Translations under genes and position numbers: made by a program
NCBI GenBank assembly: GCA_030614785.1
Contig: JAUWTJ010000012.1
Coordinates: forward strand, 1-62,771
DNA from: Alphaproteobacteria bacterium
GTDB lineage: Bacteria > Pseudomonadota > Alphaproteobacteria > M2410
Reading direction: 5' to 3'
DNA length: 62,771 nucleotides
In this document: one piece after another, positions 1 through 62,771 of the stretch
Layout of the letters: each line of letters starts with the position of its first letter
How positions within the stretch are numbered: position 1 is the first letter of the stretch
Notes under the pieces: generated by a model
What the model was told of the DNA's origin: nothing
The model's input: the letters and a program-made list of their open reading frames with translations, nothing else
Database searches by the model: none

Positions 1-2085
1 AGCCAGGCAGCGAGCGCGCGTGCACAGGCGAACAAATCTCACGATATGACGCAGAGCCAAGCGTGGGAAGAGTTCGATCAGCTGGTTGAACAGTCTGAGT
101 CTTCAATGATGGCGGCCCCTGCAGAAGCACTTGATCACGCCCGCACGGCAGAAGTGATTGCACTTACCCTGTCGACCTCGGCGAAATCACCTGAAGCGGT
201 AGCAACAAGCCTCTGGCTTCAGTCCGAGGCCTTGATCCGGACCAATCAAATTGGTGATGTGTTGCCTCTTCTCGACCGCGCCCTTGAAACCATTGAAGAG
301 GAAACTTCAAAAAGCAAACTTGGCGGAGATCTTCTTCTGGCTCGTGGGCGTGTGAGCAGACTGAGAGGACATGTGGAAACCGCACTGGAAAGTTTTCACG
401 AGGCCTATGAAATCTTCGCCGATCTCGGTATTGCCCGCAGCCAATCGATTGCCCTGCAAAGTGTTGGTTCAATTTACAATGACGCTCGATCCTTCGAAAG
501 GGCCCTCGAGTACTATGAGAGGGCCGACGAAGTATATTCTGACGATCCATCGCTGGACATATCCTCGGCCAACAACCGCGCCAATACCCTTAAGGAATTG
601 GGCCGCTTTGATGAAGCTCTCGAACAATTTTATCGCGCCCTGACGATCAGTTCAAAAATAAACAGCTCTCTTCTCGAAGCTCGCATTCTGACCAACTTGG
701 CGTCCCTGCAAATAGTGATGGGAAACCTGGAAGCAGCAGAGCTGAGCGCGGATGACGCGCTGGAATTGCTCCGGGGGAGCGATGACAACAACTGGTCCAG
801 GTTCATCTGGGGTGTCAAGGCGCAGGTCGCCTATCAGCGAGGCAATATCCGCGAAGCCGAGGGCGACCTCTCAACTGTTTTCGCTGATGTGAATTTGACG
901 CAGACGTCAGTCCCCTATCGCGACATGCACGAGATTGCCTATAAAATCTTTAGCACCGCCCGAGAAAGCGGTCTCGCGCTGCAGCACCTTGAGGCGTTCA
1001 AACGACTTGACGATCATGGGCGTGACATTTCGGCTTCTGCAAATATGGCACTCATGGGAGCGCAGTTCGATTTCGCAAATCAGGAACTTCAGATCCAGCA
1101 ACTCAAAACCGGGCAGCTGGAACGGGATATCCATTTGGCTGAAGCGCGGGCCAGACAGCATAGGCTGGTCCTTTACGCTGTACTGTTGCTTAGCCTTGTC
1201 GTCACTACCTCCATAACAATCGGCTATGTCTCGCTCAGACGTCACCGCAATGAAATCCGGGCAACCAATATCAACCTGCAAGAAATGATTGGCCTCCTGA
1301 ATATCGAGATCGAACGGCGCCACGAGACCGAGGCAGACTTGCGCAAGGCCAAGGAACAAGCCGAAAGCGCCAATCATGCCAAATCCCAATTTCTGGCCAA
1401 TATGAGCCATGAACTGCGGACACCCTTGAACGCAATCATCGGTTTCGCTGAAATTATCGCAAAGGAAATCATGGGTTCGAACGGCAAACCCGAATACCAG
1501 GACTACGCCAATGATATTCATATCAGTGGCCAACACTTGCTGTCCATGTTGAACGATGTGCTCGACATGTCCAGAATTGACGCCGGAAACCTGAATATAG
1601 ACGAATGCGATCTTGATCTTCACAGCCTGATCACAGAATCACTTCGTGGGTTCGAAGGAGAGACGCAACTCTCGGGAAAAACCCTGTCTCTTTCTCAGGA
1701 CGATCCCGATCTTATTGTTAAGGCTGATGAAAGAATGATGCGCCAGGTCCTCAACAACCTCCTCTCAAACGCAGTGAAATTCACGAACCCGAATGGCACA
1801 ATAGGTGTGCACGTAGAGATCATTCATGATGGCGAAGTTGCAATTGACATCCAGGATAATGGGGTCGGAATTCCAGCTGACAAACTCAACGCCATTATGG
1901 AACCGTTCAGTCAGGCTGAAGACTCATATTCTCGCTCACAAGGGGGGATTGGTCTTGGACTACCTATTGCTCGATCACTGGTCGAATTTCACGGTGGTCG
2001 CCTGACAGTCAAAAGCATTCCTGGTAAAGGAACGCAGGTGCGCATCCTGCTTCCCGGGTTGCGGGTTGTCCAAAAGGCCGCCTGA
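1..2085 (+). CDS. TPR-repeat membrane sensor histidine kinase (5' end outside window)
   Basis: Autophosphorylating sensor kinase of a two-component system. The first ATG is at 46, but the frame is open to the window edge and no ribosome binding site precedes that ATG, so the true start is probably outside. Counting from that ATG, residues ~50-330 are tetratricopeptide-like helical repeats. A hydrophobic segment at ~380-400 is followed by a coiled coil. A HisKA domain follows with the H-box MSHELRTPLNA (phospho-accepting His455). The HATPase_c domain has its N-box near 570 (NLLSNAVKFT), DNGVGIP near 605 and GIGLGL near 637. There is no receiver domain and no response regulator gene beside it. 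The TPR part is probably the sensory or protein-docking region, but the signal is unknown. The link to the downstream glycyl radical enzyme is positional only. Confidence 0.9.
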   Translation, partial: SQAASARAQANKSHDMTQSQAWEEFDQLVEQSESSMMAAPAEALDHARTAEVIALTLSTSAKSPEAVATSLWLQSEALIRTNQIGDVLPLLDRALETIEEETSKSKLGGDLLLARGRVSRLRGHVETALESFHEAYEIFADLGIARSQSIALQSVGSIYNDARSFERALEYYERADEVYSDDPSLDISSANNRANTLKELGRFDEALEQFYRALTISSKINSSLLEARILTNLASLQIVMGNLEAAELSADDALELLRGSDDNNWSRFIWGVKAQVAYQRGNIREAEGDLSTVFADVNLTQTSVPYRDMHEIAYKIFSTARESGLALQHLEAFKRLDDHGRDISASANMALMGAQFDFANQELQIQQLKTGQLERDIHLAEARARQHRLVLYAVLLLSLVVTTSITIGYVSLRRHRNEIRATNINLQEMIGLLNIEIERRHETEADLRKAKEQAESANHAKSQFLANMSHELRTPLNAIIGFAEIIAKEIMGSNGKPEYQDYANDIHISGQHLLSMLNDVLDMSRIDAGNLNIDECDLDLHSLITESLRGFEGETQLSGKTLSLSQDDPDLIVKADERMMRQVLNNLLSNAVKFTNPNGTIGVHVEIIHDGEVAIDIQDNGVGIPADKLNAIMEPFSQAEDSYSRSQGGIGLGLPIARSLVEFHGGRLTVKSIPGKGTQVRILLPGLRVVQKAA

Positions 2086-2181
2086 TCCAGTCCCCCCGTT
2101 ATCTCCTCAAATTAGTAGTCCACAACACGGTCCTCATAGTTTACACAGAATGAGACTGCTGCACTATTTGGCCCCCTGGAT

Positions 2182-2547
2182 ATGACATACGATCAGTTCA
2201 ATACGTTCTGCGGCGCACTTCCCGCGACCACCTATGTCGTCCAGTGGGGCGGCTCGCATGTCTGGAAGGTTGGCGGCAAAGTATTTGCTATTGGCGGTTG
2301 GGACGACGATGAGGCTGGAATTACATTCAAGACAAGCGACATAGCCTTTGAAATGCTGCAGGACCAGCCAGGCCTGCGCCCGGCGCCCTATCTTGCGTCA
2401 CGTGGCATGAAGTGGATCCAGCACTACGCCAAACCAGGGCTCGCCGACAAAGATTTGAAAGACTACATCCACCAATCTCATCGCATCGTTTCGTCCGGAC
2501 TGTCGAAAAAGAAGCAACGCGAGCTGGGACTCGTTCCGCTTTATTAG
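2182..2547 (+). CDS. MmcQ/YjbR family protein
   Basis: Small 121-residue protein of the MmcQ/YjbR (CyaY-like fold) family, often annotated as DNA-binding although its role is poorly known. Family features visible are the N-terminal MTYDQFNTFCGALP helix, the VWKVGGKVFAIGGW strand pair, the phenylalanine-lysine segment GITFKTS, and a C-terminal helix followed by a lysine-rich turn (SGLSKKKQRELGL). Length is normal for the family. It stands alone between the histidine kinase and the glycyl radical enzyme. The following ~155 bp are strongly AT-rich and probably carry the promoter of the next gene. Confidence 0.85.
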   Translation: MTYDQFNTFCGALPATTYVVQWGGSHVWKVGGKVFAIGGWDDDEAGITFKTSDIAFEMLQDQPGLRPAPYLASRGMKWIQHYAKPGLADKDLKDYIHQSHRIVSSGLSKKKQRELGLVPLY

Positions 2548-2704
2548 AACGCCCTGCCTGGTCATGGCTGCTGGCATGGAAAGATCCCAAAAAAACCTTT
2601 TCAATAAGGCAATAAGCGCATTCGGGTTGCTTGTTATTATCATTCTATATTATTTACTTTTTCTCATATACCTAAACAGTATATTCTGGTCTCTACTGTA
2701 ACAA

Positions 2705-5080
2705 ATGATGCCGTATTACATGAGGAGTGACCTTGTGAATGTTGAGCTGCAGCGTGAACATTTATTAGACGAGAGCGAGTGGGAGCCATCCGCTTTGGTT
2801 ATGAAGCTGGCGTCGGATCACACCAGCGCTGTGCCCTCTCTGGGCGCCGAAAGAGCGATCCACTACACTGAATACTACAAGCGTAATACCGAGACTTCAG
2901 CGGCAATGACAAAGGCCGGGGCACTGGCCTGGCATTTACAACAACGAACCCTCAACATCCATGAGGATGAGCTGATTGTCGGCAGCCACACCGAGCATCG
3001 CATCGGGGCGATTTGCCATGTCGAGCTGGCAGGCTATGCAATGCTGGAGGATCTCTTCCGGTTTGAGAAGAGAAAGGTCAACCCCCTTCATGTTGACCCG
3101 GCGGCCAAACGCAAGTTGATGCGCTCGGTCATCCCCTATTGGCTGACGCGCAACCTCGCGATGAAGGCTTTTCCGCTGCGTGAGCGCATGAAATATCTTG
3201 CCAGCCAATCCAAGGCCAAAGAGTTCACTATCAATGAGGCCGGCGGGATCGCCCACTTCCTTCCGGACTACGGCACGATCATTACTTTGGGAACAGAGGG
3301 CCTGCGCGCGCTCATCGACACACGGTTATCCGACCCTGGCCTGTCAGAAAGCCAGCGCGAACAACTGGCGGCCAACCTGATTGCCCTGGGGGCATTGGAA
3401 ACGTTCGCCGATCGCTACCGGGATCTGGCGCAGGAACAGGGGCGCGCCGACGTCGTCGAGTTGCTGACGAATGTCCCGCGCCAACCGGCCTCGTCGCTGC
3501 ATGAGGCCGTGCAGATGATCTGGTTCTTTCAAATGGTGATCCAGATCGAATCCATTGATCAGGGCATTAGCCTCGGGAGAATGGATCAATATCTCTATCC
3601 GCTCTACCTTCGCGAAAAGGCCAGTGGCCGCTTCGATGAACGCCACTTCAAGGATGTCTTTTGCGCCTTTTGCCTGAAATTATCAGAAGTCATTCCGCTG
3701 TTCTCTGAACGCATCACGCCGATGTTTTCCGGACTGCCAAATGGCCAGGCGCTCACGATTGGCGGCTGCGATAGCGACGGGAATGATGCGTCGAATGAAC
3801 TGACCTTCATGCTGCTTGACGTGCTCGACAAGTTCAAGACACGCCAACCAAACTGGCATGCCCGGCTGAGCAGCAAGTCGAGGGTTGATTATAGCCAGCG
3901 CGTCTTTGAAGTGATCGCTGGCGGCGGCGGATCCCCTGCCCTCTATAATGATGATGTCATCATCCCTTCGCTGGCCAGCCGGTTTGATGCGAAGCAACAT
4001 CTGTGGAACTACGCCACGGTAGGATGCGTGGAGCCTGCCCTTTCCGGGATCAGCTTTTCGTCCACGGACGCCGCCATATTCAACTACGCTCTGGTCCTGG
4101 AAACCGTTTTGTTGCGGGATGTTCTTAAACCGCGTAGCAAAAATGCCAAATCCATTTGCACGATGGATGAGCTCATCGGCGCTATTGAAAGCGAATTGCG
4201 GTGCCAGGTCGGACGCCTGAAGACCTGGCTGGATGGCATTGAACGCGCGAACAAGGACCGCCATCCCGTGCCGTTTTCATCCATGACTGTGAAAGGCTGT
4301 ATCGAGCGCGCCAGAGACCTTACCGATGGCGGCGCGGACTATAATGCCAGCGGGATCCAGGCCGTCGGCCTCGCCGATCTTGGTAATTCTCTTGCGGCGA
4401 TCGACACTCTGGTCTTCGACAGTAAAGAGATGACGCTGGAGACGCTTGCGTTGGCCTGCAAAAACAACTTCGCACAAGAGCCGTCGTTGAAGGCAAGACT
4501 GACGGCGATGGCCAAGTTCGGCAACGATGACGCCCGCGTCGATAACTACACCGGACAAATGGTGACACTTTTCGACCAGGTTATATCCGAAAAGGTCAAC
4601 ACGCGCGGCGGCCGCTGGATGCCGGGAGTCTATTCCATGACCTGTCACCAGACCATGGGTAAACAAATGTCGGCGCTGCCATCCGGACGATCCAAAGGTG
4701 AACCGCTGGCCGATGGCATCGCCCCCACTGATGGTAGCGATTGTCTGGGACCAACGGCAGCGCTGAATTCCGTGGCCAGGCTGGATCACTCGAGGCTTGC
4801 CAACGGGATCAATCTCAATCTGAAATTTGATGCCAATACCGTGAAAGGGACAAAGGGCCCTCTTCTTCTGGGCGGTCTTACCAAAGGGTATTTTACTCAA
4901 GGCGGCATGCAGGTCCAGATCAATGTGCTGGACCCGGCAGTTTTGATGGCGGCCAGGATGACGCCGGAAAAATATCGCAATCTTCTGGTACGCGTATCAG
5001 GATACAGCGCCTATTTCGTCGATCTGACCCCGGAAATGCAAGACGAGATCATCGCCCGAACGCGCCAGGGCGCAGGATAG
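2705..5080 (+). CDS. Glycyl radical enzyme of the dehydratase/decarboxylase type (PFL-like)
   Basis: Oxygen-sensitive radical enzyme of the pyruvate formate-lyase superfamily. The thiyl-radical motif is GCVEP with Cys441 and Glu443, and the C-terminal glycyl radical motif is RVSGYSA with Gly766. A cysteine two residues before a glutamate is typical of the eliminating or decarboxylating branches (glycerol/diol dehydratase, CutC, HypD, aryl-acetate decarboxylases), not of true PFL, which has adjacent cysteines. The length of 791 residues fits those branches. The 80-130 region (HRIGAICHVELAG) differs from the usual family pattern, so the substrate is not assigned. A GTG at 2735 lies 7 bases after AGGAG and may be the real start, giving 781 residues. 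The activase gene follows after 3 bp. Confidence 0.9.
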   Translation: MMPYYMRSDLVNVELQREHLLDESEWEPSALVMKLASDHTSAVPSLGAERAIHYTEYYKRNTETSAAMTKAGALAWHLQQRTLNIHEDELIVGSHTEHRIGAICHVELAGYAMLEDLFRFEKRKVNPLHVDPAAKRKLMRSVIPYWLTRNLAMKAFPLRERMKYLASQSKAKEFTINEAGGIAHFLPDYGTIITLGTEGLRALIDTRLSDPGLSESQREQLAANLIALGALETFADRYRDLAQEQGRADVVELLTNVPRQPASSLHEAVQMIWFFQMVIQIESIDQGISLGRMDQYLYPLYLREKASGRFDERHFKDVFCAFCLKLSEVIPLFSERITPMFSGLPNGQALTIGGCDSDGNDASNELTFMLLDVLDKFKTRQPNWHARLSSKSRVDYSQRVFEVIAGGGGSPALYNDDVIIPSLASRFDAKQHLWNYATVGCVEPALSGISFSSTDAAIFNYALVLETVLLRDVLKPRSKNAKSICTMDELIGAIESELRCQVGRLKTWLDGIERANKDRHPVPFSSMTVKGCIERARDLTDGGADYNASGIQAVGLADLGNSLAAIDTLVFDSKEMTLETLALACKNNFAQEPSLKARLTAMAKFGNDDARVDNYTGQMVTLFDQVISEKVNTRGGRWMPGVYSMTCHQTMGKQMSALPSGRSKGEPLADGIAPTDGSDCLGPTAALNSVARLDHSRLANGINLNLKFDANTVKGTKGPLLLGGLTKGYFTQGGMQVQINVLDPAVLMAARMTPEKYRNLLVRVSGYSAYFVDLTPEMQDEIIARTRQGAG

Positions 5081-5083
5081 TCA

Positions 5084-5983
5084 ATGAGACAGCTGAGCGC
5101 GCCGATCTTCGACATCCAGAGATTTTCCATTCATGACGGACCAGGAATAAGAACTCTGGTTTTCTTCAAGGGATGCAATCTTCATTGTGCCTGGTGTCAA
5201 AACCCGGAGTCGCAGGATGTGGAGCCTCTTGTTGCTTTCTATGCGGATCGATGCAACGGATCCTTCGATTGCCTGAAGGCTTGTCCACAGGACGCCATAA
5301 ACCGCGATGGATTTCGCATCAACCATACAAAGTGCGACAATTGCCTGGCCTGTGTCGAGGCCTGCTCACGCAGTGCCTTACGGCCCATCGGCGAACACAT
5401 GTCGCCGGAACATTTGTTCGCTACCCTGGTGGCCGACTTGCCCTACTATCGCAGCAGTGGCGGCGGCGTAACCTTTTCAGGCGGAGAACCGACACTTTAT
5501 CCAAAATTCATCGATCAAATGCTTGATCTGTGCAACGACGAGGGTATTCACACAGCCATGGAGACCTGCGGCACTTACTCCCCTGACCGCTGGGCGCCCA
5601 TTCTGAAGAAACTGGATCTTGTCTATTTCGATCTAAAGATTATCGACCGCGAGCAGCATAAAGCGGCGACCGGGCGCGACAACAGCCAAATCCTTGCCAA
5701 TGCCCGCTTGCTCGTTGAAACAGGAATACCGGTCGAGTTTCGCCTGCCCCTGGTTGAAGGTTACACGGATGACCGGGAAAACCTGCAAGACACAGCAGAT
5801 TTCCTGAAGGCGCTGAACCAAAACCGGCTTCATCTTCTGAGCTATCACAATATGGGAGAGACCAAGATCGATATTATCAACGGCAGCCAGAACAAGCTGG
5901 GCCTGAAGACCTACGATGCCACCCGGTTTGCGCAGATCAGGGAATGGTTCACCGAGCGCAATATCGAAATTTGTGATGAATGA
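5084..5983 (+). CDS. Glycyl-radical enzyme activating protein (radical SAM)
   Basis: Activase that installs the glycyl radical on the enzyme encoded immediately upstream. The radical-SAM cluster motif GCNLHCAWC places Cys31, Cys35 and Cys38 close to the N-terminus, as in PflA-type activases. An inserted ferredoxin domain at about residues 55-100 has two four-cysteine motifs (one ending CLKACP, one reading CDNCLACVEAC), the architecture seen in activases of glycerol dehydratase and aryl-acetate decarboxylases and absent from the short PflA of E. coli. SAM-binding GGEPTLYP follows. The 3-bp spacing and AGGA ahead of the ATG indicate translational coupling. The gene ends convergently with the DUF3237 gene, only 18 bp away. 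Confidence 0.93.
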   Translation: MRQLSAPIFDIQRFSIHDGPGIRTLVFFKGCNLHCAWCQNPESQDVEPLVAFYADRCNGSFDCLKACPQDAINRDGFRINHTKCDNCLACVEACSRSALRPIGEHMSPEHLFATLVADLPYYRSSGGGVTFSGGEPTLYPKFIDQMLDLCNDEGIHTAMETCGTYSPDRWAPILKKLDLVYFDLKIIDREQHKAATGRDNSQILANARLLVETGIPVEFRLPLVEGYTDDRENLQDTADFLKALNQNRLHLLSYHNMGETKIDIINGSQNKLGLKTYDATRFAQIREWFTERNIEICDE

Positions 5984-6001
5984 AGCAAAACGGCAATTTC
6001 T

Positions 6002-6496
6002 TTACTTGATCTCATAGATCGACATGCCGACCATGCCGGGCTGATACCAGCCGGTGCCAACGGCAACAATGGAATTGAGCCAGCCGTATTTCTCTGAACC
6101 CGTTTCAAAAACGGTTCGCTCGCGAAAATAGTAGTCGGAGGGATCTGCGGTGCCCGACAAAACCGCTTTGGCCATCTCGCGGCTGTATTTCAGGAAGCCT
6201 TCGCTCCTCATATAAATCAGCTCATCATCGGTGGTACGCAGCACAACACGAACATCAAGTTCACCGATACCGTCGGGGCGCACCAGAAACCAGTCGGCCC
6301 CGTTTGGCAAGATCACACCCTCAAGGCGCTCACCCCGAAACACACCGCGATCGCCGATCAGAATCTGGCGACTGCCCTTCGGCGTGGCCCCGACATCAAG
6401 CGGTTCTTGCAGGTGGACCATCATGTCAAACAGATGCACCGTTTCAAGGTCGAGAGTCTTGAGATAATTCAGGGACTCATTACTGATCTTGTTCAT
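6002..6496 (-). CDS. DUF3237 (UPF0311) family protein
   Basis: Protein of 164 residues matching the DUF3237 beta-barrel family. Visible family features are the glycine-rich GDRGVFRGERLEGVILPNGADWFLV-type core (residues ~45-70), the DVRVVLRTTDDELIYM strand pair, and the YYFRE...FETGSEKYGWLNSIVAVGTG C-terminal half. No catalytic function is established for the family, although members often sit in aromatic or steroid degradation loci. The ATG at 6496 is preferred over a longer reading frame because the extra 39 residues would run back through the preceding gene's stop region with no similarity. It is the last gene of the long minus-strand operon and starts 26 bp after its upstream neighbour. 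Confidence 0.8.
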   Translation of the reverse strand: MNKISNESLNYLKTLDLETVHLFDMMVHLQEPLDVGATPKGSRQILIGDRGVFRGERLEGVILPNGADWFLVRPDGIGELDVRVVLRTTDDELIYMRSEGFLKYSREMAKAVLSGTADPSDYYFRERTVFETGSEKYGWLNSIVAVGTGWYQPGMVGMSIYEIK

Positions 6497-6522
6497 ACTT
6501 TCGCCTTTCGCCTGCGCATCTC

Positions 6523-7683
6523 CTAATCGGGAAGAATGTAAATCATCCCGTTGGCATCGGATGAGGCGATGACGCCGGTTCTGAACCGCCCGTCGATGAA
6601 ACGCCCCTCGCAATCCTGGCCCTCATAGCCGCACATCAAGGCCGGACCCTTGACCGTGACCTCCGCTGACTCGACAAGTTCCCAAAGCGCCTGAATCGGC
6701 TCGCCGTTGCGCGGATCTGACGGCACGACGTGGGCATTGGTGAGAGGAATGCCCACGGCTTCATCAAGATACCATTGTGGATGGGAAACGAAAATCGCAC
6801 CTGTTTCGGCAAGACCAAACATGGTCAGCGCCGCCGCGCCAAAAGACTTGCCGACCCGCTGGCGGTCGCCTGGACTGAACAGCCCTTCAGTGCTCAGAAC
6901 CACCGCGTCCAGGACACCTCTGGCCTTTTTGACAGCCCGCTTCGCATCACGTGTTGCAGCAACCGCTGACGCCAGATCCATAACGGCCGTTCCCGGCTGG
7001 TATTTCACAATCGTCTCCGCAAGAGCTTCCCCGGACGCATCTGAAGCGACAATCACAGGCACTCCAACAAAAAGCGGCGCCAGAACCGAAAGCAGGCCGT
7101 CCCAGCGATCAAGCGGCAGAACCGCAAGCCAGGATCTGTCTCGCTGCGGCCTCAGAAAGCTGACAAGCGAGATGCTCGCTGCCAGAAGAGATCGATGGCT
7201 GTGATTGACCAGCGCGCTCCTGCCAGGGATCGTCACCGCAGCCTTTTTCAAGTCGTCCGACTTTGGATGGGCAGGATCGGTGCTGTTTGACGATGCGACA
7301 ATCTCAAGTTCAGCGAGATTATATTCGCTTTTGAAAGCGATTGCAGCCGCTTCCAGATCCTCGTCAGCGCCGACAATGCGTGTCTGCACACCTGCCGAAA
7401 GGGCTGCCAGCAAACGGATGACCGCATCGACACTGAGCGCGCCCGGCAATACCGCCCGGCTCGCCCCGGTCCTGGTCAACGCTTCGGCTGTGCCCACAAC
7501 TTGTCTTTGGAGTTCGGCGAAGCTGATCTCGCCCGCATCACTCACCAGCGCCGCCCTATCGGGTTTGTCGCGGGCGTGGGCATCGACGCACAGTTCGGTG
7601 GCGCTATAGGGCGGAATACCTGCGACCCGGTCGATGGCGTCCGGCCAGTACCACGAAGGCGTAATTGCAATTGTTTTTGGCAT
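6523..7683 (-). CDS. Degenerate, C-terminally truncated AMP-forming acyl-CoA synthetase-like protein
   Basis: 386-residue relative of the ANL superfamily (acyl-CoA synthetases). N-terminal homology is clear from SYWWPD-like start residues, an AERSYAE-equivalent (GEISFAELQRQV), and the A5 motif FGLAETGA. Three things normally needed for adenylate formation are missing. The Thr/Ser/Gly-rich P-loop is reduced to a short GRSALVNHSHRSLL segment. The RTGD aspartate that binds the ribose is replaced in FRTGV. The protein stops at the hinge, so the C-terminal domain with the catalytic lysine is absent. The reading frame is intact and well embedded in the operon, so this may be a pseudoenzyme rather than a decaying gene. 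Confidence 0.75.
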   Translation of the reverse strand: MPKTIAITPSWYWPDAIDRVAGIPPYSATELCVDAHARDKPDRAALVSDAGEISFAELQRQVVGTAEALTRTGASRAVLPGALSVDAVIRLLAALSAGVQTRIVGADEDLEAAAIAFKSEYNLAELEIVASSNSTDPAHPKSDDLKKAAVTIPGRSALVNHSHRSLLAASISLVSFLRPQRDRSWLAVLPLDRWDGLLSVLAPLFVGVPVIVASDASGEALAETIVKYQPGTAVMDLASAVAATRDAKRAVKKARGVLDAVVLSTEGLFSPGDRQRVGKSFGAAALTMFGLAETGAIFVSHPQWYLDEAVGIPLTNAHVVPSDPRNGEPIQALWELVESAEVTVKGPALMCGYEGQDCEGRFIDGRFRTGVIASSDANGMIYILPD

Positions 7684-7697
7684 GCCTCAATATCCCG

Positions 7698-8183
7698 TTA
7701 CAAATGTAATGCGGCACCAAGCAGGACCGCAAATAGCGCAAGCGCAAGCTCTATACGGACAGTAATATCCATACGGACAATTGCGCGCCCGACCCGCTGC
7801 CTTTCTCGCCCAACCTCTTCCTCTGTCATTGAGGATGACACCCTGATATGCATTTCCGGATGGATATAAAACGACAGCAGAGCAAGGATCAAAACCAGAG
7901 CCAACCATACACTGCCCAGGATGATGAGAACAATCGTCTCAGGGCTGCCTGGTACGATTGGTCGCGCCAGGGCAAGTCCCGTGAGCAAGAGGAGCGCAAG
8001 GCACAGACACGACCACCAGCGATAGCGATGCCCGGCCTTCTGGCACACCACGGCTACCTGCGACGGGCGCATCGAGGCTTGCGCGTGTCTAAGCACAAGT
8101 TCCATGATGATCGCCCCGCCCACATAGATTGACCACGCCAGGACATGAATTGTCGCCAGGAGTGTTGTCAAAAGAGTTTCCAT
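7698..8183 (-). CDS. Four-helix CopD-like membrane protein
   Basis: 161-residue integral membrane protein with about four hydrophobic helices. The first helix carries a histidine and a glycine pair (ATIHVLAWSIYVGGAIIMELVL), the same pattern as the first helix of the adjacent upstream protein and of CopD-type membrane proteins. A loop of charged residues (SSMTEEEVGRERQRVGR) precedes the last helix. It is evidently a tandem paralogue of the 8205-8732 gene, 21 bp away. Conserved membrane histidines make haem or copper binding conceivable. Its function is not known; a role as membrane partner of the nearby molybdoenzymes is inference only. Confidence 0.7.
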   Translation of the reverse strand: METLLTTLLATIHVLAWSIYVGGAIIMELVLRHAQASMRPSQVAVVCQKAGHRYRWWSCLCLALLLLTGLALARPIVPGSPETIVLIILGSVWLALVLILALLSFYIHPEMHIRVSSSMTEEEVGRERQRVGRAIVRMDITVRIELALALFAVLLGAALHL

Positions 8184-8204
8184 CAGACCGGTTCCCGCGC
8201 CACA

Positions 8205-8732
8205 TCAGAACAAGCCTCCCCGGGAAAGCGATGCGCCGAGAAGCGTAACGATAATCGCGAGCACAAGGTCAGCCCGGGTTAGATGTTGAATCCAGGTTGC
8301 TGCTTTCATCTTGGCGTCCCTGTCCCGAGTGACGAGGGCCTGATTGCTGCCCGGCTGCAATTTTCCTTGCAACGTAGGCCGGAAAATAAACGTGATGAGG
8401 CCGCCATTGATCGCCAGAACGACCCAGAGGAAGAACATCGTCCACAGAGTCCGCCCATAACTGTCAGCCATGGACAGACCGTCAGAATTCAACATGCCGT
8501 TCATTTGCAGACGAAGCACTCCAGTTATCAAGATAAGCGCAAGGGAACTCCACACCAGGACCAGAAATCTGTTGGAGGTCTTCTCTCCCATGATCTGTGC
8601 CTGAGCCGGGGGAATTGAGGCCTGCGCCGGAGCCAGAACAAATTCCATGGCAACAGCGCCGCCCACATAAACGGCGACGGACAGGTCATGGACAAAGCCC
8701 AACGTCAGAACAATCCAGTCATACCCGGTCAT
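8205..8732 (-). CDS. Four-helix CopD-like membrane protein
   Basis: 175-residue membrane protein paralogous to the next gene of the operon. Both share a first helix with a His and GGA(V/I)xMExVL, followed by an AQAS(I/M)xPxQ turn. Further helices lie near residues 55-75, 95-120 and 150-170, and a second histidine sits just before the last helix (WIQHLTRADLVLA). The start at 8732 is chosen because CAGGAG lies 8 bases upstream; a longer frame has no such site. It follows the nitroreductase-fold gene by 54 bp. CopD-family proteins are associated with copper handling, but the sequence gives no direct metal-binding cluster here. Confidence 0.7.
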   Translation of the reverse strand: MTGYDWIVLTLGFVHDLSVAVYVGGAVAMEFVLAPAQASIPPAQAQIMGEKTSNRFLVLVWSSLALILITGVLRLQMNGMLNSDGLSMADSYGRTLWTMFFLWVVLAINGGLITFIFRPTLQGKLQPGSNQALVTRDRDAKMKAATWIQHLTRADLVLAIIVTLLGASLSRGGLF

Positions 8733-8786
8733 AGTGTCAACTCCTGAACTCTTTACTCGGCACCCTTCCAATCAATCCCCGTCTGA

Positions 8787-10214
8787 TCAATCCTTGTGCC
8801 AGTCATCAAAGTGATTTCTGATTTGGTCGGTAATGAGGAACGGCTTTTCATCACCGGCGTGGAATTTCTTGTAATAGTCCTCGTCGACATGATGGACCTG
8901 CAAGGAGAACTTGGCTCTGACCGGAGATATATAGGCAGGCGCGCAGCCGTAGTGCTCGGCGATGTAGGCAATCGTGTCTGTTGCCGCATCCACGACCCAG
9001 TCAGGAATGTGCGCCTTGGGATGTTCCATGATACGCGCAAGCGTTTCTTCCTTGAACGGCCCGCCGCTTGTCTCGGCCTGGTTTTCGTCTCTTGTGAGGA
9101 CGCCGTGCGCTCCATAGCGCGCTGCCATCACATGATCGACCGCCGATCTGGCGGTTGGGAACCAGGGTGAAGGGACGCAGACCGCCTCCATGACGTCTTT
9201 CAGGCCAATACAGCTGGCTGTCCTTGAAGGGTTCCGATCAAGATCGCGCTCAACGAAGGAAAACCCAAGGCCGGCGGCGACCTCCGGATAGGCGCCGAGC
9301 AACATATCGTCGGAATAGTTGCCGAGTGTCCAGCCACCAAGCCCGAGCGCTTCGCAGGCCAGTCGCATGTTTTGCACAACGGCTCCGGCCTGGCTGGTGT
9401 GCAGCATCAGGACCAGCTCATCAAAGACCGGCAGCGGAAAACCCACTTCAAGGAATCCCGGGCGGATCCACTGATCACAGCCGGCGGGCTTGTTGCCGTT
9501 TACATCTTCCAGATAAAACCCTGAGAAATGATACGATGACAGCAGCAGGTTGACCCATTCCCGCCCGAGATCTCCGACGGGGAGAAACCAGGTACTGCCT
9601 GGACGATTGAGATTATATTGCAGGGCGCCCATGGGCCGCACATTGTGCGTTCCAGGCGGCGCTGTGCTCCAGTCAACATCCGGTCTGGCGTCCGATATAT
9701 GGATGAGCCCGGTGCGATACCAGTTCAGCACCTTCCAGTAATCATCCGGCCCTTCAATCTCGACCGGTTTGGACCGCGCAAGACCAGGGCGATAAAGGTC
9801 AACACCCCGATCGCTAATGATCAACAGATCGACAGAGTGATCGTTGCTGGAACCTGGCGCCGTGCGTCCGGCCCAGTAGATCAGACTGGAAAGATCTCCA
9901 TTGACCGGAATGTCCGCCGCGACCATTCCGTTGGGCCCGAGCCCCGCCCAGGCGATGATCGCCTCTTCAACTTCTGTGAGGGGAACCGGGTCCTTGTCCG
10001 ATGCAAAGGAAAGCGGACCTTCCTTCTGGTGCGCGGTCCCGCCGCTTGACCACTCAAAGGTCTCGTCGGTTCCGGTTTCACTTTTGTAACCGAGCCCGAC
10101 ACGGCGCGTTCGCAGCGTCGACAGCAAATTGAAAACACTGGGGGTTGCTTCAAAGGCACGGGCAAGCGCGTCCTGTTCCTGCGGCGTTATTTCAATGGGC
10201 TTTTCATCGCTCAT
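8787..10214 (-). CDS. Large nitroreductase-fold protein
   Basis: 475-residue protein recognisable as nitroreductase-like from an N-terminal RTRR-containing flavin-phosphate region (residues ~35-45) and the family's hallmark helix ending in ALGLGGW (QNMRLACEALGLGGW, ~285-300). It is much longer than stand-alone nitroreductases (about 200 residues). Extra segments include a tryptophan-rich middle (WKVLNWYRTGLIH) and a C-terminal extension ending in HHVDEDYYKKFHAGDE. No signal peptide or membrane helix is seen. It overlaps the stop of alpha1 by ATGA, so the two are translationally coupled. A flavin-dependent redox role with the molybdoenzyme or its product is plausible but unproven. Confidence 0.7.
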   Translation of the reverse strand: MSDEKPIEITPQEQDALARAFEATPSVFNLLSTLRTRRVGLGYKSETGTDETFEWSSGGTAHQKEGPLSFASDKDPVPLTEVEEAIIAWAGLGPNGMVAADIPVNGDLSSLIYWAGRTAPGSSNDHSVDLLIISDRGVDLYRPGLARSKPVEIEGPDDYWKVLNWYRTGLIHISDARPDVDWSTAPPGTHNVRPMGALQYNLNRPGSTWFLPVGDLGREWVNLLLSSYHFSGFYLEDVNGNKPAGCDQWIRPGFLEVGFPLPVFDELVLMLHTSQAGAVVQNMRLACEALGLGGWTLGNYSDDMLLGAYPEVAAGLGFSFVERDLDRNPSRTASCIGLKDVMEAVCVPSPWFPTARSAVDHVMAARYGAHGVLTRDENQAETSGGPFKEETLARIMEHPKAHIPDWVVDAATDTIAYIAEHYGCAPAYISPVRAKFSLQVHHVDEDYYKKFHAGDEKPFLITDQIRNHFDDWHKD

Positions 10215-12979
10215 GACGACAGCCTTTCCACTTCAACATAAACGGCACGATCAGCCGGCACCGGCTGCCAACCAAACGGCAGATACCTCAAATGACCATA
10301 GCGACTGACAAGGTGGAGCCACTTGACCATGCCGGGCTCAACTGAATTTGGTCCCTTCCAGCCTTCGAACATATGGGGTTCCCAGCCGTTGTAGATAACG
10401 ATCTGCCCCGGCATGATGCGTCCGGCGACCTTGGCCCTTATTTTAGCTGATCCTCGATCGTTCCTGATTTCAATCAGGTCACCATCTTCGATGCCATAGG
10501 TCTTCGCGTCAATTTGTGAAAGTGTCGCAAGCGGTTCAGCCCGGTGTGTTCCCGCCAGAACCTCATTGCCCATGGCGGACGCATGGATGGTCCAGCGCGA
10601 GTGTCCCGAGGTCAGGAGAAGCGGATAGTCACCGCCCATCTGCGGCGGGTTCTTGTGCTTGACCAGATCCTCATCGGCCTCGGCAAACCACGGATGGTCA
10701 ATGAGGAACTGGGCCCGGCGGGTCAACGTTGGAAACGGAACGAAGTTTTCCGTATGCCATGTGAAGGCTGTGACCGGTTCGTCCTTCTTCACATCCGTGG
10801 CAAGCGAAAGCCCCGGCGCAAACATGCCAAGACCGGTAAAGCGGATCTGCCCCTTTTCTCTGAGTTCCGCGAGGCTGGCATTGCGCGGCAGGGTTCCGGC
10901 TTCAATCGAATCCTGCAGCCATTCGTTGATGATATCTTCTTCATTCGACCACGTGCCATTTGCTGTGAACGTCTCACCAAGCCCGCGAAGGGTCTTTGGC
11001 TGGCGGCGGCCGTCCTGATAGTCGAGACAGTCCTGTTCCTTGCCCTGCTCTTCCACCTTTTGTGAGAGCAGTGAGAAGATTTCCCATTCGGTTTTCGCCT
11101 CACCCTGCGGCGGCACTGCCTGATCGGAAAATCCCAGAGAAAAGCTGTGCGTGATCGCATATTGCAAATTGGGCCGCTCATATTGCATCGCTGCGGGAAG
11201 CACAATGTCGGCCTGCAGCGCCGTCGCACTCATCCGATTGTCAACGACCACAATCTTGTCAAGGGTCGGCCATAACGTATCCAGCAATCCGGACGCCCCG
11301 CCGCGCTGCCTTCTGATCGGGTTGGTGGCCACACAGAACAAAACCGAGGGGTCGGTGCCAGATCCCGGTTTGATGAGACCGCCCCACCAGCCGCGGCGCA
11401 CGGCGTCATCAAGGTATTCCTCGAACGAGCGCTTCATTTCCGGGTCGGACCATTCCGCGTTGTTCCAGGTCTCTTCATAGCCGCAGTGATAATAGTGGAA
11501 GAAGGCCGGCGGCGAGGCTGTGCCGGAAACCAGACCGCGTTGCAGCAATTCATAGCCCAGAATTTCATCTGTCGCATCAGGGCTTTGCTCTCTCAGCTTG
11601 GCCATCGCATCATCGATCCCGTCCATCACGCGGATGGTTTCCATGACGCCCTTCTTTTGCTTCATACCCCAGAGCTGATAACCATCAAGCCCGGCCAGTG
11701 CGAGCCCCTGGATCCCCGTTCCCTTGCGGCCCCAATTGCCCGACAGCGCCAGCACGAGACACATGGCGCGCTCCATGAGATCGCCGTGGTAGTACTTTGC
11801 TGTATTGAAGCCTTCGAGGATCTTGGTGCGTTTGGACGCAATCGTGCGCGCCATGGTCCGAATAACATCCGGATGGACGCCGCAGATCTCCGATGCCAGT
11901 TCCGGCGTATAGTCCTGAAGTCTCTTGCGCATCAACTCCCAGACCGTCGTGACCGAAATCGTTGATCCATCCAGCGCTGTCAGCTCCCAGGTGCCTTCGA
12001 GGGCCGGTTTGATTGCGCCAGGATCAAGTGTGTCTCTGGGCGCCAGGACCAGTGCATCGGTTTTGGTGTCCCACCAGTAGAACTGGTCTTCAGGGGCATG
12101 ATTGTCGACATCATTACCGCGAATAAACCGACGCGTCTGCGCGTTGACGAGAAGCGGAAGGTCGGTCTGAGCAATGACAAAATCCTCATGATAGAGATTT
12201 TCATCGATCATGACCTTGCACATGCCCAGCGCAAAGGCAGCATCGGTCCCGGCCTTGATGGGCACATATTTATCGGAGATGACCGCCGAGGCACTGTAAT
12301 CAGGCGCGATGGTTATCACTTCGGCGCCATTATAGCGCGCCTCCGTGATGAAGTGGGCATAGGGGATGGCGGTGTAGGCCGGATTGGAATGCCAGATCAG
12401 AAGAACTTCACCATTGAACGTGTCGTCCTGGCTGGAGGCGCAGGAAAACTTGCCGAACGTGATGTGATGACCGGCCGGGAAATCATTGATGAGGCCGTTT
12501 GCATCGAGTGTTACCGCGCCAATGAGACCAGCGAACCGCAGATAGGCGGCCTGCGTCAACAGCCCGCCTTCCACAGTCTCCTCAAAGACAACAGACTCAG
12601 GGCCTTCCAGATCAATCGCCTCGACGACCGCTTCGGCAACTTCCGTCAGCGCCTCGTCCCAAGAGATCTGTTCCCACTTTCCCTCGCCGCGTTCCCCGGC
12701 CCGCCTCAGGGGATAAAGCAACCGGTCCGGGCCTTCGATCTGTTGGCTCCAGGCGCTGCCTTTCTGGCAGGCCATCGGATTCATGTCGGGAACATCGGGA
12801 TTAATCTGTTCAAAAAGCGCAGACGGCTCTTCAAACAGCACCTTGCCATTCGCGCTATAGACCCGATAGGAACAGGTCGCCAGGCAGTTCAGGCAATGGG
12901 TGCCGAAAGTGACTTTGTCCCAGGACCATCGATCCCGGTACTGACTTCCGCTTGCGCGTTTATCCGGGGGAGGTGCCAC
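10211..12979 (-). CDS. Type II DMSO-reductase-family molybdoenzyme alpha subunit (alpha1), cytoplasmic type
   Basis: Catalytic subunit of the family that includes NarG, EbdA (ethylbenzene dehydrogenase), steroid C25 dehydrogenase, DdhA and SerA. The N-terminal [4Fe-4S] site shows the type II histidine: His28, Cys32, Cys36, and Cys71 in NPMACQKG. A putative Mo-ligand aspartate is Asp166 in NDFPAGHHITFG, aligned with NarG Asp222. The C-terminal molybdopterin-dinucleotide domain is complete. Length is 922 residues. There is no Tat or other signal: the cofactor domain begins within 20 residues. The start is GTG at 12979 with GGGAG upstream. Spacing between the second and third cluster ligands is three residues, against four in the other paralogues here, and NPMA replaces NPMG. 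It lies directly after a TorD-like chaperone gene but has no beta gene of its own. Confidence 0.92.
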   Translation of the reverse strand: MAPPPDKRASGSQYRDRWSWDKVTFGTHCLNCLATCSYRVYSANGKVLFEEPSALFEQINPDVPDMNPMACQKGSAWSQQIEGPDRLLYPLRRAGERGEGKWEQISWDEALTEVAEAVVEAIDLEGPESVVFEETVEGGLLTQAAYLRFAGLIGAVTLDANGLINDFPAGHHITFGKFSCASSQDDTFNGEVLLIWHSNPAYTAIPYAHFITEARYNGAEVITIAPDYSASAVISDKYVPIKAGTDAAFALGMCKVMIDENLYHEDFVIAQTDLPLLVNAQTRRFIRGNDVDNHAPEDQFYWWDTKTDALVLAPRDTLDPGAIKPALEGTWELTALDGSTISVTTVWELMRKRLQDYTPELASEICGVHPDVIRTMARTIASKRTKILEGFNTAKYYHGDLMERAMCLVLALSGNWGRKGTGIQGLALAGLDGYQLWGMKQKKGVMETIRVMDGIDDAMAKLREQSPDATDEILGYELLQRGLVSGTASPPAFFHYYHCGYEETWNNAEWSDPEMKRSFEEYLDDAVRRGWWGGLIKPGSGTDPSVLFCVATNPIRRQRGGASGLLDTLWPTLDKIVVVDNRMSATALQADIVLPAAMQYERPNLQYAITHSFSLGFSDQAVPPQGEAKTEWEIFSLLSQKVEEQGKEQDCLDYQDGRRQPKTLRGLGETFTANGTWSNEEDIINEWLQDSIEAGTLPRNASLAELREKGQIRFTGLGMFAPGLSLATDVKKDEPVTAFTWHTENFVPFPTLTRRAQFLIDHPWFAEADEDLVKHKNPPQMGGDYPLLLTSGHSRWTIHASAMGNEVLAGTHRAEPLATLSQIDAKTYGIEDGDLIEIRNDRGSAKIRAKVAGRIMPGQIVIYNGWEPHMFEGWKGPNSVEPGMVKWLHLVSRYGHLRYLPFGWQPVPADRAVYVEVERLSS

Positions 12980-12990
12980 ATGTCTCTCCC

Positions 12991-13665
12991 TCAGGACCGG
13001 ATATGTTGCATATCTGCTTTTGCAAAACCGGCGGCTGTTTTAGCGGCCCATACCCAGAACGGCATGGTCTCCGCAGCTTCCACCTTTGCGGCAAACTCCT
13101 GCAACCAATCGACAAACTGGCGCTCAAGAAAGTCATCCTGGGCACGGTGGAACGAGACGCCAAGGCGCGGCGATGGGGACGCCGCCTCCTTGAAGGCCAG
13201 ATACTGCATAAATTCACATTCCGTTGCCAGATGGTCGGGCGGCCTTGGATCGTCGGGAGTTGTTGTCAGCCCGAAGTATTCAAAGAAGCGGGCAACCTCT
13301 TCCATCTTCTTGCGACGATCAACGCCGCCATAGGCGCCGCCAACAATAGGTGCCGGGGGACCATCACCGCTGCCGACATCAAACACCCTGATATACTCAG
13401 CCTGAAAGTCTTCAGCGCTGACAGAGCCATCAAGGGAGGCCTCACCAAAATCGAAATCATAGGCGAGCAGCTCAGCGGCCTCACGCAGCTTTTCCGGCCA
13501 CTTGCCGTCCACCGCCAGTTGATGCGCCTCGGCATCCGGAGCAATAAACAGCTTACCGAAGGTCTGGTAAACCCCCGAGCGCGCCGTGATCTCGTTGTCC
13601 TCGATTTCTACATCTTTGGCCAGATCGCCGTCGATCTTCAGCCCATCAAGTGAATATACAAACAT
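12991..13665 (-). CDS. TorD/DmsD-family molybdoenzyme chaperone
   Basis: 224-residue all-helical protein of the TorD family, dedicated chaperones that assist cofactor insertion into molybdoenzyme alpha subunits (in Tat-exported enzymes they also guard the signal peptide). Family signs are the Y-x-x-F-G-K-L-F helix near residue 35, the AEYIRVFDVG segment (~88-98) and the PPDHLATECEFMQYLAFKE helix (~143-162) that corresponds to the (P)DHLxxELxFM signature. It sits 31 bp after beta1 and 11 bp before alpha1. Because the alpha proteins in this operon have no Tat signal, the role is more likely cofactor loading than export proofreading, as for NarJ with NarG. Confidence 0.88.
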   Translation of the reverse strand: MFVYSLDGLKIDGDLAKDVEIEDNEITARSGVYQTFGKLFIAPDAEAHQLAVDGKWPEKLREAAELLAYDFDFGEASLDGSVSAEDFQAEYIRVFDVGSGDGPPAPIVGGAYGGVDRRKKMEEVARFFEYFGLTTTPDDPRPPDHLATECEFMQYLAFKEAASPSPRLGVSFHRAQDDFLERQFVDWLQEFAAKVEAAETMPFWVWAAKTAAGFAKADMQHIRS

Positions 13666-13696
13666 CGTTACTCAAGCTCCCGTTTAACCAATTACT

Positions 13697-14731
13697 TCAG
13701 TCAGCCGCGTTGATCAGAGCCGGATCCGCTGTAAAGGGGCCGAGCAACTCTTCCCATTTGTAAGCGATCAGGGTTTTCATCAGATCGGACTCCTTGCCTT
13801 CACGCCTCTTGTCCATTTCGCTCTGAAGGGTCTTCAGAGCAACATGAACATCAGGCCCAAAGAGACCTTCCAGATATTCAGGCGGAATGCGTGACTTGTC
13901 GGTATTGATGGACATATCTTCATTGAGCGGATGCGGCGACAGAGGCGGAATGTAATAGACATTCGGCCGTGTGCCATATTCAGGATGAAGCGGCAGGGCA
14001 ATCTTGTGTTCATGGACCAACCGGTTCACCGGACTGCCAGCTTCATCGAGCCAGCCGATAAAGACCGCGCGACCTGGACACTGCCGCACGCAGGCAGGAG
14101 CAACCCCCGCCTCAATCCGCGGGAAGCAGCCAATACAATGTTGCGCGACATTCTTTTCCTCGTTGAAGTAGATCTTCTTGTAGGGACACGCTGCCATGCA
14201 GTCCTTGCTACCCTTGCAGACATCCTCGTCTCTGAGCACCAGACCATCATCCCGCTTGTACATCGCCTTTGACGGACAGGCCTCGACACAAGCAGGTTTT
14301 GTGCAGTGATTGCAAAGGCGCGGCATATAGAAATAATAGGAGTTTGGCCATTCGCCTGCGCCCTGATCCTCGTCCCAGTTCATCGCCCAGCGCCCTTCTC
14401 GGGGCGCTTGAGGCTCGAGATGTTTCTTGCCAGCCGAACCGCCGTAAAACACCTCTTCGTGGTTGAAGTCGAAACCACCGCCGAAGTCTTCGGGCGTCGG
14501 CGTCTTGCCCGGGGAAAGTTTGCCATCGGCATCATAGCCGCCGCCCATATTCTCCCAGCCGCGCGGCGTGCCTTCGCCTGGCTGCGTGTTCACCGAACAC
14601 CACCACTGAGCCTTTTCGCTGTCGTCACGGGTCCACAGAACCTTGCACGCCACAGAACAGGTCTGACAGCCGATACATTTATTCAAATCAACCACCCAGG
14701 CGATTTGATGTTTTTCTGTTGCAGCGTTCAT
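13697..14731 (-). CDS. Iron-sulfur beta subunit of type II molybdoenzyme (beta1)
   Basis: 344-residue electron-transfer subunit homologous to EbdB, DdhB and NarH. It has four cysteine groups: CIGCQTCSVAC near the N-terminus, CNHCTKPACVEAC, CKGSKDCMAAC, and CIGCFPRI...CVRQC. In the third group the position that would complete a cubane is Ser, so by analogy with NarH (Trp there) this should be the [3Fe-4S] cluster; the others would be [4Fe-4S]. The family's conserved PLHPEYGTxPNVYY segment is present. The ATG overlaps the stop codon of alpha2 by ATGA, pairing it with alpha2. It may also serve alpha1 and alpha3, which have no beta genes. Confidence 0.93.
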   Translation of the reverse strand: MNAATEKHQIAWVVDLNKCIGCQTCSVACKVLWTRDDSEKAQWWCSVNTQPGEGTPRGWENMGGGYDADGKLSPGKTPTPEDFGGGFDFNHEEVFYGGSAGKKHLEPQAPREGRWAMNWDEDQGAGEWPNSYYFYMPRLCNHCTKPACVEACPSKAMYKRDDGLVLRDEDVCKGSKDCMAACPYKKIYFNEEKNVAQHCIGCFPRIEAGVAPACVRQCPGRAVFIGWLDEAGSPVNRLVHEHKIALPLHPEYGTRPNVYYIPPLSPHPLNEDMSINTDKSRIPPEYLEGLFGPDVHVALKTLQSEMDKRREGKESDLMKTLIAYKWEELLGPFTADPALINAAD

Positions 14732-17523
14732 AGGGCTTCCTCCACTTTCTCGTAATCACACCGGGTCCAGCGCGATACGGGCACTGGTTGCCATTCAATC
14801 GGGAAGTAATTCAGATGGCCATAGCCACCGGCGAACCCGATCCACTTCACCATCCCCGGTTCGGTCTCGTTTTCACCACTCCATTCTGTATACTGAAATC
14901 CTGCCCAGCCATTGTAGGATATGAGCTGGCCCGGCTTCACATTGGGAGCAATCTTGGTCCGAACCTTGAATTCGCCGACGTCATTGAAGACGCGAATAAG
15001 CTCGTCGTCCCCGATACCGCGCGCTTTGGCATCATCGGGATTGATCATGACATTCGGCTCACCGCGGTGCGTCCCGAGGATCACTTCATTGGCCTGGTTC
15101 ATGGCATGAATGGACCAACGGTTATGTCCCGAGGTAATGCCGATAGGATAGTCTCCACCGGCCATCGGATTGGGCTTGTGCGTCGGGAGATGCTCTTCGG
15201 CTTCAAGGAACCACTCGTGATCAATGTAGAACTGGGCGCGCCGCGCATAAGTCGGGAACGGGTCCCCGCCTTCCGTATGATTGCGGAACGGCACATGGGT
15301 CTTGTCTTTTTCGATCGGAGAGGCCTGAGCCGAACCCATGCCGGTCACACCAAAGTCGACAAACCTCGCCGGGCCGTTTTCCCGCAGGCTTTCAAGGTTG
15401 GTACCCATTGGCAGTGTGCCGCAAAGAACCGAGTCCCGAACGCCTTCGTCGTTGATTTTCTCCTCATCCATATTGCCATCTTCGTCTTCATAATACCCGC
15501 CCATGGTGAAGCGGCTGAGCAACTCGCCGATTACCCGCTTGTCACCGGTATGAAGATCGTATTCCTCAATACCCCGCTCCTTGGCCTTTTTGACAAACTT
15601 CTTGAGCAGGTGATAGAAAATATTCCATTCAGACCTTGCCTCACCTGGCGAATCTGCGGCCTTGTCGGACAGGTTGAGATTGAGCACATGCGGGGTCGGT
15701 ATACTGAACCCGATCTTCTCATAGTGTTGGGCCGCAGGCAGCACATAATCTGCATAAAGAGCGGTCTGACTGATGCGGAAGTCAATCGTAACAATCTTTT
15801 TCAGTTTCGGCCACAAGGTATCGAGCAATGCCGTCTTGCCACCGCGTGTCCGGCGCAGCATATTGCCGCCGCACTCAATCAAAACGCGGGGCGGATCAAC
15901 CGGCGGCCTTTTCCACCATCCAGCTTCCATGGCTTCGTCCATATACTCCTGGAAGCCGCGAGGCAGGCTGTCATCGCCCCATCCCGGCGTGTTCCAACGT
16001 TCGCCATAGCCGCAATGATTATACCAGAAGAGAGCCGGTATCGCCGCTAGTGGTTGCTCAGCCCCTTCGCCGAGCCGCTGGGAATCGCGGATAGCGATTT
16101 CAAGTGTCGCTGATGGATCCTTGTCCATAAATTCCTGGAACTGCGCTTCACGAGCGGCGATTACCATCGAGGCGGCCTGCGCACCGGGCGCCGGTTTTTC
16201 GATGGCGATGAACTGCCCCTCGTGCATGCCTGAGGCCCAGCACCGGATACCGGTGCCCTGCTTGCCCCAGTTGCCGGTTACGCCAAGAAGCAGGCACATG
16301 GCACGTTCAATCAGGTCACCGTGATAGAACTTGCAGGCATTATAGCCCAGCATGATATTTGTCCGCTTCGCCGCAACCATGCGAGCAATCAGACGGATCG
16401 TATCCGGATGAACGCCGGTAATCTCTTGCTGCTGCTCGGGGGTATACTTCGCATCGAGATGTTCCTTGAGAGCCACCAGAGCAGGGCGCACCTGAACCGT
16501 GGAACCGTCGGCAAGCTTGACATCAAAAGTGCCTTCAAGGGCGATCTGCAAACCATTCAGACGCATATCGGCGCGATCTGCCAGCTTCAGTCCACTCGCC
16601 GGATCCCATTGATACATCTGATCCTCGCGGCCTTCGCCGGTGACATCCGTTTCGCGAAGGTAGCGCCGCGTATCGGTGCGAACCAGATAGCCAAGGTCGG
16701 TTTGTTCTCGCATGAAGTCGTAGTCAGCAATGCCCTCTTCCAGAATGACCTGAACCATCGAGATGCCAAAGGCCGGATCTGTCGCCCCATTGATGGGAAC
16801 CTGAATATCGGCATGGAGGTGCGACGGATTAATGTCTGGTGAAATATTGATCACCTGGCAACCGTTGTAACGAGCCTCGGCAATGAAGTGATAGAATGGT
16901 ATCCGGGTGAAGACCGGGTTCATGTGCCAGATCAAAATGACCTCTGAATGGAACCAGTCATCTGCCGAGGAAACCGGCGAAAACTTGCCGAAGGTCTCAT
17001 AGAGGCCGATGGAAAAGTCGTTTATCGAACCGTTCAGATCAATGTCGCCGCCGCCAATGGTGCCAAAGAACTTGTTGGTCGGATGAACGGTCGCGTATTC
17101 CGGCGTGCCCTCATGGATCACCGTGTGCGGGCCAAACTCCTCAATGGCATCCAGCATGGACTCAGCGATATCGTCCAGGGCGTCGTCCCAGCTCACACGG
17201 TTCCACTTTCCTTCGCCGCGCTCGCCAACTCTTTTGAGTGGGTATAAAAGCCGGTCCGGACCATAGAGCGATTGGCTCCACGAGGCCCCCTTCTGACACC
17301 CCATGGGGTTAAAGTCCGGCACGCCCTCTTCAATGGTATTGAAACTGCCGGCCTGTTCCTCGCGCCAGACGATACCGTCCTTGACATAGACACGCATCGG
17401 GCAGCTGCCCGGGTAACAGTCGACACAATGGGAGCCCCAATAAACCTCGTCCCACTGCCACTTGTCTCGATAGAGATCTTCCCAACCTGAATAGATGGGA
17501 TCCTTGTCCACTTTGGCATCCAT
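14728..17523 (-). CDS. Type II molybdoenzyme alpha subunit (alpha2), cytoplasmic type
   Basis: 931-residue catalytic subunit of the NarG/EbdA/C25-dehydrogenase branch. Cluster ligands are His32, Cys36, Cys41 and Cys76 (NPMGCQKG); the putative Mo-ligand aspartate lies in NDFSIGLYETFG. The C-terminal cofactor-binding domain ends near GYGHLNYFPIEWQP. Start at 17523 is chosen because GGAGG lies 9 bases upstream; the longer frame would add 34 residues unlike any paralogue. No Tat motif is present in either version. It is followed by its beta subunit with a 4-bp overlap. Wording of motifs is very close to alpha3 and alpha4 (HCxDCYPG(S/N)CPMRV(Y/F)), so these three form a closer subgroup than alpha1 or alpha5. 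Confidence 0.92.
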   Translation of the reverse strand: MDAKVDKDPIYSGWEDLYRDKWQWDEVYWGSHCVDCYPGSCPMRVYVKDGIVWREEQAGSFNTIEEGVPDFNPMGCQKGASWSQSLYGPDRLLYPLKRVGERGEGKWNRVSWDDALDDIAESMLDAIEEFGPHTVIHEGTPEYATVHPTNKFFGTIGGGDIDLNGSINDFSIGLYETFGKFSPVSSADDWFHSEVILIWHMNPVFTRIPFYHFIAEARYNGCQVINISPDINPSHLHADIQVPINGATDPAFGISMVQVILEEGIADYDFMREQTDLGYLVRTDTRRYLRETDVTGEGREDQMYQWDPASGLKLADRADMRLNGLQIALEGTFDVKLADGSTVQVRPALVALKEHLDAKYTPEQQQEITGVHPDTIRLIARMVAAKRTNIMLGYNACKFYHGDLIERAMCLLLGVTGNWGKQGTGIRCWASGMHEGQFIAIEKPAPGAQAASMVIAAREAQFQEFMDKDPSATLEIAIRDSQRLGEGAEQPLAAIPALFWYNHCGYGERWNTPGWGDDSLPRGFQEYMDEAMEAGWWKRPPVDPPRVLIECGGNMLRRTRGGKTALLDTLWPKLKKIVTIDFRISQTALYADYVLPAAQHYEKIGFSIPTPHVLNLNLSDKAADSPGEARSEWNIFYHLLKKFVKKAKERGIEEYDLHTGDKRVIGELLSRFTMGGYYEDEDGNMDEEKINDEGVRDSVLCGTLPMGTNLESLRENGPARFVDFGVTGMGSAQASPIEKDKTHVPFRNHTEGGDPFPTYARRAQFYIDHEWFLEAEEHLPTHKPNPMAGGDYPIGITSGHNRWSIHAMNQANEVILGTHRGEPNVMINPDDAKARGIGDDELIRVFNDVGEFKVRTKIAPNVKPGQLISYNGWAGFQYTEWSGENETEPGMVKWIGFAGGYGHLNYFPIEWQPVPVSRWTRCDYEKVEEAL

Positions 17524-17801
17524 TTTAAAATATCCTCCACCGCAAATTTTCACGCAGGAAATTCTCACGCCTGATAGCACGCTAGCAGAGTCTGGCATTT
17601 CGAAATTGACATCGGTCAACGCCAACCGTGTATGCGCCTGACAGCGCGCACCTGATTCACTCTTTTGTGATCTATGAACATGAAACCGACGTGTCTTGCT
17701 AACTTCTCGGTGTTAGGCCGCATGCTGATTGTTGTTTGTTATAATGTTAACTCACAGTACGGACAAATTAGTCGATAGCCTCACCTCAGATCCAATCGAT
17801 A
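17524..17801. other. Intergenic region ahead of alpha2, with inverted repeat
   Basis: No coding sequence seen. This is the promoter region of the alpha2-beta1-TorD-alpha1-downstream operon on the minus strand and the 3' side of the MFS gene. It holds the inverted repeat TTGAC-ATCG-GTCAA at 17606-17619, about 85 bp before the alpha2 start, a plausible operator position. No convincing intrinsic terminator was found after the MFS gene, so read-through from the alpha3 operon is possible. Confidence 0.5.
17606..17619. promoter_or_regulatory. Candidate operator: TTGAC-N4-GTCAA
   Basis: Perfect 5-bp arms separated by 4 bases, upstream of the alpha2 operon. A similar TGAC/GTCA repeat with a 5-base spacer lies before alpha3 at 23303-23317. 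No factor can be named. Confidence 0.35.
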
Positions 17802-19085
17802 CTAAGATGCGGAAACATTGTCACGCATCCGAACGGCTTGTCCTGTAGCACGGTCAAGGTGTCTGAGTGTCGGTACAAGGACGATGACCACGGCCACCAG
17901 GACTGTACAAAGTATCGTTGATCCGATGAGTAAGGTTTCCATACCTATTAAATCCGCGCCAAACCCGAGCAGAAGCGCATTCACCTGGGCAATGGCGCCG
18001 CTTAACATGAACAGGGACATGACCCGACCGCGCACTTCATTCGGAACAATCTGCTGCACCAGTGCGGTGCCGCTTATGCTGGCGGCAGTCCAGGCCGCAC
18101 CATTGATCAGATAGGCAAGTCCGGCAAGCGGAATGGATCGCGCTAGCCCGAAGGCGAGGAAGGAAAGACCGAACAAAAAGGAGCCAATAACAAAGATCCT
18201 CCCGTGTCGGCGAATATCACCTCTCCAGGACATGAACCAGGATGCTGCCAGCGTTCCAACGCCCCATGTGGCGGCAAGCAGCCCGTATTGTCCGGGCGCC
18301 ATGCCCAAAACATCGCCGGCCCACTTTGCGATGAGCCCGTGAAAAAGGGTGAAACCAAACGCTCCGGTGATAAATCCCAGCAGAATGATCCAGAGAATAA
18401 CGCTCTGGCCCCGCACATAGGAAATACCGGAGTGGATTGTCACCCAGACAGGCTCGTGTCTGGCGGCACGCGGCTCACCTCTGTAGCGCAGCAGCATCAG
18501 GGCCACGAGAATGCCGACATTCCCCAGTGTGCTCACCAGGTAGGCGCCGCCGGGACCGATGCCATCAATCACAAAACCGGCGAGGATCGGCGTCACAGCA
18601 AAGCTGCCCATCATGGCGGCGGTTGTCAATGCCACTGCATTGGGAATATGGCGCTCTGGAACCAGTTCCGGAATGAGGGCCTGCCGGATCGGTGCATCGA
18701 TTGAACCGGCCGCAGCGCCGATAAAGATCAGGAAAAAGATCACCGGCAGGGATGTGAACCCCAGAACCACCATAAGGCCAAGGGCCGCCGCAACGATGAG
18801 GGCGACAATTTCCGTCACAAAAAGAAGTTTGCGCCGATCCATCCGGTCTGCCAGCGCGCCGCCATAAAGCCCGAAAAGAAGCGTCGCCAGACCGCGAACA
18901 GCGCCAAGGCCGCCCAGTATCCACGCCGATCCGGTGATCGAATAGATCAGCCACATTTGCGCGTAGTACTGAAAGGCCAGCGTGCCGGAGGCAAACACCA
19001 TCCCGATCCACAGGACCCGGAAGTCGCGGGTGTAAAGCGCCGGAAATCGTACTCTGTCGGCAATTGCACTCTCAGGCTCATTCAT
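17802..19085 (-). CDS. MFS permease (MFS_3/EntS-like), second of a tandem pair
   Basis: 427-residue major facilitator with about 12 membrane helices. The loop 2-3 signature of the superfamily is present as GGALADRMDRRKLLF, and a matching second-half motif lies in the central loop. The N-terminal FPALYTRDFRVLWIGMVFASG is nearly the same as in the preceding gene, with which it overlaps by ATGA; the two are evident tandem duplicates. Related proteins (EntS-type) export siderophores or small hydrophobic molecules, but the substrate here is unknown. It could move the substrate or product of the neighbouring alpha3 enzyme. Confidence 0.88.
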   Translation of the reverse strand: MNEPESAIADRVRFPALYTRDFRVLWIGMVFASGTLAFQYYAQMWLIYSITGSAWILGGLGAVRGLATLLFGLYGGALADRMDRRKLLFVTEIVALIVAAALGLMVVLGFTSLPVIFFLIFIGAAAGSIDAPIRQALIPELVPERHIPNAVALTTAAMMGSFAVTPILAGFVIDGIGPGGAYLVSTLGNVGILVALMLLRYRGEPRAARHEPVWVTIHSGISYVRGQSVILWIILLGFITGAFGFTLFHGLIAKWAGDVLGMAPGQYGLLAATWGVGTLAASWFMSWRGDIRRHGRIFVIGSFLFGLSFLAFGLARSIPLAGLAYLINGAAWTAASISGTALVQQIVPNEVRGRVMSLFMLSGAIAQVNALLLGFGADLIGMETLLIGSTILCTVLVAVVIVLVPTLRHLDRATGQAVRMRDNVSAS

Positions 19086-20410
19086 GGATTGACCTCCTCC
19101 AGAGTTGCTGCTCCAGCGGGAGCAGTTTCAGAAGCCTCCCCTTGCTTACGGTCCGCCATGATTGTAGCGGCAAATCGATCCAGATGTCTCAGAGTTGGCA
19201 CAGCGATAACCAGGATGCAAACCAGAACAGTGCATAGAAGCGTGGTCCCGACAAAAAGCATCTTGATGCCCAGCACATCGACACCAAAGCCCAACATCAT
19301 GGCATTCACCTGGGCAAGCGCGCCACTCATCATCAGGAGGGACATAACCCGTCCGCGCACTTCGTTCGGGACAATCTTCTGGACCAGAGCCGTCCCGCTG
19401 ATACTGGCGGCAGTAAAGGCCGCTCCATTAATGACGAAGACAAGCGCGACAAGTGGAATGGACCGAACCAGAGCGAAGGCGAGGCACGACAAGGCAAAAG
19501 CGAGAGAGCCTACCAGGAAAATTCGCCCATGCCGGCGAATGTTGCCGGCCCACGACATTGTATAGGCGGCAGCGAGGGTCCCGACGCCCCACGTCGCATC
19601 GAGCAATCCGTATTGACCGGGCGTCAGCCCCAGAATGTCCGCCGCCCACATGACCACAGGCCCGTGGTAAATGGCAAATCCGAAAGCACCCGTAATGAAG
19701 CCGACCAGAATGATCCACAGGACGATACTCTGCCCGCGTACCCAGGTTATCCCGGTGCCAATCATCCTGATAACAGGCTCATGTCGGGATGTCCGTGGAG
19801 CGCCGCGATAACGCAACAACACAAGAGCAACCAGGATACCGACATTGCCCAGAGTACTCACCAGATAGGCACCGCCGGGCCCGATTCCATCAATCACCAA
19901 TCCGGCCAAAATCGGCGTCAGGGCGAAGCTGCCCATCATCGCCGCCGTGGTCAAAGCCACAGCATTTGGAATGTGACGCGCGGGGACCAGTTCCGGGATC
20001 AAGACCTGTCTGATAGGTGCATCAATCGAGCCCGCCGCAGAACCGATAAAGATAAGCGCGAAAATGAGCGGGAGCGACGTGATGCCCGCGAGCACCAGCA
20101 CACCGAGCGTCGCGGCGACGACAAGGGCGACGGTCTCTGTCACGAACAAGAGCCTGCGCCTGTCCATGCGATCCGCAAGCGCCCCGCCATAGAGGCCAAA
20201 GATCAAGGTCGCCAGACCACGGGCAGCACCAAGCCCGCCGAGAATCCAGGCCGATCCCGTGATCGAATAAATCAGCCACATCTGTGCATAGTACTGAAAC
20301 GCAAGCGTGCCTGAGGCAAACACCATCCCGATCCACAGGACCCGAAAGTCGCGATGATAGAGCGCCGGAAAACGCACGCGTTCGGGACCTGCCAACTCGG
20401 GACTACTCAT
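19082..20410 (-). CDS. MFS permease (MFS_3/EntS-like), first of a tandem pair
   Basis: 442-residue 12-helix major facilitator, paralogous along its whole length to the following gene: both share YYAQMWLIYSITGSAWILGG in the first helices and the GNVGILVAL helix. The loop 2-3 motif is GGALADRMDRRRLLF. It starts 8 bp after the alpha3 stop codon, so it is cotranscribed with a molybdoenzyme alpha subunit. A tail of about 20 residues rich in Glu, Ala and Thr (KQGEASETAPAGAA) is absent from the partner. Two closely related permeases in tandem might form a heteromeric pair or serve substrate and product separately. Confidence 0.88.
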   Translation of the reverse strand: MSSPELAGPERVRFPALYHRDFRVLWIGMVFASGTLAFQYYAQMWLIYSITGSAWILGGLGAARGLATLIFGLYGGALADRMDRRRLLFVTETVALVVAATLGVLVLAGITSLPLIFALIFIGSAAGSIDAPIRQVLIPELVPARHIPNAVALTTAAMMGSFALTPILAGLVIDGIGPGGAYLVSTLGNVGILVALVLLRYRGAPRTSRHEPVIRMIGTGITWVRGQSIVLWIILVGFITGAFGFAIYHGPVVMWAADILGLTPGQYGLLDATWGVGTLAAAYTMSWAGNIRRHGRIFLVGSLAFALSCLAFALVRSIPLVALVFVINGAAFTAASISGTALVQKIVPNEVRGRVMSLLMMSGALAQVNAMMLGFGVDVLGIKMLFVGTTLLCTVLVCILVIAVPTLRHLDRFAATIMADRKQGEASETAPAGAATLEEVNP

Positions 20411-20418
20411 AGACCAGG

Positions 20419-23256
20419 TTACTCCGCAGCGACACGCTCGGCAGCGGCAAGTTCGAAGTCACACCTGACCCATCGATCAATCGGGACCGGCTGCCACCCG
20501 AGGAAGGAAAAGTTGAGATGACCATAGCCACCGGAAAAACCGCTCCACTTGACCATGCCAGGCTCGATCTCGTTGGCCCCGCTCCAGTCCTTATACTGTA
20601 GAGGCTCCCAGCCATTGTAGGAAATGATCTGGCCCGGCTTGACGTTGGGCGCAACCTTTGCCCGCGAGGAGAACTCACTGACATCGTTGAAGATCCTGAT
20701 CAGATCATCATCCTTGACGCCTCTTGCCTTCGCATCATCAGGATTGATCATCACGTTCGGCGAACCACGGTGCGTCCCGAGCACTGTCTTGTTCATATGG
20801 TTCATGGAGTGGACGGACCAGCGATTGTGACCGGAGGTGAGCCCCATGGGATAGTCGCCGCCCATCGACGGGTTTGGTTTGTGGGTTGGAAGCTGCTCAC
20901 CGGATTCCAGAAACCATTCATGGTCGATGTAGAACTGGGCGCGCCTCGCATAGGCCGGATAGGGATCACCATTTTCCACATGATTACGGAACGGGGTATG
21001 CGGCTTGTTGGTTTCAAAGGGCGAGGCCTGTGTCAAGGCCCCCGGCATCATGCCCCAGTCAATAAAGCGAACAAATCCGGTCTCGCGCAGGGTCTCAAGG
21101 GTCGTGCCTTCCGGCAGTGTCCCGGCCAGCACCGAATCACGCACCTGTTCGTCTGCAACAATTTCCTCGTTGGCATAGTAGCCATTCATAGTGAACTTGC
21201 CGACCAGCTCGTCATACTGATGCATCTTGCCTTCGGGGTCTTCAAACCTCTCCAGGCCTCGTTCCTTTGCGCGGCGCTCAATCGCGCCAAGAAGTTCAGA
21301 AAAGATCAGCCATTCACTCTTTGCTTCCCCGGCTGGTTCAACAACCTTGTCGGCAAGCGTAAGGTTCATCACCTGGGGACCGGTAATGGCGAAGTTGACC
21401 TTCTCGTAGTGTTGTGCCGCAGGAAGGAAGTAGTCTGAATACATCGCCGTAGTCGACAGTCTGAAATCAATGTCGACAATGGTCTTCAGTTTGGGCCACA
21501 AGGTTTCCATGAGGACTTTCTTGCCACCTCTGGAGCGCCGAACCATATTGCCGCCACACTCAATCAAGACCTGGGGAACCTCGTCCTTGCGCGGATGGTC
21601 AAGACCGGCCCACCAGCCCTTCTCGAGGGCTTCATTGAAATATTCATCAAAGGATCTTGGCAGCGATGTGTCACCCCACTCCCGGGTGTTCCACCGTTCG
21701 GCATATTCCGACTGGTAGTACCACCAGAAGGCCGGGACCGAATTTGCGGCCATGGGGGCTTCTTCATTTGAGGGGGGCACAAAGTCACCGAGCAGACCGC
21801 GTGTCCCCTTGGTCAACTCAAGCATGGCCAGCTCCGTTGTCATGGTCGGATCAAGCTGCTTGATAAAATCAACCGCCTCTTCGCGCGAATTCAGAACCTG
21901 TTCCGCGGCCATCAAGCCGGGTTTGTTCTTGCCCATTGCCAGTTGCGATCCGTCCATCAGTGCCGCTGCCCAGCACCGGATACCCGTTCCCTTGCGGCCC
22001 CAGTTTCCGGTCACACCAATGGCCAGACACATCGCGCGTTCGATCAGATCTCCGTGATAAATCTTGCAGGCATTCATACCGTGCATGATGGTGGTACGCT
22101 TGGCCGCCATCTTGCGCGCCAGCAATCGAACCGTGTCCGGGTGAACGCCGGTGATTTCCTGCTGCAGCTCCGGGGTATAGTATTTATCCACGTGTTCGCG
22201 CAGAAGATCGCAGACCGGCCTTACCAGAACTTCCTTTCCATCGGCCAGTGAGACATTGAACGCACCGGAGAGGGCAGCCTTCATACCGTTCAATTTGAGA
22301 TTGCCACGATTGGCCCGCACCGGGCCCTCTGCGGGATCCCATTGGTACAACTGATCCTCGCGGCCTTCCGGGGCCATGTCGATTTCACGCAGGTAACGCC
22401 CGGTATCGGTGCGCACCAGAAGAGAGAGGTCGGTTTGCTCCCTGATGAATTCCCAATCTGCGATATCCTCTTCAAATACGACCTGAACAATGGAAAGTGC
22501 AAACGCGGCGTCGGTCGTGCCGTTGATGGTGATCTGATAGTCCGCATGGGTGTGGGAGGGATTGATATCGGGAGAGATGTTGAAAATTTCAGTGCCGTTG
22601 TAGCGGGCTTCGGAAACGAAATGATAGAACGGTATCCGTGTGAAAACCGGATTGGAATGCCAGAACAGGATGACCTCCGCCAGGAACCAGTCATCCGCCG
22701 AACTTTCGATCTGCATCTTGCCGTAGGTCAGGTATACGCCGGGATTGAAATCTCCGATGGAACCGTTGAGATCCATGGAGAAGCCGCCAAGCGCGTCGAA
22801 GAAACGCGTGGTTGGGCCAACAACGGCCGTTTCCGGCGTCCCATCGCGCACAACAGAGCGCGGCCCATGAACTTCGATCGCATCAAGAATATCATCCGCT
22901 ATTTCGCCGAGAGCCTGATCCCATGAGATTCGCTCCCACTCGCCTGCACCACGCTCGCCAACCCGCTTAAGCGGGTACATGGCCCGATCCGGACCATCGA
23001 GCGACTGGTTCCAGCACGTGCCCTGCATGCAGCCCATTGGATTGTAATCAGGCACACCCGGATCAATAGTCGGCAAAGTCCCTGATGGTTCTTCACGCAC
23101 GATCTTGCCGTCCTTGACAAAGACGCGCATCGGGCAGTTTCCAGGATAACAGTCTGTGCAGTGCGTCCCCCACTTGACTTCATCAAATGTGATATTCTCT
23201 CTGTATCTGTCGTTTGAAGGTGAAGAGGCTGTGCGATCTTTTCTGATTGTTGACAT
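20419..23256 (-). CDS. Type II molybdoenzyme alpha subunit (alpha3), cytoplasmic type, without its own beta gene
   Basis: 945-residue catalytic subunit close to alpha2. Cluster ligands are His32, Cys36, Cys41 and the cysteine of NPMGCMQG (here the usual QKG is MQG); the putative Mo aspartate is in GDFNPGVYLTYG. Start at 23256 is preferred because GGGATCGAG lies just upstream; an in-frame ATG at 23295 has no ribosome binding site. Neither version has a Tat motif. It is followed by two MFS permeases and, unlike the other alphas, has no beta, gamma or chaperone gene in its operon, so it must borrow these from elsewhere or work differently. Confidence 0.9.
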   Translation of the reverse strand: MSTIRKDRTASSPSNDRYRENITFDEVKWGTHCTDCYPGNCPMRVFVKDGKIVREEPSGTLPTIDPGVPDYNPMGCMQGTCWNQSLDGPDRAMYPLKRVGERGAGEWERISWDQALGEIADDILDAIEVHGPRSVVRDGTPETAVVGPTTRFFDALGGFSMDLNGSIGDFNPGVYLTYGKMQIESSADDWFLAEVILFWHSNPVFTRIPFYHFVSEARYNGTEIFNISPDINPSHTHADYQITINGTTDAAFALSIVQVVFEEDIADWEFIREQTDLSLLVRTDTGRYLREIDMAPEGREDQLYQWDPAEGPVRANRGNLKLNGMKAALSGAFNVSLADGKEVLVRPVCDLLREHVDKYYTPELQQEITGVHPDTVRLLARKMAAKRTTIMHGMNACKIYHGDLIERAMCLAIGVTGNWGRKGTGIRCWAAALMDGSQLAMGKNKPGLMAAEQVLNSREEAVDFIKQLDPTMTTELAMLELTKGTRGLLGDFVPPSNEEAPMAANSVPAFWWYYQSEYAERWNTREWGDTSLPRSFDEYFNEALEKGWWAGLDHPRKDEVPQVLIECGGNMVRRSRGGKKVLMETLWPKLKTIVDIDFRLSTTAMYSDYFLPAAQHYEKVNFAITGPQVMNLTLADKVVEPAGEAKSEWLIFSELLGAIERRAKERGLERFEDPEGKMHQYDELVGKFTMNGYYANEEIVADEQVRDSVLAGTLPEGTTLETLRETGFVRFIDWGMMPGALTQASPFETNKPHTPFRNHVENGDPYPAYARRAQFYIDHEWFLESGEQLPTHKPNPSMGGDYPMGLTSGHNRWSVHSMNHMNKTVLGTHRGSPNVMINPDDAKARGVKDDDLIRIFNDVSEFSSRAKVAPNVKPGQIISYNGWEPLQYKDWSGANEIEPGMVKWSGFSGGYGHLNFSFLGWQPVPIDRWVRCDFELAAAERVAAE

Positions 23257-23302
23257 GGTCAATCTCGATCCCTGGCTAAAAAATGATGTTGTCATGAAAA
23301 CG

Positions 23303-23317
23303 CTGACGCTGTGTCAG
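23303..23317. promoter_or_regulatory. Candidate operator: CTGAC-N5-GTCAG
   Basis: Perfect 5-bp inverted arms just upstream of alpha3. The core TGAC/GTCA matches that of the repeat in front of alpha2, though the spacer is one base longer. Confidence 0.35.
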
Positions 23318-23539
23318 TCTAATCTTCTCCAGTGATCTTTGGAAAGAACCAAATCAGCAGGGCGACGACCATAAAGGCCGAATGCCTCATCCATCACAAC
23401 ATGATATCACAATGGAAAACACTATGCTGTATGCGAATTATTATCAGTCTTGGTAAGTAGTGTTGCAGAGAAACTTTCCATCCGACGGCAGCGTGATGTC
23501 TACGACTTCAAATGCCTTTTTTGCCCCTTCCTTCCGGTC

Positions 23540-23557
23540 ACCTGGCTATAATCAGGT
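23540..23557 (+). promoter_or_regulatory. Candidate soxC promoter -10 inside an inverted repeat
   Basis: The consensus hexamer TATAAT is flanked symmetrically by ACCTG and CAGGT, so a dimeric repressor bound here would block the promoter directly. The nearest -35-like hexamer, TTGCCC, is 20 bases away, so the promoter call is tentative. Confidence 0.4.
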
Positions 23558-23611
23558 CAGCTCTTCCAGACTCACCACCGAAGTCCTGCCGACTGACGTA
23601 AGGAGCGGAAA

Positions 23612-24895
23612 ATGAAGAAGACAGATCTTCCTGAAATTGCCGGAGGCGGCCTCATTGCACGGCGGTCCTTTCTGGCAAGCGGGCTGCTGTTCGCCACTGC
23701 GGCGCCTGCCCTGGCCAGGACTGTTGACCCCGGTAACGCCACCATTGTGGACGGACGGCCTGACTGGATGACACAGCCTGGCGGCGACGGCGTAGCATAC
23801 GGACTGCCCTCGCCGCATGAAGCACATGTGGTGAGACACGCAATCCCTTATATGGATGAATCAGTTGGTTTCGCGCCGTGGCACACGCCAATCGCAGCGC
23901 AGCAAGGGATCATAACCCCTAACGGCCTCCACTTCGCCGTTCATCACAATGGCCTCCCGGACATTGATCCCGAAGTTCACGAACTCATCATTCACGGGCT
24001 GGTGGACCGCCCCTTGCGCTTCACCATGGATGAATTGCTGCGCTATCCAATTGTCTCAAGCATCAGGTTTCTTGAGTGCGCCGGCAATACGGCGGCAAAC
24101 GCCCTCTCCTTCACGCCATTGAACTTCTCGGTTGACGTGATATCAGGCCAGGTTTCCGGTGCGGAGTGGGCCGGCGTCCGGGTTGCTGATCTGCTCAATG
24201 AGTCCGGTGTCAAACCGGGCGGCAAATGGGTCATCGCCGAGGGTGCAGACGCTGGCTCTCTGACGCGTAGTCTGCCGCTCTCCAAACTCATGGATGATGC
24301 CATCATCGCGCTCTATCAAAATGGCGAACGGCTGAGACCCGCCCAGGGCTATCCGGTGAGGCTGTTCGTCCCCGGCTGGGAAGGAAATACTAATATAAAG
24401 TGGCTCCACCGGCTGGAATTGACCGATGTGCCAGCCTTTACGAGGGACGAATCAGGTCTTTATTCCGAACCCAGAAGTGATGGCACAATCGAACACTTTA
24501 CCTTTCCCATGGGGGTCAAATCCGTCATTACGCACCCGTCCGGGCTTCAGACATTGCCCGAGAAGAAAGGTTTCTACGAGATCTCGGGTCTGGCCTGGTC
24601 AGGACACGGACGGATTGCCCGTGTGGACATCTCCGCCGATGAAGGCAAGACATGGGCTCGCGCAGACCTTGATCAAACACCCATGGACAAGGCTCTTGTA
24701 CGCTTTTCTCTTCCGTGGCGCTGGGATGGCAAGCCAACGACCCTCTTGAGCCGCGCCACAGATGAGATCGGAAACATCCAACCTACCCGCAAGGAGTGGA
24801 AGTCTCACTACGCAGCGCATGCGCACAATCACTATAACGCTATTCAATCCTGGAGAATAAAGAAGGATGGCGAAGTGGAAAACGTCTATGGGTAA
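23612..24895 (+). CDS. soxC: SoxC-type sulfane/sulfite dehydrogenase molybdenum subunit
   Basis: Periplasmic Mo-cofactor enzyme of the sulfite oxidase family, 427 residues. A Tat signal is visible as RRSFLASGLLFATAAPALA at about residues 18-36. The cofactor-binding cysteine is Cys156 in FLECAGNT. SoxC-specific wording follows: HGLVDRPLRFTMDELLRYP, EGADAGSLTRSLP, AQGYPVRLFVPGWEGN and the C-terminal IQSWRIKKDGEVENV. AAGGAG sits 6-8 bases before the ATG. It overlaps the downstream cytochrome gene by 29 bp, as expected for soxCD, where SoxCD oxidises the sulfane sulfur bound to SoxYZ. No soxXYZAB genes lie in this window. A sulfite dehydrogenase (SorA-like) activity is the main alternative. Confidence 0.88.
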   Translation: MKKTDLPEIAGGGLIARRSFLASGLLFATAAPALARTVDPGNATIVDGRPDWMTQPGGDGVAYGLPSPHEAHVVRHAIPYMDESVGFAPWHTPIAAQQGIITPNGLHFAVHHNGLPDIDPEVHELIIHGLVDRPLRFTMDELLRYPIVSSIRFLECAGNTAANALSFTPLNFSVDVISGQVSGAEWAGVRVADLLNESGVKPGGKWVIAEGADAGSLTRSLPLSKLMDDAIIALYQNGERLRPAQGYPVRLFVPGWEGNTNIKWLHRLELTDVPAFTRDESGLYSEPRSDGTIEHFTFPMGVKSVITHPSGLQTLPEKKGFYEISGLAWSGHGRIARVDISADEGKTWARADLDQTPMDKALVRFSLPWRWDGKPTTLLSRATDEIGNIQPTRKEWKSHYAAHAHNHYNAIQSWRIKKDGEVENVYG

Positions 24896-25484
24896 GACAG
24901 CGGCCAGCTTCCTTCTAGCGATCATATTGGCAAGTCCATGGCCCGTATTTGCGCAGAATACAGAGGACACCCCGGTCAGGGGGTTCGGGACGCCTGTTGC
25001 GCAATCTGATATTGACCGGCTGTCCATCACCATTTTTCCGGACGGTCGAAACCTGCCGGAGGGGCGCGGAACAGTCCGGGACGGGAAGGCCCTTTATGCT
25101 GACAAATGTGCCGCCTGTCATGGGGCAAAGGGCAGAGAAGGTCCGGCCTCGCGCCTCGCGGGGTCAGACGGCTTCTTCAGTATTTGGGATCCCTTGCGCA
25201 TCTTGCGCATCGCCAATAGCCCGATGCTCGTCAATTCGGCGGGCGCACAATGGCCTTATGCGACAACCCTGTTCGACTACACCCGCCGGGCGATGCCGCA
25301 CGATGCGCCCAAGAGCCTGACCAACAATGAGGTCTATGCCCTTACTGCCTATATGCTTTTTCTGAATGATCTGGTGAAAAGGAATTTTATTGCCGACAAA
25401 GGGACGTTGGTCAAAGTTGAAATGCCGGGGCTCGCAAAATCCACTTCCGCCTGGGAGCACGAGCAGAACAATGGCAAGCATTAG
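24867..25484 (+). CDS. soxD: SoxD-like monohaem cytochrome c
   Basis: 205-residue exported cytochrome c, electron-accepting partner of the SoxC-like protein. A Sec signal peptide covers about residues 8-29 (FLLAIILASPWPVFAQ). One haem motif, CAACH, has Cys81, Cys84 and His85; the likely axial methionine is in RRAMPHDAP near residue 150, followed by the LTNNEVYALTAYMLFLNDL helix typical of SoxD. It matches the first haem domain of SoxD; the second haem domain found in long SoxD proteins (about 380 residues) is missing. The start codon lies inside soxC; an internal ATG at 24888 is an alternative. Confidence 0.82.
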   Translation: MAKWKTSMGKTAASFLLAIILASPWPVFAQNTEDTPVRGFGTPVAQSDIDRLSITIFPDGRNLPEGRGTVRDGKALYADKCAACHGAKGREGPASRLAGSDGFFSIWDPLRILRIANSPMLVNSAGAQWPYATTLFDYTRRAMPHDAPKSLTNNEVYALTAYMLFLNDLVKRNFIADKGTLVKVEMPGLAKSTSAWEHEQNNGKH

Positions 25485-25724
25485 TTTCACAATTACTGAG
25501 GTGCACCGCTCTCTATTACCTCATCCAGATATCTGAATTATACTAATTTAAGAAAGCACCTTTTGTGATCGTGTGGCAGAATATGTCTTCCGTAGCAGGA
25601 TTGTTTGCATAGCAACAAAACTTCGATACTGTTATGGATGACCTTGAGGGTCGGCAGATCCTCCCGAGTTGAACCTGATGCAAAGAGTTGCATTCACAGA
25701 CCGTCGTTCAATGGAGTTTAGTCA
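25485..25724. other. Intergenic region ahead of the TorD-alpha4-beta2 operon
   Basis: No gene seen. Likely promoter region for the chaperone-alpha4-beta2 transcript. TTATGGATGACCTTG at 25632-25646 partly resembles the operator described at 42562-42582 and 44771-44791, and an inverted repeat GACC-N5-GGTC overlaps it. Evidence for either being functional is weak. Confidence 0.35.
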
Positions 25725-26363
25725 ATGCTTGCCAGGGAACAATCGAACAGTCCGCGCGCAGCGATGTATCAGCTGCTGGAACAACCTTTCAAATTCCCGG
25801 ATGCAGGACTTACAGAAACATTCATCTCAGGTGAATGGCAAGACAAACTGGGACATTGCGCGGCACAGACAGGGTTTGACCTGCCACACGAATCAAACCC
25901 TCGGCTGACGACCGGAACCAAGGAATACGAAGTCGAATTTATCAGTCTCTTCGAAGTCGGGATGGGCGGCGCGCCCTGCCCGCTCCATAGCGGTCACTAT
26001 GAGCGGGACCGCATGAAAGCGATGGAGGAGACACTGCGGTTCTATCGGTTTTTCAATTATCAGCCGGACCGGTCGGCTGATCGATTCCCTGATCACATCA
26101 ATTTCGAGTTGCAATTCATGGCGCTTTTGGCCGAAGCCGACGAAGAAGCTGCGACAACCGGCGGCGACATATTGTCACCGCTGCTTGCCCAGAGAGATTT
26201 CAGCATCCGGCATCTGGCTTCCTGGCTCCCCGAGCTCAGTCAGTTGATTGATCAGCAGACGAATATTGACTTCTTAAAAACCACCAGTCGCGTGCTGAGT
26301 GAATTTGCGCTTCACGACAGCGCGATACTTGAAGCCCGGGCGAGGGAAATGGAACCAGCCTGA
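25725..26363 (+). CDS. TorD/DmsD-family molybdoenzyme chaperone
   Basis: 212-residue helical protein of the TorD family. It shows the Y-x-L-L-x-x-P-F-x-F-P helix start (residues 15-25), the EYEVEFISLFEVG segment (~66-78) and the DHINFELQFMALLAEAD helix (~122-138) equivalent to the family signature. GGAG sits 9 bases before the ATG. Immediately followed by alpha4 (29 bp), so it is probably the private chaperone of that subunit. It is clearly diverged from the two other TorD-like proteins of the window, consistent with each serving a different alpha. Confidence 0.85.
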   Translation: MLAREQSNSPRAAMYQLLEQPFKFPDAGLTETFISGEWQDKLGHCAAQTGFDLPHESNPRLTTGTKEYEVEFISLFEVGMGGAPCPLHSGHYERDRMKAMEETLRFYRFFNYQPDRSADRFPDHINFELQFMALLAEADEEAATTGGDILSPLLAQRDFSIRHLASWLPELSQLIDQQTNIDFLKTTSRVLSEFALHDSAILEARAREMEPA

Positions 26364-26392
26364 CTTAAACAATAATCCAGGGAGACAACCCA

Positions 26393-29167
26393 ATGAGCAA
26401 GAATGCAGAAACGGGTACTTATCGCGGTATCGACGATATTTATCGCGAAAACTGGAAATGGGACAAGGTCGCCTGGGCATCGCACTGCATTGATTGCTAT
26501 CCAGGAAATTGCCCCATGCGGGTTTATGTCAAGGACGGCATTGCATGGCGCGAGGAGCCCGCTGCGGTTTTCCCACAAATCGAAAAAGGCGTTCCCGACC
26601 TTAATCCCATGGGGTGCCAGAAAGGCGCCGGATGGACCCGCACCCTCTATGGCAAGGACCGGGTTCTCTATCCTCTGAAGCGCGTCGGCGAACGAGGCGA
26701 GGGAAAGTGGGAACGGGTTTCCTGGGATCAGGCGGCAACCGAGATAGCGGATGCGGTTCTCGATGCCGTGGAAGAAAAAGGGCCTGAGTCGGTCATCGCA
26801 CCGTCGGGGTGCAACATGCATACCTGGGGCCTTTTGGGCCGACCGCTTTACATGGGCGGTATCGGCGGATTGACGATGGACGTCAACGCAGAGATGAACG
26901 ACTTTGCGCCGGGCCACTATTTGACCTACGGGGCGTTCGATCCTGTCTCAAGCATCGACGACTGGTTTCACGCCGGAATTATCCTGATCTGGCATGCCAA
27001 TCCCGTCTATACCAGAATCCCGCATTATCACTTTATTGCCGAGGCACGCTACAAGGGCGCGGAAGTCTACACGATTGCTCCGGACGCCTCCCCGTCCGCA
27101 GTACATGCTGACTATCACTATGGGCTCACGCCAGGAAGCGACGCAGCATTTTCTCTTTCCATGGCGCAGGTTGTGGTCGAGGAAGGTCTTGTCGATGAAA
27201 CATTTGCCAGAGAGCAAACCGACCTACCGCTACTGATGAATCCTGAAACCAAATGCTATCTTCGAGAGTCCGAGATGGAAGATGGTGGCTCGGATGAGCA
27301 GTTCTATGTCTGGGATCTGAAGACAAAAGAAGCCATAAAAGCCCCAAGGGGTACGCTCTTCTGGGGCGATATTGAACCGGCTCTTACAGGAACATTCTCT
27401 GTCACGACCAACTCAGGGACGGTGGAACTCCAGACTGTTCTAACGCAGATGCTTCCCAGGCTGGAAAATTACAAACCGGAACTGGCGACAAAAATTTGCA
27501 ATATTCACCCCGACGCCATTCGGGCTCTGGCGCGCAAGATTGCCTCCCGACGCACCAAAGTCATCTGTTCGCTTTCAAATGCGGGGAAACACTATCACGG
27601 CGATCTCATGGAACGCGCGCAGCTTCTGCTCTTCGGCCTGACAGGTAACTGGGGCAAGCAGGGAACCGGCGTGCAAGCCTGGACCGGTGCGTTCTTTGAT
27701 GGCGCGATGACACTGGTCGCCAAACAATCGAAAGGCCCGGCAGAGCTCGCCATGATGCTCGACATGATTGATGCCGGCAATGCGGAGGCCCGTGCGAAGG
27801 ACCCGACCCTGACCGAAGCAATGATCAAGATTGAGGCGGCCAAGAATTCAGACAATGGCGGAATGGTGCCACCGGTCTTCTTCTGGTATCGCCATGCCGG
27901 GTGCAAGGACAGCTGGCAGAAGAAGGAATGGCATGACCCGTCCATGAAACGGGAGTTTGACGAGTACTTCCAGGAAGCGGTGGAAAAAGACTGGTGGGCG
28001 GGCCAGGACTTTCCACGCGAGGAGCAAACACCACGCGTCCTGATCGAATGCGGTGGCAATGTCCTGAGACGCACCAGGGGCGGCAGCAAGATGCTGCTTG
28101 AGCACTTGTGGCCGGAACTCAACATGATTGTGTCGCTTGATATCCGCATGAGTGCGACCGGGCTGCATTCTGACTTCGTCCTGCCGATTGCCAATCAGTA
28201 TGAAAAAATCGGTTTTGGCATCCCCAGCACTCATACGATGAACCTGACCTTTTGTGATCGGGCCATTGAGCCGCCGGGAGAGGCGGTCAATGAATACGAG
28301 GCCTTCAGGAGACTGTCCGAGAAACTGGAAGAGCGGGCAAAGGCGAGGAATTTCCAGCCCTATACGGACGCCCGGGGCGGCGAGCATAACCTGACCGAGT
28401 GCCACACAAAATTCACCCGGAACGGACAGTTCCTCGATGAGGATATGATGGCCGACGAGATGATCCGGGATACGGCATTCCTGGGTGCCATTCCGTCCAA
28501 CGCCAGCCTCGATGACCTCAGAGAGAAAGGATATTATCGCTGGGAAGGCCTCGGCATTGCGGTTCGGGCTCATTCACAGGCGACAGATCCTGCCCCGGAC
28601 GAGACTTTCGCGCCTTTCCGCAAGCATGTGGAAGGCGGAGAGCCCTGGCCTACTCTGTCGCGCCGGGCACAGTTCCTGATCGAGCACCCGTGGTTCATTG
28701 AAGCGGATGAGCACCTTCCCATTCACAAGGATCCTCCGCAAATCGGCGGCGACTACCCCTTCCAGGTGGCGAGCGGGCATAACCGCTGGAGCATCCACTC
28801 GCTCAACACCGCGAACCATCTGATGTTGGAGACACACAGGGGCGCACCGCACGTCGTGATCAATGATGAAGATGCTGCGCGCCTGAACATTGAGGACAAT
28901 GAAGAAATCCGAATTTTTAATGACCAGGGCGAATATTTCGTTCCTGCCCTGATCTCACCCAGCGCTCAGCCGGGACAGATCGTCATGTATAACGGGTTTG
29001 ACAATTATCAGTTCAAGGACTGGAAAGGTCCCAATGATGCCGAACCGGGGATGGTCAAATGGCTGCACATGGCAGGCGGCTATGGTCATCTCAAATACTA
29101 TTCAATGAACTGGCAGCCCTGCGCGATTATGAGGAACACTCATGTCGGCATCGAAAAGATCAGCTAG
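26393..29167 (+). CDS. Type II molybdoenzyme alpha subunit (alpha4), cytoplasmic type
   Basis: 924-residue catalytic subunit. Cluster ligands are His31, Cys35, Cys40 and Cys75 (NPMGCQKG); the putative Mo-ligand aspartate lies in NDFAPGHYLTYG. The central domain contains SNAGKHYHGDLMERAQ, equivalent to the (C/N)KxYHGDLxERAM segment of the other alphas, and the C-terminal pterin domain is complete. AGGGAG precedes the ATG. There is no signal peptide: the cluster motif begins at residue 31. The beta2 gene follows after 19 bp with a strong AAGGAG. It is in the same subgroup as alpha2 and alpha3. Confidence 0.92.
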   Translation: MSKNAETGTYRGIDDIYRENWKWDKVAWASHCIDCYPGNCPMRVYVKDGIAWREEPAAVFPQIEKGVPDLNPMGCQKGAGWTRTLYGKDRVLYPLKRVGERGEGKWERVSWDQAATEIADAVLDAVEEKGPESVIAPSGCNMHTWGLLGRPLYMGGIGGLTMDVNAEMNDFAPGHYLTYGAFDPVSSIDDWFHAGIILIWHANPVYTRIPHYHFIAEARYKGAEVYTIAPDASPSAVHADYHYGLTPGSDAAFSLSMAQVVVEEGLVDETFAREQTDLPLLMNPETKCYLRESEMEDGGSDEQFYVWDLKTKEAIKAPRGTLFWGDIEPALTGTFSVTTNSGTVELQTVLTQMLPRLENYKPELATKICNIHPDAIRALARKIASRRTKVICSLSNAGKHYHGDLMERAQLLLFGLTGNWGKQGTGVQAWTGAFFDGAMTLVAKQSKGPAELAMMLDMIDAGNAEARAKDPTLTEAMIKIEAAKNSDNGGMVPPVFFWYRHAGCKDSWQKKEWHDPSMKREFDEYFQEAVEKDWWAGQDFPREEQTPRVLIECGGNVLRRTRGGSKMLLEHLWPELNMIVSLDIRMSATGLHSDFVLPIANQYEKIGFGIPSTHTMNLTFCDRAIEPPGEAVNEYEAFRRLSEKLEERAKARNFQPYTDARGGEHNLTECHTKFTRNGQFLDEDMMADEMIRDTAFLGAIPSNASLDDLREKGYYRWEGLGIAVRAHSQATDPAPDETFAPFRKHVEGGEPWPTLSRRAQFLIEHPWFIEADEHLPIHKDPPQIGGDYPFQVASGHNRWSIHSLNTANHLMLETHRGAPHVVINDEDAARLNIEDNEEIRIFNDQGEYFVPALISPSAQPGQIVMYNGFDNYQFKDWKGPNDAEPGMVKWLHMAGGYGHLKYYSMNWQPCAIMRNTHVGIEKIS

Positions 29168-29186
29168 CTAAAAGGAGTAAACGATT

Positions 29187-30227
29187 ATGACTTCTCAGAA
29201 TCGTCAAATAGCCATGGTCTTTGACCTGAACAAATGTATCGGCTGCCAGACTTGTTCCGTCGCCTGTAAAGTGCTGTGGACCCGCAATGAAGGCACCGAC
29301 TATCAGTGGTGGTGCACGGTCAACACCGTCCCCGGGCAAGGCAGCCCGAAGGGGTGGGAGGCTATGGGCGGCGGCTACAAGGACGACACGCTCACGCTCG
29401 GTAAGTTGCCGGAGCGCTCCGAGTTTGGCGGCGGCTGGGACTTCAATTACGACGAGGTCTTCTACGGCAAGGGCAAAGGCGCAGGGGGGGGCCAGGTACC
29501 GCTGCGGGTCAAGGGCGAACAACCGACCTGGGGGCCCAACTGGGATGAAGACCAGGGCGGCGGCAAATACCCGAATAGCTACTATTATTACTTGCCCCGG
29601 CTTTGTAATCACTGCACGCGGCCAGCCTGTGTCGAGGCCTGTCCGTCAAAGGCCATGTACAAGCGCCCCGAGGATGGCATTGTGCTGAGAGACGAGGCGA
29701 AGTGTGAAGGGTCGCAGGACTGCGCCAAAGCCTGTCCCTACAAGAAGATCTTCTTCAACCACGAGCGCGGTGTCAGCCAGCACTGCATTATGTGCCTGCC
29801 GCGCATCGAGGACGGTGTGGCGCCTGCCTGTGCCCGCCAGTGTCCGGGCCGCGCGGTCTTTGTCGGCTTCCTTGATGACACGTCCGGCCCGATCCACAAG
29901 CTGGTCAACGAGTGGAAAGTAGCCATGCCACTGCATCCTGAATATGGCACAAAGCCCAACATGTATTATGTCCCGCCGATCGGTCCCAAACCGATCAACG
30001 CGGATGGATCGATTGATGAGGACACCAACCGCATTCCTGACGCGCTGCTGGAAGAACAGTTTGGCCCCGATGTCCATCAGGCGCTGGCGACACTCCAGGG
30101 CGAAATGGCCAAAACCCGTGAAGGCGGCAAGTCCGCCCTGATGGATATTCTGATTGCCTATCAGTGGAAGGAGCTGTTCTCCGAGTTCACCGTCGACCCG
30201 GTCGATGTTGAACAGGAGGGCCAATAG
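29187..30227 (+). CDS. Iron-sulfur beta subunit of type II molybdoenzyme (beta2)
   Basis: 346-residue homologue of EbdB/DdhB/NarH. Four cysteine groups are visible: CIGCQTCSVAC, CNHCTRPACVEAC, CEGSQDCAKAC and CIMCLPRI...CARQC, with Ser in the third group at the position of the NarH Trp, implying a [3Fe-4S] cluster there. The conserved PLHPEYGTKPNMYYVPP segment precedes the C-terminal helix bundle. A small insertion rich in Gly/Lys (YGKGKGAGGGQ, residues ~93-103) distinguishes it from beta1 and beta3. It is the expected partner of alpha4 and has no signal peptide. No gamma-subunit gene follows. Confidence 0.93.
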   Translation: MTSQNRQIAMVFDLNKCIGCQTCSVACKVLWTRNEGTDYQWWCTVNTVPGQGSPKGWEAMGGGYKDDTLTLGKLPERSEFGGGWDFNYDEVFYGKGKGAGGGQVPLRVKGEQPTWGPNWDEDQGGGKYPNSYYYYLPRLCNHCTRPACVEACPSKAMYKRPEDGIVLRDEAKCEGSQDCAKACPYKKIFFNHERGVSQHCIMCLPRIEDGVAPACARQCPGRAVFVGFLDDTSGPIHKLVNEWKVAMPLHPEYGTKPNMYYVPPIGPKPINADGSIDEDTNRIPDALLEEQFGPDVHQALATLQGEMAKTREGGKSALMDILIAYQWKELFSEFTVDPVDVEQEGQ

Positions 30228-30429
30228 CGCACAGACGTATTGGCCTTCCATTCCGGCACGCGAAGGAACTGTACGCCTTCCGACGCAGGAACAGCCGCGT
30301 TTTTGGTTATCTCGGCATCGGCCCGGGGAACCGCGCGGCCAACCATATTCATACGCTTTTCAAGCGGATCATCCGGCAAGGTCAGATGATTGACCGGAAG
30401 AAAGGTAGACAGGTCATTCAATGGGCGAC

Positions 30430-32286
30430 CTATATGCCAAAGTCATCGAAAGCAATTCGATTTGGTGAAACGCCCATCTCATCCAACGCTTCTTTCACAG
30501 CGCACAACATAGCGGTCGGACCGCATACATAAAAGGAGCAGCGCCCCAGATCTGGATGACTGTCTAATAGTCGCTCTTTCAAAACTTGACTTATAAAACC
30601 CGTCATACCATTCCAGGTCTCATCATCTTGTACATCAGAAAGAGCAACGTGAAACGAGAAGTGGTTATGGCGGTCGGCCAGAGATTCCATTTCCTCTTTA
30701 TAAAGAGTGTCACTAGTCGTCCGGGCACCATACCAGAATGACATGCGATTGGTCGACCCCCGCATTTTCAATTGATCCACAATCATTGACCGCAGAGGGG
30801 CCATGCCCGCACCGCCGCCAACAAAGATCATGTCATCACTATCTTCTCTTATCGCAAAATCACCGAAAGGCCCCCGCAAAGAAACCGAATCTCCGGCTCT
30901 TAATCCGGCGAGATATGCGGAGCCTATCCCAACCGGAACACCCGGAATGTCGGGGTTTGGCAATGCCAACCGCACGTTCAATAGCAGCTCGCCATTCATT
31001 TCGCTCGGCGCATTGGCGATCGAATAGGCCCGGCGAACAATCTCATCTGTTCCAAATTGAACCGGCACTCCACTTTCTAGCCAGAAATTCCGAACGACTT
31101 CAGGAATGGGCAACTGATCAAGCGACGATTCAAAGACAGGGACTTCAATTTGCAAATAGCTACCCGCGCGGAAATCCAACGTTACTTTTCCAGAAAGTGC
31201 AAGTCGGATCTCACAGATATAAGGAGTCACAAAGCGAGTGCGAGCAACCGTCGCATAAAAAGTTGGGCTATTGAGCAAACCATGTGGAAGTGTAATGGTA
31301 GCATCAGCATCGATTCGGTGTTGGCAGGCCAAGCGATAGCCTTGCTGCAATTCAATGTCTGGAATTTGACGTCGATCGGCCGGGGATATTTTGACACCCG
31401 AGGAAATGCGAACACGGCAGAGGCCGCAGTTTCCTCCGCCGCCGCACGAAGAAGGCAACGCGTATCCCTCAGCGGCCAACCCCTGAAAAAGGGTTATCGT
31501 CGAGCGCATGTATACGGTCTTGTTCTCTGATCCTTCGTTTTCAAGAATTTTAAATTTATGCCGCAGATTGCGTTTCCGAAAATTACTCACCAGAGCAAAA
31601 TCTTCACGCCTGAAGCTGTCCCACCAAAGGATCAGACCGGTGGCCCCCAACCACAACAAAATCAAAGCCGTCGTGATGACCAGAACATTGTTGAAGTTTG
31701 AACGGCCAGTATAGTCCATGATATGAAGCATCCAGACGAAATCGAAAATACGCCAATATGTATTGCGCCGTTCCAGGACCGCTCCGTCCCTTGCAGAAAT
31801 GTAGAGGCTGGTGTTTTCACGATCATCGTAATCAACTTTCCAAACCGGGGCTTGGCGGCGCCGAATGGCCAGTGTCACCTCATCAAGCCTTTGTACTGCC
31901 GCAATAGCGCCCGGGCCGGAATAGTCTGCAGCGGCAAGCTTTCGCGCCAGAAGTTCATCAATTGAGATGACAAGGCCGGTCCCTGCGTCTTCAAGATGGA
32001 CACCTTCTGTTGTCACAACCCGATAGACCGTATGGCCGTCAAACGTTGCAAGACTTATCGATTCGATTGACGCTTCAGGCGGTGAGCCAATCTGTAAAGA
32101 AGTTCGATCAACCATCTTCGATGTCCAGGAAATCGACGTAACCGGAGGAGCCAGACGTCGAAAGTGATCTCCCCGAACAAGGTCATGCGGCAAAAGCCCC
32201 ATTACTAATCCACTTAACATCCATAGGAAAAGCTGGAGCCCTAGAGTGATAGCTATCCATTTGTGAATAGACCGAATGGAGCTCAT
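30430..32286 (-). CDS. PepSY membrane domain fused to an NqrF-like [2Fe-2S] flavin reductase
   Basis: 618-residue fusion. Residues 1-~235 are a PepSY-TM module with helices at ~10-35 and ~195-220. A plant-type [2Fe-2S] ferredoxin domain follows at ~260-345 with SCGGGGNCGLC plus a distal cysteine (RLACQHR). Residues ~350-618 form a ferredoxin-NADP-reductase-type module with the flavin motif RAYSIANAP, the nucleotide motif GGGAGMAPLRS and C-terminal CGPTAML. The order ferredoxin then FAD/NAD(P) domain is that of NqrF. It probably carries electrons from cytoplasmic NAD(P)H into or across the membrane, perhaps to reduce a metal or siderophore brought in by the TonB receptor encoded upstream. Its PepSY part is a paralogue of the preceding gene, which it overlaps by 4 bp. 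Confidence 0.82.
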   Translation of the reverse strand: MSSIRSIHKWIAITLGLQLFLWMLSGLVMGLLPHDLVRGDHFRRLAPPVTSISWTSKMVDRTSLQIGSPPEASIESISLATFDGHTVYRVVTTEGVHLEDAGTGLVISIDELLARKLAAADYSGPGAIAAVQRLDEVTLAIRRRQAPVWKVDYDDRENTSLYISARDGAVLERRNTYWRIFDFVWMLHIMDYTGRSNFNNVLVITTALILLWLGATGLILWWDSFRREDFALVSNFRKRNLRHKFKILENEGSENKTVYMRSTITLFQGLAAEGYALPSSCGGGGNCGLCRVRISSGVKISPADRRQIPDIELQQGYRLACQHRIDADATITLPHGLLNSPTFYATVARTRFVTPYICEIRLALSGKVTLDFRAGSYLQIEVPVFESSLDQLPIPEVVRNFWLESGVPVQFGTDEIVRRAYSIANAPSEMNGELLLNVRLALPNPDIPGVPVGIGSAYLAGLRAGDSVSLRGPFGDFAIREDSDDMIFVGGGAGMAPLRSMIVDQLKMRGSTNRMSFWYGARTTSDTLYKEEMESLADRHNHFSFHVALSDVQDDETWNGMTGFISQVLKERLLDSHPDLGRCSFYVCGPTAMLCAVKEALDEMGVSPNRIAFDDFGI

Positions 32287-33032
32287 GAACGCTCTCCAGC
32301 CAAACGTCCAGCACTTTGGCCCTGATTGCGCTTCTTTGAGCTAAAGCTATAAAATGCCAGCCAAAGTCCAAATATCGACATCAGAAACCCTGTGAACGCC
32401 GCGACGCGGAAGAGATTATTATTCACATCGTTTCGCTCATCATAGTCCATGATGTGAAGCATCCATACGAAATCAAATACCCGCCAGAAGGTGTGGCGAC
32501 GAGTGACCAGATGGCCTTCATCCGGTGAAATGTAAAATGTTGAACTCCCAAAATCATCAAAACGGATTTGCCACAGCGGCAAGGTCCGTGTCTGGATTTC
32601 TGTTGGTGGTGGATTTTCCCCCGTGAGCAGAACCGCCTCAAGAACACTTTGATCACGTGTGTAATGGTATTGCGCAATCGCCACGGCATCCTCCCGGCTC
32701 AACGGAGAGCGTTCCTTGCCGGTAATCGCGTCAACCAGATGCCCGCCCTCGGGTTCCTTGATGCGGTAGTGCGGTTGGCCCATCCATGTGGCAAGTGTAA
32801 TGCGGTGAGCATCTGGAAACCGCCTCTGAATGTCAGCGAAGGACTTCAATGCAGACAGATCCTCAGGTAGCGGTTCCATCATGTTTTGAACAAGGTGGTC
32901 ACCATGAATAAAATCCAGATCGATCACGACCATATACACACCGCCCAACAGCCAAAACAGGGCCTGCACGCCAATCACAAGGGATAGCCACTTATGCCAT
33001 TTGCGAACAGTGAATACAAAATTGGTCGTCAT
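32283..33032 (-). CDS. PepSY-TM domain membrane protein
   Basis: 249-residue protein with a membrane helix near residues 14-38 starting HKWLSLVIGVQALFW and another near 208-232, flanking a periplasmic PepSY-type domain. The segment WRVFDFVWMLHIMDYDERND before the second helix is almost identical to the equivalent part of the downstream fusion protein, showing a duplication. PepSY-TM proteins commonly accompany TonB-dependent receptors for iron or other metals and are thought to take part in reduction at the inner membrane. The histidines in the HKW and LHIMDY motifs are candidate haem ligands. Confidence 0.82.
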   Translation of the reverse strand: MTTNFVFTVRKWHKWLSLVIGVQALFWLLGGVYMVVIDLDFIHGDHLVQNMMEPLPEDLSALKSFADIQRRFPDAHRITLATWMGQPHYRIKEPEGGHLVDAITGKERSPLSREDAVAIAQYHYTRDQSVLEAVLLTGENPPPTEIQTRTLPLWQIRFDDFGSSTFYISPDEGHLVTRRHTFWRVFDFVWMLHIMDYDERNDVNNNLFRVAAFTGFLMSIFGLWLAFYSFSSKKRNQGQSAGRLAGERS

Positions 33033-33054
33033 GCCTGATCTCTCTCTTAGAAAA

Positions 33055-33180
33055 TTATCGAATTTCGAAGATCAAAGTTGACCCGCCGGATTCGTAATCC
33101 AGAATGTCAACGTCCACCAGAGGGGTCATGTGAATGAGGACCATAATAAGAGAAATGGCAGGGACTTTTAATCGATTCAT
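33055..33180 (-). CDS. Possible 41-residue membrane peptide
   Basis: Short frame between the TonB receptor and the PepSY gene, same strand. It begins MNRLKVPAISLIMVLIHM, a basic start followed by one hydrophobic helix, then an acidic stretch ending FEIR. It fills nearly all of the space between its neighbours and ends 22 bp before the next start. The ribosome binding site is weak (GGAC about 10 bases upstream). I do not recognise a family. It may be a small operon-encoded membrane protein or a chance frame. Confidence 0.35.
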   Translation of the reverse strand: MNRLKVPAISLIMVLIHMTPLVDVDILDYESGGSTLIFEIR

Positions 33181-33266
33181 CAGTTCGTCCAAATCAATGT
33201 AACTTCAAAACATTAGTTGAAAAACGGGCGGACCGACGCCCGCCCGAACTTGTTACAACCCTGAGA

Positions 33267-35969
33267 TTACTGCAAGCGGTAGGTGAAACGAACATAGCCG
33301 CGACGACCAAGAAGGTCATATGTCATCGTATCTGTGTTCGCATCTGTCCAGCTGGAGACGTACGGAGCGTCTTGCTGGAACAGGTTATCGATACCGGCAC
33401 TGATACGTACTTGATCAGAAACGCGGTAGGAAAGCTGGGCGTTGTTATAGAACACAGCGTCCATGTGTGATCCCGCGCCGGTTTTTGCACTGGTGTCATC
33501 TGCCGCTCCGATCATCTGGATTGAATAATTGCCAGACCACCTCTCGCCTTGTGTTGACCACGTCGCCAGCGCCCGCCATTCCGGGTACCCGCCGCTACAG
33601 CAACCAATATGACCGGCAATTTCTCGGGCTGCATCTCCTTCGAAATCCACAGCAGAGTACTCTGACAGATAGGTAGTCTGGAGGTCCACTGAATGCGACA
33701 TGCCCTGGGCATCGAATTTGTAGACAATGCCTACGTCAATTCCCGACATGACCTCGGTGCCAGTATTGGCCTTTTGTGTGGACAGAAAATTGACCTCACC
33801 ACCAAGGGAATCCCGGGTGTGGTGAGCCGCCTTGCAGAACTCATGGGACAATCCGGAAGAATTGTAACAAAGCGCCAGCTTCGTTGTTCCGGGTGTGGAG
33901 CGGATTGCATCTTCAATTTCGATATCAAAATAATCAATCGTAATTGACAGTCCATCCAGCGGTTCGGCCACGATACCGACCGTAAAGGAAGTGGCGGTTT
34001 CTGGCTCAAGATTTGGATTGCCGCCTCGATCAGTACTGATGGTTGAGCTTGTCTGAACATAGCCCAGAGGAACGCCCGCTGCCTGACAGTTCAGGTAAAG
34101 GTCATCTGTTGCACTGCCAAGATCCCATTGGTGACACGGATCGACCGTTGGCATGTTCCCTTCCGAGACGCCGCTAAACAAATCCGGAACATTTGGAATA
34201 CGAAATGCTGTGGTGTAAGTGCCGCGAACCTTGAACATATCATTGACGCGCCAGTTCAGACCAACCTTGTAGGTGTTGTCACCATCAAAACGGTCATATT
34301 CCGACATGCGAACCGCAACATCAAGATCGACGGCCTCGGCCATTTCTACATTTGCCAGCAGGGGAATATGAATTTCACCATAGATTTCCTTGGACTCAAT
34401 TACACCGGAAATTGGATCATCCTGATTGCCAAGGGCCAACCCGGCAACGCTCAATGAATCCGGCGTACGCCAGCCTTTTTCTTCACGCCATTCAGCGCCA
34501 ACAGCGACACCGACTGTGCCCGCAGGTAATTCAAAAACATCACCGTATACATTACCACTAAGGCCCATTTGCGCGTTGCCGCCAATGCCAGTCTCGGTAA
34601 ACACAATGTAGTCGAGAACCTCCTGCGTCACGTCTCCATAGCCAAACAGGTCGGCACAGGGAATGCCAGGCTGAATATCACATACCAGCACATCGAGAGT
34701 CTCGGAGAGACGACCCATATTGATATTATTCAGGACAGCATCTGAACCGGTGTTGCGACCCCAGTTAAAGGCAGTGTCAAAGCTCCAATTGTCGTTGATA
34801 GCACCTTCAAAGCCGGTCACAACACGGAATGTATCGGTCTCTTGCTCAAAATATCGAGCACCGTTTTCCAGGAGCCTGCGACTACGCATTGTAAAGTCGA
34901 TACCAGTCGGGTTGGTTGGGTGGTCCCAGGCAAAGTCGATCCCTTTCAATGTCGCAGGCGATGCGGGCTGACTGGACCAACGCTTGGTATACATGAGCTC
35001 TGCAAACAGATTGACAGAATCTGTAACAGCAAACGACCCTAGTGTAGAAAAGCTCAAACGCTCCATGGGATTGGAAGCATTGAAGTATTCATTGTAATTG
35101 AAGCCGTCTGTCGCACTATCATATATAGCAAATGCCTCTCCATCTCCGCCCAGGATCTGATTGAAATTGATGCGTGTAACGATAGGCGTGACGGCCCCTC
35201 CTGGCAAAGTATAACCCGCAGGAACATTACCGTTCCCACCAATGGTGTGTGAACTGAGGAAGTTACAGTTTCCACCAGGTGACTCCGGACACGGAGCCCG
35301 ACTATCGATCCACATGGGAGCTGCTCGGTTATCCTGATAACTCATATTGACCATCAGATGGCCTTGATCACTGTTGGCCCCCCAGGTCACATCAAGCAGG
35401 AGTTCCTCGCCGTCACCCTCATCGGTCGTTCCAAGTTTCAACTCGGCTTCGAGTCCGTCAAAACTGTCTTTTGTTATGAGGTTGACAACACCAGCGATCG
35501 CATCTGCGCCATATGTTGCCGAAGCACCGTCTTTCAACACTTCAACCCGAGAAATCAGAGACATTGGGATCATCGACAAGTCGACAGCGCTATTCGCGCC
35601 AGTACCACCAAAAACCACACGGCGGCCATTTATAAGGACCAACGTTCTATTGATACCCAGCCCTCTCAAATTGATTTGTGGGGTGCCCCAACCATTGGAA
35701 ACCCAATAAGCACTGGTTGAATTACCGCCAAACCCGGCTGCAGCTGGCATCCGCTGCAACAAAGTTTCAAGATTGGTAATACCACTGTTTTCGATATCCG
35801 TTTCACTCAATACCGTCACCGGGCCAACACTTGTAAGATCAGTCCTTTGGATGCGGCTACCGGTTACCAATATTTCTTCAATAGAATCTTGTGCAAGCAC
35901 CGGACCTTTACTGATGGTTAATGCGCTGGTTGATAGCGCCATAGCCAAGATTAATTTTCTTTTCAACAT
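33267..35969 (-). CDS. TonB-dependent outer membrane receptor
   Basis: 900-residue outer membrane beta-barrel receptor for TonB-driven uptake. The signal peptide covers residues 1-26 (ending VLAQ). The TonB box region is EEILVTGSRI, and the plug domain runs to about residue 170 with INLRGLGINRTLVLINGRR and VEVLKDGASATYGADAIAGVVNLIT. The rest is barrel, ending with RRGYVRFTYRLQ. GGAGAATAGAAG precedes the ATG. This size and plug type is common in alphaproteobacteria for varied ligands, so substrate cannot be deduced from sequence. Neighbours DUF2946 and two PepSY proteins suggest metal or metallophore uptake; an organic growth substrate of the molybdoenzyme is the alternative. Confidence 0.92.
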   Translation of the reverse strand: MLKRKLILAMALSTSALTISKGPVLAQDSIEEILVTGSRIQRTDLTSVGPVTVLSETDIENSGITNLETLLQRMPAAAGFGGNSTSAYWVSNGWGTPQINLRGLGINRTLVLINGRRVVFGGTGANSAVDLSMIPMSLISRVEVLKDGASATYGADAIAGVVNLITKDSFDGLEAELKLGTTDEGDGEELLLDVTWGANSDQGHLMVNMSYQDNRAAPMWIDSRAPCPESPGGNCNFLSSHTIGGNGNVPAGYTLPGGAVTPIVTRINFNQILGGDGEAFAIYDSATDGFNYNEYFNASNPMERLSFSTLGSFAVTDSVNLFAELMYTKRWSSQPASPATLKGIDFAWDHPTNPTGIDFTMRSRRLLENGARYFEQETDTFRVVTGFEGAINDNWSFDTAFNWGRNTGSDAVLNNINMGRLSETLDVLVCDIQPGIPCADLFGYGDVTQEVLDYIVFTETGIGGNAQMGLSGNVYGDVFELPAGTVGVAVGAEWREEKGWRTPDSLSVAGLALGNQDDPISGVIESKEIYGEIHIPLLANVEMAEAVDLDVAVRMSEYDRFDGDNTYKVGLNWRVNDMFKVRGTYTTAFRIPNVPDLFSGVSEGNMPTVDPCHQWDLGSATDDLYLNCQAAGVPLGYVQTSSTISTDRGGNPNLEPETATSFTVGIVAEPLDGLSITIDYFDIEIEDAIRSTPGTTKLALCYNSSGLSHEFCKAAHHTRDSLGGEVNFLSTQKANTGTEVMSGIDVGIVYKFDAQGMSHSVDLQTTYLSEYSAVDFEGDAAREIAGHIGCCSGGYPEWRALATWSTQGERWSGNYSIQMIGAADDTSAKTGAGSHMDAVFYNNAQLSYRVSDQVRISAGIDNLFQQDAPYVSSWTDANTDTMTYDLLGRRGYVRFTYRLQ

Positions 35970-36308
35970 CTTCTATTCTCCATGATTTTACCCTAGCCAG
36001 ATCCGATCCTCAGGAATCGAACCCGCCTCTAAGTTCCCTTTGCAGTAATTTTTGTTAATTTGATAAGCGAAAAACTTTGGATCTACCAACACCCCTCTGT
36101 CGCAACGGATGCAGGGCTGTATAGACAGCGTTAGAAATGATCACGGATGATAATTTCAAAAAGGGACGCGTGTTTGCGTAGCGAGCGCCGTCAGGCGCAC
36201 CACAGATATCTCTAATGGACATGGTTTTATTCTCAGGTTTGACTTTGTTGGATTAAGACATACTGCGTGCCACCGAAGGTCGGCGTGCACTGGCAGAGTC
36301 AGATAAGG
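35970..36308. other. Intergenic region upstream of the TonB receptor gene
   Basis: No gene seen in about 340 bp. The side next to the receptor gene is AT-rich and probably holds its promoter. A hairpin GCGCC-GTCA-GGCGC lies at 36185-36198 but is not followed by a T-run on either strand, so it is not a convincing terminator. A stretch at 36010-36025 resembles a tRNA T-arm but no tRNA can be folded around it. Confidence 0.4.
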
Positions 36309-36716
36309 TCAGACGTTGAGAGAAGGAGGAGCGCGAGGACGGGCAGTCGGGTTAAATGCAGCAGGCCGCGGCGCGAGGCGGTCAACCGGCATGGCAACCA
36401 GGACTGTATATCCCTGGCCGACGGCAACAATGGTTGGCGCGTCAGGCGCGAGCGGTGCCCCCGCAAGCGCAAATGCACATCCCGAACCTGATTGATCCTG
36501 ATCAGGATGGTGCTGCTCCGGCTCAAAAGGGTTCACCCAGTCCGGCGGCAAGCCATTGCCATTTTGTTGGCACAGATAGATCCCGACCTTACCAGTGTCC
36601 GGATCAGGGCTCATCATGTAACCGGCAGGGACAATAGCGCGCAAGGCAAAGGCAGCCAGGGCGAAAATCACCAAAACCTGCCGTATTATTCCCGAATTAC
36701 GCATCAACCGGATCAT
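36309..36716 (-). CDS. DUF2946-family small exported protein
   Basis: 135-residue protein with an N-terminal membrane helix or signal (VLVIFALAAFALRAIVPAGYM), an LRAIVPAGYM motif characteristic of DUF2946, a CQQNG...C cysteine pair separated by a His-rich stretch (PEQHHPDQDQ), and a proline-rich tail. The LCxxxG plus histidines could bind a metal. DUF2946 genes are usually found next to TonB receptors and PepSY proteins, exactly as here. GGAGG lies 5 bases before the ATG. Function is unknown; a part in copper or iron handling is the common suggestion. Confidence 0.78.
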   Translation of the reverse strand: MIRLMRNSGIIRQVLVIFALAAFALRAIVPAGYMMSPDPDTGKVGIYLCQQNGNGLPPDWVNPFEPEQHHPDQDQSGSGCAFALAGAPLAPDAPTIVAVGQGYTVLVAMPVDRLAPRPAAFNPTARPRAPPSLNV

Positions 36717-36810
36717 CTGGCCTCCAATAGAGCCACAGTAGCCATGATACCCCTGCCAAGTGCAGACGACAAGTTGTCACGCTTGATAATTCGCACGGCC
36801 AGCCAGCCAT

Positions 36811-37014
36811 TCACAGGATCAAGCGTCCGTCGGTGCGCGTCCAGTCCTTGACGAAGGCGCCAATAAATTGTTTCAGCGCCGCGTGACCGGAAACCGGCGC
36901 GGCCGGCATATTGTAGTAGGTTCCGTCTTCTGTGAAATAGCCGACGAGCTCGTCGACATCGAGACGCGACCAGGCTTCGATGAATTTCTTTATGATTGCA
37001 ACATTGTCAGTCAT
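36811..37014 (-). pseudogene. Truncated limonene-epoxide-hydrolase/SnoaL-like gene
   Basis: Only 67 residues, about half the family's normal length. The start is good (GGGGAAAGCCAA before ATG), and the N-terminal half reads like limonene-1,2-epoxide hydrolase: an FIEAWSRLDVDELVGYF helix followed by DGTYYNMPAAPVSGH, containing equivalents of the substrate-site Tyr and Asn (YxN). The frame then ends after GRLIL with TGA, before the Arg and two Asp of the catalytic triad would occur, and no continuation is found in the other frames of the following ~95 bp. It is most likely a remnant, although a short NTF2-like protein cannot be ruled out. Confidence 0.6.
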
Positions 37015-37216
37015 TTGGCTTTCCCCTGATTTGAGCTATCGAGTTCAAAGACAACGCCCACGACACTTCGAGCCTTGCTTGCCGGGGCCTGCCACAGACT
37101 ATATCCAAACACACTGATGATGCAATCCAACGGGAAGCAGGGTGTTTCAAGCAGAGCCGGACAGCTTTTATAATCTCGACGATGCAGTGGCCTGCCCGCA
37201 CTTCAGCCTCGCCAGA

Positions 37217-37840
37217 TCACTTGGATGTCGAGCAGTGACCAAGTTCATGCTCCACGTGGCATTCCAGCAGGCGGGCCAGCTGATCATAGGGCTCGATGTT
37301 CACGGTGTGAAGTTTATCTACAATGCCTTTTACCAGTGGAACAAGGTGTCGATCCAGAAAGTCATATTGTCCGCGTTGCAGGGACAAGACATCCTCTTGC
37401 CTCACAGCGATCGATTCCAGATGGCTGAGATACTGCATAAAGTCCAATTCCACCAGAAGTGAATCCGGCCAATGGACATTGTCACTGTTTTTTAGATCAA
37501 GTCCGAAATGCTCATAGAAACGAAACAGCTCCTCAAACAACTCGTTTGCAACGGCGCGCGTGTAGGCTCTTTCGTGAAATGACACCGCCGGATTACCGAC
37601 TTCAAAACTGGATGAATAGACCTGAGCCAGTCCTTTGAAATCTCCGCCGCCTTGAAATCTATGTTTATCCAGGTCCAGCCCGCAGGTCGACAACACCTCG
37701 CTGGATGGCATGGCTCTGAACGATCCTTCAGCCAAAGCGTCCAACCAGACTTCACGTGCCGGTGGACCGAACCATGTTGCGAACAGTCGATACGCCTGGG
37801 CTCGCGTCTCTGGCCGTACCTTTGTTATAGTTGCAGCCAC
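37217..37840 (-). CDS. TorD/DmsD-family chaperone of the alpha5 operon
   Basis: About 207 residues if translation begins at the GTG at 37840, which touches the gamma-subunit stop codon and has GAGG about 8 bases upstream; earlier in-frame ATGs at 37903-37915 would overlap gamma by 60-70 bp. TorD features are RAQAYRLFATWF near the start, the FKGLAQVYSSSFEVG segment and PDSLLVELDFMQYLSHLE, the family signature helix. Near the C-terminus is a His/Cys cluster (ECHVEHELGHC). It is encoded last in the alpha-beta-gamma set, the place of the delta chaperone in ethylbenzene and dimethylsulfide dehydrogenase operons. Confidence 0.85.
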   Translation of the reverse strand: MAATITKVRPETRAQAYRLFATWFGPPAREVWLDALAEGSFRAMPSSEVLSTCGLDLDKHRFQGGGDFKGLAQVYSSSFEVGNPAVSFHERAYTRAVANELFEELFRFYEHFGLDLKNSDNVHWPDSLLVELDFMQYLSHLESIAVRQEDVLSLQRGQYDFLDRHLVPLVKGIVDKLHTVNIEPYDQLARLLECHVEHELGHCSTSK

Positions 37841-37841
37841 A

Positions 37842-38495
37842 TCAGGCCTCAATTTCCAACGGTTCCCATTCAACCGAAACAGATTTTTGAGCTGACCGGT
37901 CATCATTGCCGCCATCCCAGACAGCAAATGATATACCTGCGACTTTGTCGGGAGCAAAGCTGACCTGCCGATCGGAGAACATCCCTGCACGTAAAGCTCT
38001 TTGAAAAACTACTGACCAACGGCCGTTCTCATGGACCGACGCCACTGACAACCCGAGTTCTTTTCCCGAGCGGCGCTGACTGCTTCCAAACCCGTGAGCG
38101 ATGACGTCAAACGGCTCTGCCATATTCGCCCGCCAGAACCAGGCATTGACCGGGTTTTTCTCGTCGCCCATGGTCATGGGGTCAGCCTGATCAGTGAGCG
38201 GAAACAGCACTGCAACCCCGTCGACGAATTGATCCAGATCCCTGATCTCATCATTGCGGGTCTTGTCTTCCCAGGACAGATGCACCGAAATCTTCTTGCC
38301 ATTATGCGCGATCCGGCTTTCAATCTGGTCGACCTTGCCGTGCTCCGTACTCATAGCCATGAAGGTAGAGAGGTGTTCAACCATCGTGATTGGTGTCGGG
38401 ACCAGATCGAACTGCCCGGCTCCGGATTGACCCCACAGCTCGTTATGTGGATCAAGGAAGTGATCAGACTGTTTATTGATATAGGGTACTTTCAT
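37842..38495 (-). CDS. Haem-b gamma subunit of type II molybdoenzyme (EbdC/DdhC-like)
   Basis: 217-residue subunit of the ethylbenzene-dehydrogenase haem-binding family, which passes electrons from the beta-subunit clusters to a periplasmic cytochrome. In EbdC the haem is held by Met and Lys; likely equivalents are Met107 or Met109 in DPMTMGDEKNP and Lys204 in SAQKSVSVEW. The family's NAWFWRA and ISFAVWDGGN motifs are present. ATG at 38495 has GGGAGGC about 8 bases upstream. No signal peptide is visible, and the preceding stop of beta3 leaves no room for one, so the protein would have to be co-exported with the Tat-dependent alpha5. Confidence 0.88.
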   Translation of the reverse strand: MKVPYINKQSDHFLDPHNELWGQSGAGQFDLVPTPITMVEHLSTFMAMSTEHGKVDQIESRIAHNGKKISVHLSWEDKTRNDEIRDLDQFVDGVAVLFPLTDQADPMTMGDEKNPVNAWFWRANMAEPFDVIAHGFGSSQRRSGKELGLSVASVHENGRWSVVFQRALRAGMFSDRQVSFAPDKVAGISFAVWDGGNDDRSAQKSVSVEWEPLEIEA

Positions 38496-38509
38496 CTGTC
38501 TTGCCTCCC

Positions 38510-39562
38510 TCAAACCGGATGGTTCGTGAATTCAGCGAACCGGTCCTGCCATTTGCGACTGATCAGAAGATCCATGAGCGCGGAGTCGCCGCCGCTCTTT
38601 TTCTTTTCTCTTTCTGCCAGCAGGATTGCCAGAGCCTTGTGAACTTCCTTGCCAAAATAACTCTCCAGAACTGAATCCGGTATGCGCATCTTGTCGGTTA
38701 GCTCATCATCACTGTCAAAAGCCCAGGGCGACATTGGTGGCACGTAAAAGACATTGGGCGACGTGCCATATTCAGGATGGAGCGGGATCGCAACCTTGTA
38801 TTTCTCCACCAGTTTGTGCACCAGGCTATTCTCGTCATCAAGAAAACCCATTGCACGCGTCCGGCCAGGGCACTGACGATTGCAGGCGGTGGCGATCCCC
38901 TTGTCGAGGCGAGGGAAGCACTCGATGCATTTTTCGCTTTTCTCTTTTGCCGGATTGAAAAAGACCATCTTGTAAGGACAGGCAGCAACACAATGTCGAT
39001 GCCCTTCACATTTGTCCTGGTCGATCAGGACGACGCCATCTTCGCGCTTGTAAATGGCGTTTCTGGAACAGGCATCCACGCAGGCCGGGTGGCTGCAGTG
39101 ATTACATTTGCGCGGCAGGTAGAAAAAGTAGGGATTTGGCCACTCGCCCTTGCCCTGATCTTCATCCCAGTTATAGCCCCACTCCGGTGACCCTCCGAGG
39201 GCCGAAGTCGGTTCCAGCTTTCTATTTTGGGCATTTCCTTCGTTGAACACTTCTTGATGATTGAACGTGAACGCGTCTCCGCAATCGACCAGTGACGGCA
39301 AGTCTCCCGGCTGCGGGTTTCCACTCTTGTCATAACCGCCGCCCTTCTTCTCAAAGTCGCGGGGATATAGAGCCCCTGGCGCTGTCGCGACACTCATCCA
39401 GCGCATGTGGTGTGCGTCGTCGCGCTCGGTCCACAGGTTCTTGCAGGCTACAGTGCAAGACTGGCACCCCATACATTTGTTGAGATCAATGACGGTCGCA
39501 ATCTGACGATCCGACTTCATCAATTCCTGTTTTGTGGGAATGGACTTGTTCAACATTTTCAT
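38510..39562 (-). CDS. Iron-sulfur beta subunit of type II molybdoenzyme (beta3)
   Basis: 350-residue homologue of EbdB/DdhB/NarH, begun 1 bp after the alpha5 stop. Cysteine groups are CMGCQSCTVAC, CNHCSHPACVDAC, CEGHRHCVAAC and CIECFPRL...CNRQC. In the third group His stands where NarH has Trp and beta1/beta2 have Ser, so the [3Fe-4S] prediction still holds. PLHPEYGTSPNVFYVPP is conserved. It has an N-terminal extension of about 15 residues compared with the other betas. No signal peptide; in the periplasmic members of this family beta is carried across by the Tat signal of alpha. Confidence 0.93.
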   Translation of the reverse strand: MKMLNKSIPTKQELMKSDRQIATVIDLNKCMGCQSCTVACKNLWTERDDAHHMRWMSVATAPGALYPRDFEKKGGGYDKSGNPQPGDLPSLVDCGDAFTFNHQEVFNEGNAQNRKLEPTSALGGSPEWGYNWDEDQGKGEWPNPYFFYLPRKCNHCSHPACVDACSRNAIYKREDGVVLIDQDKCEGHRHCVAACPYKMVFFNPAKEKSEKCIECFPRLDKGIATACNRQCPGRTRAMGFLDDENSLVHKLVEKYKVAIPLHPEYGTSPNVFYVPPMSPWAFDSDDELTDKMRIPDSVLESYFGKEVHKALAILLAEREKKKSGGDSALMDLLISRKWQDRFAEFTNHPV

Positions 39563-39563
39563 T

Positions 39564-42464
39564 TCATGCCTCCTTCACTTTTTCAATATCGACACGAATA
39601 GCCCGATCACTGGTTGGGTTGGGACTACCTGTTGATGAGTGAAAGCGACACTGGGTGTAGTTCATGGCCAGCTGGGTAGGCTTCGGCAGTCCAATGGTCA
39701 TCACATCATGGGATTTCCAGTCCTTGAACTGATAGGGCTCCCACATATAGGTAACCACCTGATCCTTGCCGACGGCTGCAGACAGAGAAACCATCAGCTC
39801 GGACTCGTCGTAGTCATTGAACATGCGCACCTGATCCCCGTCCGCTATGCCTTTTTCTCTGGCAACCTGATCATTGAGAAAAACCACTGGCTGTCCGCGG
39901 TGCAATTTCATGAAGTGAGGATTGGCCAGATGCAGCGTATGCACAGAGATCCGCGGATGCCCGCCGACGAGCCGGAACGGGTGATCCCCCCCGATGGGCG
40001 GGGTGTCTTTATGGACCGGCAGGGCTTCTCCGGCTTCGATGAACCATTCGTGATCCATGTAGAACTGCGCCCGGCGCGTATGCGTTGGATAGGGCAGTTT
40101 TTTATCGACATGCCAGCCAAGCGCATAGTTTGGCTTATCTGTGTGCCAGTCACTTGCACCGGTATGGCGTTGCAAGCCATCCCCAAGAGAGGTAATGCGA
40201 ACCTGCCCTTCCTCCTCAAATTTCTCCAACGTGTAATCAGGCGGGAAGAGACCTGTTGCAGCATTGTAGGCAACAAATTCACGCACTACATCTTCATTGT
40301 CGTTCAGCTCACCATCAAGGGTGAAGCGGCGCTGCAGATCACTGTAGAGTCTGGGAACACCCGCACGGTCAACAAATTGTGTCATGCCGCGCTGCGCGGC
40401 CCGCTCGGCTATCTTGCCCATAAGGTCCCGGTAGATCTCCCATTCGGAAAGCGCTTCCCCTGGTGGATCAACGGCCTTTTGCTGCATCGACTGATAGGGA
40501 TAGTGGGCAAAGACCATGGTGGTATCGGCCTTCTCGTAGTACCAGGCAGCGGGCAGCAAAATATCGGAAAAGGCAGCTGAGGAGGACATTCTCGTCTCAA
40601 TCGTGAAGATCATCTTCGCCTTGGGCCACAGCTCTTCAAGATACATCCTTGCGCCGCTGCGCTGACGACGCATAGGGTTGTGGCACTGATACATGAGCAC
40701 CTGGGGCTGGGCCGCCGGATCGCATTTGTAGATCGGGTCGATGTAACCTTTTTCCAGTCCCTCACTCAGATACTCACCGAATGTTTTGGACAAGGCAGGA
40801 TCCTGCCACTCCTTTTTATCCCAGAGTTTCTTGTAGCCGGCATATTGATACATCCAGATCGCAGGCGGAACCGAGCCTGATTTTCGCTGTGACATGACCG
40901 CCAGCGCCAGATGCACATCTTCTTCAGAGGCATCGGGGTCCTGTGACTTCACCATGTGAGTCACCTGCTGCAGGATCTGTTCTCTTTCAGCCTGAGATCC
41001 CTGGGCAATTGTCTTGTCTGTGCCGCCGACATGCCCCACATGATCAATCATCATCAAAAAGTTGTTGAAACCCGTGCCCGGCTTGCCCCAGTTGCCACTC
41101 AGACCAAGAACGAGGATGGCCGCGCGCTCCATCAGATCGCCGTGATAGCTCTTGGCAGAGGAGAAGCCGTTATAAAAATGCGTGCGTTTGGTCGCAATTT
41201 TGCGGGCCAGTTCTCGAATAAGCTTCGGCGTGACGCCGCACTTCGGACTGGCCTTCTCCGGCGTATAGTTGGCGCCCAGCTCTCTTTTCAGTTTTCTGAA
41301 AACGGTCTCGACCTGGGTCGTGGACCCGTCTTTCAACGGCACCCGCAAATCAGCGTCCAACTCTGCCTGACCATCGTATTTGAGTTTGTCCCGCGGCGCT
41401 TCGGCAACTTCTTCAAGGCCTGAATCATAGAAATAGAACTGATCCGGTCTCCCGCCGTCGACCTCCTGGGCGGACAGAAATTTACCATTGTCCCGGCGCA
41501 CCAGAATTGGCAGGTCTGTCTGTTCCAGAACGAAGTCCGGATGATAGATCTCCTCGTCGATCATGACCTGGGCAACGGACAGCCACAAAGCAGCATCCGA
41601 TGCCGGCAACACGGGGACATGGATATCCGCATGGATTGTCGATGGATTATAGTCAGGGTTCACCAACACCACTTCAGATCCATTGTAGCGAGCCTCGGTA
41701 ATGAAGTGATACATGGGAGGCGCAGTGTAGGACCAGTTGGTGTTGGAGAAGATCAGCACTTCGGCATCAAACATGTTGTCCGATGTCATACCCATACGCA
41801 TCTTGCCGAAAACCTGGGCAACGCCCTTCAGGTCATCCCCGATCGCAACATTTGTATCGGGACTTATAGCGCCGAGTTGGTTGCCAAACCGTCCGGCACC
41901 CGCTGTCGCAACAGAACCGGCGTGCAAATGTGGTGCATCAATGTGAAAACCGGCACTGCCGATCTCCTCGTGAGCATCAAGGATGGCGTCGGCCACTTCG
42001 CTCAACGCTTGGTCCCAGGAAATACGTTGCCATTTACCCTCGCCGCGCTCACCGGCTCTCTTCATCGGGTAACGTAATCGCTCTTCGCTGTAGAGAAGAT
42101 TATGAAACGCGCAGCCTTTCTGACAACCCATGGGATTATAGTCGGGATACGCCTCATTGGATGCGTCAGATCGCGCATTTTGCTCCTCGCGCCATACAAC
42201 ACCGTTTCGAGTGTAGACGCGAAAAGAACAGGCGGCCGGAAGACACTGATTATTGTGTGAGCCCCAACTGACCTTATCCCACTGCCACTCTTTGGCGTAG
42301 ATGTCTTCCCTGGAGCTGTAGTCGATATTGGCCTTGCCGCTGACAAGGTTTGAGATGAAGGACGGCGAGGCACATCCACTCAGGCTCGTCAGTGATAAAC
42401 CGGCGGCCCCGCCACTCAACTTGAGAAAGTCCCTGCGGGGTAACGTTGCAGTCTCTTTTGCCAT
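39564..42464 (-). CDS. Tat-exported type II molybdoenzyme alpha subunit (alpha5), possible lipoprotein
   Basis: 966-residue catalytic subunit, the only alpha here with an export signal: RRDFLKLSGGAAGLSL starts at residue 10. It is followed by LSGC (Cys31), which fits a lipobox, so the mature protein may be membrane-anchored through a lipidated cysteine. Cluster ligands are His70, Cys74, Cys79 and Cys114 (NPMGCQKG); the putative Mo aspartate is in GDDLKGVAQVFG. Start at 42464 has GGAGGC 7 bases upstream; a longer frame adds 58 unrelated residues running through the operator region. It heads the alpha-beta-gamma-chaperone operon, the layout of ethylbenzene, p-cymene, steroid C25 and dimethylsulfide dehydrogenases. 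It is the most divergent of the five paralogues. Confidence 0.93.
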   Translation of the reverse strand: MAKETATLPRRDFLKLSGGAAGLSLTSLSGCASPSFISNLVSGKANIDYSSREDIYAKEWQWDKVSWGSHNNQCLPAACSFRVYTRNGVVWREEQNARSDASNEAYPDYNPMGCQKGCAFHNLLYSEERLRYPMKRAGERGEGKWQRISWDQALSEVADAILDAHEEIGSAGFHIDAPHLHAGSVATAGAGRFGNQLGAISPDTNVAIGDDLKGVAQVFGKMRMGMTSDNMFDAEVLIFSNTNWSYTAPPMYHFITEARYNGSEVVLVNPDYNPSTIHADIHVPVLPASDAALWLSVAQVMIDEEIYHPDFVLEQTDLPILVRRDNGKFLSAQEVDGGRPDQFYFYDSGLEEVAEAPRDKLKYDGQAELDADLRVPLKDGSTTQVETVFRKLKRELGANYTPEKASPKCGVTPKLIRELARKIATKRTHFYNGFSSAKSYHGDLMERAAILVLGLSGNWGKPGTGFNNFLMMIDHVGHVGGTDKTIAQGSQAEREQILQQVTHMVKSQDPDASEEDVHLALAVMSQRKSGSVPPAIWMYQYAGYKKLWDKKEWQDPALSKTFGEYLSEGLEKGYIDPIYKCDPAAQPQVLMYQCHNPMRRQRSGARMYLEELWPKAKMIFTIETRMSSSAAFSDILLPAAWYYEKADTTMVFAHYPYQSMQQKAVDPPGEALSEWEIYRDLMGKIAERAAQRGMTQFVDRAGVPRLYSDLQRRFTLDGELNDNEDVVREFVAYNAATGLFPPDYTLEKFEEEGQVRITSLGDGLQRHTGASDWHTDKPNYALGWHVDKKLPYPTHTRRAQFYMDHEWFIEAGEALPVHKDTPPIGGDHPFRLVGGHPRISVHTLHLANPHFMKLHRGQPVVFLNDQVAREKGIADGDQVRMFNDYDESELMVSLSAAVGKDQVVTYMWEPYQFKDWKSHDVMTIGLPKPTQLAMNYTQCRFHSSTGSPNPTSDRAIRVDIEKVKEA

Positions 42465-42526
42465 TACATTGCCTCCTTGATGGATCTGCACTTGTAATTT
42501 CGAGAGTTTTTGAGAATGCCACGCAT

Positions 42527-42552
42527 TCTTATTGATAAAACTATCAATAAGA
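42527..42552. promoter_or_regulatory. Palindromic operator, 11-bp arms, ahead of alpha5
   Basis: TCTTATTGATA and its exact complement TATCAATAAGA are separated by AAAC. The palindrome lies at the expected transcription start, about 65-90 bp upstream of the alpha5 ATG. It contains the same TATTGAT half-site as the two sites at 42562 and 44771. The gap between TTGAT and ATCAA is 6, so it is not an FNR box (which has 4). Confidence 0.6.
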
Positions 42553-42561
42553 GAATGAGCG

Positions 42562-42582
42562 CTATTGATAGCCTTGTCAATC
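42562..42582 (-). promoter_or_regulatory. Shared operator/promoter element upstream of alpha5
   Basis: Matches CTATTGATRGYCTTGTCAAT, the same sequence found between acyl-CoA dehydrogenase and tetR. On the minus strand it includes a perfect -35 TTGACA, with a poor -10 (CATTCT) 17 bases on. Half-sites TATTGA and TCAAT are inverted with an 8-base spacer, a normal geometry for a TetR-family dimer. Confidence 0.65.
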
Positions 42583-42680
42583 CTGGATCTGATGGAGTGT
42601 GACGGCGGATACCGCAAAATCCCGCTGCAAGAGCTCACAGATTTTCGAAGACGATCACTTTGTCCATGACCCGGGCGTTC

Positions 42681-43442
42681 CTACCCCTGACGGTCCATGA
42701 AGTCCGCCAACGCTTCGTTGACCGTATCGGGCTGATCGATATTGGCGGCGTGGCCAGCGCCGCTAATTTCAATCTTCCTCGCGCCGGGAATCTTCGCAGC
42801 CATATAGTCGCAAGCTGCGTGGAAAGGTTTGTCTTCCGAACCAACAATAATCAGTGTCGGGACTTTAATATTCGGTAGCGATTGAATGACGCGATCGTCT
42901 TTCTGCTTCAACATGCCCTCGGCCGCACGAATGAGACCTTCGGCAGAGCGGTGAACACTGGATGCCATTTCCACGCTGCGACTCTTGAGCGCCTCCAGTC
43001 CTTTTTTGATATAGTTCTGCTTCGTAAGTTCAGCGGTTTCGTTCCATGCGGCGCGCGCCTGATCGCTCTTGTACCCGGGTCCTGTATCAAAGATAACAAG
43101 GGCTTTGACCCGTTCGGGACAAGCCAGATAAAAGGCAAGAGACATATAGCCACCAAGGGAGAGACCACCGATTACAGCTTCATCATGCCCGAGGTGGTCG
43201 AGCAGAGCGGCCATATCTTCAACCGTAGCGGCCTCCGAGTATTCTTCCTGTTCTTCCGGATAATCACTCTGACCGTGGCCACGCATATCCCAGGTAATCA
43301 GGGAATGGGTCCTGGTGATGGTTTCGATCTGCGGGTGCCACATCCGGGACGTCGCCGAATAGCCGTGGCTCATCAGGAACGGCGGGCCTTCACCATGGAC
43401 TTCATAGTAGATTTCGACACCATCACGATTGAGCTTCGGCAT
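42681..43442 (-). CDS. Alpha/beta hydrolase
   Basis: 253-residue cytoplasmic alpha/beta hydrolase resembling the 3-oxoadipate enol-lactonase / carboxylesterase group. The catalytic triad is readable: nucleophile Ser in GGLSLGGYM (~residue 98), Asp in GSEDKPFH (~206), His in GAGHAAN (~235). The oxyanion-hole segment is SHGYSATSRMW. GGGAGA lies just upstream of the ATG. It follows the acyl-CoA dehydrogenase after 55 bp and shares its control region, so the two probably act in one catabolic route, perhaps on ring-opened or ester intermediates. Substrate unknown. Confidence 0.85.
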   Translation of the reverse strand: MPKLNRDGVEIYYEVHGEGPPFLMSHGYSATSRMWHPQIETITRTHSLITWDMRGHGQSDYPEEQEEYSEAATVEDMAALLDHLGHDEAVIGGLSLGGYMSLAFYLACPERVKALVIFDTGPGYKSDQARAAWNETAELTKQNYIKKGLEALKSRSVEMASSVHRSAEGLIRAAEGMLKQKDDRVIQSLPNIKVPTLIIVGSEDKPFHAACDYMAAKIPGARKIEISGAGHAANIDQPDTVNEALADFMDRQG

Positions 43443-43497
43443 TTATTGTCTCCCTGTATTAACAGCCATCCTCTGAGGTCAACGACTGACTAGCCTG

Positions 43498-44664
43498 TCA
43501 GGCCCGTGTCCCTAAAAGGTTCCTGGCGATGACCCAGCGATGGACCTCGGACGGACCATCATAGATCCGCATGTTGCGCACCACGCTCGCCATCAGGTGC
43601 AGAGGCATTTCCTTGGTCATACCCATTGCTCCGAAGGTTTGCATGGCGTTGTCGACGACCTCCCAGGCCATCTCGGTCGCATAGACCTTGCACATGGAAA
43701 TCTCGGACCGCACGGACTGCCCCTGATCGAGCTTCCATGCGCAATCATAGACCATCAGGCGACAGGCATGGATCTTCATGGCGGCATCAGCGACCCACCA
43801 TTGAATGGATTGTCGCTCGGACAAGGGCTTGCCGAAAGTCACGCGCTGCGGCGCAAACTCGCAAATCATATCGAGGGCGCGCTGGGCGATGCCAATGCAC
43901 CAGGACGCCATTTCAAGGCGCCGGGTCGACAGGCGCACCTGCATTGGCGCAAATCCGTTGCCCTCCTCACCAAGCAATTTCCAGCCCGGGACACGGCAAT
44001 CCTCAAGCGCGATCTCGTATGTTGTTGCACCGCCGATCATGGGGATCTTTCGAAGGATGTTGAAGCCTGGTGTACCCTTGTCCACCAGGAAGGCGGACAT
44101 GCCGCCACGCGCGCCCTTCTCCTTGTCAGTGACAGCCATGAGGATTGTGAAATCGGCTGCTGCCGCGCGGCTCGTCCATATCTTGCGGCCATTGATGATC
44201 CAGTCATCGCCGTCCCTCACCGCGCGCGTGATCATGCCCGCCGGATCTGCGCCGGCGCCAGGCTCTGAAATACCAATGGCGCTGATCGTCTCGCCGCGCA
44301 CATAGGGGGCCAGATAGGCTTCGCGCTGCCTGTCGTTGACCGCCACCTGCAGCATTCGCAGGTTGGGCGAATCAGGCGGCAAGGTGTAGGGCGTGATCGT
44401 ACGACCCATCTCTTCGTTAACGCCGATCATTGCGACAGCGGGTAAGTCTACACCGCCGACATCTTCGGGCGCATCAAGTCCCCAAAGACCCAGTTCCTTT
44501 GACTTTGCGTCGATCAGGTCCATCTCTTCTTTGGTAAGGTAGATCCCTTCGCCACCCGCATCACGCTCGAGCACGCGGGCCTCCAGCGGCATGAGTTCGT
44601 CGTCAACAAAACGGCGGACCAGATCCTTGAGCATGCGATGCTCTTCGATGAGTTCGAAGTCCAT
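43498..44664 (-). CDS. Acyl-CoA dehydrogenase (ACAD10/11-like)
   Basis: 388-residue flavoprotein dehydrogenating acyl-CoA thioesters. The FAD/substrate motif is ISEPGAGADPAGM followed by DDWIINGRKIWTS; the C-terminal part has QTFGAMGMTKEMPLHLM and RIYDGPSEVHRWVIARNLL. In many family members the catalytic base is Glu in IYEGT; here the aligned residue is Asp (IYDGP), as in ACAD10/11 and some bacterial relatives. Start at 44664 follows GGGAG by 9 bases; an 8-residue longer frame lacks this. It is divergent from tetR, with the shared operator between them, so it is a likely direct target of that regulator. Confidence 0.88.
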   Translation of the reverse strand: MDFELIEEHRMLKDLVRRFVDDELMPLEARVLERDAGGEGIYLTKEEMDLIDAKSKELGLWGLDAPEDVGGVDLPAVAMIGVNEEMGRTITPYTLPPDSPNLRMLQVAVNDRQREAYLAPYVRGETISAIGISEPGAGADPAGMITRAVRDGDDWIINGRKIWTSRAAAADFTILMAVTDKEKGARGGMSAFLVDKGTPGFNILRKIPMIGGATTYEIALEDCRVPGWKLLGEEGNGFAPMQVRLSTRRLEMASWCIGIAQRALDMICEFAPQRVTFGKPLSERQSIQWWVADAAMKIHACRLMVYDCAWKLDQGQSVRSEISMCKVYATEMAWEVVDNAMQTFGAMGMTKEMPLHLMASVVRNMRIYDGPSEVHRWVIARNLLGTRA

Positions 44665-44770
44665 ATCCAGCGTCTCCCACACTAACAAGGTTCGAGATGA
44701 GTGAAGTGCATATGGCCTCGGCGCACGCCACCTGCTCTGGTTGATACAATTATCCGGAAAAGAGTGGGCA

Positions 44771-44791
44771 CTATTGATGGTCTTGTCAATA
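44771..44791. promoter_or_regulatory. Shared operator between acyl-CoA dehydrogenase and tetR
   Basis: Sequence agrees with CTATTGATRGYCTTGTCAAT, with TATTGA and TCAATA as inverted half-sites 8 bases apart. It covers a TTGACA -35 for the acyl-CoA dehydrogenase on the minus strand and a TTGATG -35 with TATAAG -10 (19-base spacer) for tetR on the plus strand, so one bound dimer would control both directions. Confidence 0.7.
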
Positions 44792-44852
44792 ATCCCGTTA
44801 TAAGGTGATTACAGGGGCAACCGTTGAAGATTGCAATGTGCAAGCAGGACTG

Positions 44853-45437
44853 ATGAGCAAGAAACAACACAAGAAGAGACTTCCCCCGGAGGAGAGAAAG
44901 AAACAACTCCTGGATATCGCTGTGGAGGTTTTCGCTGATCGGGGTATCAGCGTTGCCCGCCATGCCGAAATTGCCGAGCGGGCCGGTGTGTCGGTCGCGA
45001 CCATCTTTTTCTATTTCCCCACGCGGGAGCTGCTCGTCGACGCGGTGTTGAGTGAAACGGAGCGCGTCTTTGACGAACTGCCCCGGGTGATTGATATCGA
45101 TCCCGAAATTCCGGCAATCAGGCGGCTATTGTTGAGCTTCATCGCGTATATCGAGAAATACCCGAGCCACTCACGCATACTCTTTGAGTGGAGCGCGTCA
45201 ATTCGCGATGACGTGTGGCCCAGATTTCTGGAGTTTCAGGATCAACTGATAGAAGGCATGGCGAATCAAATTATAGAGGAGCGTATTGAGCAGCCTGCAG
45301 AGGGCGCGGCTACACCTGAAGAGATTGCCAGGTTGCTCATGGGAGTAGCCTACACACTCTATATCATGAAGTTTGCGGGGAAACCGGATCAGGATATAAA
45401 CAGATTTCTTGAAGGATTGGTCGGGACGCTGGGCTGA
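44853..45437 (+). CDS. TetR-family transcriptional regulator
   Basis: 194-residue regulator. The N-terminal helix-turn-helix reads RKKQLLDIAVEVFADRG...HAEIAERAGVSVATIFFYFP (residues ~15-58), with the classical YFPTRELL end. The C-terminal domain is a ligand-binding helical bundle typical of regulators responding to acyl-CoA or hydrophobic ligands. The first ATG of the frame is at 44805; the one at 44853, with AGGA upstream, gives the usual lysine-rich N-terminus. It is divergent from acyl-CoA dehydrogenase with a palindromic site in between, and a near-identical site stands in front of the alpha5 operon. It may also be cotranscribed with rquA, 39 bp downstream. Confidence 0.9.
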   Translation: MSKKQHKKRLPPEERKKQLLDIAVEVFADRGISVARHAEIAERAGVSVATIFFYFPTRELLVDAVLSETERVFDELPRVIDIDPEIPAIRRLLLSFIAYIEKYPSHSRILFEWSASIRDDVWPRFLEFQDQLIEGMANQIIEERIEQPAEGAATPEEIARLLMGVAYTLYIMKFAGKPDQDINRFLEGLVGTLG

Positions 45438-45476
45438 AGGTGTCCAGATCAAAAATGTCAACTCTCGGGAGAAACC

Positions 45477-46217
45477 ATGAAGCTTCCATCGCTCAATCTC
45501 TATCGGCATTTTCTGGATGGTATACCAGTGTATCTGGCCCGTCACTACTGGTGGGCCTATCTATGGAGCGGCGGCGTCTGGTTATTCGACCACCAGCCCA
45601 TCATTAACGCCATCCTGTTTGGTCAGTACAGAAAGTTGATGCGGGCAACCATGGCGAGGCTACAGACTGCGCCGGACGGGAATATCCTGCAACTGACCTG
45701 TGTCTATGGTGAACTGACGCCGAAGCTTATCGATGTGGTATCGCCGACACCGTTGCATATTGCCGATGCGGCGCTGGTTCAACTCAACCTGGCAAAAAGC
45801 AAGGCGCCTGAGGAAAGTGCCCTACTCGCGGCAAGAATGAACGCCGAGCACCTGGCCTATCGGGACGACAGTTTCTCCACTGTGGTATTGTTCTTCTTGC
45901 TGCATGAACTGCCGCCAGAAGCCCGCATGAAAGTTTTGACGGAATGCATGCGCGTCATACCCGTTGGTGGCACCTTGCTGGTTACAGAATATGCCCCGCT
46001 GCCAACAAGACACTTGCTCTATCGCTTTGTCCCAATCCGGTGGTTGACGACCACCCTGGAGCCCTTTCTTGGCAGCTTTTGGAAGGATGACCTCCCCTCC
46101 CAGCTGAATGAGTACGGACAAACATATACCAAGGGCGTCCTCACAGTGTCAGATGAGAGAATTTTCTCTGACTTCTACCGGGTCACAGAATTCAAGGTCG
46201 TGCCGGGCGGATCGTGA
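45477..46217 (+). CDS. rquA: RquA, rhodoquinone biosynthesis protein
   Basis: 246-residue class I methyltransferase-like protein. RquA converts ubiquinone to rhodoquinone, a low-potential quinone used with fumarate reductase under anoxia. Diagnostic features are the N-terminal YLARHYWWAYLWSGGVWLF segment, LTCVYGELTPK where true SAM methyltransferases have a glycine-rich loop (Cys75-Gly78), and VVLFFLLHELPPEAR. A hydrophobic C-terminal half (HLLYRFVPIRWLTT) suits membrane association. CGGGAG precedes the ATG. UbiE/UbiG-like methyltransferases are the alternative, but the CVYG loop and YWWAY motif favour RquA. It sits between tetR and nfnAB, with about 175 bp before the next gene. Confidence 0.82.
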   Translation: MKLPSLNLYRHFLDGIPVYLARHYWWAYLWSGGVWLFDHQPIINAILFGQYRKLMRATMARLQTAPDGNILQLTCVYGELTPKLIDVVSPTPLHIADAALVQLNLAKSKAPEESALLAARMNAEHLAYRDDSFSTVVLFFLLHELPPEARMKVLTECMRVIPVGGTLLVTEYAPLPTRHLLYRFVPIRWLTTTLEPFLGSFWKDDLPSQLNEYGQTYTKGVLTVSDERIFSDFYRVTEFKVVPGGS

Positions 46218-46392
46218 GAGACAACGTCTCTGACGACAGGGAGGGTCTTCGCATCTCCTCTCTGGAATGCGTTTAAGTCCGAATACACCGTATGCAGATT
46301 GCGTCAAGATGTCTTTCCCGGCACTCTTGCATTGGTCTAATTCCGCCGATACGCTTCATGAGACAAGCATTCTTGCTGAAGTGGTTCTAGCG

Positions 46393-47304
46393 ATGAATAA
46401 AGTCGGCAAAAACTGTAAAACCAATCGGAACGGGGCATCCGACGGATCCCCGGGTGGACTGGAACTGACCGGGGGCAATTGTGGAATCGTCGCCCGCGAG
46501 GATTTTTCTGATGTTACGTTCCTGCTGGAATTCCATCATCCAATGATGGCGAGGGCCGCCAGGCCCGGACAATTCGTCATCGTCATTGCGCACGAGGACG
46601 GCGAACGGATCCCGTTGACCATCGCAGATTTTGATGCCGACAAGGGAACCGTCACTCTTGTTATCCAGGCTGTCGGCAAAACCACACGCCAGATGCAAGA
46701 GATCTGTCAGGTCGGAACAAAGATCCACAGCGTTGTCGGACCAATGGGCGTGCCAAGCAACACCAAAGGCCCCAAAAAAGTGATATGCGTCGGCGGAGGC
46801 TTGGGTGTTGCCCCGGTTTATCCGCAAGCGCGGGCTTTTAAGGAAAACGGCGCCTATGTCATCGGCGTCATCGGCTTCAGATCGAAAGAACTGATGTTCT
46901 GGGAAGATAAATTCAAGGCTGTCTGCGACGAGTTCATCGTTTGCACAGACGATGGGTCAGAAGGCATCAAAGGGCGCGTGACCGACGGCATAGAATTAGC
47001 ACTGAAAGGTCACGATGATATTGATGAGCTTGTCGCCATTGGCCCGCCAATTATGATGCAAGCTTCTGTCGAAACGACCAGACCTCACAACATCAAATCA
47101 ACTGTCTCTCTCAATCCAATCATGGTGGACGGAACGGGCATGTGCGGTGGTTGCCGCGTGATGGTCGGCAATGAATTGAAATTTGCTTGCGTTGATGGAC
47201 CGGACTTTGACGGCCATCAGGTTGATTTTTCCGACCTGATGAATCGGCTGGCCCGCTTTAGGCCCGATGAAAAAAAGGCTGTCGAAAACTGGGAGGGCGG
47301 CTGA
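46393..47304 (+). CDS. nfnA: NfnA-type small subunit of ferredoxin:NADP+ oxidoreductase
   Basis: Small subunit of the electron-bifurcating NADH-dependent ferredoxin:NADP+ oxidoreductase (also annotated as sulfide dehydrogenase beta). An FAD-binding barrel holds RIPLTIAD, the nucleotide domain holds GGGLGVAPVYPQ, and the C-terminal [2Fe-2S] site is MCGGCRVMV plus FACVDGPDFDG. The ATG at 46393 gives 303 residues; the frame extends back to 46267, adding 42 residues with no family similarity, and neither start has a clear ribosome binding site, though GAAGTGG lies upstream. The N-terminal MNKVGKNCKTNRNGASDG stretch is longer than usual. The large subunit follows after 26 bp. Confidence 0.85.
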   Translation: MNKVGKNCKTNRNGASDGSPGGLELTGGNCGIVAREDFSDVTFLLEFHHPMMARAARPGQFVIVIAHEDGERIPLTIADFDADKGTVTLVIQAVGKTTRQMQEICQVGTKIHSVVGPMGVPSNTKGPKKVICVGGGLGVAPVYPQARAFKENGAYVIGVIGFRSKELMFWEDKFKAVCDEFIVCTDDGSEGIKGRVTDGIELALKGHDDIDELVAIGPPIMMQASVETTRPHNIKSTVSLNPIMVDGTGMCGGCRVMVGNELKFACVDGPDFDGHQVDFSDLMNRLARFRPDEKKAVENWEGG

Positions 47305-47330
47305 CGTTGTTAGACGTTGCGTAGCAAGTT

Positions 47331-48833
47331 ATGGCTAAAAAAACGATCAGGACCATTCCCCAGGACAGGACACCCATTCCCGAGCAAGCCCCGGAGGTTC
47401 GTGCGAAGAACTTCGATGAGGTCACGCTCGGCTATGAGGTGGAACAAGCTTTAAACGAAAGCATGCGCTGCCTTCTCTGCCCGGAGCCGGCCTGTGTGCC
47501 TGCCTGCCCTGTCTCCATCGATATCCCCGGTTTCATTGAGAAGATATCCAACAAGGATTACCGCGGCGCTTACGACACGATCAGCCAGAACAGTCTTCTT
47601 CCAGCCATTTGTGGACGCGTCTGCCCACAGGAAGACCAATGCGAAATGGTTTGTCCGGTCGGCGAAACGCTTGAACCGGTGGCCATCGGTCGTCTGGAGC
47701 GGTGGATCGGCGATCTCGCCATAAAAGAAGGCTGGGCCTCGATACCTTACAGCAAACCCAATACCTTCAAGATTGGCGTGGTTGGCTCCGGACCCGCAGG
47801 CATGGCCTGCGCCGCAGACATGGCGAAGGCCGGATGTGATGTCACGATCTTTGAAGCCCTCCACAAGCCGGGCGGTGTCCTGCGCTACGGAATTCCGGAA
47901 TTCCGTCTTCCCAATAGTGTGGTCGATACCGAACTTGAAAACCTTGCCAAACTCGGCGTGAAGATTGAATGCAATGTTCTGATCGGGCGCCTCTTTACCA
48001 TCGAGGACATGCTTGAGGAAATGGGGTTCGACGCTGTCTTTGTCGGCACCGGTGCCGGCGCACCAAAATTCATGGGCATTCCGGGCGAAACTCTGAACGG
48101 TGTTCTTTCTGCCAACGAGCTTCTGACCCGCTGCAACCTCATGGGTGCGGGAGATTTTCCCAGGCACGATACCCCAATGCACCTCGGCAAACGGATTTCT
48201 GTGATTGGATCCGGTAACACGGCAATGGACGCCATGCGCGTCTGCCTCAGACTGGGTGCGGAAAACGTGACCTGCGTTTACAGGCGCACAGAGGCCGAAA
48301 GCCCGGCACGACTTGAAGAACTACATCATGCCAATGAAGAAGGCATTGAATTTCACTGGCTGACAACCCCGATTGAGATTCTCGACGATGGCGAGGGCAA
48401 TGTTCGGGCCATGCGCTGCCTCGAAATGGAACTCGGGGAACCCGACGACTCAGGGCGGCGCAGGCCGATCCCCGTTGAAGGCAGCGAGTTTGAACTTGAA
48501 ACCGACATGGTGATCTACGCCATCGGGACAAACCCGAACCCGATCATTGGACAGACCTCCAAGCTTAAACTCAATCAATGGGGTTACATTGAGGTCGATG
48601 AGAACATGGCCGGATCAATTGCAGGCGTTTATGCGGGCGGAGACATCGTCACCGGCGCGGCGACGGTCATACTGGCCATGGGAGCCGGGCGCGACGCGGC
48701 CAGGTCCATGAAGGCCTATCTTGGAATTCGGGATTCTGAACGAGCCTGTCAGATACAGGATGACGGACCGATGAACCGACTATTTGGAATTGATATTGAA
48801 GAAAGGAATTTCGCTCGCATCCGGATAGCTTGA
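47331..48833 (+). CDS. nfnB: NfnB-type large subunit (GltD-like FAD/NADPH oxidoreductase)
   Basis: 500-residue large subunit of the NfnAB complex, related to the glutamate synthase small subunit. The N-terminal iron-sulfur domain shows CLLCPEPACVPACPVSIDIP and CGRVCPQEDQCEMVC. Two Rossmann motifs follow: GVVGSGPAGMACAADMAKAG for FAD (~145) and ISVIGSGNTAMDAM for NADPH (~288). The C-terminal GVYAGGDIVTGAATVILAMGAGR is the FAD-contacting segment of the family. Pairing with NfnA excludes plain glutamate synthase, whose large subunit is absent. The enzyme couples ferredoxin, NADH and NADP+ in the cytoplasm. Confidence 0.9.
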   Translation: MAKKTIRTIPQDRTPIPEQAPEVRAKNFDEVTLGYEVEQALNESMRCLLCPEPACVPACPVSIDIPGFIEKISNKDYRGAYDTISQNSLLPAICGRVCPQEDQCEMVCPVGETLEPVAIGRLERWIGDLAIKEGWASIPYSKPNTFKIGVVGSGPAGMACAADMAKAGCDVTIFEALHKPGGVLRYGIPEFRLPNSVVDTELENLAKLGVKIECNVLIGRLFTIEDMLEEMGFDAVFVGTGAGAPKFMGIPGETLNGVLSANELLTRCNLMGAGDFPRHDTPMHLGKRISVIGSGNTAMDAMRVCLRLGAENVTCVYRRTEAESPARLEELHHANEEGIEFHWLTTPIEILDDGEGNVRAMRCLEMELGEPDDSGRRRPIPVEGSEFELETDMVIYAIGTNPNPIIGQTSKLKLNQWGYIEVDENMAGSIAGVYAGGDIVTGAATVILAMGAGRDAARSMKAYLGIRDSERACQIQDDGPMNRLFGIDIEERNFARIRIA

Positions 48834-48870
48834 AGCCGGGGCGTTGAATTCTACGGGAGAGTGATCGACC

Positions 48871-50826
48871 GTGCTGGAGCGGTCGACTAATTGGACAGGA
48901 ATGGACACTGTGGACAAAGGTGACTGGATGCTCAAGGAGAGGGACGTAGAAGATACAGCGCCCTCTGGCGATAGTATCGTGCGGCTCGACGAGCACATAA
49001 TAGAGATCCTCAGCGATTCTGGTGAAGGCGCACAGAAGTGTGCGCAGTCACTGGCTGCCATTGCCGCCAGGATGGGCAACGGCGTTTGGACCACGGAGAT
49101 TATTCCAGCCGAAATCCAGCCGCCCGCCAGAAGCATCGAAGGCGCCAGTGGCAATCGCATCCGCCTTGCCACCCATGCTATCTCCAATGGAGGGGATCTG
49201 ACAGACCTCGTAGTCGCCTTTAACGAACAGGTTCTGATCGGCCGCGTGCGCACCGGCGAGCTCAAACCAAATTGCACCATTATCCTTGAGGACAAGTGGC
49301 GTCACGACAGGGATCCATCGATCGTGGCCTCGTATATCAAGGAGTACGATGAACTCATAAGGGACGGCTACAACGTCTACGAAGTTTCGATGGAGGAAGA
49401 ATGCCTCAAACTTGTTCCGGACCCGCGCAAGGGAAAGAACATGTTTGTGCTGGGTATGCTGTGCGGCATTTATAATCTCGACCTGCAAAGGGCACGGGAC
49501 CAGATTGCGTTTATCTTCGCGAAGAAGAGCGCTGCTGTTATTGACTCAAATGTCAATCTTCTGCTGGCCGGCCATGCCTGGGCTCACGCACACCTCGACT
49601 TCCAATACGAAATCCCGGCGACAAAACCGACCGAACCCATGGTCGTCATCAATGGAAACACGGCCATCGCACTCGGAACATTGGCATCAGGCATGCAGAT
49701 TTGTTCGATGTATCCCATCACACCGGCCACATCGGTCTCACATTATCTCAGTGATGTCTTTCAGAAGGTTGGTGGCCATGTTCACCAGGCTGAGGACGAA
49801 ATTGCCGCATGCGCCTTTGCCATTGGATCCTCCTACTCAGGCAGCGTTGCACTGACCGTGACGTCGGGGCCCGGTTATTCCCTCAAACAAGAGACTATTG
49901 GTCTTGCCGTCATGGCGGAGATCCCGCTGGTTGTCGTCAATGTCCAGCGTGGCGGACCAAGTACCGGGCAGCCCACCAAGGTGGAACAGGGTGACCTTCT
50001 GACAGCCTGCTTTGGCAGCCACGGGGACGCACCGAAGGTCGTCATGGCACCGTCCAGTATCGAGGACTGTTTCTACATGATGATTACGGCACGCAAGATT
50101 GCCGAAGCCTTCAATATGGTCGTCGTAGTTCTGACTGACGCCTCTCTTGCAACGGCCCAGCAGCCCATTCCACGACCGTCCTTTTCCAAAGACTGGCTTG
50201 CGCCGCCGATTGATCAGTCACCGGTCGCCGAAGGCACCAACCCCTACGAATGGGACAAACGTACCGGCCTCTCCCGACGCATCATTCCCGGCCAGCCCGG
50301 CGGAATGCACTGCCTGACCGGCCTTGCGCACGACGAGAAAAGCTGCGTTGCCTACGATGCCACGGTCAATCAAAAAGGCATTAAGTCCCGCAGCCTGAAA
50401 CTTGCAACACTGCAGAAGTCACTCGCGCCTGTGGAACTTTACGGGGGCGACGAAGGGGATCTTTTGATCGTCGGCTGGGGCAGCACCAGAGGCGCCATCG
50501 AGGAAACCGTCGACCGGATGCGCGACACGGGTCACAAGGTTTCCTCATTGCATCTGAGATTCATCCAGCCGATGCCGCCCGGTATCAAAGACGCCCTGAA
50601 ACGCTTCGACCAGGTGATCACCGTTGAAAACAGCTGGAGCGACCAGCCGGACGGCGACATCATAGATGATGACAACATGCGCTATTCCAATCTCGCTTTT
50701 ATGCTGCGCGCCCGTTTTCTGGTCGATATTGCGTGTTGTAGCGAAGTTATGGGCCGTCCGATCAGCCCATCAACAATTGAAACGTTTGTCACAAATAAAC
50801 TTGCCGACAAACCCGTGGGGAAATGA
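48871..50826 (+). CDS. korA: 2-oxoacid:ferredoxin oxidoreductase, fused gamma-alpha subunit (KorA type)
   Basis: About 651 residues. The N-terminal gamma domain (~40-230) is followed by the alpha domain starting around 255 with SMYPITPATSVSHYL, the pyrimidine-binding region. TSGPGYSLKQETIGLAVMAEIP and RGGPSTGQPTKVEQGDL are conserved in KorA proteins. Such gamma-alpha fusions with a separate beta subunit oxidise 2-oxoglutarate (or branched oxoacids) and reduce ferredoxin; in Thauera and Magnetospirillum they supply reduced ferredoxin for aromatic-ring reduction. The start is uncertain: GTG at 48871, ATG at 48901, or ATG at 48928, the last with AAGGTG close upstream. It overlaps korB by 4 bp. 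Confidence 0.88.
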   Translation: MLERSTNWTGMDTVDKGDWMLKERDVEDTAPSGDSIVRLDEHIIEILSDSGEGAQKCAQSLAAIAARMGNGVWTTEIIPAEIQPPARSIEGASGNRIRLATHAISNGGDLTDLVVAFNEQVLIGRVRTGELKPNCTIILEDKWRHDRDPSIVASYIKEYDELIRDGYNVYEVSMEEECLKLVPDPRKGKNMFVLGMLCGIYNLDLQRARDQIAFIFAKKSAAVIDSNVNLLLAGHAWAHAHLDFQYEIPATKPTEPMVVINGNTAIALGTLASGMQICSMYPITPATSVSHYLSDVFQKVGGHVHQAEDEIAACAFAIGSSYSGSVALTVTSGPGYSLKQETIGLAVMAEIPLVVVNVQRGGPSTGQPTKVEQGDLLTACFGSHGDAPKVVMAPSSIEDCFYMMITARKIAEAFNMVVVVLTDASLATAQQPIPRPSFSKDWLAPPIDQSPVAEGTNPYEWDKRTGLSRRIIPGQPGGMHCLTGLAHDEKSCVAYDATVNQKGIKSRSLKLATLQKSLAPVELYGGDEGDLLIVGWGSTRGAIEETVDRMRDTGHKVSSLHLRFIQPMPPGIKDALKRFDQVITVENSWSDQPDGDIIDDDNMRYSNLAFMLRARFLVDIACCSEVMGRPISPSTIETFVTNKLADKPVGK

Positions 50827-51800
50827 TGGTCACAACATATTCATCTGTAACCGAACGCCTGCTTCAATCGACCGAAGAGCACCACAAGATTGATGACTTC
50901 AAGCGTCATATCCCGCGGTGGTGCACGGGTTGCGGCAACGGCGGCATTCTGACGGCGATGCAAAAACTGTGTCGCGACGAAAACCTGCCACGCGAAAATA
51001 CCGTTTTTGTATCCGGCATCGGCTGCTCAAGCCGATTTCCTCATTATATGAACGCCTACGGATTTCACGGTCTGCACGGCAGGGCCCTGCCCGTCGCCGA
51101 AGGCATCAAGATGGCGCGTCCTGACCTGCATGTCTTTGTCAACACCGGCGACGGCGACTGCTGCAGTATCGGCGCGGCTCACTGGATCCACGCCATTCGC
51201 TACAATATGGACATGACGGTCATCCTGCATGACAATAATATTTACGGTCTGACCAAGAACCAGGCCTCGCCAACGTCGCCAATCGGCCTGTCGACCAACA
51301 CGACCCCGCGCGGTTCCATTCTCGAACCGCTCAATCCGCTGCTGGTAACACTCGGCATCCAGAACGCATCCTTCGTTGCCCAGACCGTCGACTGGATTCC
51401 CGAGCTGATGTACGATATTCTGTCGAAGGCCTATCACCATAAGGGACTTTCTTTTATCCGCGTTTTGCAGCGCTGTCCCGAGTTTGTGCCTGACATGTTC
51501 CAGGCATGGATGGATGAGCCCGTCACAACGCGGCTGCTGACCCACGAAAACGGCCTCTCGGTTTCTCCGGCACTGTCGCGCACCTACACCAACCAGGAAG
51601 TCCACGATCCGTCCAACATGGACCGGGCCCGTGAAATTGCATCGCTCAAGGATCAGGTTCCTGTCGGTATCCTTTACCGAAACGATGAAATTCCTTGCTA
51701 CGAAGACGTTCGCGAACCCGACCGGCTACAAACATCCGGCGGCGTGCGGGATGTCCTGGAGGCCGAGTTCGATAACTTTACAATCTGGCCTGAGAACTGA
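50823..51800 (+). CDS. korB: 2-oxoacid:ferredoxin oxidoreductase beta subunit (KorB type)
   Basis: 325-residue thiamine-diphosphate and [4Fe-4S] subunit. Cluster cysteines are visible in WCTGCGNGG and GIGCSSRFP, with a further conserved one near CPEFVPDMF. The TPP/Mg motif is GDGDCCSIGAAHWIHAIRYN, ending DNNIYGLTKNQASPTSP. Its first ATG overlaps the korA stop codon, so the subunits are made together. The acceptor is ferredoxin, possibly the ferredoxin domain at the end of the next gene, 51 bp downstream. Length and motifs match KorB of 2-oxoglutarate oxidoreductases more than pyruvate enzymes, but substrate cannot be proved. Confidence 0.9.
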   Translation: MMVTTYSSVTERLLQSTEEHHKIDDFKRHIPRWCTGCGNGGILTAMQKLCRDENLPRENTVFVSGIGCSSRFPHYMNAYGFHGLHGRALPVAEGIKMARPDLHVFVNTGDGDCCSIGAAHWIHAIRYNMDMTVILHDNNIYGLTKNQASPTSPIGLSTNTTPRGSILEPLNPLLVTLGIQNASFVAQTVDWIPELMYDILSKAYHHKGLSFIRVLQRCPEFVPDMFQAWMDEPVTTRLLTHENGLSVSPALSRTYTNQEVHDPSNMDRAREIASLKDQVPVGILYRNDEIPCYEDVREPDRLQTSGGVRDVLEAEFDNFTIWPEN

Positions 51801-51851
51801 TTGCAGAGGGTGTTGCCGTAAAAGATACTACCGAAAGGGCATGGCATTCAA

Positions 51852-54221
51852 ATGAGTACGAATACGCAGGATCTGGTCGCTTTTCGCCTGACGGGCAAAC
51901 GCCCGGCTCAAGACAGCGACGACGCAAGCGCAGTCGTGGCAAACTCAGCCGACAGTTCCGGCCTCTGCCCTGTCCTCTTTGCAGGCTACTCTGATCTAAC
52001 GTCTCTGAGATATGACTTCCCGGTGATACTCATCAACGGACCTCATCACTCAGCCCCGATGCGCAGTCTTACAAGTATCATGAATGATATCATCGATAGC
52101 CTGGCGCCAAAGGGGAGTGAGGGTGAATTTGACAGAAAGCAGCTCCTGGAACTTGAACGCCAAATCCGCTCGTATGCGGCCAGTGGCGACAAGGGGACCC
52201 TGTCGAAGTTCTGGAAAAAGGCACAGGCGGACCTCATTCGCGGAACGACAAGCAGTGAACGTAAGGCCTTGAAGGCATGCCTCGATCAGGCGCGCACTCT
52301 TGTTGACGTTGATGGTGAGGTCATCGACTGCAATGAATATACCTGTTCGAAAATCACGGAACATCTCTGGGATTTCGAAGTCACCGCGAAAGCAATCCGG
52401 TTCCGGAAACGCGTCGGTGCCCTGATACTCCGGTTGGAAAGAATTCTTGAGGCCGATTTTCAAATCTCAGGCGACGCACAGGATCCTGCGAATCTCAAGG
52501 GGGCCGTTGGCGACGCGCTTGCTTCATCGTTTGACTTCAAAGCCCTGTCGGACCTCTTAAAAGGCTCTGATACCCACGATGTGCTGCCGGTAACACGAAA
52601 AGAACGCATCGAAAATTCTCTCAAGGCGTTAAAGCAACAGCGCTTCTTTGCCACGTCCTATCTCGACACCGACGAGAGAGCAGCTGACGAAGCTGGCTTG
52701 AAGGTTCATAAATATATATTCAACACCTGCACCAAAGCCCATGATGCCTTCCTTGACCGCCTGCCGGAAATGGTCGAACTCATCAAGGCGATCGCAATAG
52801 CCGAACTTGAGATCGTCAATGGATATAAAGACGGCTTCGATGATGACTTTTTTCTGGGATTTGATCAGACATCCCTGATGCCCGAGGATCTCGAACTGTT
52901 CCCGTCTTATCTCGCTGTTTGCTGCGGGCAACCGTGGAGTACCACTGAAAAGGGCCGGATCATCGAAACGCTGTCATCCGGACTTCCTATAAAGATAATG
53001 GTGCAAACTGACGATATTCTTCCACCCTCTTCTTTCGGAGCCGGACCTTTTTCCTGGGGTCTGAGCGGCGCGCAACTCGCGGGCCTGGCGGTCGGTCTGG
53101 GCAGCGCGTTCGTTCTTCAAAGCACCGCGTCCAATCTCTATCAATTGCGAAGTGAGCTTCAGGCCGGCCTCGCCGCTCCAGGCTCTGCACTGTTCAGTCT
53201 CTTTTCAGGGGCCGGTGCTCAGACGAGCGAAAAACAGCTGGCTGGAACAAATCGAAATGGAAGCTATATTACCGCCGCCGCCGCGATGGAAGCGCGAGCC
53301 TTTCCCACCTTCGTTTTCAACCATGAAGCAGGCAGCGATCTTGCCGCCCGCTTTTCCCTCCTCAACAATCCACACTCCCGCAGCGACTGGACATCATATT
53401 CGCTCGACTGTGAAGATGATGACCTCCAGAGAACAACACTGGACTTCGCATTCACGATCGCTGACTTCATGGCGACGGATGAACGTTACCGCAATCACTT
53501 TGTGAAGGTGGTCAAGTCCGATTGGGTTTCTGACATGGTTTCGGTCGGGGAGTATCTTGCCACGTCCTCGGGCGATATGTCTGACAAGATACCCTACGTT
53601 CTGATGATCAATGAAGCAGGCGAAGCCTCCCGCTATGTCGTCGATGATACAGTAATTCGGGCGACCAAACGCGCGCGCGACATCTGGCACGACCTCCAGG
53701 AACTCGGCGGCATCAACAATTCTCATGCGAGAAAACGCCTCGAAGAAGAGTATGAAGTCTGGGAAGCAAAGAAGCAGGACGAACTGGAAAGTCTGCGAGT
53801 GGAAATGGCGGCTGCCGCCCCGGTCTCGGTGCAGGATGTGAATGCCCCGTCAGCTATGAGCGAAACTCTGGCCCCTGCTGTGCGCCAGGCAACTGACGCA
53901 GATGCGGGAACTGCGATGCCTCCCCCCCAGGGTGCGGAACTGAAGGAAACGGCGCCCGAACCGCAGGTCCAAAACGATGATCCGTGGATCGAGACCGTCA
54001 GATGCACAACCTGTAATGAATGCACCGATCTCAATAATCAGATTTTTGCCTATGACGACAACATGCAGGCTTATGTTGCTAATCCCGACGGAGGCCCCTT
54101 CAGGGACATTGTTGTAGCGGCGGAAAACTGCCAGGTCGCGATCATCCATCCGGGCAAGCCGAGGAATTCGAACGAACCGGGTCTGCCGGACCTGATCAAA
54201 CGTGCTGAGCTTTTTATGTAA
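51852..54221 (+). CDS. Degenerate PFOR thiamine-domain-like protein with C-terminal [4Fe-4S] ferredoxin
   Basis: 789 residues, no signal or clear membrane helix. The last ~75 residues are a single-cluster ferredoxin: CTTCNEC gives Cys718, Cys721 and Cys724, and AENCQVAIIHPGKP gives Cys760. Residues ~365-560 look like the C-terminal part of the pyruvate:ferredoxin oxidoreductase thiamine domain: LSSGLPIKIMVQTDD, GSAFVLQSTASNLYQLRSEL, PGSALFSLFSG and AMEARAFPTFVFNHEAGSD occur in the same order as their counterparts in PFOR. The GDG...N cofactor motif is absent, so it should not bind thiamine diphosphate in the usual way. The first ~350 residues are helical and unrecognised. A linker of Ala/Pro/Glu precedes the ferredoxin. 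It probably docks to or accepts electrons from KorAB. Confidence 0.7.
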   Translation: MSTNTQDLVAFRLTGKRPAQDSDDASAVVANSADSSGLCPVLFAGYSDLTSLRYDFPVILINGPHHSAPMRSLTSIMNDIIDSLAPKGSEGEFDRKQLLELERQIRSYAASGDKGTLSKFWKKAQADLIRGTTSSERKALKACLDQARTLVDVDGEVIDCNEYTCSKITEHLWDFEVTAKAIRFRKRVGALILRLERILEADFQISGDAQDPANLKGAVGDALASSFDFKALSDLLKGSDTHDVLPVTRKERIENSLKALKQQRFFATSYLDTDERAADEAGLKVHKYIFNTCTKAHDAFLDRLPEMVELIKAIAIAELEIVNGYKDGFDDDFFLGFDQTSLMPEDLELFPSYLAVCCGQPWSTTEKGRIIETLSSGLPIKIMVQTDDILPPSSFGAGPFSWGLSGAQLAGLAVGLGSAFVLQSTASNLYQLRSELQAGLAAPGSALFSLFSGAGAQTSEKQLAGTNRNGSYITAAAAMEARAFPTFVFNHEAGSDLAARFSLLNNPHSRSDWTSYSLDCEDDDLQRTTLDFAFTIADFMATDERYRNHFVKVVKSDWVSDMVSVGEYLATSSGDMSDKIPYVLMINEAGEASRYVVDDTVIRATKRARDIWHDLQELGGINNSHARKRLEEEYEVWEAKKQDELESLRVEMAAAAPVSVQDVNAPSAMSETLAPAVRQATDADAGTAMPPPQGAELKETAPEPQVQNDDPWIETVRCTTCNECTDLNNQIFAYDDNMQAYVANPDGGPFRDIVVAAENCQVAIIHPGKPRNSNEPGLPDLIKRAELFM

Positions 54222-54229
54222 CCCCGTCG

Positions 54230-55123
54230 TCAGAGGCTGAGGGCAAGGTCGGCATGCTCGGCAATCGTGCGCACCAGTTCCGGCACGACTTCTTCCGGCA
54301 GGTCGTGTCCCATACCCTCTATCAGTTCGAGCCTGGCATGAGGGATCTTGCGTACTGTATCAACCCCGGCTGAATAGTGTACCAGAGGGTCCTCTGCACC
54401 GTGAATAACCAGTACGGGGACGTTGATGGAGCGCAGTCGATCACTGCGATCACCCGAAGCAACCAGCGCTGCGTGCTGTCGGTCACGACCTTCGCGGCAG
54501 AAACTTCTGGCAAGGGCTCTCTTCTCGCGCTCCGTTATCACCTCTTCAGGAATCGGGTAGCGCTTGCCTGTCGTTAACTTACCGCGCAGAACTCTTTGCT
54601 CAAGCACGGCTTCCATATCATCACTGTTGCTCGTCTGCATAAGGGCAGCGAAGAGGTCCGTGTCAGGGCGAGGCAGCTTTGGAGCACCGGATCCGGAATT
54701 TATCGTAGTGAGGGAAATGCATCTCTCCCCGTGGTTAACCGCCATCGCCTGGACGATTATACCGCCCATCGACAGACCGCAGACGTGGGCTTCTGCAATC
54801 TCCAGAGCATCCATCAAGCCGACGACGTCGGCGGCCATATCATCAATAGTGTAGGGGATATCGGGCTTGCGGCCCGTGACAAGATCAGTAATCACCGCAG
54901 CAGAGTCCGGCACCGGGGAATCAGCCATCTTCTGGCTCAGTCCGACGTCGCGGTTGTCAAACATCACGACATAAAACCCTTGCTGGACCAGTGCCTCAAC
55001 ATAACCTTCCGGCCAGTCGATAAGCTGCGTCCCAAGATCGCGGACCAGAACAAGTACCTGATCATTTGCGTCGCCACGGGTTTCATATTCAATTTGAATA
55101 CTGTTTGCGGTGATTTGCGTCAT
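54230..55123 (-). CDS. Alpha/beta hydrolase (RdmC/esterase-like)
   Basis: 297-residue alpha/beta hydrolase of the group containing aclacinomycin methylesterase RdmC. The N-terminal half has VRDLGTQLIDWPEGYVEAL and VVMFDNRDVGLSQ, typical of that group. The nucleophile Ser is in CGLSMGGII (~residue 119), Asp in GAEDPLVHY (~243), His in GMGHDLPEE (~272). Start at 55123 is preferred to the ATG 6 bases earlier because AGGAGG is 7 bases away from the former but touches the latter. It is transcribed towards the ferredoxin gene, the two stop codons being only 8 bp apart. Substrate unknown. Confidence 0.85.
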   Translation of the reverse strand: MTQITANSIQIEYETRGDANDQVLVLVRDLGTQLIDWPEGYVEALVQQGFYVVMFDNRDVGLSQKMADSPVPDSAAVITDLVTGRKPDIPYTIDDMAADVVGLMDALEIAEAHVCGLSMGGIIVQAMAVNHGERCISLTTINSGSGAPKLPRPDTDLFAALMQTSNSDDMEAVLEQRVLRGKLTTGKRYPIPEEVITEREKRALARSFCREGRDRQHAALVASGDRSDRLRSINVPVLVIHGAEDPLVHYSAGVDTVRKIPHARLELIEGMGHDLPEEVVPELVRTIAEHADLALSL

Positions 55124-55352
55124 GATCATTCCTCCTGCTCAAAGACAATCGTTTATGTGACTAAGACCCTTACTCTGTTTCTACTAGTGCTGCTGACAAT
55201 GACAAGTATTTGCGAATTAGACGCACACTATACTGCGCTTCGTCCGCATGCGAACTTGCAAGCAGGATAACACATTCATTGGGAAGAGTCATTACCGCAC
55301 AACCCCGCTGTTCGTCCCGATGATCCTGATCGGAGAACAATTGTCTCTGCCT

Positions 55353-57221
55353 TCAGGCTGACTGTTCGGGAAAAGGCGTTACGTTTTCCGATCCGGATTC
55401 TTCAACATTTTCCGCCTCTGACTCAAACGTTTCTGGCTGTCTTTGACCAAACTGAATTTCCGCGAGATGCGCAAAGATTCCACCGCTGGCCATGAGTTCT
55501 GCGTGGGTCCCCGATTCGACGACGCCGCCCTTGTCCAGGACGATAACCCTGTCAGCCATCTGAATGGTAGACAGACGATGAGCAATCATCAATGTGGTGC
55601 GGCCATCGATCAGGCCGGTGAGCGCTTTCTGAATAGATCGCTCATTTTCCGAATCAAGTGCACTGGTTGCTTCGTCAAGAAGAAGAATTGGAGCCTTGCG
55701 CAGAATGGCTCTCGCGATTGCTATGCGCTGTCGCTGCCCACCTGAAAGCGCCACGCCTTTTGGCCCCAACTGTGTTGTTATCCCGTCTGGTAGTTCCTGA
55801 ACGAATTCGCCAAGCGATGCGATTTCAAGGGCTTCGATAATTTCTTTCCGGGAGGCATCAGGCCGCCCGTAGGCAACATTAGTTTCAAGAGTTCCACTGA
55901 ACATGACGGGGTCCTGGGGAACAATTGCGAACTGACGCCTTAGATCCTGTGGAGACAGATCGCACAGGTCGATCCCGTCAAGCCGTATAGAGCCGCGGAC
56001 AGGATCATAGAACCGCAGAAGAAGCTGAAACACTGTTGTCTTACCTGCTCCCGATGGCCCGACAATGGCAACTTTTTCTCCAGGTTGAATTTTCAGGTTG
56101 AAGTCGTCAAGAACAGCGTTGTTGTCTCGTGTCGGATATCGAAACATTACATCGGAAAACTCGATAGCCCCTTTAGCCGGGGTGTTAATCGCACGCGGCT
56201 CATCGGGAGCCTTGATGTCACTTTCCGTGGTCAGAAGTTCGACCAGACGCTCAGCCGCCCCGGCCGCTCTTTGCATATCGCCCCATACCTCGCTGAGGGA
56301 ACTCAGAGAGCCCGCCAGGAAGGTTGCGTATAGAATGAATTGCCCCAACTGCCCGCCGGTCATGTCTCCATTGGTGACCAGCCTGGCACCGGTCCAGAGG
56401 ATTCCAACAATACTGGAAAAGACAAGAAAGATGATGATGGCTGTCATCACGGCCTGAGATCGGAAACGGCTGTGGGCAGCAGAGAAGGATGCCTCACCCG
56501 CCTCGCTAAAACGGCGCGACTCAAAGCGTTCCTGGGTAAACGCCTGAACTGTTTGCATTGCATCCAGACTCTCGCTGGCGAGTGCGCTGGTATCGGCAAC
56601 TTTCTCCTGCGCCGCCTGAGACTTTCTTCTGACCACACGGCCGAAAGTCATAAGTGGAAGGACGACAGCTGGTGCCAAGATCAAAAAATAGGCAGAAAGA
56701 CGCGGACTGGTGATAACCAGCATGATTGCAGACCCGGAAAACAAAAGAATATTGCGCAGGGCAACCGATGCACTGGAGCCGGCTATAGACTGGATGAGCG
56801 TCGTGTCTGTTGTCAGGCGGGACAGGACTTCTCCGGTTTTTTCTGTTTCATAAAACCGGGGGCTCAAAGTCATAAGTCGGTCATAAACAGATTGTCTGAT
56901 ATCGACCACAGCCCGCTCACCGAGCCACATGACAAAATAGTACCGTCCGGCGGATGACAGCGCGAGCACACTTGCCAAAAGCAGCACAAAGAGGAAATAC
57001 TGATCAATACGATCAGCATTTTCCGCAGTAAAACCGATATCCACCATAAATCGAACCGCAATCGGAACCATGAGCGTGGAAAATGCTGCAGTTGTCAAAA
57101 AGACAAGTACCATTGTCAGATGAAACTTGTAGCGAAGCGCGAAGGGCAGAATCGACTTCAGAGCCGAGATATTGTGTGATCCGGAACGCGATTGTTGTTC
57201 GAGGGTCAGACTGCGAGCCAT
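55353..57221 (-). CDS. ABC exporter, fused membrane and ATPase domains (MsbA/LmrA type)
   Basis: 622-residue half-transporter that should work as a homodimer. Six membrane helices lie in residues ~25-330. The ATPase domain has Walker A GPSGAGKTTVFQLL (~397), Q-loop, signature LSGGQRQRIAIARA (~500), Walker B ILLLDEATSALDSE (~524) and the H-loop in MIAHRLST. The C-terminal tail (~595-622) is acidic. GGAG lies 9 bases before the ATG. Relatives export lipids, drugs or other hydrophobic molecules; the sequence does not tell which. It is divergent from hemA across a ~360-bp region. Confidence 0.9.
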   Translation of the reverse strand: MARSLTLEQQSRSGSHNISALKSILPFALRYKFHLTMVLVFLTTAAFSTLMVPIAVRFMVDIGFTAENADRIDQYFLFVLLLASVLALSSAGRYYFVMWLGERAVVDIRQSVYDRLMTLSPRFYETEKTGEVLSRLTTDTTLIQSIAGSSASVALRNILLFSGSAIMLVITSPRLSAYFLILAPAVVLPLMTFGRVVRRKSQAAQEKVADTSALASESLDAMQTVQAFTQERFESRRFSEAGEASFSAAHSRFRSQAVMTAIIIFLVFSSIVGILWTGARLVTNGDMTGGQLGQFILYATFLAGSLSSLSEVWGDMQRAAGAAERLVELLTTESDIKAPDEPRAINTPAKGAIEFSDVMFRYPTRDNNAVLDDFNLKIQPGEKVAIVGPSGAGKTTVFQLLLRFYDPVRGSIRLDGIDLCDLSPQDLRRQFAIVPQDPVMFSGTLETNVAYGRPDASRKEIIEALEIASLGEFVQELPDGITTQLGPKGVALSGGQRQRIAIARAILRKAPILLLDEATSALDSENERSIQKALTGLIDGRTTLMIAHRLSTIQMADRVIVLDKGGVVESGTHAELMASGGIFAHLAEIQFGQRQPETFESEAENVEESGSENVTPFPEQSA

Positions 57222-57583
57222 GTTTATTCTCCGGTGTTACGCTCATTCACAATGATATTTCGGCTGCTACTCTCCGGGGTATACCGGCTAATTAACCAAT
57301 ACCAAAACAGTACATATATCTCGACCCCGGTCTTCTGTCAGGATTGCACATATTTTACCGGCGGAAACGGCAATTAGACAGGGTGTCGATGGTCGCTGCG
57401 ACAATTCGCGCTTTGCGAAACTCGCGCTTCCTTGCAGCTGGAACGGCGTAACTATGCGACATTATGTCGAATATTCTGACCTTATAGTTCAGCTAGAATA
57501 TGCCTGTGGCGTAAATTGGCGACGGGGGCTTGACGTGAACTGTAACAAAGTCACTCTCCCGACCGGAGAATGGGAGACGAGTG
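57222..57583. promoter_or_regulatory. Divergent region between the ABC exporter and hemA
   Basis: No gene seen. Inverted repeats: TTCGC-N5-GCGAA (57405-57419), CGACA-TTA-TGTCG (57457-57469), and ATATTCT/AGAATAT 17 bases apart (57471-57501). TTGACG at 57530-57535 is a possible hemA -35, with no good -10. No FNR box (TTGAT-N4-ATCAA) is present, although FnrL control of hemA is known in some relatives. Confidence 0.45.
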
Positions 57584-58795
57584 ATGATCTATACAGATAA
57601 ATTGAGTGATGCGCTTGGCAGCTTAAAAACCGAAGGGCGCTATCGCGTTTTTGCAGATATAGAGAGACATCGCGGTGCTTTTCCCTGTGCAACATATCAT
57701 GATGACAATGCACTGGAAGAAATCGTCGTCTGGTGCAGCAACGACTACCTCTCCATGGGACAACACCCAAAAGTCATTAACGCGATGCATGACGCACTTG
57801 ATGCGGTTGGCGCAGGATCAGGCGGTACCCGCAATATCGCGGGGACAACACATTACCATGTCGAGTTGGAAAAAGAATTGGCTGCGCTCCACGATAAGGA
57901 AGCCGCTTTGCTCTTTACATCCGGCTATATATCGAATGATGCGACGTTGAGTGTTTTGGGCAAGGTCTTCGACGATCTGATAATTCTGTCAGACGAGCTC
58001 AATCACGCCTCTATGATCGAGGGGATCAAGCACGGGGGCGGGCCCAAGAGAATTTGGCGGCACAATGATATCGAGCATTTGGAAGAGCTGCTCAAGGCGC
58101 TGCCGCTTGATCGCCCCAAACTCATCGCCTTTGAATCAGTCTACTCTATGGATGGTGACGTTGCGCCGATTGAGATGATTTGCGACCTGGCGGACAAATA
58201 CAATGCCATGACCTACATGGATGAAGTTCACGCAGTGGGCCTTTATGGTCCGCATGGAGCCGGTATCGCCGAGCGAGACGGCGTGATGGACCGGGTCGAT
58301 GTCATTGAAGGGACGCTGGCCAAGGCGTTCGGCGTCATGGGTGGTTATATTGCCTCGACGGCGGATCTGGTCGATGTGGTGAGATCCTATGCGCCCGGAT
58401 TTATCTTTTCAACTTCCCTTGCTCCCTCTCTGGCGGCCGGCGCTCTGGCAAGCGTGAGGCATTTGAAAGAGAGCCAGGTGGAGCGAGAGGCGCACCAGGA
58501 GCGCGCGGCGCAGCTAAAGCAAATGCTGAAGGATGCGGACCTGCCCGTAATGCCATCGGTCAGCCATATTGTACCTTTGTTTGTTGGCGATCCGGTACTC
58601 TGCAAGCAAGTTTCGGATGAGTTACTCCACGAGTTCAATATCTACGTTCAACCGATTAATTATCCAACCGTTCCACGAGGAACTGAAAGGCTTCGGTTTA
58701 CACCAGGCCCCGTTCATGACGATGAGAAGATGAAACAACTCGTCGAGGCTCTTCAGGTTATCTGGAAGCAGCTTGATCTTCGACGCGCAGCCTAG
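57584..58795 (+). CDS. hemA: 5-aminolevulinate synthase
   Basis: 403-residue pyridoxal-phosphate enzyme condensing succinyl-CoA and glycine to 5-aminolevulinate, first step of haem synthesis by the C4 route. Visible signatures are [57 protein letters not shown] and the cofactor lysine Lys247 in [13 protein letters not shown], one residue from its place in the Rhodobacter enzyme. ATG at 57584 has GGGAG 7 bases upstream; an overlapping GTG three bases earlier is possible. This route is found in alphaproteobacteria, which supports the taxonomic reading. An intrinsic terminator follows. The nearby ccm genes use the haem made here. Confidence 0.96.
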
Positions 58796-58823
58796 AACAC
58801 ATACCCAATACCCCAAGATAACT

Positions 58824-58854
58824 CCCCGCCGCTCATCTGAGCGACGGGGTTTTT
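58824..58854 (+). terminator. Intrinsic terminator of hemA
   Basis: A 12-bp stem (CCCCGCCGCTCA with TGAGCGACGGGG, one C/A mismatch) closes on a very short loop and is followed by five T residues. It lies 29 bp after the hemA stop and before the convergent ccmI. Confidence 0.88.
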
Positions 58855-58928
58855 GTGTGAGTATTTCTCTAAACAGAATTCAGCGGAGAGAGACACACCC
58901 GCATCAGGCCCTGGTGCCACCTATAAAA

Positions 58929-60119
58929 TCAGGAGCCATCGAGAGTGATCCCGAGATCTATGGCGGCGGCCAGGATGGCCTGCCGGGACGCTTCCGATGT
59001 TGCCGCACCAAAAGCGCGCTCCAGAGAGGGCTTGGCTCCGGCAGGACCATCGAGAACGGCCTGGGCACGGGCAAGTCGTAGCCAACCCTCTATATCATCT
59101 GGATTTTCCTCCAGGCGCCCGGCAAGGCGTTCCACCATGGACCGGATCATTTTCGTTTGCTCGTCTGACGTCATTTGACTTGCAGCCGCCACGTCCTCGG
59201 CCGTTGGACCCGGTATAACAGGCGCGGACGCTACAGACGCAGGCCTTGATGACGGCAGAGTTTTGATCTCGCCGACCTCTAAGGAGAACTGCTGCGCGGC
59301 CTGTTCGATTTGCTGTCGAACTCCCGGGACCCATGGCGCATCAGAAGGCGAGGCAGCCAGAAGAGCCTGCCACGTATCGATAGCGGCCTGACCCTGCCCG
59401 GCCTGCGCCTCCGCGATACCAACATAGTAGTGATTGCGCGGATCGTCCGGGTTTTCCTGACGCAGTTGTTCGAAAATCAACTTCGCTTTTGGCGAAACCA
59501 TGCCGCCCTGAGCAGTGGTCATTGCTTCGGCATAGGATCCTGCGATATTGGCGTCTTCACTCCTGAGCTCAAAAGCACGGCCATAAGCTTCTGCCGCATT
59601 GCCCAAATCTTTCGAAAACTCGTAGGATCGGGCAAGAAGGACCCAACCCTCAAAGTCATCGGGGTTCTTGTCCAATCGGGCAACAAGGCGGTCGATCGCA
59701 CTGGTCATATCACTCGATGCATGCTCGGGCGATGCAGATGCCGCCTTGACATAAGGTTGCCCCTCCAGTTCCGGCGCGCCCATTTGACTGTAAACGGTAA
59801 ATGGAGCCAGGACGGCAATGACGGCAAGAATTCCAAAAAAGGCGTAGCGAGAATTTGGGGTGAGGCCTTTGTCTGCCATGCCCTTGTCAGGTCCGGAGAC
59901 AGCCAGCATTCGCCTCGAGATCTCGATCTCATCGACTGTTGCCTGTTCTTTGGAAATCAGACCACGCGCGACGTCGCCGTCAATTTCGGAAAGCTGATCA
60001 CGATAGACCGCCAACTCTCCTTCGGCCCTGGCGGATGATTTCTTCTCCGCCCGAAACAGGGGCAAGGCAATCCAGACGAAGGCGGCCAGTGCGATGATGA
60101 TCATAAGAAACCAGATCAT
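58929..60119 (-). CDS. ccmI: Cytochrome c maturation protein CcmI
   Basis: 396-residue apocytochrome c chaperone subunit of the haem ligation complex. Two N-terminal membrane helices (residues 1-20 and ~90-112) flank a cytoplasmic loop starting RAEKKSSARAEGELAVYRDQL, the usual CcmI arrangement. The periplasmic part contains TPR-type repeats (DKNPDDFEGWVLLARSYEF and ENPDDIEGWLRLARAQAVL) that hold apocytochrome C-termini. The ATG overlaps the ccmH stop by 4 bp. It is the last gene of the ccmFGHI transcript and meets hemA convergently. Confidence 0.93.
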   Translation of the reverse strand: MIWFLMIIIALAAFVWIALPLFRAEKKSSARAEGELAVYRDQLSEIDGDVARGLISKEQATVDEIEISRRMLAVSGPDKGMADKGLTPNSRYAFFGILAVIAVLAPFTVYSQMGAPELEGQPYVKAASASPEHASSDMTSAIDRLVARLDKNPDDFEGWVLLARSYEFSKDLGNAAEAYGRAFELRSEDANIAGSYAEAMTTAQGGMVSPKAKLIFEQLRQENPDDPRNHYYVGIAEAQAGQGQAAIDTWQALLAASPSDAPWVPGVRQQIEQAAQQFSLEVGEIKTLPSSRPASVASAPVIPGPTAEDVAAASQMTSDEQTKMIRSMVERLAGRLEENPDDIEGWLRLARAQAVLDGPAGAKPSLERAFGAATSEASRQAILAAAIDLGITLDGS

Positions 60120-60640
60120 TTCAGGTTATCCTTTTTCTTCAAGAGACGTTTCAACTGCTTTTGTTCTTCGGGCGTAAGGGGCTGTGCCCTATCCGATCCC
60201 ATCGCTGCATTTTTTGCCCGGCCGCGAGTAAAAATGGTCACAAAGCCAAGAACCGCCAATAGCGCAAAAACCACCGGGGCCCACCACAAAGCCAGAGTTT
60301 GGCGCTTCACTGGCGGTTTAAGGAGCACATAGTCACCATAACGACTGACAATGTAGTCGAGAGTTTCTTTCCGGGTGTCACCGGCCACCAGGCGTTCACG
60401 CACAAGTCGGCGCAGATCACGGGCAAGGCCGGCGTTTGAATCATCTATCGACTGGTTCTGGCAAACCAGGCAACGCAACAATTTGCTGATCTCGCGCGCC
60501 TCGGTTTCAAGAACCGGATCGTCGAGAACTTCTTCTGGCTCCACAGCCTGTGCTGGCGCCATCAGTGGCAACGCACTCTCAAGAGTGACAAAGGCAAGCA
60601 TCAACAGGCTCGCTATTGTTAACAGGTTCCTCAGAGTCAT
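60116..60640 (-). CDS. ccmH: Cytochrome c maturation protein CcmH
   Basis: 174-residue membrane-bound thiol oxidoreductase that keeps the apocytochrome haem-binding cysteines reduced. The signature LRCLVCQNQSIDDSNAGLA, with the redox pair CLVC, is at about residues 55-73. A signal/anchor covers residues 1-33, and a second helix (LALWWAPVVFALLAVLGFVTIF) lies near 123-145, followed by a lysine-rich cytoplasmic tail. It overlaps ccmG and ccmI by 4 bp each. Confidence 0.95.
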   Translation of the reverse strand: MTLRNLLTIASLLMLAFVTLESALPLMAPAQAVEPEEVLDDPVLETEAREISKLLRCLVCQNQSIDDSNAGLARDLRRLVRERLVAGDTRKETLDYIVSRYGDYVLLKPPVKRQTLALWWAPVVFALLAVLGFVTIFTRGRAKNAAMGSDRAQPLTPEEQKQLKRLLKKKDNLK

Positions 60641-61167
60641 TTGTTCAACTCCCTTACAAGCGGCATAATTTCCCCATGGAGAACTTCCGACGTCAAAGGG
60701 CCAACGTGCTTGTAAACGATCTGGCCTTGCTGATTAACAAGAAAGGTTTCAGGAAGTCCGTAGACACCCCAATCAATACCCGTGCGTCCTTCGAGGTCCG
60801 CACCGATTTCGGCGAAAGGATCGCCAAAATCGGCTAACCAACGCTTCGCATCGACTTCGGTATCCTTGTAGTTGATGCCATAGACTGGCACCTCACCTGC
60901 TTCAGCCAGGTTCATCAGCAGCGGATGTTCAATCCTGCAGGGTCCGCACCATGAGGCAAAGAAATTCATCAGAACCACTCTACCCTCGATTGAGGCAGAG
61001 CTGACTGCCTGATCCTTGACAAGCAGGGCAGGCAGATCGAACTGTGGCGCCGGCGCCCCGATAAGGGCAGAAGGCAGAAGCTTTGGATCCTTCCCGAGGC
61101 CAACGTAAAACAGGGCCGTAAGGCCGACCATCAGAAGGATCGGAACTGCGTAAAGAATTTTTCTCAC
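60637..61167 (-). CDS. ccmG: Thiol:disulfide interchange protein CcmG/DsbE
   Basis: 176-residue periplasmic thioredoxin-like protein anchored by an N-terminal helix (residues ~4-25). The active site FFASWCGPCRIEHP and the cis-proline region GVYGLPETFLV are typical of CcmG; the GINYKDTEVDAKRWL segment is also diagnostic. It delivers reducing equivalents to CcmH and apocytochromes. Four-base overlap with ccmH and 15 bp from ccmF indicate one operon. Confidence 0.95.
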   Translation of the reverse strand: MRKILYAVPILLMVGLTALFYVGLGKDPKLLPSALIGAPAPQFDLPALLVKDQAVSSASIEGRVVLMNFFASWCGPCRIEHPLLMNLAEAGEVPVYGINYKDTEVDAKRWLADFGDPFAEIGADLEGRTGIDWGVYGLPETFLVNQQGQIVYKHVGPLTSEVLHGEIMPLVRELNK

Positions 61168-61182
61168 CTGACCTTACCCTCG

Positions 61183-62771
61183 TTACTTTCCGGCGGCCTG
61201 GGGCTGTAAATCTGCCAGCCCCTTGCGACGTGATTGTTTTGCACCGATCTTGAGACGTTGATCGGTCATCGAAATTAGGCCTCCGAACGACATCAAGAGA
61301 ACACCAACCCACATCCAGTTGACCATCGGATTAAAATAAACCCTCAAGGCCCATTCAGTATCCGAACGTGCATCACCCATGGCGACATAAAGATCGGAAA
61401 ATACTGTTGTGCGGGTTGCTGATTCTGTCGTCCACATTTGTTGACTTGGGTAAAAACGCTTTTCGGGTGTGAGGGTGCCGACATCCCTGCCATCCTTGAA
61501 AACCTGGATTTGCGCTTCCTGAGATATGTAGTTGGGCCCCTCAGATTCACTAACCGAGTCGAGCCTGAGTTCATAGGCGCCCAGACTAATGCTTTCACCA
61601 AAACCAACCACAGCAATGGCTTCCTCGCGCCAGGCGCTGATCGATACAATGCCGAGCAGCAAGACACCGAGACCCAGATGGGCCGTTGTCATACCCCAGG
61701 CGGAGCGTGGCAGATAGAGGGCTCGTTTAAAACTTGCCGCCAGCGAAATCCGAAAGAGCCCTATTCGTTGTCCGAATTCGACAAGGGCGCCCACCAAAAT
61801 CCAGATCGACAGGGCGATCCCGCAGAGCGCAGGCAAAGAGGCCGTGCCTTTTATGGCGGCCGTGATGGCGGCGATCAAAAGTGCCGCTGCACCTGCTATC
61901 CAGAGGCGCTGCAGGGCTCCGGCAAGGTCAGCCTTCTTCCATGGTAATATGGCACCGACCGGGACCGCCACAAGCAACGGAATCATCAGTGGGCCGAAGG
62001 TCGCGTTGAAATAGGCCGGGCCTACGGAAACTTTTCCCGCATCAAGGACATCCAAAATCAAAGGATATATCGTGCCAACAAAAACCGTCGCGGTAGCCGT
62101 GCACAACACCAGATTATTAAGGACCAAAGCGCCCTCGCGGCTGATCGGCGAAAAGGGCGTGCCGGTCTTGAGCGACGGTGCCCGCATCAAAAAGAGGCCC
62201 AGTGAACCACCAATGGTCAAGGACAGCAGCGCAAGAATGAAGACACCGCGCGCCGGATCCGTGGCGAAGGCGTGAACCGAGGACAAAATACCGGAGCGCA
62301 CGAGAAAGGTTCCGATGAGACTCATTGAAAAAGTCAGGATGGCCAGCAGCATCGTCCAGTTTTTCAGGGCACCGCGCTTTTCAACCACGACCAGGGAGTG
62401 AAGCAATGCGGTGCCGAGGAGCCACGGCAAGAGTGAAGCATTTTCCACCGGATCCCAGTACCACCAGCCGCCCCAACCGAGCTCGTAGTAAGCCCACCAG
62501 CTGCCGATGCCGACACCGAGGGTCAGACTACACCAGGCGAGCAAGGTCCAGGGACGGACCCAGCGCGCCCAGGCCGCATCAACCTTGCCTTCAATGAGGG
62601 CCGCGATGGCAAAGGAAAAAGCCAGCGAGAAGCCGACGTAGCCGAGATAAAGGAAAGGTGGATGAAAGGCGAGACCGGGGTCCTGCAGCAACGGGTTCAG
62701 ATCACGCCCCTCTGCCGGGATCTGGATCAAACGGGTAAAGGGGTTGGAGGTCAGGATGATGAACGACAGGA
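61183..62771 (-). CDS. ccmF: Haem lyase subunit CcmF (N-terminus outside window)
   Basis: Large multi-helix membrane protein that, with CcmH and CcmI, joins haem to apocytochrome c. The visible part covers about 529 codons and continues without a stop to the window edge; the N-terminal ~120 residues are missing compared with the usual ~650. The WWD haem-handling region is seen as GSWWAYYELGWGGWWYWDPVENASLLPWL. The LAFHPPFLYLGYVG segment and later AWREEAIAVVGFGESISLG are family features. A TTG at 62728-62730 is internal, not a start. Confidence 0.95.
   Translation of the reverse strand, partial: LSFIILTSNPFTRLIQIPAEGRDLNPLLQDPGLAFHPPFLYLGYVGFSLAFSFAIAALIEGKVDAAWARWVRPWTLLAWCSLTLGVGIGSWWAYYELGWGGWWYWDPVENASLLPWLLGTALLHSLVVVEKRGALKNWTMLLAILTFSMSLIGTFLVRSGILSSVHAFATDPARGVFILALLSLTIGGSLGLFLMRAPSLKTGTPFSPISREGALVLNNLVLCTATATVFVGTIYPLILDVLDAGKVSVGPAYFNATFGPLMIPLLVAVPVGAILPWKKADLAGALQRLWIAGAAALLIAAITAAIKGTASLPALCGIALSIWILVGALVEFGQRIGLFRISLAASFKRALYLPRSAWGMTTAHLGLGVLLLGIVSISAWREEAIAVVGFGESISLGAYELRLDSVSESEGPNYISQEAQIQVFKDGRDVGTLTPEKRFYPSQQMWTTESATRTTVFSDLYVAMGDARSDTEWALRVYFNPMVNWMWVGVLLMSFGGLISMTDQRLKIGAKQSRRKGLADLQPQAAGK

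Follow-up and report, generated by a model that had tools for sequence, protein, structure and literature searches.

Five type II molybdoenzyme alpha subunits are encoded in the window, the 62,771-nucleotide stretch of the alphaproteobacterial contig JAUWTJ010000012.1 analysed here. Four of them (alpha1 to alpha4) carry no export signal, keep intact cofactor sites and are accompanied by beta subunits with intact Fe-S sites and by delta chaperones. Alphas outnumber betas, and alpha1 forms a fixed pair with a gene termed X475. The substrate, direction and electron partner of alpha1-4 we infer. In the reading that we prefer, with a probability of roughly 0.5, alpha1-4 would be cytoplasmic water-dependent hydroxylases or dehydrogenases that act as interchangeable alphas on shared beta subunits, with a rerouted electron exit, and alpha5 would be a separate periplasmic enzyme.

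Table 1. Features of the molybdoenzyme cluster, in window coordinates
Feature	Position	Strand	Remarks
Second CopD-like membrane protein	7698..8183	-	alpha1 cassette; 28.5 bits, under the 32.1-bit CopD cut-off
CopD-like membrane protein	8205..8771	-	alpha1 cassette
AMP-binding (adenylate-forming) protein	6523..7683	-	alpha1 cassette; degenerate, short
X475	8787..10214	-	predicted nitroreductase fold, probably FMN protein; ORF overlaps alpha1 end by 4 nt
alpha1	10211..12979	-	Mo catalytic subunit, no export signal
delta1	12991..13665	-	NarJ/TorD-like assembly chaperone
beta1	13697..14731	-	Fe-S Cys motifs as in EbdB; just under TIGR03478 cut-off
alpha2	14728..17625	-	likely start Met35, about 17523; 4-nt overlap with beta1; no gamma between
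Two tandem MFS transporters	17802..20410	-	between alpha2 and alpha3
alpha3	20419..23295	-	nearest window paralogue alpha2 (62%); no own beta adjoining
delta4	25725..26363	+	chaperone
alpha4	26393..29167	+	no signal; delta upstream, beta downstream
beta4	29187..30227	+	just under TIGR03478 cut-off
delta5	37217..37990	-	chaperone; ORF overlaps gamma5, true start probably downstream
gamma5	37842..38513	-	heme-b-type, inferred ligands Met115 and Lys210; no own signal peptide
beta5	38510..39562	-	over TIGR03478 cut-off
alpha5	ORF 39564-42638, Tat-bearing start at 42464	-	EbdA sister

Two kinds of alpha subunit

The five alpha reading frames, of 922-1024 amino acids, are all intact. Each matches TIGR03479 over nearly its full length at 840-943 bits, all below the curated cut-off of 984.75, and the NarG model TIGR01580 at 164-249 bits (196-249 for alpha1-4 alone), under its cut-off of 1084. 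The FS0 His-Cys3 site, the NP-M-(G/A)-C motif and the Mo-ligand aspartate (EbdA Asp223) are kept in 5/5, and all five thus have the Asp, the FS0 His and the three Cys of the type II (Asp-ligated) DMSO reductase subfamily. Within alpha1-4, identities to alpha1 and alpha4 are 44-48%; alpha5 is 38% identical to alpha1. A profile from our own alignment detected no further alpha of this branch in the whole genome at E<=1e-100, and three more distant molybdopterin proteins are encoded elsewhere in it. In gammaproteobacterial relatives an MFS gene likewise lies beside alpha2/alpha3.

Alpha5 begins with a Tat signal, PRRDFLKLSGGAAGLSL, and combines it with the other marks of the ethylbenzene dehydrogenase (EBDH) type, namely kinship to EbdA, His192 and a gamma subunit with Met/Lys heme ligands. 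Against NF042978, the model of ethylbenzene dehydrogenase proper, it reaches 1185 bits, under the 2000-bit cut-off. On its sequence, alpha5 is a separate, predicted periplasmic ethylbenzene-dehydrogenase-like enzyme. Alpha1-4 lack both the Tat signal on alpha and the tree position with EbdA that mark periplasmic EBDH/S25DH-type enzymes. An earlier account of this DNA, made without database searches (the sequence-only reading), had described five intact alphas, four of them without signals, and this is confirmed; it had also treated all five as one kind, which is not upheld, as alpha5 goes with ethylbenzene dehydrogenase and alpha1-4 do not.

Export signals and cellular location

No Tat motif occurs in alpha1-4 between the listed start and the FS0 site. 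The stretches up to the preceding stop (20, 29, 6 and 8 residues) hold no start codon, and thus none of the overlooked Tat starts that the sequence-only reading had named as a danger to its proposal; read by eye, they hold no hydrophobic segment, and an RR pair is present in that of alpha1 and that of alpha2. Among 127 sequences of the clade to which alpha1-4 belong (see below), five of them cut at the 5' end, the Tat score exceeds the threshold in three, none credible, being upstream read-through or lying inside the start of the cofactor domain. Outside the clade 21 sequences were examined. Ten are Tat-positive, including ClrA, a haloarchaeal enzyme and alpha5, and the 11 negatives are NarG, mature EbdA and PcrA fragments, and eight signal-less uncharacterised sequences. 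Given the lack of a signal throughout the clade, alpha1-4 are very probably cytoplasmic.

The accessory subunits are consistent with this location. By eye, the window beta has no signal, and clade gammas mostly begin without one, at a Met near the mature start; Sec-type starts are seen in ClrC and the haloarchaeal gamma, and a hydrophobic one in the L055 gamma, whose neighbouring alpha lies outside the clade. As gamma5 itself has no signal, gamma alone is uninformative on location. Hitch-hiking is known for the beta and gamma subunits of exported relatives, and alpha1-4 might be exported by this or another unrecognised route; the signal-less window beta and clade gammas, together with an absence of Tat signals on alpha that is consistent across 127 sequences, make this very unlikely. 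The cytoplasmic sub-branch that had been proposed from the window is therefore borne out as a signal-less sub-branch that is distinct from ethylbenzene dehydrogenase and has many more members than could be guessed from the window. The accompanying statement that only NarG-type enzymes stay inside agrees with a table of characterised type II enzymes (PMC10100899, partial text) and does not agree with the uncharacterised sequences found here.

Phylogeny and distribution

Trees were built with FastTree from 149 sequences and with IQ-TREE from 44, along with a smaller tree of 23; S25dA, CmdA, AhyA, SerA and DdhA are absent from them. Alpha1-4 fall in one clade with support of 100/99 (44 sequences), 94/95 (23 sequences) and 0.70 (FastTree). 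Alpha5 and EbdA are sisters (100/100 in the 44-sequence tree) and are also paired by FastTree. Nearest to the alpha1-4 clade are three Tat-bearing Chloroflexota alphas (83/74), then EbdA and alpha5; ClrA, PcrA, the haloarchaeal enzyme and NarG lie outside both groupings, three of the reference sequences (NarG, ClrA and a PcrA-like one) being on long branches in the 44-sequence tree. Judged by these trees, alpha1-4 belong to a widespread, uncharacterised clade nested among Tat-exported type II Mo-bisPGD enzymes. The phylogeny that the sequence-only reading had called for, run with NarG, EbdA, ClrA and PcrA among the references, thus places alpha5 beside EbdA and alpha1-4 in a separate clade.

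Within the clade, alpha1, alpha2/alpha3 and alpha4 occupy different subclades, each with members from other phyla, and are therefore not recent tandem copies. The smaller trees pair alpha2 with alpha3; in the 149-sequence tree the two are separated by Chloroflexota alpha2 sequences (support 0.52). At least four changes of signal state are needed on the 44-sequence tree, NarG included. A topology in which all signal-less sequences share one origin was rejected (p-AU 6.2e-05, 23 sequences, with groups named after the tree had been seen). The three Tat-bearing Chloroflexota alphas (L043 14053, L048 6050 and L062 9840) should be useful for placing the change of location. Five other Chloroflexota alphas, signal-less and outside the main clade (L036 3847, L037 4151, L038 7210, L043 3036 and L062 1919), have Cys in place of the FS0 His, for example GTCNQADCIAAC, which suggests an all-Cys FS0; this His is apparently fully conserved in subfamily II (PMC8840923, partial text).

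Genome contigs were scanned and yielded 309 relatives, of which the 80 best, in 74 loci all titled metagenome-assembled, come from Gammaproteobacteria, Chloroflexota, Acidobacteriota, Actinomycetota groups, and 'Deltaproteobacteria' or Myxococcales. Six records of a plasmid collection matched at E<=1e-50 with 30-35% identity, some of them haloarchaeal enzymes and some chlorate reductases. The class of the host was sampled with 385 genomes, in each of which no more than two candidates were scored (E<=1e-100); matches occurred only in this genome and in three of one other family, and the sequences taken from two of these three fall with ClrA and have Tat motifs. Genomes carrying benzoyl-CoA reductase, from three of ten carrier families, gave no match (0/9, 0/1 and 0/15). 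Peptides read from published ahyA primers (PMC7803848, partial text) occur in 0/149 tree sequences. A literature search, mostly outside subscription journals, found neither a signal-less sub-branch nor a nitroreductase partner of it.

Active-site residues

In EbdA numbering, Asp223, Lys450, His453 and Asp455 are present in 127/127 clade sequences, and the FS0 His82 in 125/127, the remaining two being cut before it. Asn222 is found in 112/127 and Cys83 in 118/127. His192, present in EbdA and alpha5, occurs in none of the 127. In S25DH, the lysine is described as keeping the aspartate monodentate and the site as having no His (PMC6153880, a review, partial text). An argument against hydroxylation from the absence of His192 was dropped, as S25DH also lacks that His. 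Lys450 is also found in ClrA, a chlorate reductase, so that these residues fit hydroxylation and leave the oxidative direction unproven. Exactly the 15 sequences of the alpha1 subclade have Leu at 481 and 87, where EbdA has Trp, which points to a different pocket.

Probable sharing of beta subunits and the absence of gamma

For its five alphas the window encodes three beta, three delta and one gamma genes, and searches of the whole genome found no beta beyond these three and no gamma besides gamma5, which adjoins alpha5. Two four-cluster beta and two delta genes lie beside alpha1/alpha2 and alpha4, and none beside alpha3; no heme-b gamma of the EBDH/Clr architecture adjoins alpha1-4 in this genome. 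Such an excess of alphas recurs in 30 of 32 genomes, with equal numbers in the other two and totals of 240 alphas against 98 betas (ranges per genome: alphas 2 to 15, counted at E<=1e-150; betas 1 to 8, counted at E<=1e-80); the counts are rough, as models and cut-offs differ and a limited number of candidates was scored. These genomes were reached via 35 loci; one locus had no accessible genome, and two pairs of loci share a genome each. Since alphas outnumber betas so generally, beta is quite likely shared between alphas. In Sterolibacterium denitrificans, alphas are proposed to share beta-gamma units, and recombinants have made use of this (PMC6016249, partial text).

Operon maps of the loci, made by tblastn, show a recurrent order of alpha2 (or an alpha4- or alpha3-like gene), gamma, beta, delta, alpha1, X475 and a membrane protein, often extended by a second membrane protein and the AMP-binding gene, in Gammaproteobacteria, Chloroflexota and Actinomycetota. 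An alpha4-like gene precedes this operon in Chloroflexota, and a beta4-delta4-alpha4 set follows it in gammaproteobacterial relatives. Of the alphas mapped in the clade, 19 have gamma and then beta downstream, and six have beta directly. The missing gamma, which had been read as a trait of the sub-branch, is therefore true of alpha1-4 here and of the alpha4 set, which likewise comes without its own gamma in the gammaproteobacterial relatives (L001, L035 and L040), and does not extend to the sub-branch as a whole. In the alpha2/alpha3 subclade, gamma lies between alpha and beta in 9/9 cases with a downstream beta in the sequence; these gammas are signal-less, and it is at the same junction, alpha2-beta1, that the window lacks one.

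Published work names a Met and a Lys as heme ligands of gamma (PMC8840923, partial text); we took them to be the Met and Lys common to EbdC, NXR-C, ClrC, the haloarchaeal gamma and gamma5, a residue assignment of our own. On this basis, none of the 13 gammas in the alpha1 module (two assigned by contig), among 36 in all, keeps both ligands; the Met survives in three and the Lys in one. Outside the module both are present in 15/23, and of the eight that do not keep both one is cut short. As ligands are also lost in these eight, the loss is not tied to X475. Many alpha and gamma sequences are closely related, and the counts of both are not independent.

The alpha1-X475 cassette

X475 lies directly downstream of alpha in 15/15 alpha1-subclade sequences, with at most 102 nt between matches, and downstream of none of the 109 other clade sequences from loci, 92 of which have more than 1 kb of downstream sequence. 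The pair is usually accompanied by two CopD-like membrane proteins and a degenerate adenylate-forming enzyme. Against PF00881 the window X475 scores 18.1 bits, under the gathering score of 23.5, and 18 of 33 X475 homologues match at E<=0.01 (best 5.5e-06); profile matches in the PDB are nitroreductase-family in 9/9 cases, all weak (E 0.39-1.1). An AlphaFold model from 33 sequences reached a pTM of 0.88 (from 14 sequences it was poor, pLDDT 41.6 and pTM 0.37) and superimposes on the FMN nitroreductase 8cqs_A with Z 15.2 over 182 residues at 2.5 A; after FMN nitroreductases, the next structural matches are the oxidases ThcOx and BmdC. The modelled X475 has the nitroreductase fold and is probably an FMN protein.

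X475, a fragment of it or a distant homologue occurs in 49/393 sampled genomes of the class of L012 (E<=1e-10). At the loci of twelve close homologues from that search (L127-L138, about half from genomes already in the set), the CopD-like gene was found in 12/12, the AMP-binding gene in 10/12 and alpha1 upstream in 10/12, the two loci without alpha1 being cut inside X475. X475, CopD-like and AMP-binding genes also stand together without an alpha in L157, where a CofH-like radical SAM gene is near, and in L158; L159 has them too and is cut 0.7 kb upstream. In L160, X475-like, CopD-like and AMP-binding genes adjoin thiolase and CoA-transferase genes, and no alpha was found.

X475 may therefore serve alpha1 or act on its product. 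That it is the electron partner of alpha1 can be held only tentatively, as the cassette without alpha in L157 and L158 suggests that it may not be. It is possible in the same measure that X475, the membrane proteins and the AMP-binding protein form a separate pathway step after alpha1, taking its acid or CoA product as substrate, with which the alpha-free cassettes, including that beside thiolase and CoA-transferase genes, would agree; the strict adjacency of alpha1 and X475, their 4-nt overlap in the window, and L161, where a distant X475 homologue shares a contig with beta, gamma, MobA and MobB genes, argue the other way. A role of X475 as acceptor for all alphas was weakened by its restriction to the alpha1 subclade and its occurrence without alpha.

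Other genes near the cluster

A glycyl radical enzyme and its activase are encoded at 2705-5983, with no NCBIfam cut-off reached (587 bits against 678 for PFL2-3); L054 has a related pair beside beta and alpha genes. Between alpha3 and alpha4 (23612-25484) lie a SoxC-type sulfite dehydrogenase (506 bits, cut-off 420) and then a c-type cytochrome. The region 30430-35969 encodes a PepSY-TM protein fused to an NqrF-like ferredoxin/FAD/NAD reductase, a second PepSY protein and a TonB receptor, none with a homologue in the tblastn-mapped loci. Further redox enzymes stand beside the alpha cluster at 44805-51800, which holds genes for a TetR regulator, a methyltransferase, a DHODB-like Fe-S protein, a GltD-like flavoprotein and a 2-oxoacid:acceptor oxidoreductase alpha subunit. 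MobA-like, MobB/FmdE, SDR, acyl-CoA synthetase and thiolase-like genes recur near the alphas of relatives, in 3 to 7 loci each with one representative scanned per cluster.

Proposed function and alternatives

In the reading that we prefer, delta would load the cofactor into alpha in the cytoplasm, and alphas of differing substrate preference would bind to beta units that they share. At the Mo(VI)=O site, a C-H substrate would then be hydroxylated or dehydrogenated with water inside the cell, and electrons would run from FS0 to FS4 and leave via beta, not towards a periplasmic cytochrome c but towards an acceptor in the cytoplasm or the membrane. A gamma that kept its heme could pass electrons on. 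In the alpha1 module, where the heme of gamma is lost, they might go to the flavin of X475 or to the CopD-like pair, and from there to quinone or NAD(P). The products would feed CoA-type catabolism. For the oxidative direction of alpha1-4 the balance is slightly favourable. A bolder version, which we regard as speculative and doubtful, is a cytoplasmic 'plug-in' Mo platform with up to 15 interchangeable alphas per genome on one or a few beta hubs, in which the ancestral heme-b exit of the alpha1 module would have decayed stepwise, the heme ligands being lost and gamma then deleted, and been replaced by the nitroreductase-fold flavoprotein and the CopD-like pair.

The direction could also be the reverse. 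As cytoplasmic reductases, alpha1-4 would receive electrons via beta, with NAD(P)H as their source and X475 as the carrier in the alpha1 module, and reduce an oxidised organic or inorganic substrate. Nitroreductase-fold proteins commonly use NAD(P)H, Lys450 is common to chlorate reductase, the His192 of EbdA is absent throughout the clade, and the cytoplasmic NarG is a reductase. The clade, however, adjoins EbdA with alpha5 and the Tat-bearing Chloroflexota group, not NarG, PcrA or ClrA, and X475 goes with the alpha1 subclade only and thus cannot be the general electron donor. We consider reductases unlikely on this evidence. Still less likely is that alpha1-4 are steroid or terpene hydroxylases of the usual S25DH/CmDH type whose signals happen to be missing. 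The number of paralogues and the sharing of beta resemble Sterolibacterium (PMC6016249, partial text), and S25DH, too, has no active-site His (PMC6153880, partial text); S25DH and S26DH are, however, described as bearing Tat sequences (PMC7411048, partial text), and alpha1-4 fall outside the EbdA and alpha5 group, whereas S25DH and CmDH are said to subcluster with EbDH (PMC6016249).

Significance

For characterised members of the EbdA branch a periplasmic location is listed (PMC10100899, partial text), and EbDH presumably passes its electrons to cytochrome c (PMC8840923, partial text). The signal-less, paralogue-rich clade, in Chloroflexota, Actinomycetota and others, is a large related set of enzymes in which no assayed member was found. 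The genes ebdA, cmdA and ahyA are scored as markers of hydrocarbon degradation and have been reported in sediments and in a Dehalococcoidia genome (PMC12529799 and PMC6472368, both partial texts). Surveys of these markers may be counting members of the signal-less clade, a putative overlap, and some environmental genes labelled as those of hydrocarbon degraders may do something else. The series of gammas with ligands present, with ligands lost and with the gene gone makes the question of electron exit testable by expression of one operon. If the plug-in version were true, oxygen-independent C-H hydroxylation would be cytoplasmic and flavin-linked in several phyla known here only from metagenomes.

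Comparison with known systems

With EbdABC (PDB 2IVF), alpha1-4 and their betas share whole-length homology, Asp223, Lys450, the FS0 ligands and the beta clusters. They differ in having no Tat signal, no His192 and no gamma beside them here, in a Cys next to the FS0 His, and in an Asn at 222 in three of the four alphas; in relatives, the gammas of the alpha1 module have lost the heme ligands that EbdABC keeps. The C25/C26 dehydrogenases of Sterolibacterium denitrificans, which were compared by description only, offer a likeness in their eight alphas, fewer beta-gamma sets and essential chaperone, and the published S25DH resembles alpha1-4 in its lack of an active-site His. Unlike alpha1-4, they are described as Tat-bearing and heme-b containing. 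The parallel with Sterolibacterium drawn in the sequence-only reading thus stands for paralogue number and beta-gamma sharing (PMC6016249) and falls short for the Tat sequences described for S25DH and S26DH (PMC7411048). NarGHJI is, as alpha1-4 and their betas probably are, a cytoplasmic alpha-beta unit with a NarJ-like chaperone, but the alphas of 922-965 amino acids are short against the 1235-position NarG model, and the NarG used has His at the position of Lys450. PcrAB and ClrABDC share the Asp ligand and FS0, and ClrA also Lys450; both lie outside the group formed by EbdA and the alpha1-4 clade, and ClrA is Tat-bearing, with a Sec-type signal on its gamma.

Follow-up and report, generated by a model that had tools for sequence, protein, structure and literature searches.

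Two-subunit 2-oxoacid oxidoreductases such as StOFOR of Sulfolobus (PMC5020499) and OGOR of Magnetococcus (PDB 6n2n) do not contain domain V, and their sole cluster lies near the surface of a large pocket that has been proposed to accept an external ferredoxin (PMC5020499). StOFOR uses free ferredoxin (PMC5020499), whereas the operon described here encodes, next to a KorA/KorB pair of the same KorAB two-subunit type, a third and apparently dedicated subunit, P0001. The single-chain pyruvate:ferredoxin oxidoreductases (PFORs) of Desulfovibrio africanus and Moorella thermoacetica (TIGR02176) have the fold and order of domains V and VI in common with P0001. However, P0001 is without domains I-IV, the thiamine motif and the proximal and domain-V cluster motifs, and it adds a C-terminal single-cluster ferredoxin. 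A long PFOR form (~1,650 residues) that ends in a Fer4_13 domain is collinear with P0001 over its C-terminal half, extension and tail included, but it is intact where the motifs of P0001 are not. The PorD/OorD (delta) subunits are ferredoxin-bearing accessory subunits of 2-oxoacid oxidoreductases, as P0001 is likely to be. They are dicluster ferredoxins of ~80-100 residues, whereas in P0001 a PFOR-derived body bears a single cluster motif, and the dicluster model TIGR02179 gave no match in P0001 or its family. The NADH-dependent phenylglyoxylate dehydrogenase (PadEFGHI) is a 2-oxoacid oxidoreductase wired to an NAD+-reducing flavoprotein, as is proposed here for the P0001 system, and we know of no dead PFOR subunit in it. 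No description of a P0001-type subunit was found in the literature, which was searched in open-licence PMC papers only.

The window, that is, the whole stretch of DNA analysed (62,771 nucleotides), contains the P0001 gene as the last member of a tight same-strand run, nfnA-nfnB-korA-korB-P0001, with gaps of 26, 37, -4 and 51 bp (Table 1); the korB start and the korA stop overlap by 4 bp. The gene is a real open reading frame with an ATG start and is present in one copy in its own genome. Its position directly after korAB and nfnAB, claimed in the first-pass annotation, was confirmed by the Pfam and NCBIfam matches of the neighbours. The first ~70 codons of the nfnA frame (46267-46480) had no match in the family model, and the true start is probably downstream of the annotated one. 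The YPITP motif of KorA is intact at residue 281, and the KorB alignment has all of the cluster cysteines (CTGCG, GCSSR, QRCP) and GDGD. As far as their sequences tell, KorA and KorB are an intact two-subunit 2-oxoacid oxidoreductase of the KorAB type.

Table 1. Features of the five-gene run and of the P0001 chain, in window coordinates.
Feature	Coordinates	Strand	Evidence
nfnA (NfnA/NfnS-like FAD/NAD-binding, [2Fe-2S] subunit)	46267..47304	+	NCBIfam PRK06222 E 4.6e-110 from residue 74; Pfam DHODB_Fe-S_bind
nfnB (NfnB/NfnL-like, GltA-type FAD, Fer4_20)	47331..48833	+	TIGR01316 E 1.6e-176; Pfam Fer4_20, Pyr_redox_2
korA, gamma-alpha fused 2-oxoacid:acceptor oxidoreductase subunit	48871..50826	+	TIGR03710 E 1.1e-150, above cut-off
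korB, intact TPP subunit	50823..51800	+	TIGR02177 E 4e-76; alignment
Pseudo-PFOR-ferredoxin subunit P0001, 789 aa	51852..54221	+	Profile-profile comparison; PDB-sequence profile search; model fold match
Degenerate PFOR domain V and start of domain VI, residues ~38-330	51963..52841	+	hhalign to L040 long PFOR; motif table
Degenerate PFOR domain VI (thiamine domain), residues ~331-500	52842..53351	+	Motif table; family profile vs PDB; model fold match
Extension collinear with long PFORs, ending in a long helix, residues ~501-655	53352..53816	+	hhalign; AF2 model
Linker, predicted disordered, variable in length and sequence, residues ~656-707	53817..53972	+	pLDDT < 50 at 660-707
Single-cluster ferredoxin domain, residues 708-789	53973..54218	+	Fer4_13; conservation; 1fxr Z 8.1

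Elsewhere the window encodes five large molybdopterin oxidoreductases and one pyruvate-formate-lyase-like glycyl-radical enzyme (10214-13039, 14731-17712, 20422-23313 and 39567-42680 on the minus strand; 2702-5077 and 26369-29164 on the plus strand). Four of the molybdopterin oxidoreductases were identified by Pfam, and that at 20422-23313 by its visible likeness to 14731-17712. This set of enzymes suggests the anaerobic degradation of an unusual substrate. Two neighbouring transporter-like genes (17802-19085 and 19082-20410, minus strand) that overlap and closely resemble each other lie between two of the molybdopterin enzyme genes, an apparent tandem duplication.

The NCBIfam search of P0001 gave no matches and the Pfam search gave Fer4_13 alone, and no model in either library covers the P0001 family as a whole, Fer4_13 being the only match. 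In profile-profile comparison, residues 9-789 aligned with the C-terminal half of intact long PFORs (E 3.7e-70), and the same comparison with more members gave E 2e-107. The long PFORs are single-chain proteins of about 1,630-1,720 residues with a C-terminal ferredoxin of the P0001 kind. They carry YPITP, GDG, SNTGGQ and all cluster motifs, and they are more distant relatives of P0001, presumed to represent its parental type. A profile of the P0001 family that contained no intact PFOR was searched against PDB sequences and matched domain VI of the Moorella PFOR (6cin 980-1110, E 3.3e-5) as well as ferredoxin I (E 1.2e-7). Thus, the PFOR relation of P0001 is independent of the long PFORs. An AF2 model of P0001 from 28 sequences (pLDDT 81, pTM 0.73) matched the PFOR 6cin with Z 16.1 (269 residues, 5.5 A, model residues 56-620) and the PFOR 7plm with Z 15.9 (235 residues, 3.2 A). 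Since the input alignment contained intact PFORs, which favours a PFOR fold, this match of a predicted structure is supporting rather than independent. With 6 sequences, an earlier model reached only pLDDT 56 and pTM 0.43, had no PDB match and was set aside. Chance is untenable as an explanation of P0001, given the full-length relatives, 24-47% identical, that are spread over many genera.

By sequence and by predicted fold, then, P0001 qualifies as a relative of PFOR domains V-VI. The first-pass annotation had recognized a remnant of the PFOR thiamine domain at residues ~365-560 and would have been refuted had profile searches or a structure prediction of P0001 alone revealed no relation to domain VI, or had homologues possessed the complete thiamine motif. 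The first outcome was not obtained, and the complete motif was seen only outside the clade, in the more distant, intact long PFORs. The relation held, but its extent was too narrow, as the whole C-terminal half is represented, and the first ~350 residues, described as unassigned, are a degenerate domain V and the N-terminal part of domain VI.

Motif columns were read in 20 members of the P0001 family and in 7 intact long PFORs. Both domain-V CxxCxxCxxxCP [4Fe-4S] motifs were absent from all 20 members. Among the proximal [4Fe-4S] ligands of domain VI, CLGC had given way to VIDC or a similar sequence, and neither of the remaining two ligands was left, the GCTS region being deleted or changed and C..EHG lost. 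At the thiamine/Mg site, both GDGAMFDIGF and DTQVYSNTGGQ of intact PFORs were replaced: other residues occupy the GDG positions, and SNTGGQ was found neither in P0001 nor in any relative of its clade. The GDG...N signature had been called missing from the letters alone, and rightly so; the complete thiamine motif was present in no member of the clade and only in the distant intact long PFORs. The GDG of the relatives in L038, L079 and L081 was treated as chance, as SNTGGQ is lacking in all three; that of L038 is also offset by about four residues from the PFOR motif. Judged by its motifs, P0001 is not a catalytic PFOR, since three defining catalytic features were tested and none was met. A piece of a split, working PFOR was also considered. 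The missing N-terminal half was sought elsewhere in the same genome, where only P0001 itself and a weak match to KorA were returned, and a split enzyme was ruled out in this assembly.

The C-terminal domain has kept what the body has lost. The ferredoxin contains CTTCNEC (C718, C721, C724), a fourth cysteine at C760 and a conserved HPGxP tail, and P0001 itself has Q, not P, after the fourth cysteine. Fer4_13 matched residues 715-766 at E 3.4e-4, slightly under Pfam's gathering score, and matched 18 of the 20 family members; the low score and the Q of P0001 itself speak against a role as electron carrier. All four cysteines were retained in every member that is complete at the C-terminus (18/18). 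The modelled domain (residues 708-770) matched Desulfovibrio ferredoxin I (1fxr) with Z 8.1 over 63 residues at 2.8 A. P0001 has both the CxxCxxC...C ligands and the predicted ferredoxin I fold expected of a single-cluster [4Fe-4S] ferredoxin, and the one-cluster domain was correctly described as intact at the outset. The distance from LQExxG to the first cysteine, which spans the linker, is 50-130 residues in 17 of 18 members, the value for the remaining one (L081) being a pattern misfire. One relative (L073:8137-11067), encoded in an nfnA-nfnB-korA-korB operon, has three tandem ferredoxin domains with Ala/Pro-rich linkers, which fits an electron-carrying tail.

Relatives of P0001 (~740-980 residues) were found in 8 genomes of Alphaproteobacteria, including its own, and in roughly a dozen genomes of a second class in the phylum, probably Gammaproteobacteria, an assignment that is unverified. 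The family forms one clade with 100/100 support, apart from the intact PFORs. Whole-gene dN/dS was 0.10-0.23 for unsaturated pairs, and the family is under purifying selection. Residues of the body outside the cofactor motifs are invariant or nearly so (e.g., P57, R106, E320, Y325, R482 and W513). Assembly damage or decay of P0001 was rejected, as several genomes have the gene without interruption and selection on it is purifying. In an otherwise single-contig genome, korA and a P0001 relative are broken over several frames (L083:8649-14042), which reflects either sequencing error or a decaying operon.

The gene neighbourhood is also conserved. In every alphaproteobacterial locus with enough contig, the order and strand of nfnA-nfnB-korA-korB-X, where X is the P0001-type gene, were kept. 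Both X and KorB were searched for in 416 distinct genomes. The P0001-type KorB subfamily was present in 8 of 8 genomes with X and in none of the 408 others. The KorB of the 8 genomes was the query or was 63-68% identical to it, and other KorB-like matches reached at most 51% identity, over the core only. The p-value for this co-occurrence, 4.8e-17, ignores shared ancestry and is not a true probability. Operon linkage alone would also give co-inheritance of KorB and P0001.

P0001 is most likely a dedicated, tethered electron carrier of the intact KorAB. As one joint explanation, we consider it probable, with room left for doubt, that P0001 descends from the C-terminal half of a ferredoxin-ended long PFOR, has lost catalysis and acts as a pseudoenzyme docking subunit whose tethered ferredoxin serves transfer from KorAB to Nfn (or Rnf); there is no model of the complex and no biochemistry. 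The docking is inferred, and the inference is strengthened by the perfect co-inheritance with one KorB subfamily. The PFOR-like core (~38-655), having no thiamine or cluster motif, would serve for docking to KorAB and perhaps also to NfnAB. Along the inferred route, the ferredoxin on its flexible linker would take up electrons at KorB, whose only [4Fe-4S] cluster is exposed, and deliver them to NfnB or, in the Rnf-type clusters described below, to RnfB/RnfC instead. The lack of domain V and the large pocket for an external ferredoxin in KorAB-type enzymes were counted in favor of this delivery role. The five-gene operon would then encode a self-contained 2-oxoacid:NAD(P)+ oxidoreductase that could run in either direction, independent of the free ferredoxin pool; direction and substrate are both inferred, with 2-oxoglutarate and pyruvate as candidates. 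Bifurcation by this Nfn is undecided, as bifurcation is not readable from sequence (PMC6405883). The data support the suggestion that a PFOR remnant with a ferredoxin beside korAB and nfnAB is probably a purpose-built electron carrier or scaffold.

Other roles for P0001 were weighed against this one. The dead domain VI could stand in as an inactive beta partner of KorA. The resulting asymmetric enzyme, KorA2-KorB-P0001, would have one half limited to conducting electrons or to regulation. Domains I, II and VI make the dimer core in this oxidoreductase family (PMC5020499), and the fold of domain VI is predicted to be retained in P0001; with KorB encoded in the same operon, however, we regard this arrangement as unlikely. 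It is also improbable that P0001 works apart from KorAB, as a free-standing, general ferredoxin carrier with a large PFOR-derived body that serves the cell's other reductases. Its complete ferredoxin domain would allow this, and several molybdopterin enzymes and a glycyl-radical enzyme are encoded in the same window, but a general carrier does not fit strict co-inheritance with one KorB subfamily and a gene order fixed over 8 genomes. The view that the PFOR-derived body is merely vestigial and that nothing but the ferredoxin domain matters can scarcely be maintained, even with the cofactor motifs gone, against the whole-gene dN/dS and the conserved body residues given above.

In the other class, the P0001-type subunit occurs in korA-korB-X-rnfB-Q-...-rnfC-rnfD clusters. 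Some of these clusters add sucC and sucD (succinyl-CoA ligase), a NuoF-like and an FAD_binding_2 protein, or an aldehyde ferredoxin oxidoreductase. Q is a second dead PFOR, nearly full-length at 1,143-1,603 residues, with neither YPITP nor SNTGGQ. It has both domain-V cluster motifs and no ferredoxin tail, aligns with almost the entire length of the long PFOR (E 4e-205) and forms a clade separate from the P0001 family. The gene was found at L072:9663-14297, L074:9196-13071 and L080:2144-6868 and in seven more loci (L075-L078, L081-L083); rnfB immediately precedes it, and in L072, L074 and L080 rnfC lies downstream. Intact long PFORs are also present in Rnf clusters (L084:4979-13667, L008:4101-11434 and L007:4190-10585), where they adjoin rnfC and rnfD in L084 and L008 and rnfC in L007; the order in L084 is rnfB-PFOR-rnfC-rnfD. 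No description of an intact, ferredoxin-ended PFOR within Rnf clusters was found in the literature. A related long PFOR form adjoins a fused Nfn in L042 and L045. Because intact long PFORs lie beside Rnf or Nfn, we infer that the dead forms apparently descend from a PFOR that was linked to one or the other beforehand. In L007, a 341-residue Gemmatirosa protein without a ferredoxin is encoded between KorB and an RnfB-like gene (2183-3208). It may be a further reduced form of dead PFOR, but the evidence for another dead domain VI is weak (hhalign E 3e-4 with one profile, no HMMER match) and it was not accepted as such.

Only tentatively, and short of even odds, do we propose that KorAB-Nfn/Rnf complexes hard-wired through one or two dead PFOR chains are a widespread, undescribed class. 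The two types would divide the electron path of the original enzyme between them, the P0001 type keeping the terminal ferredoxin and the type of 1,143-1,603 residues the domain-V cluster relay. Electrons from 2-oxoacids would then need no free ferredoxin to reach NAD(P)+ or the ion pump.

P0001 is likely to be an accessory subunit that brings a ferredoxin to a 2-oxoacid oxidoreductase and is built from a dead relative of such enzymes, its association with KorAB and electron transfer being inferred from the operon and co-inheritance only. This reading accounts for a protein that is covered in family libraries by a 52-residue ferredoxin match alone, and it makes a testable prediction of which ferredoxin serves these KorAB enzymes. 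If it is true, P0001 is a pseudoenzyme turned electron-transfer subunit of a related enzyme family, and it would show how a 2-oxoacid oxidoreductase can be connected directly to Nfn, for the formation of NAD(P)H, or to the ion pump Rnf.
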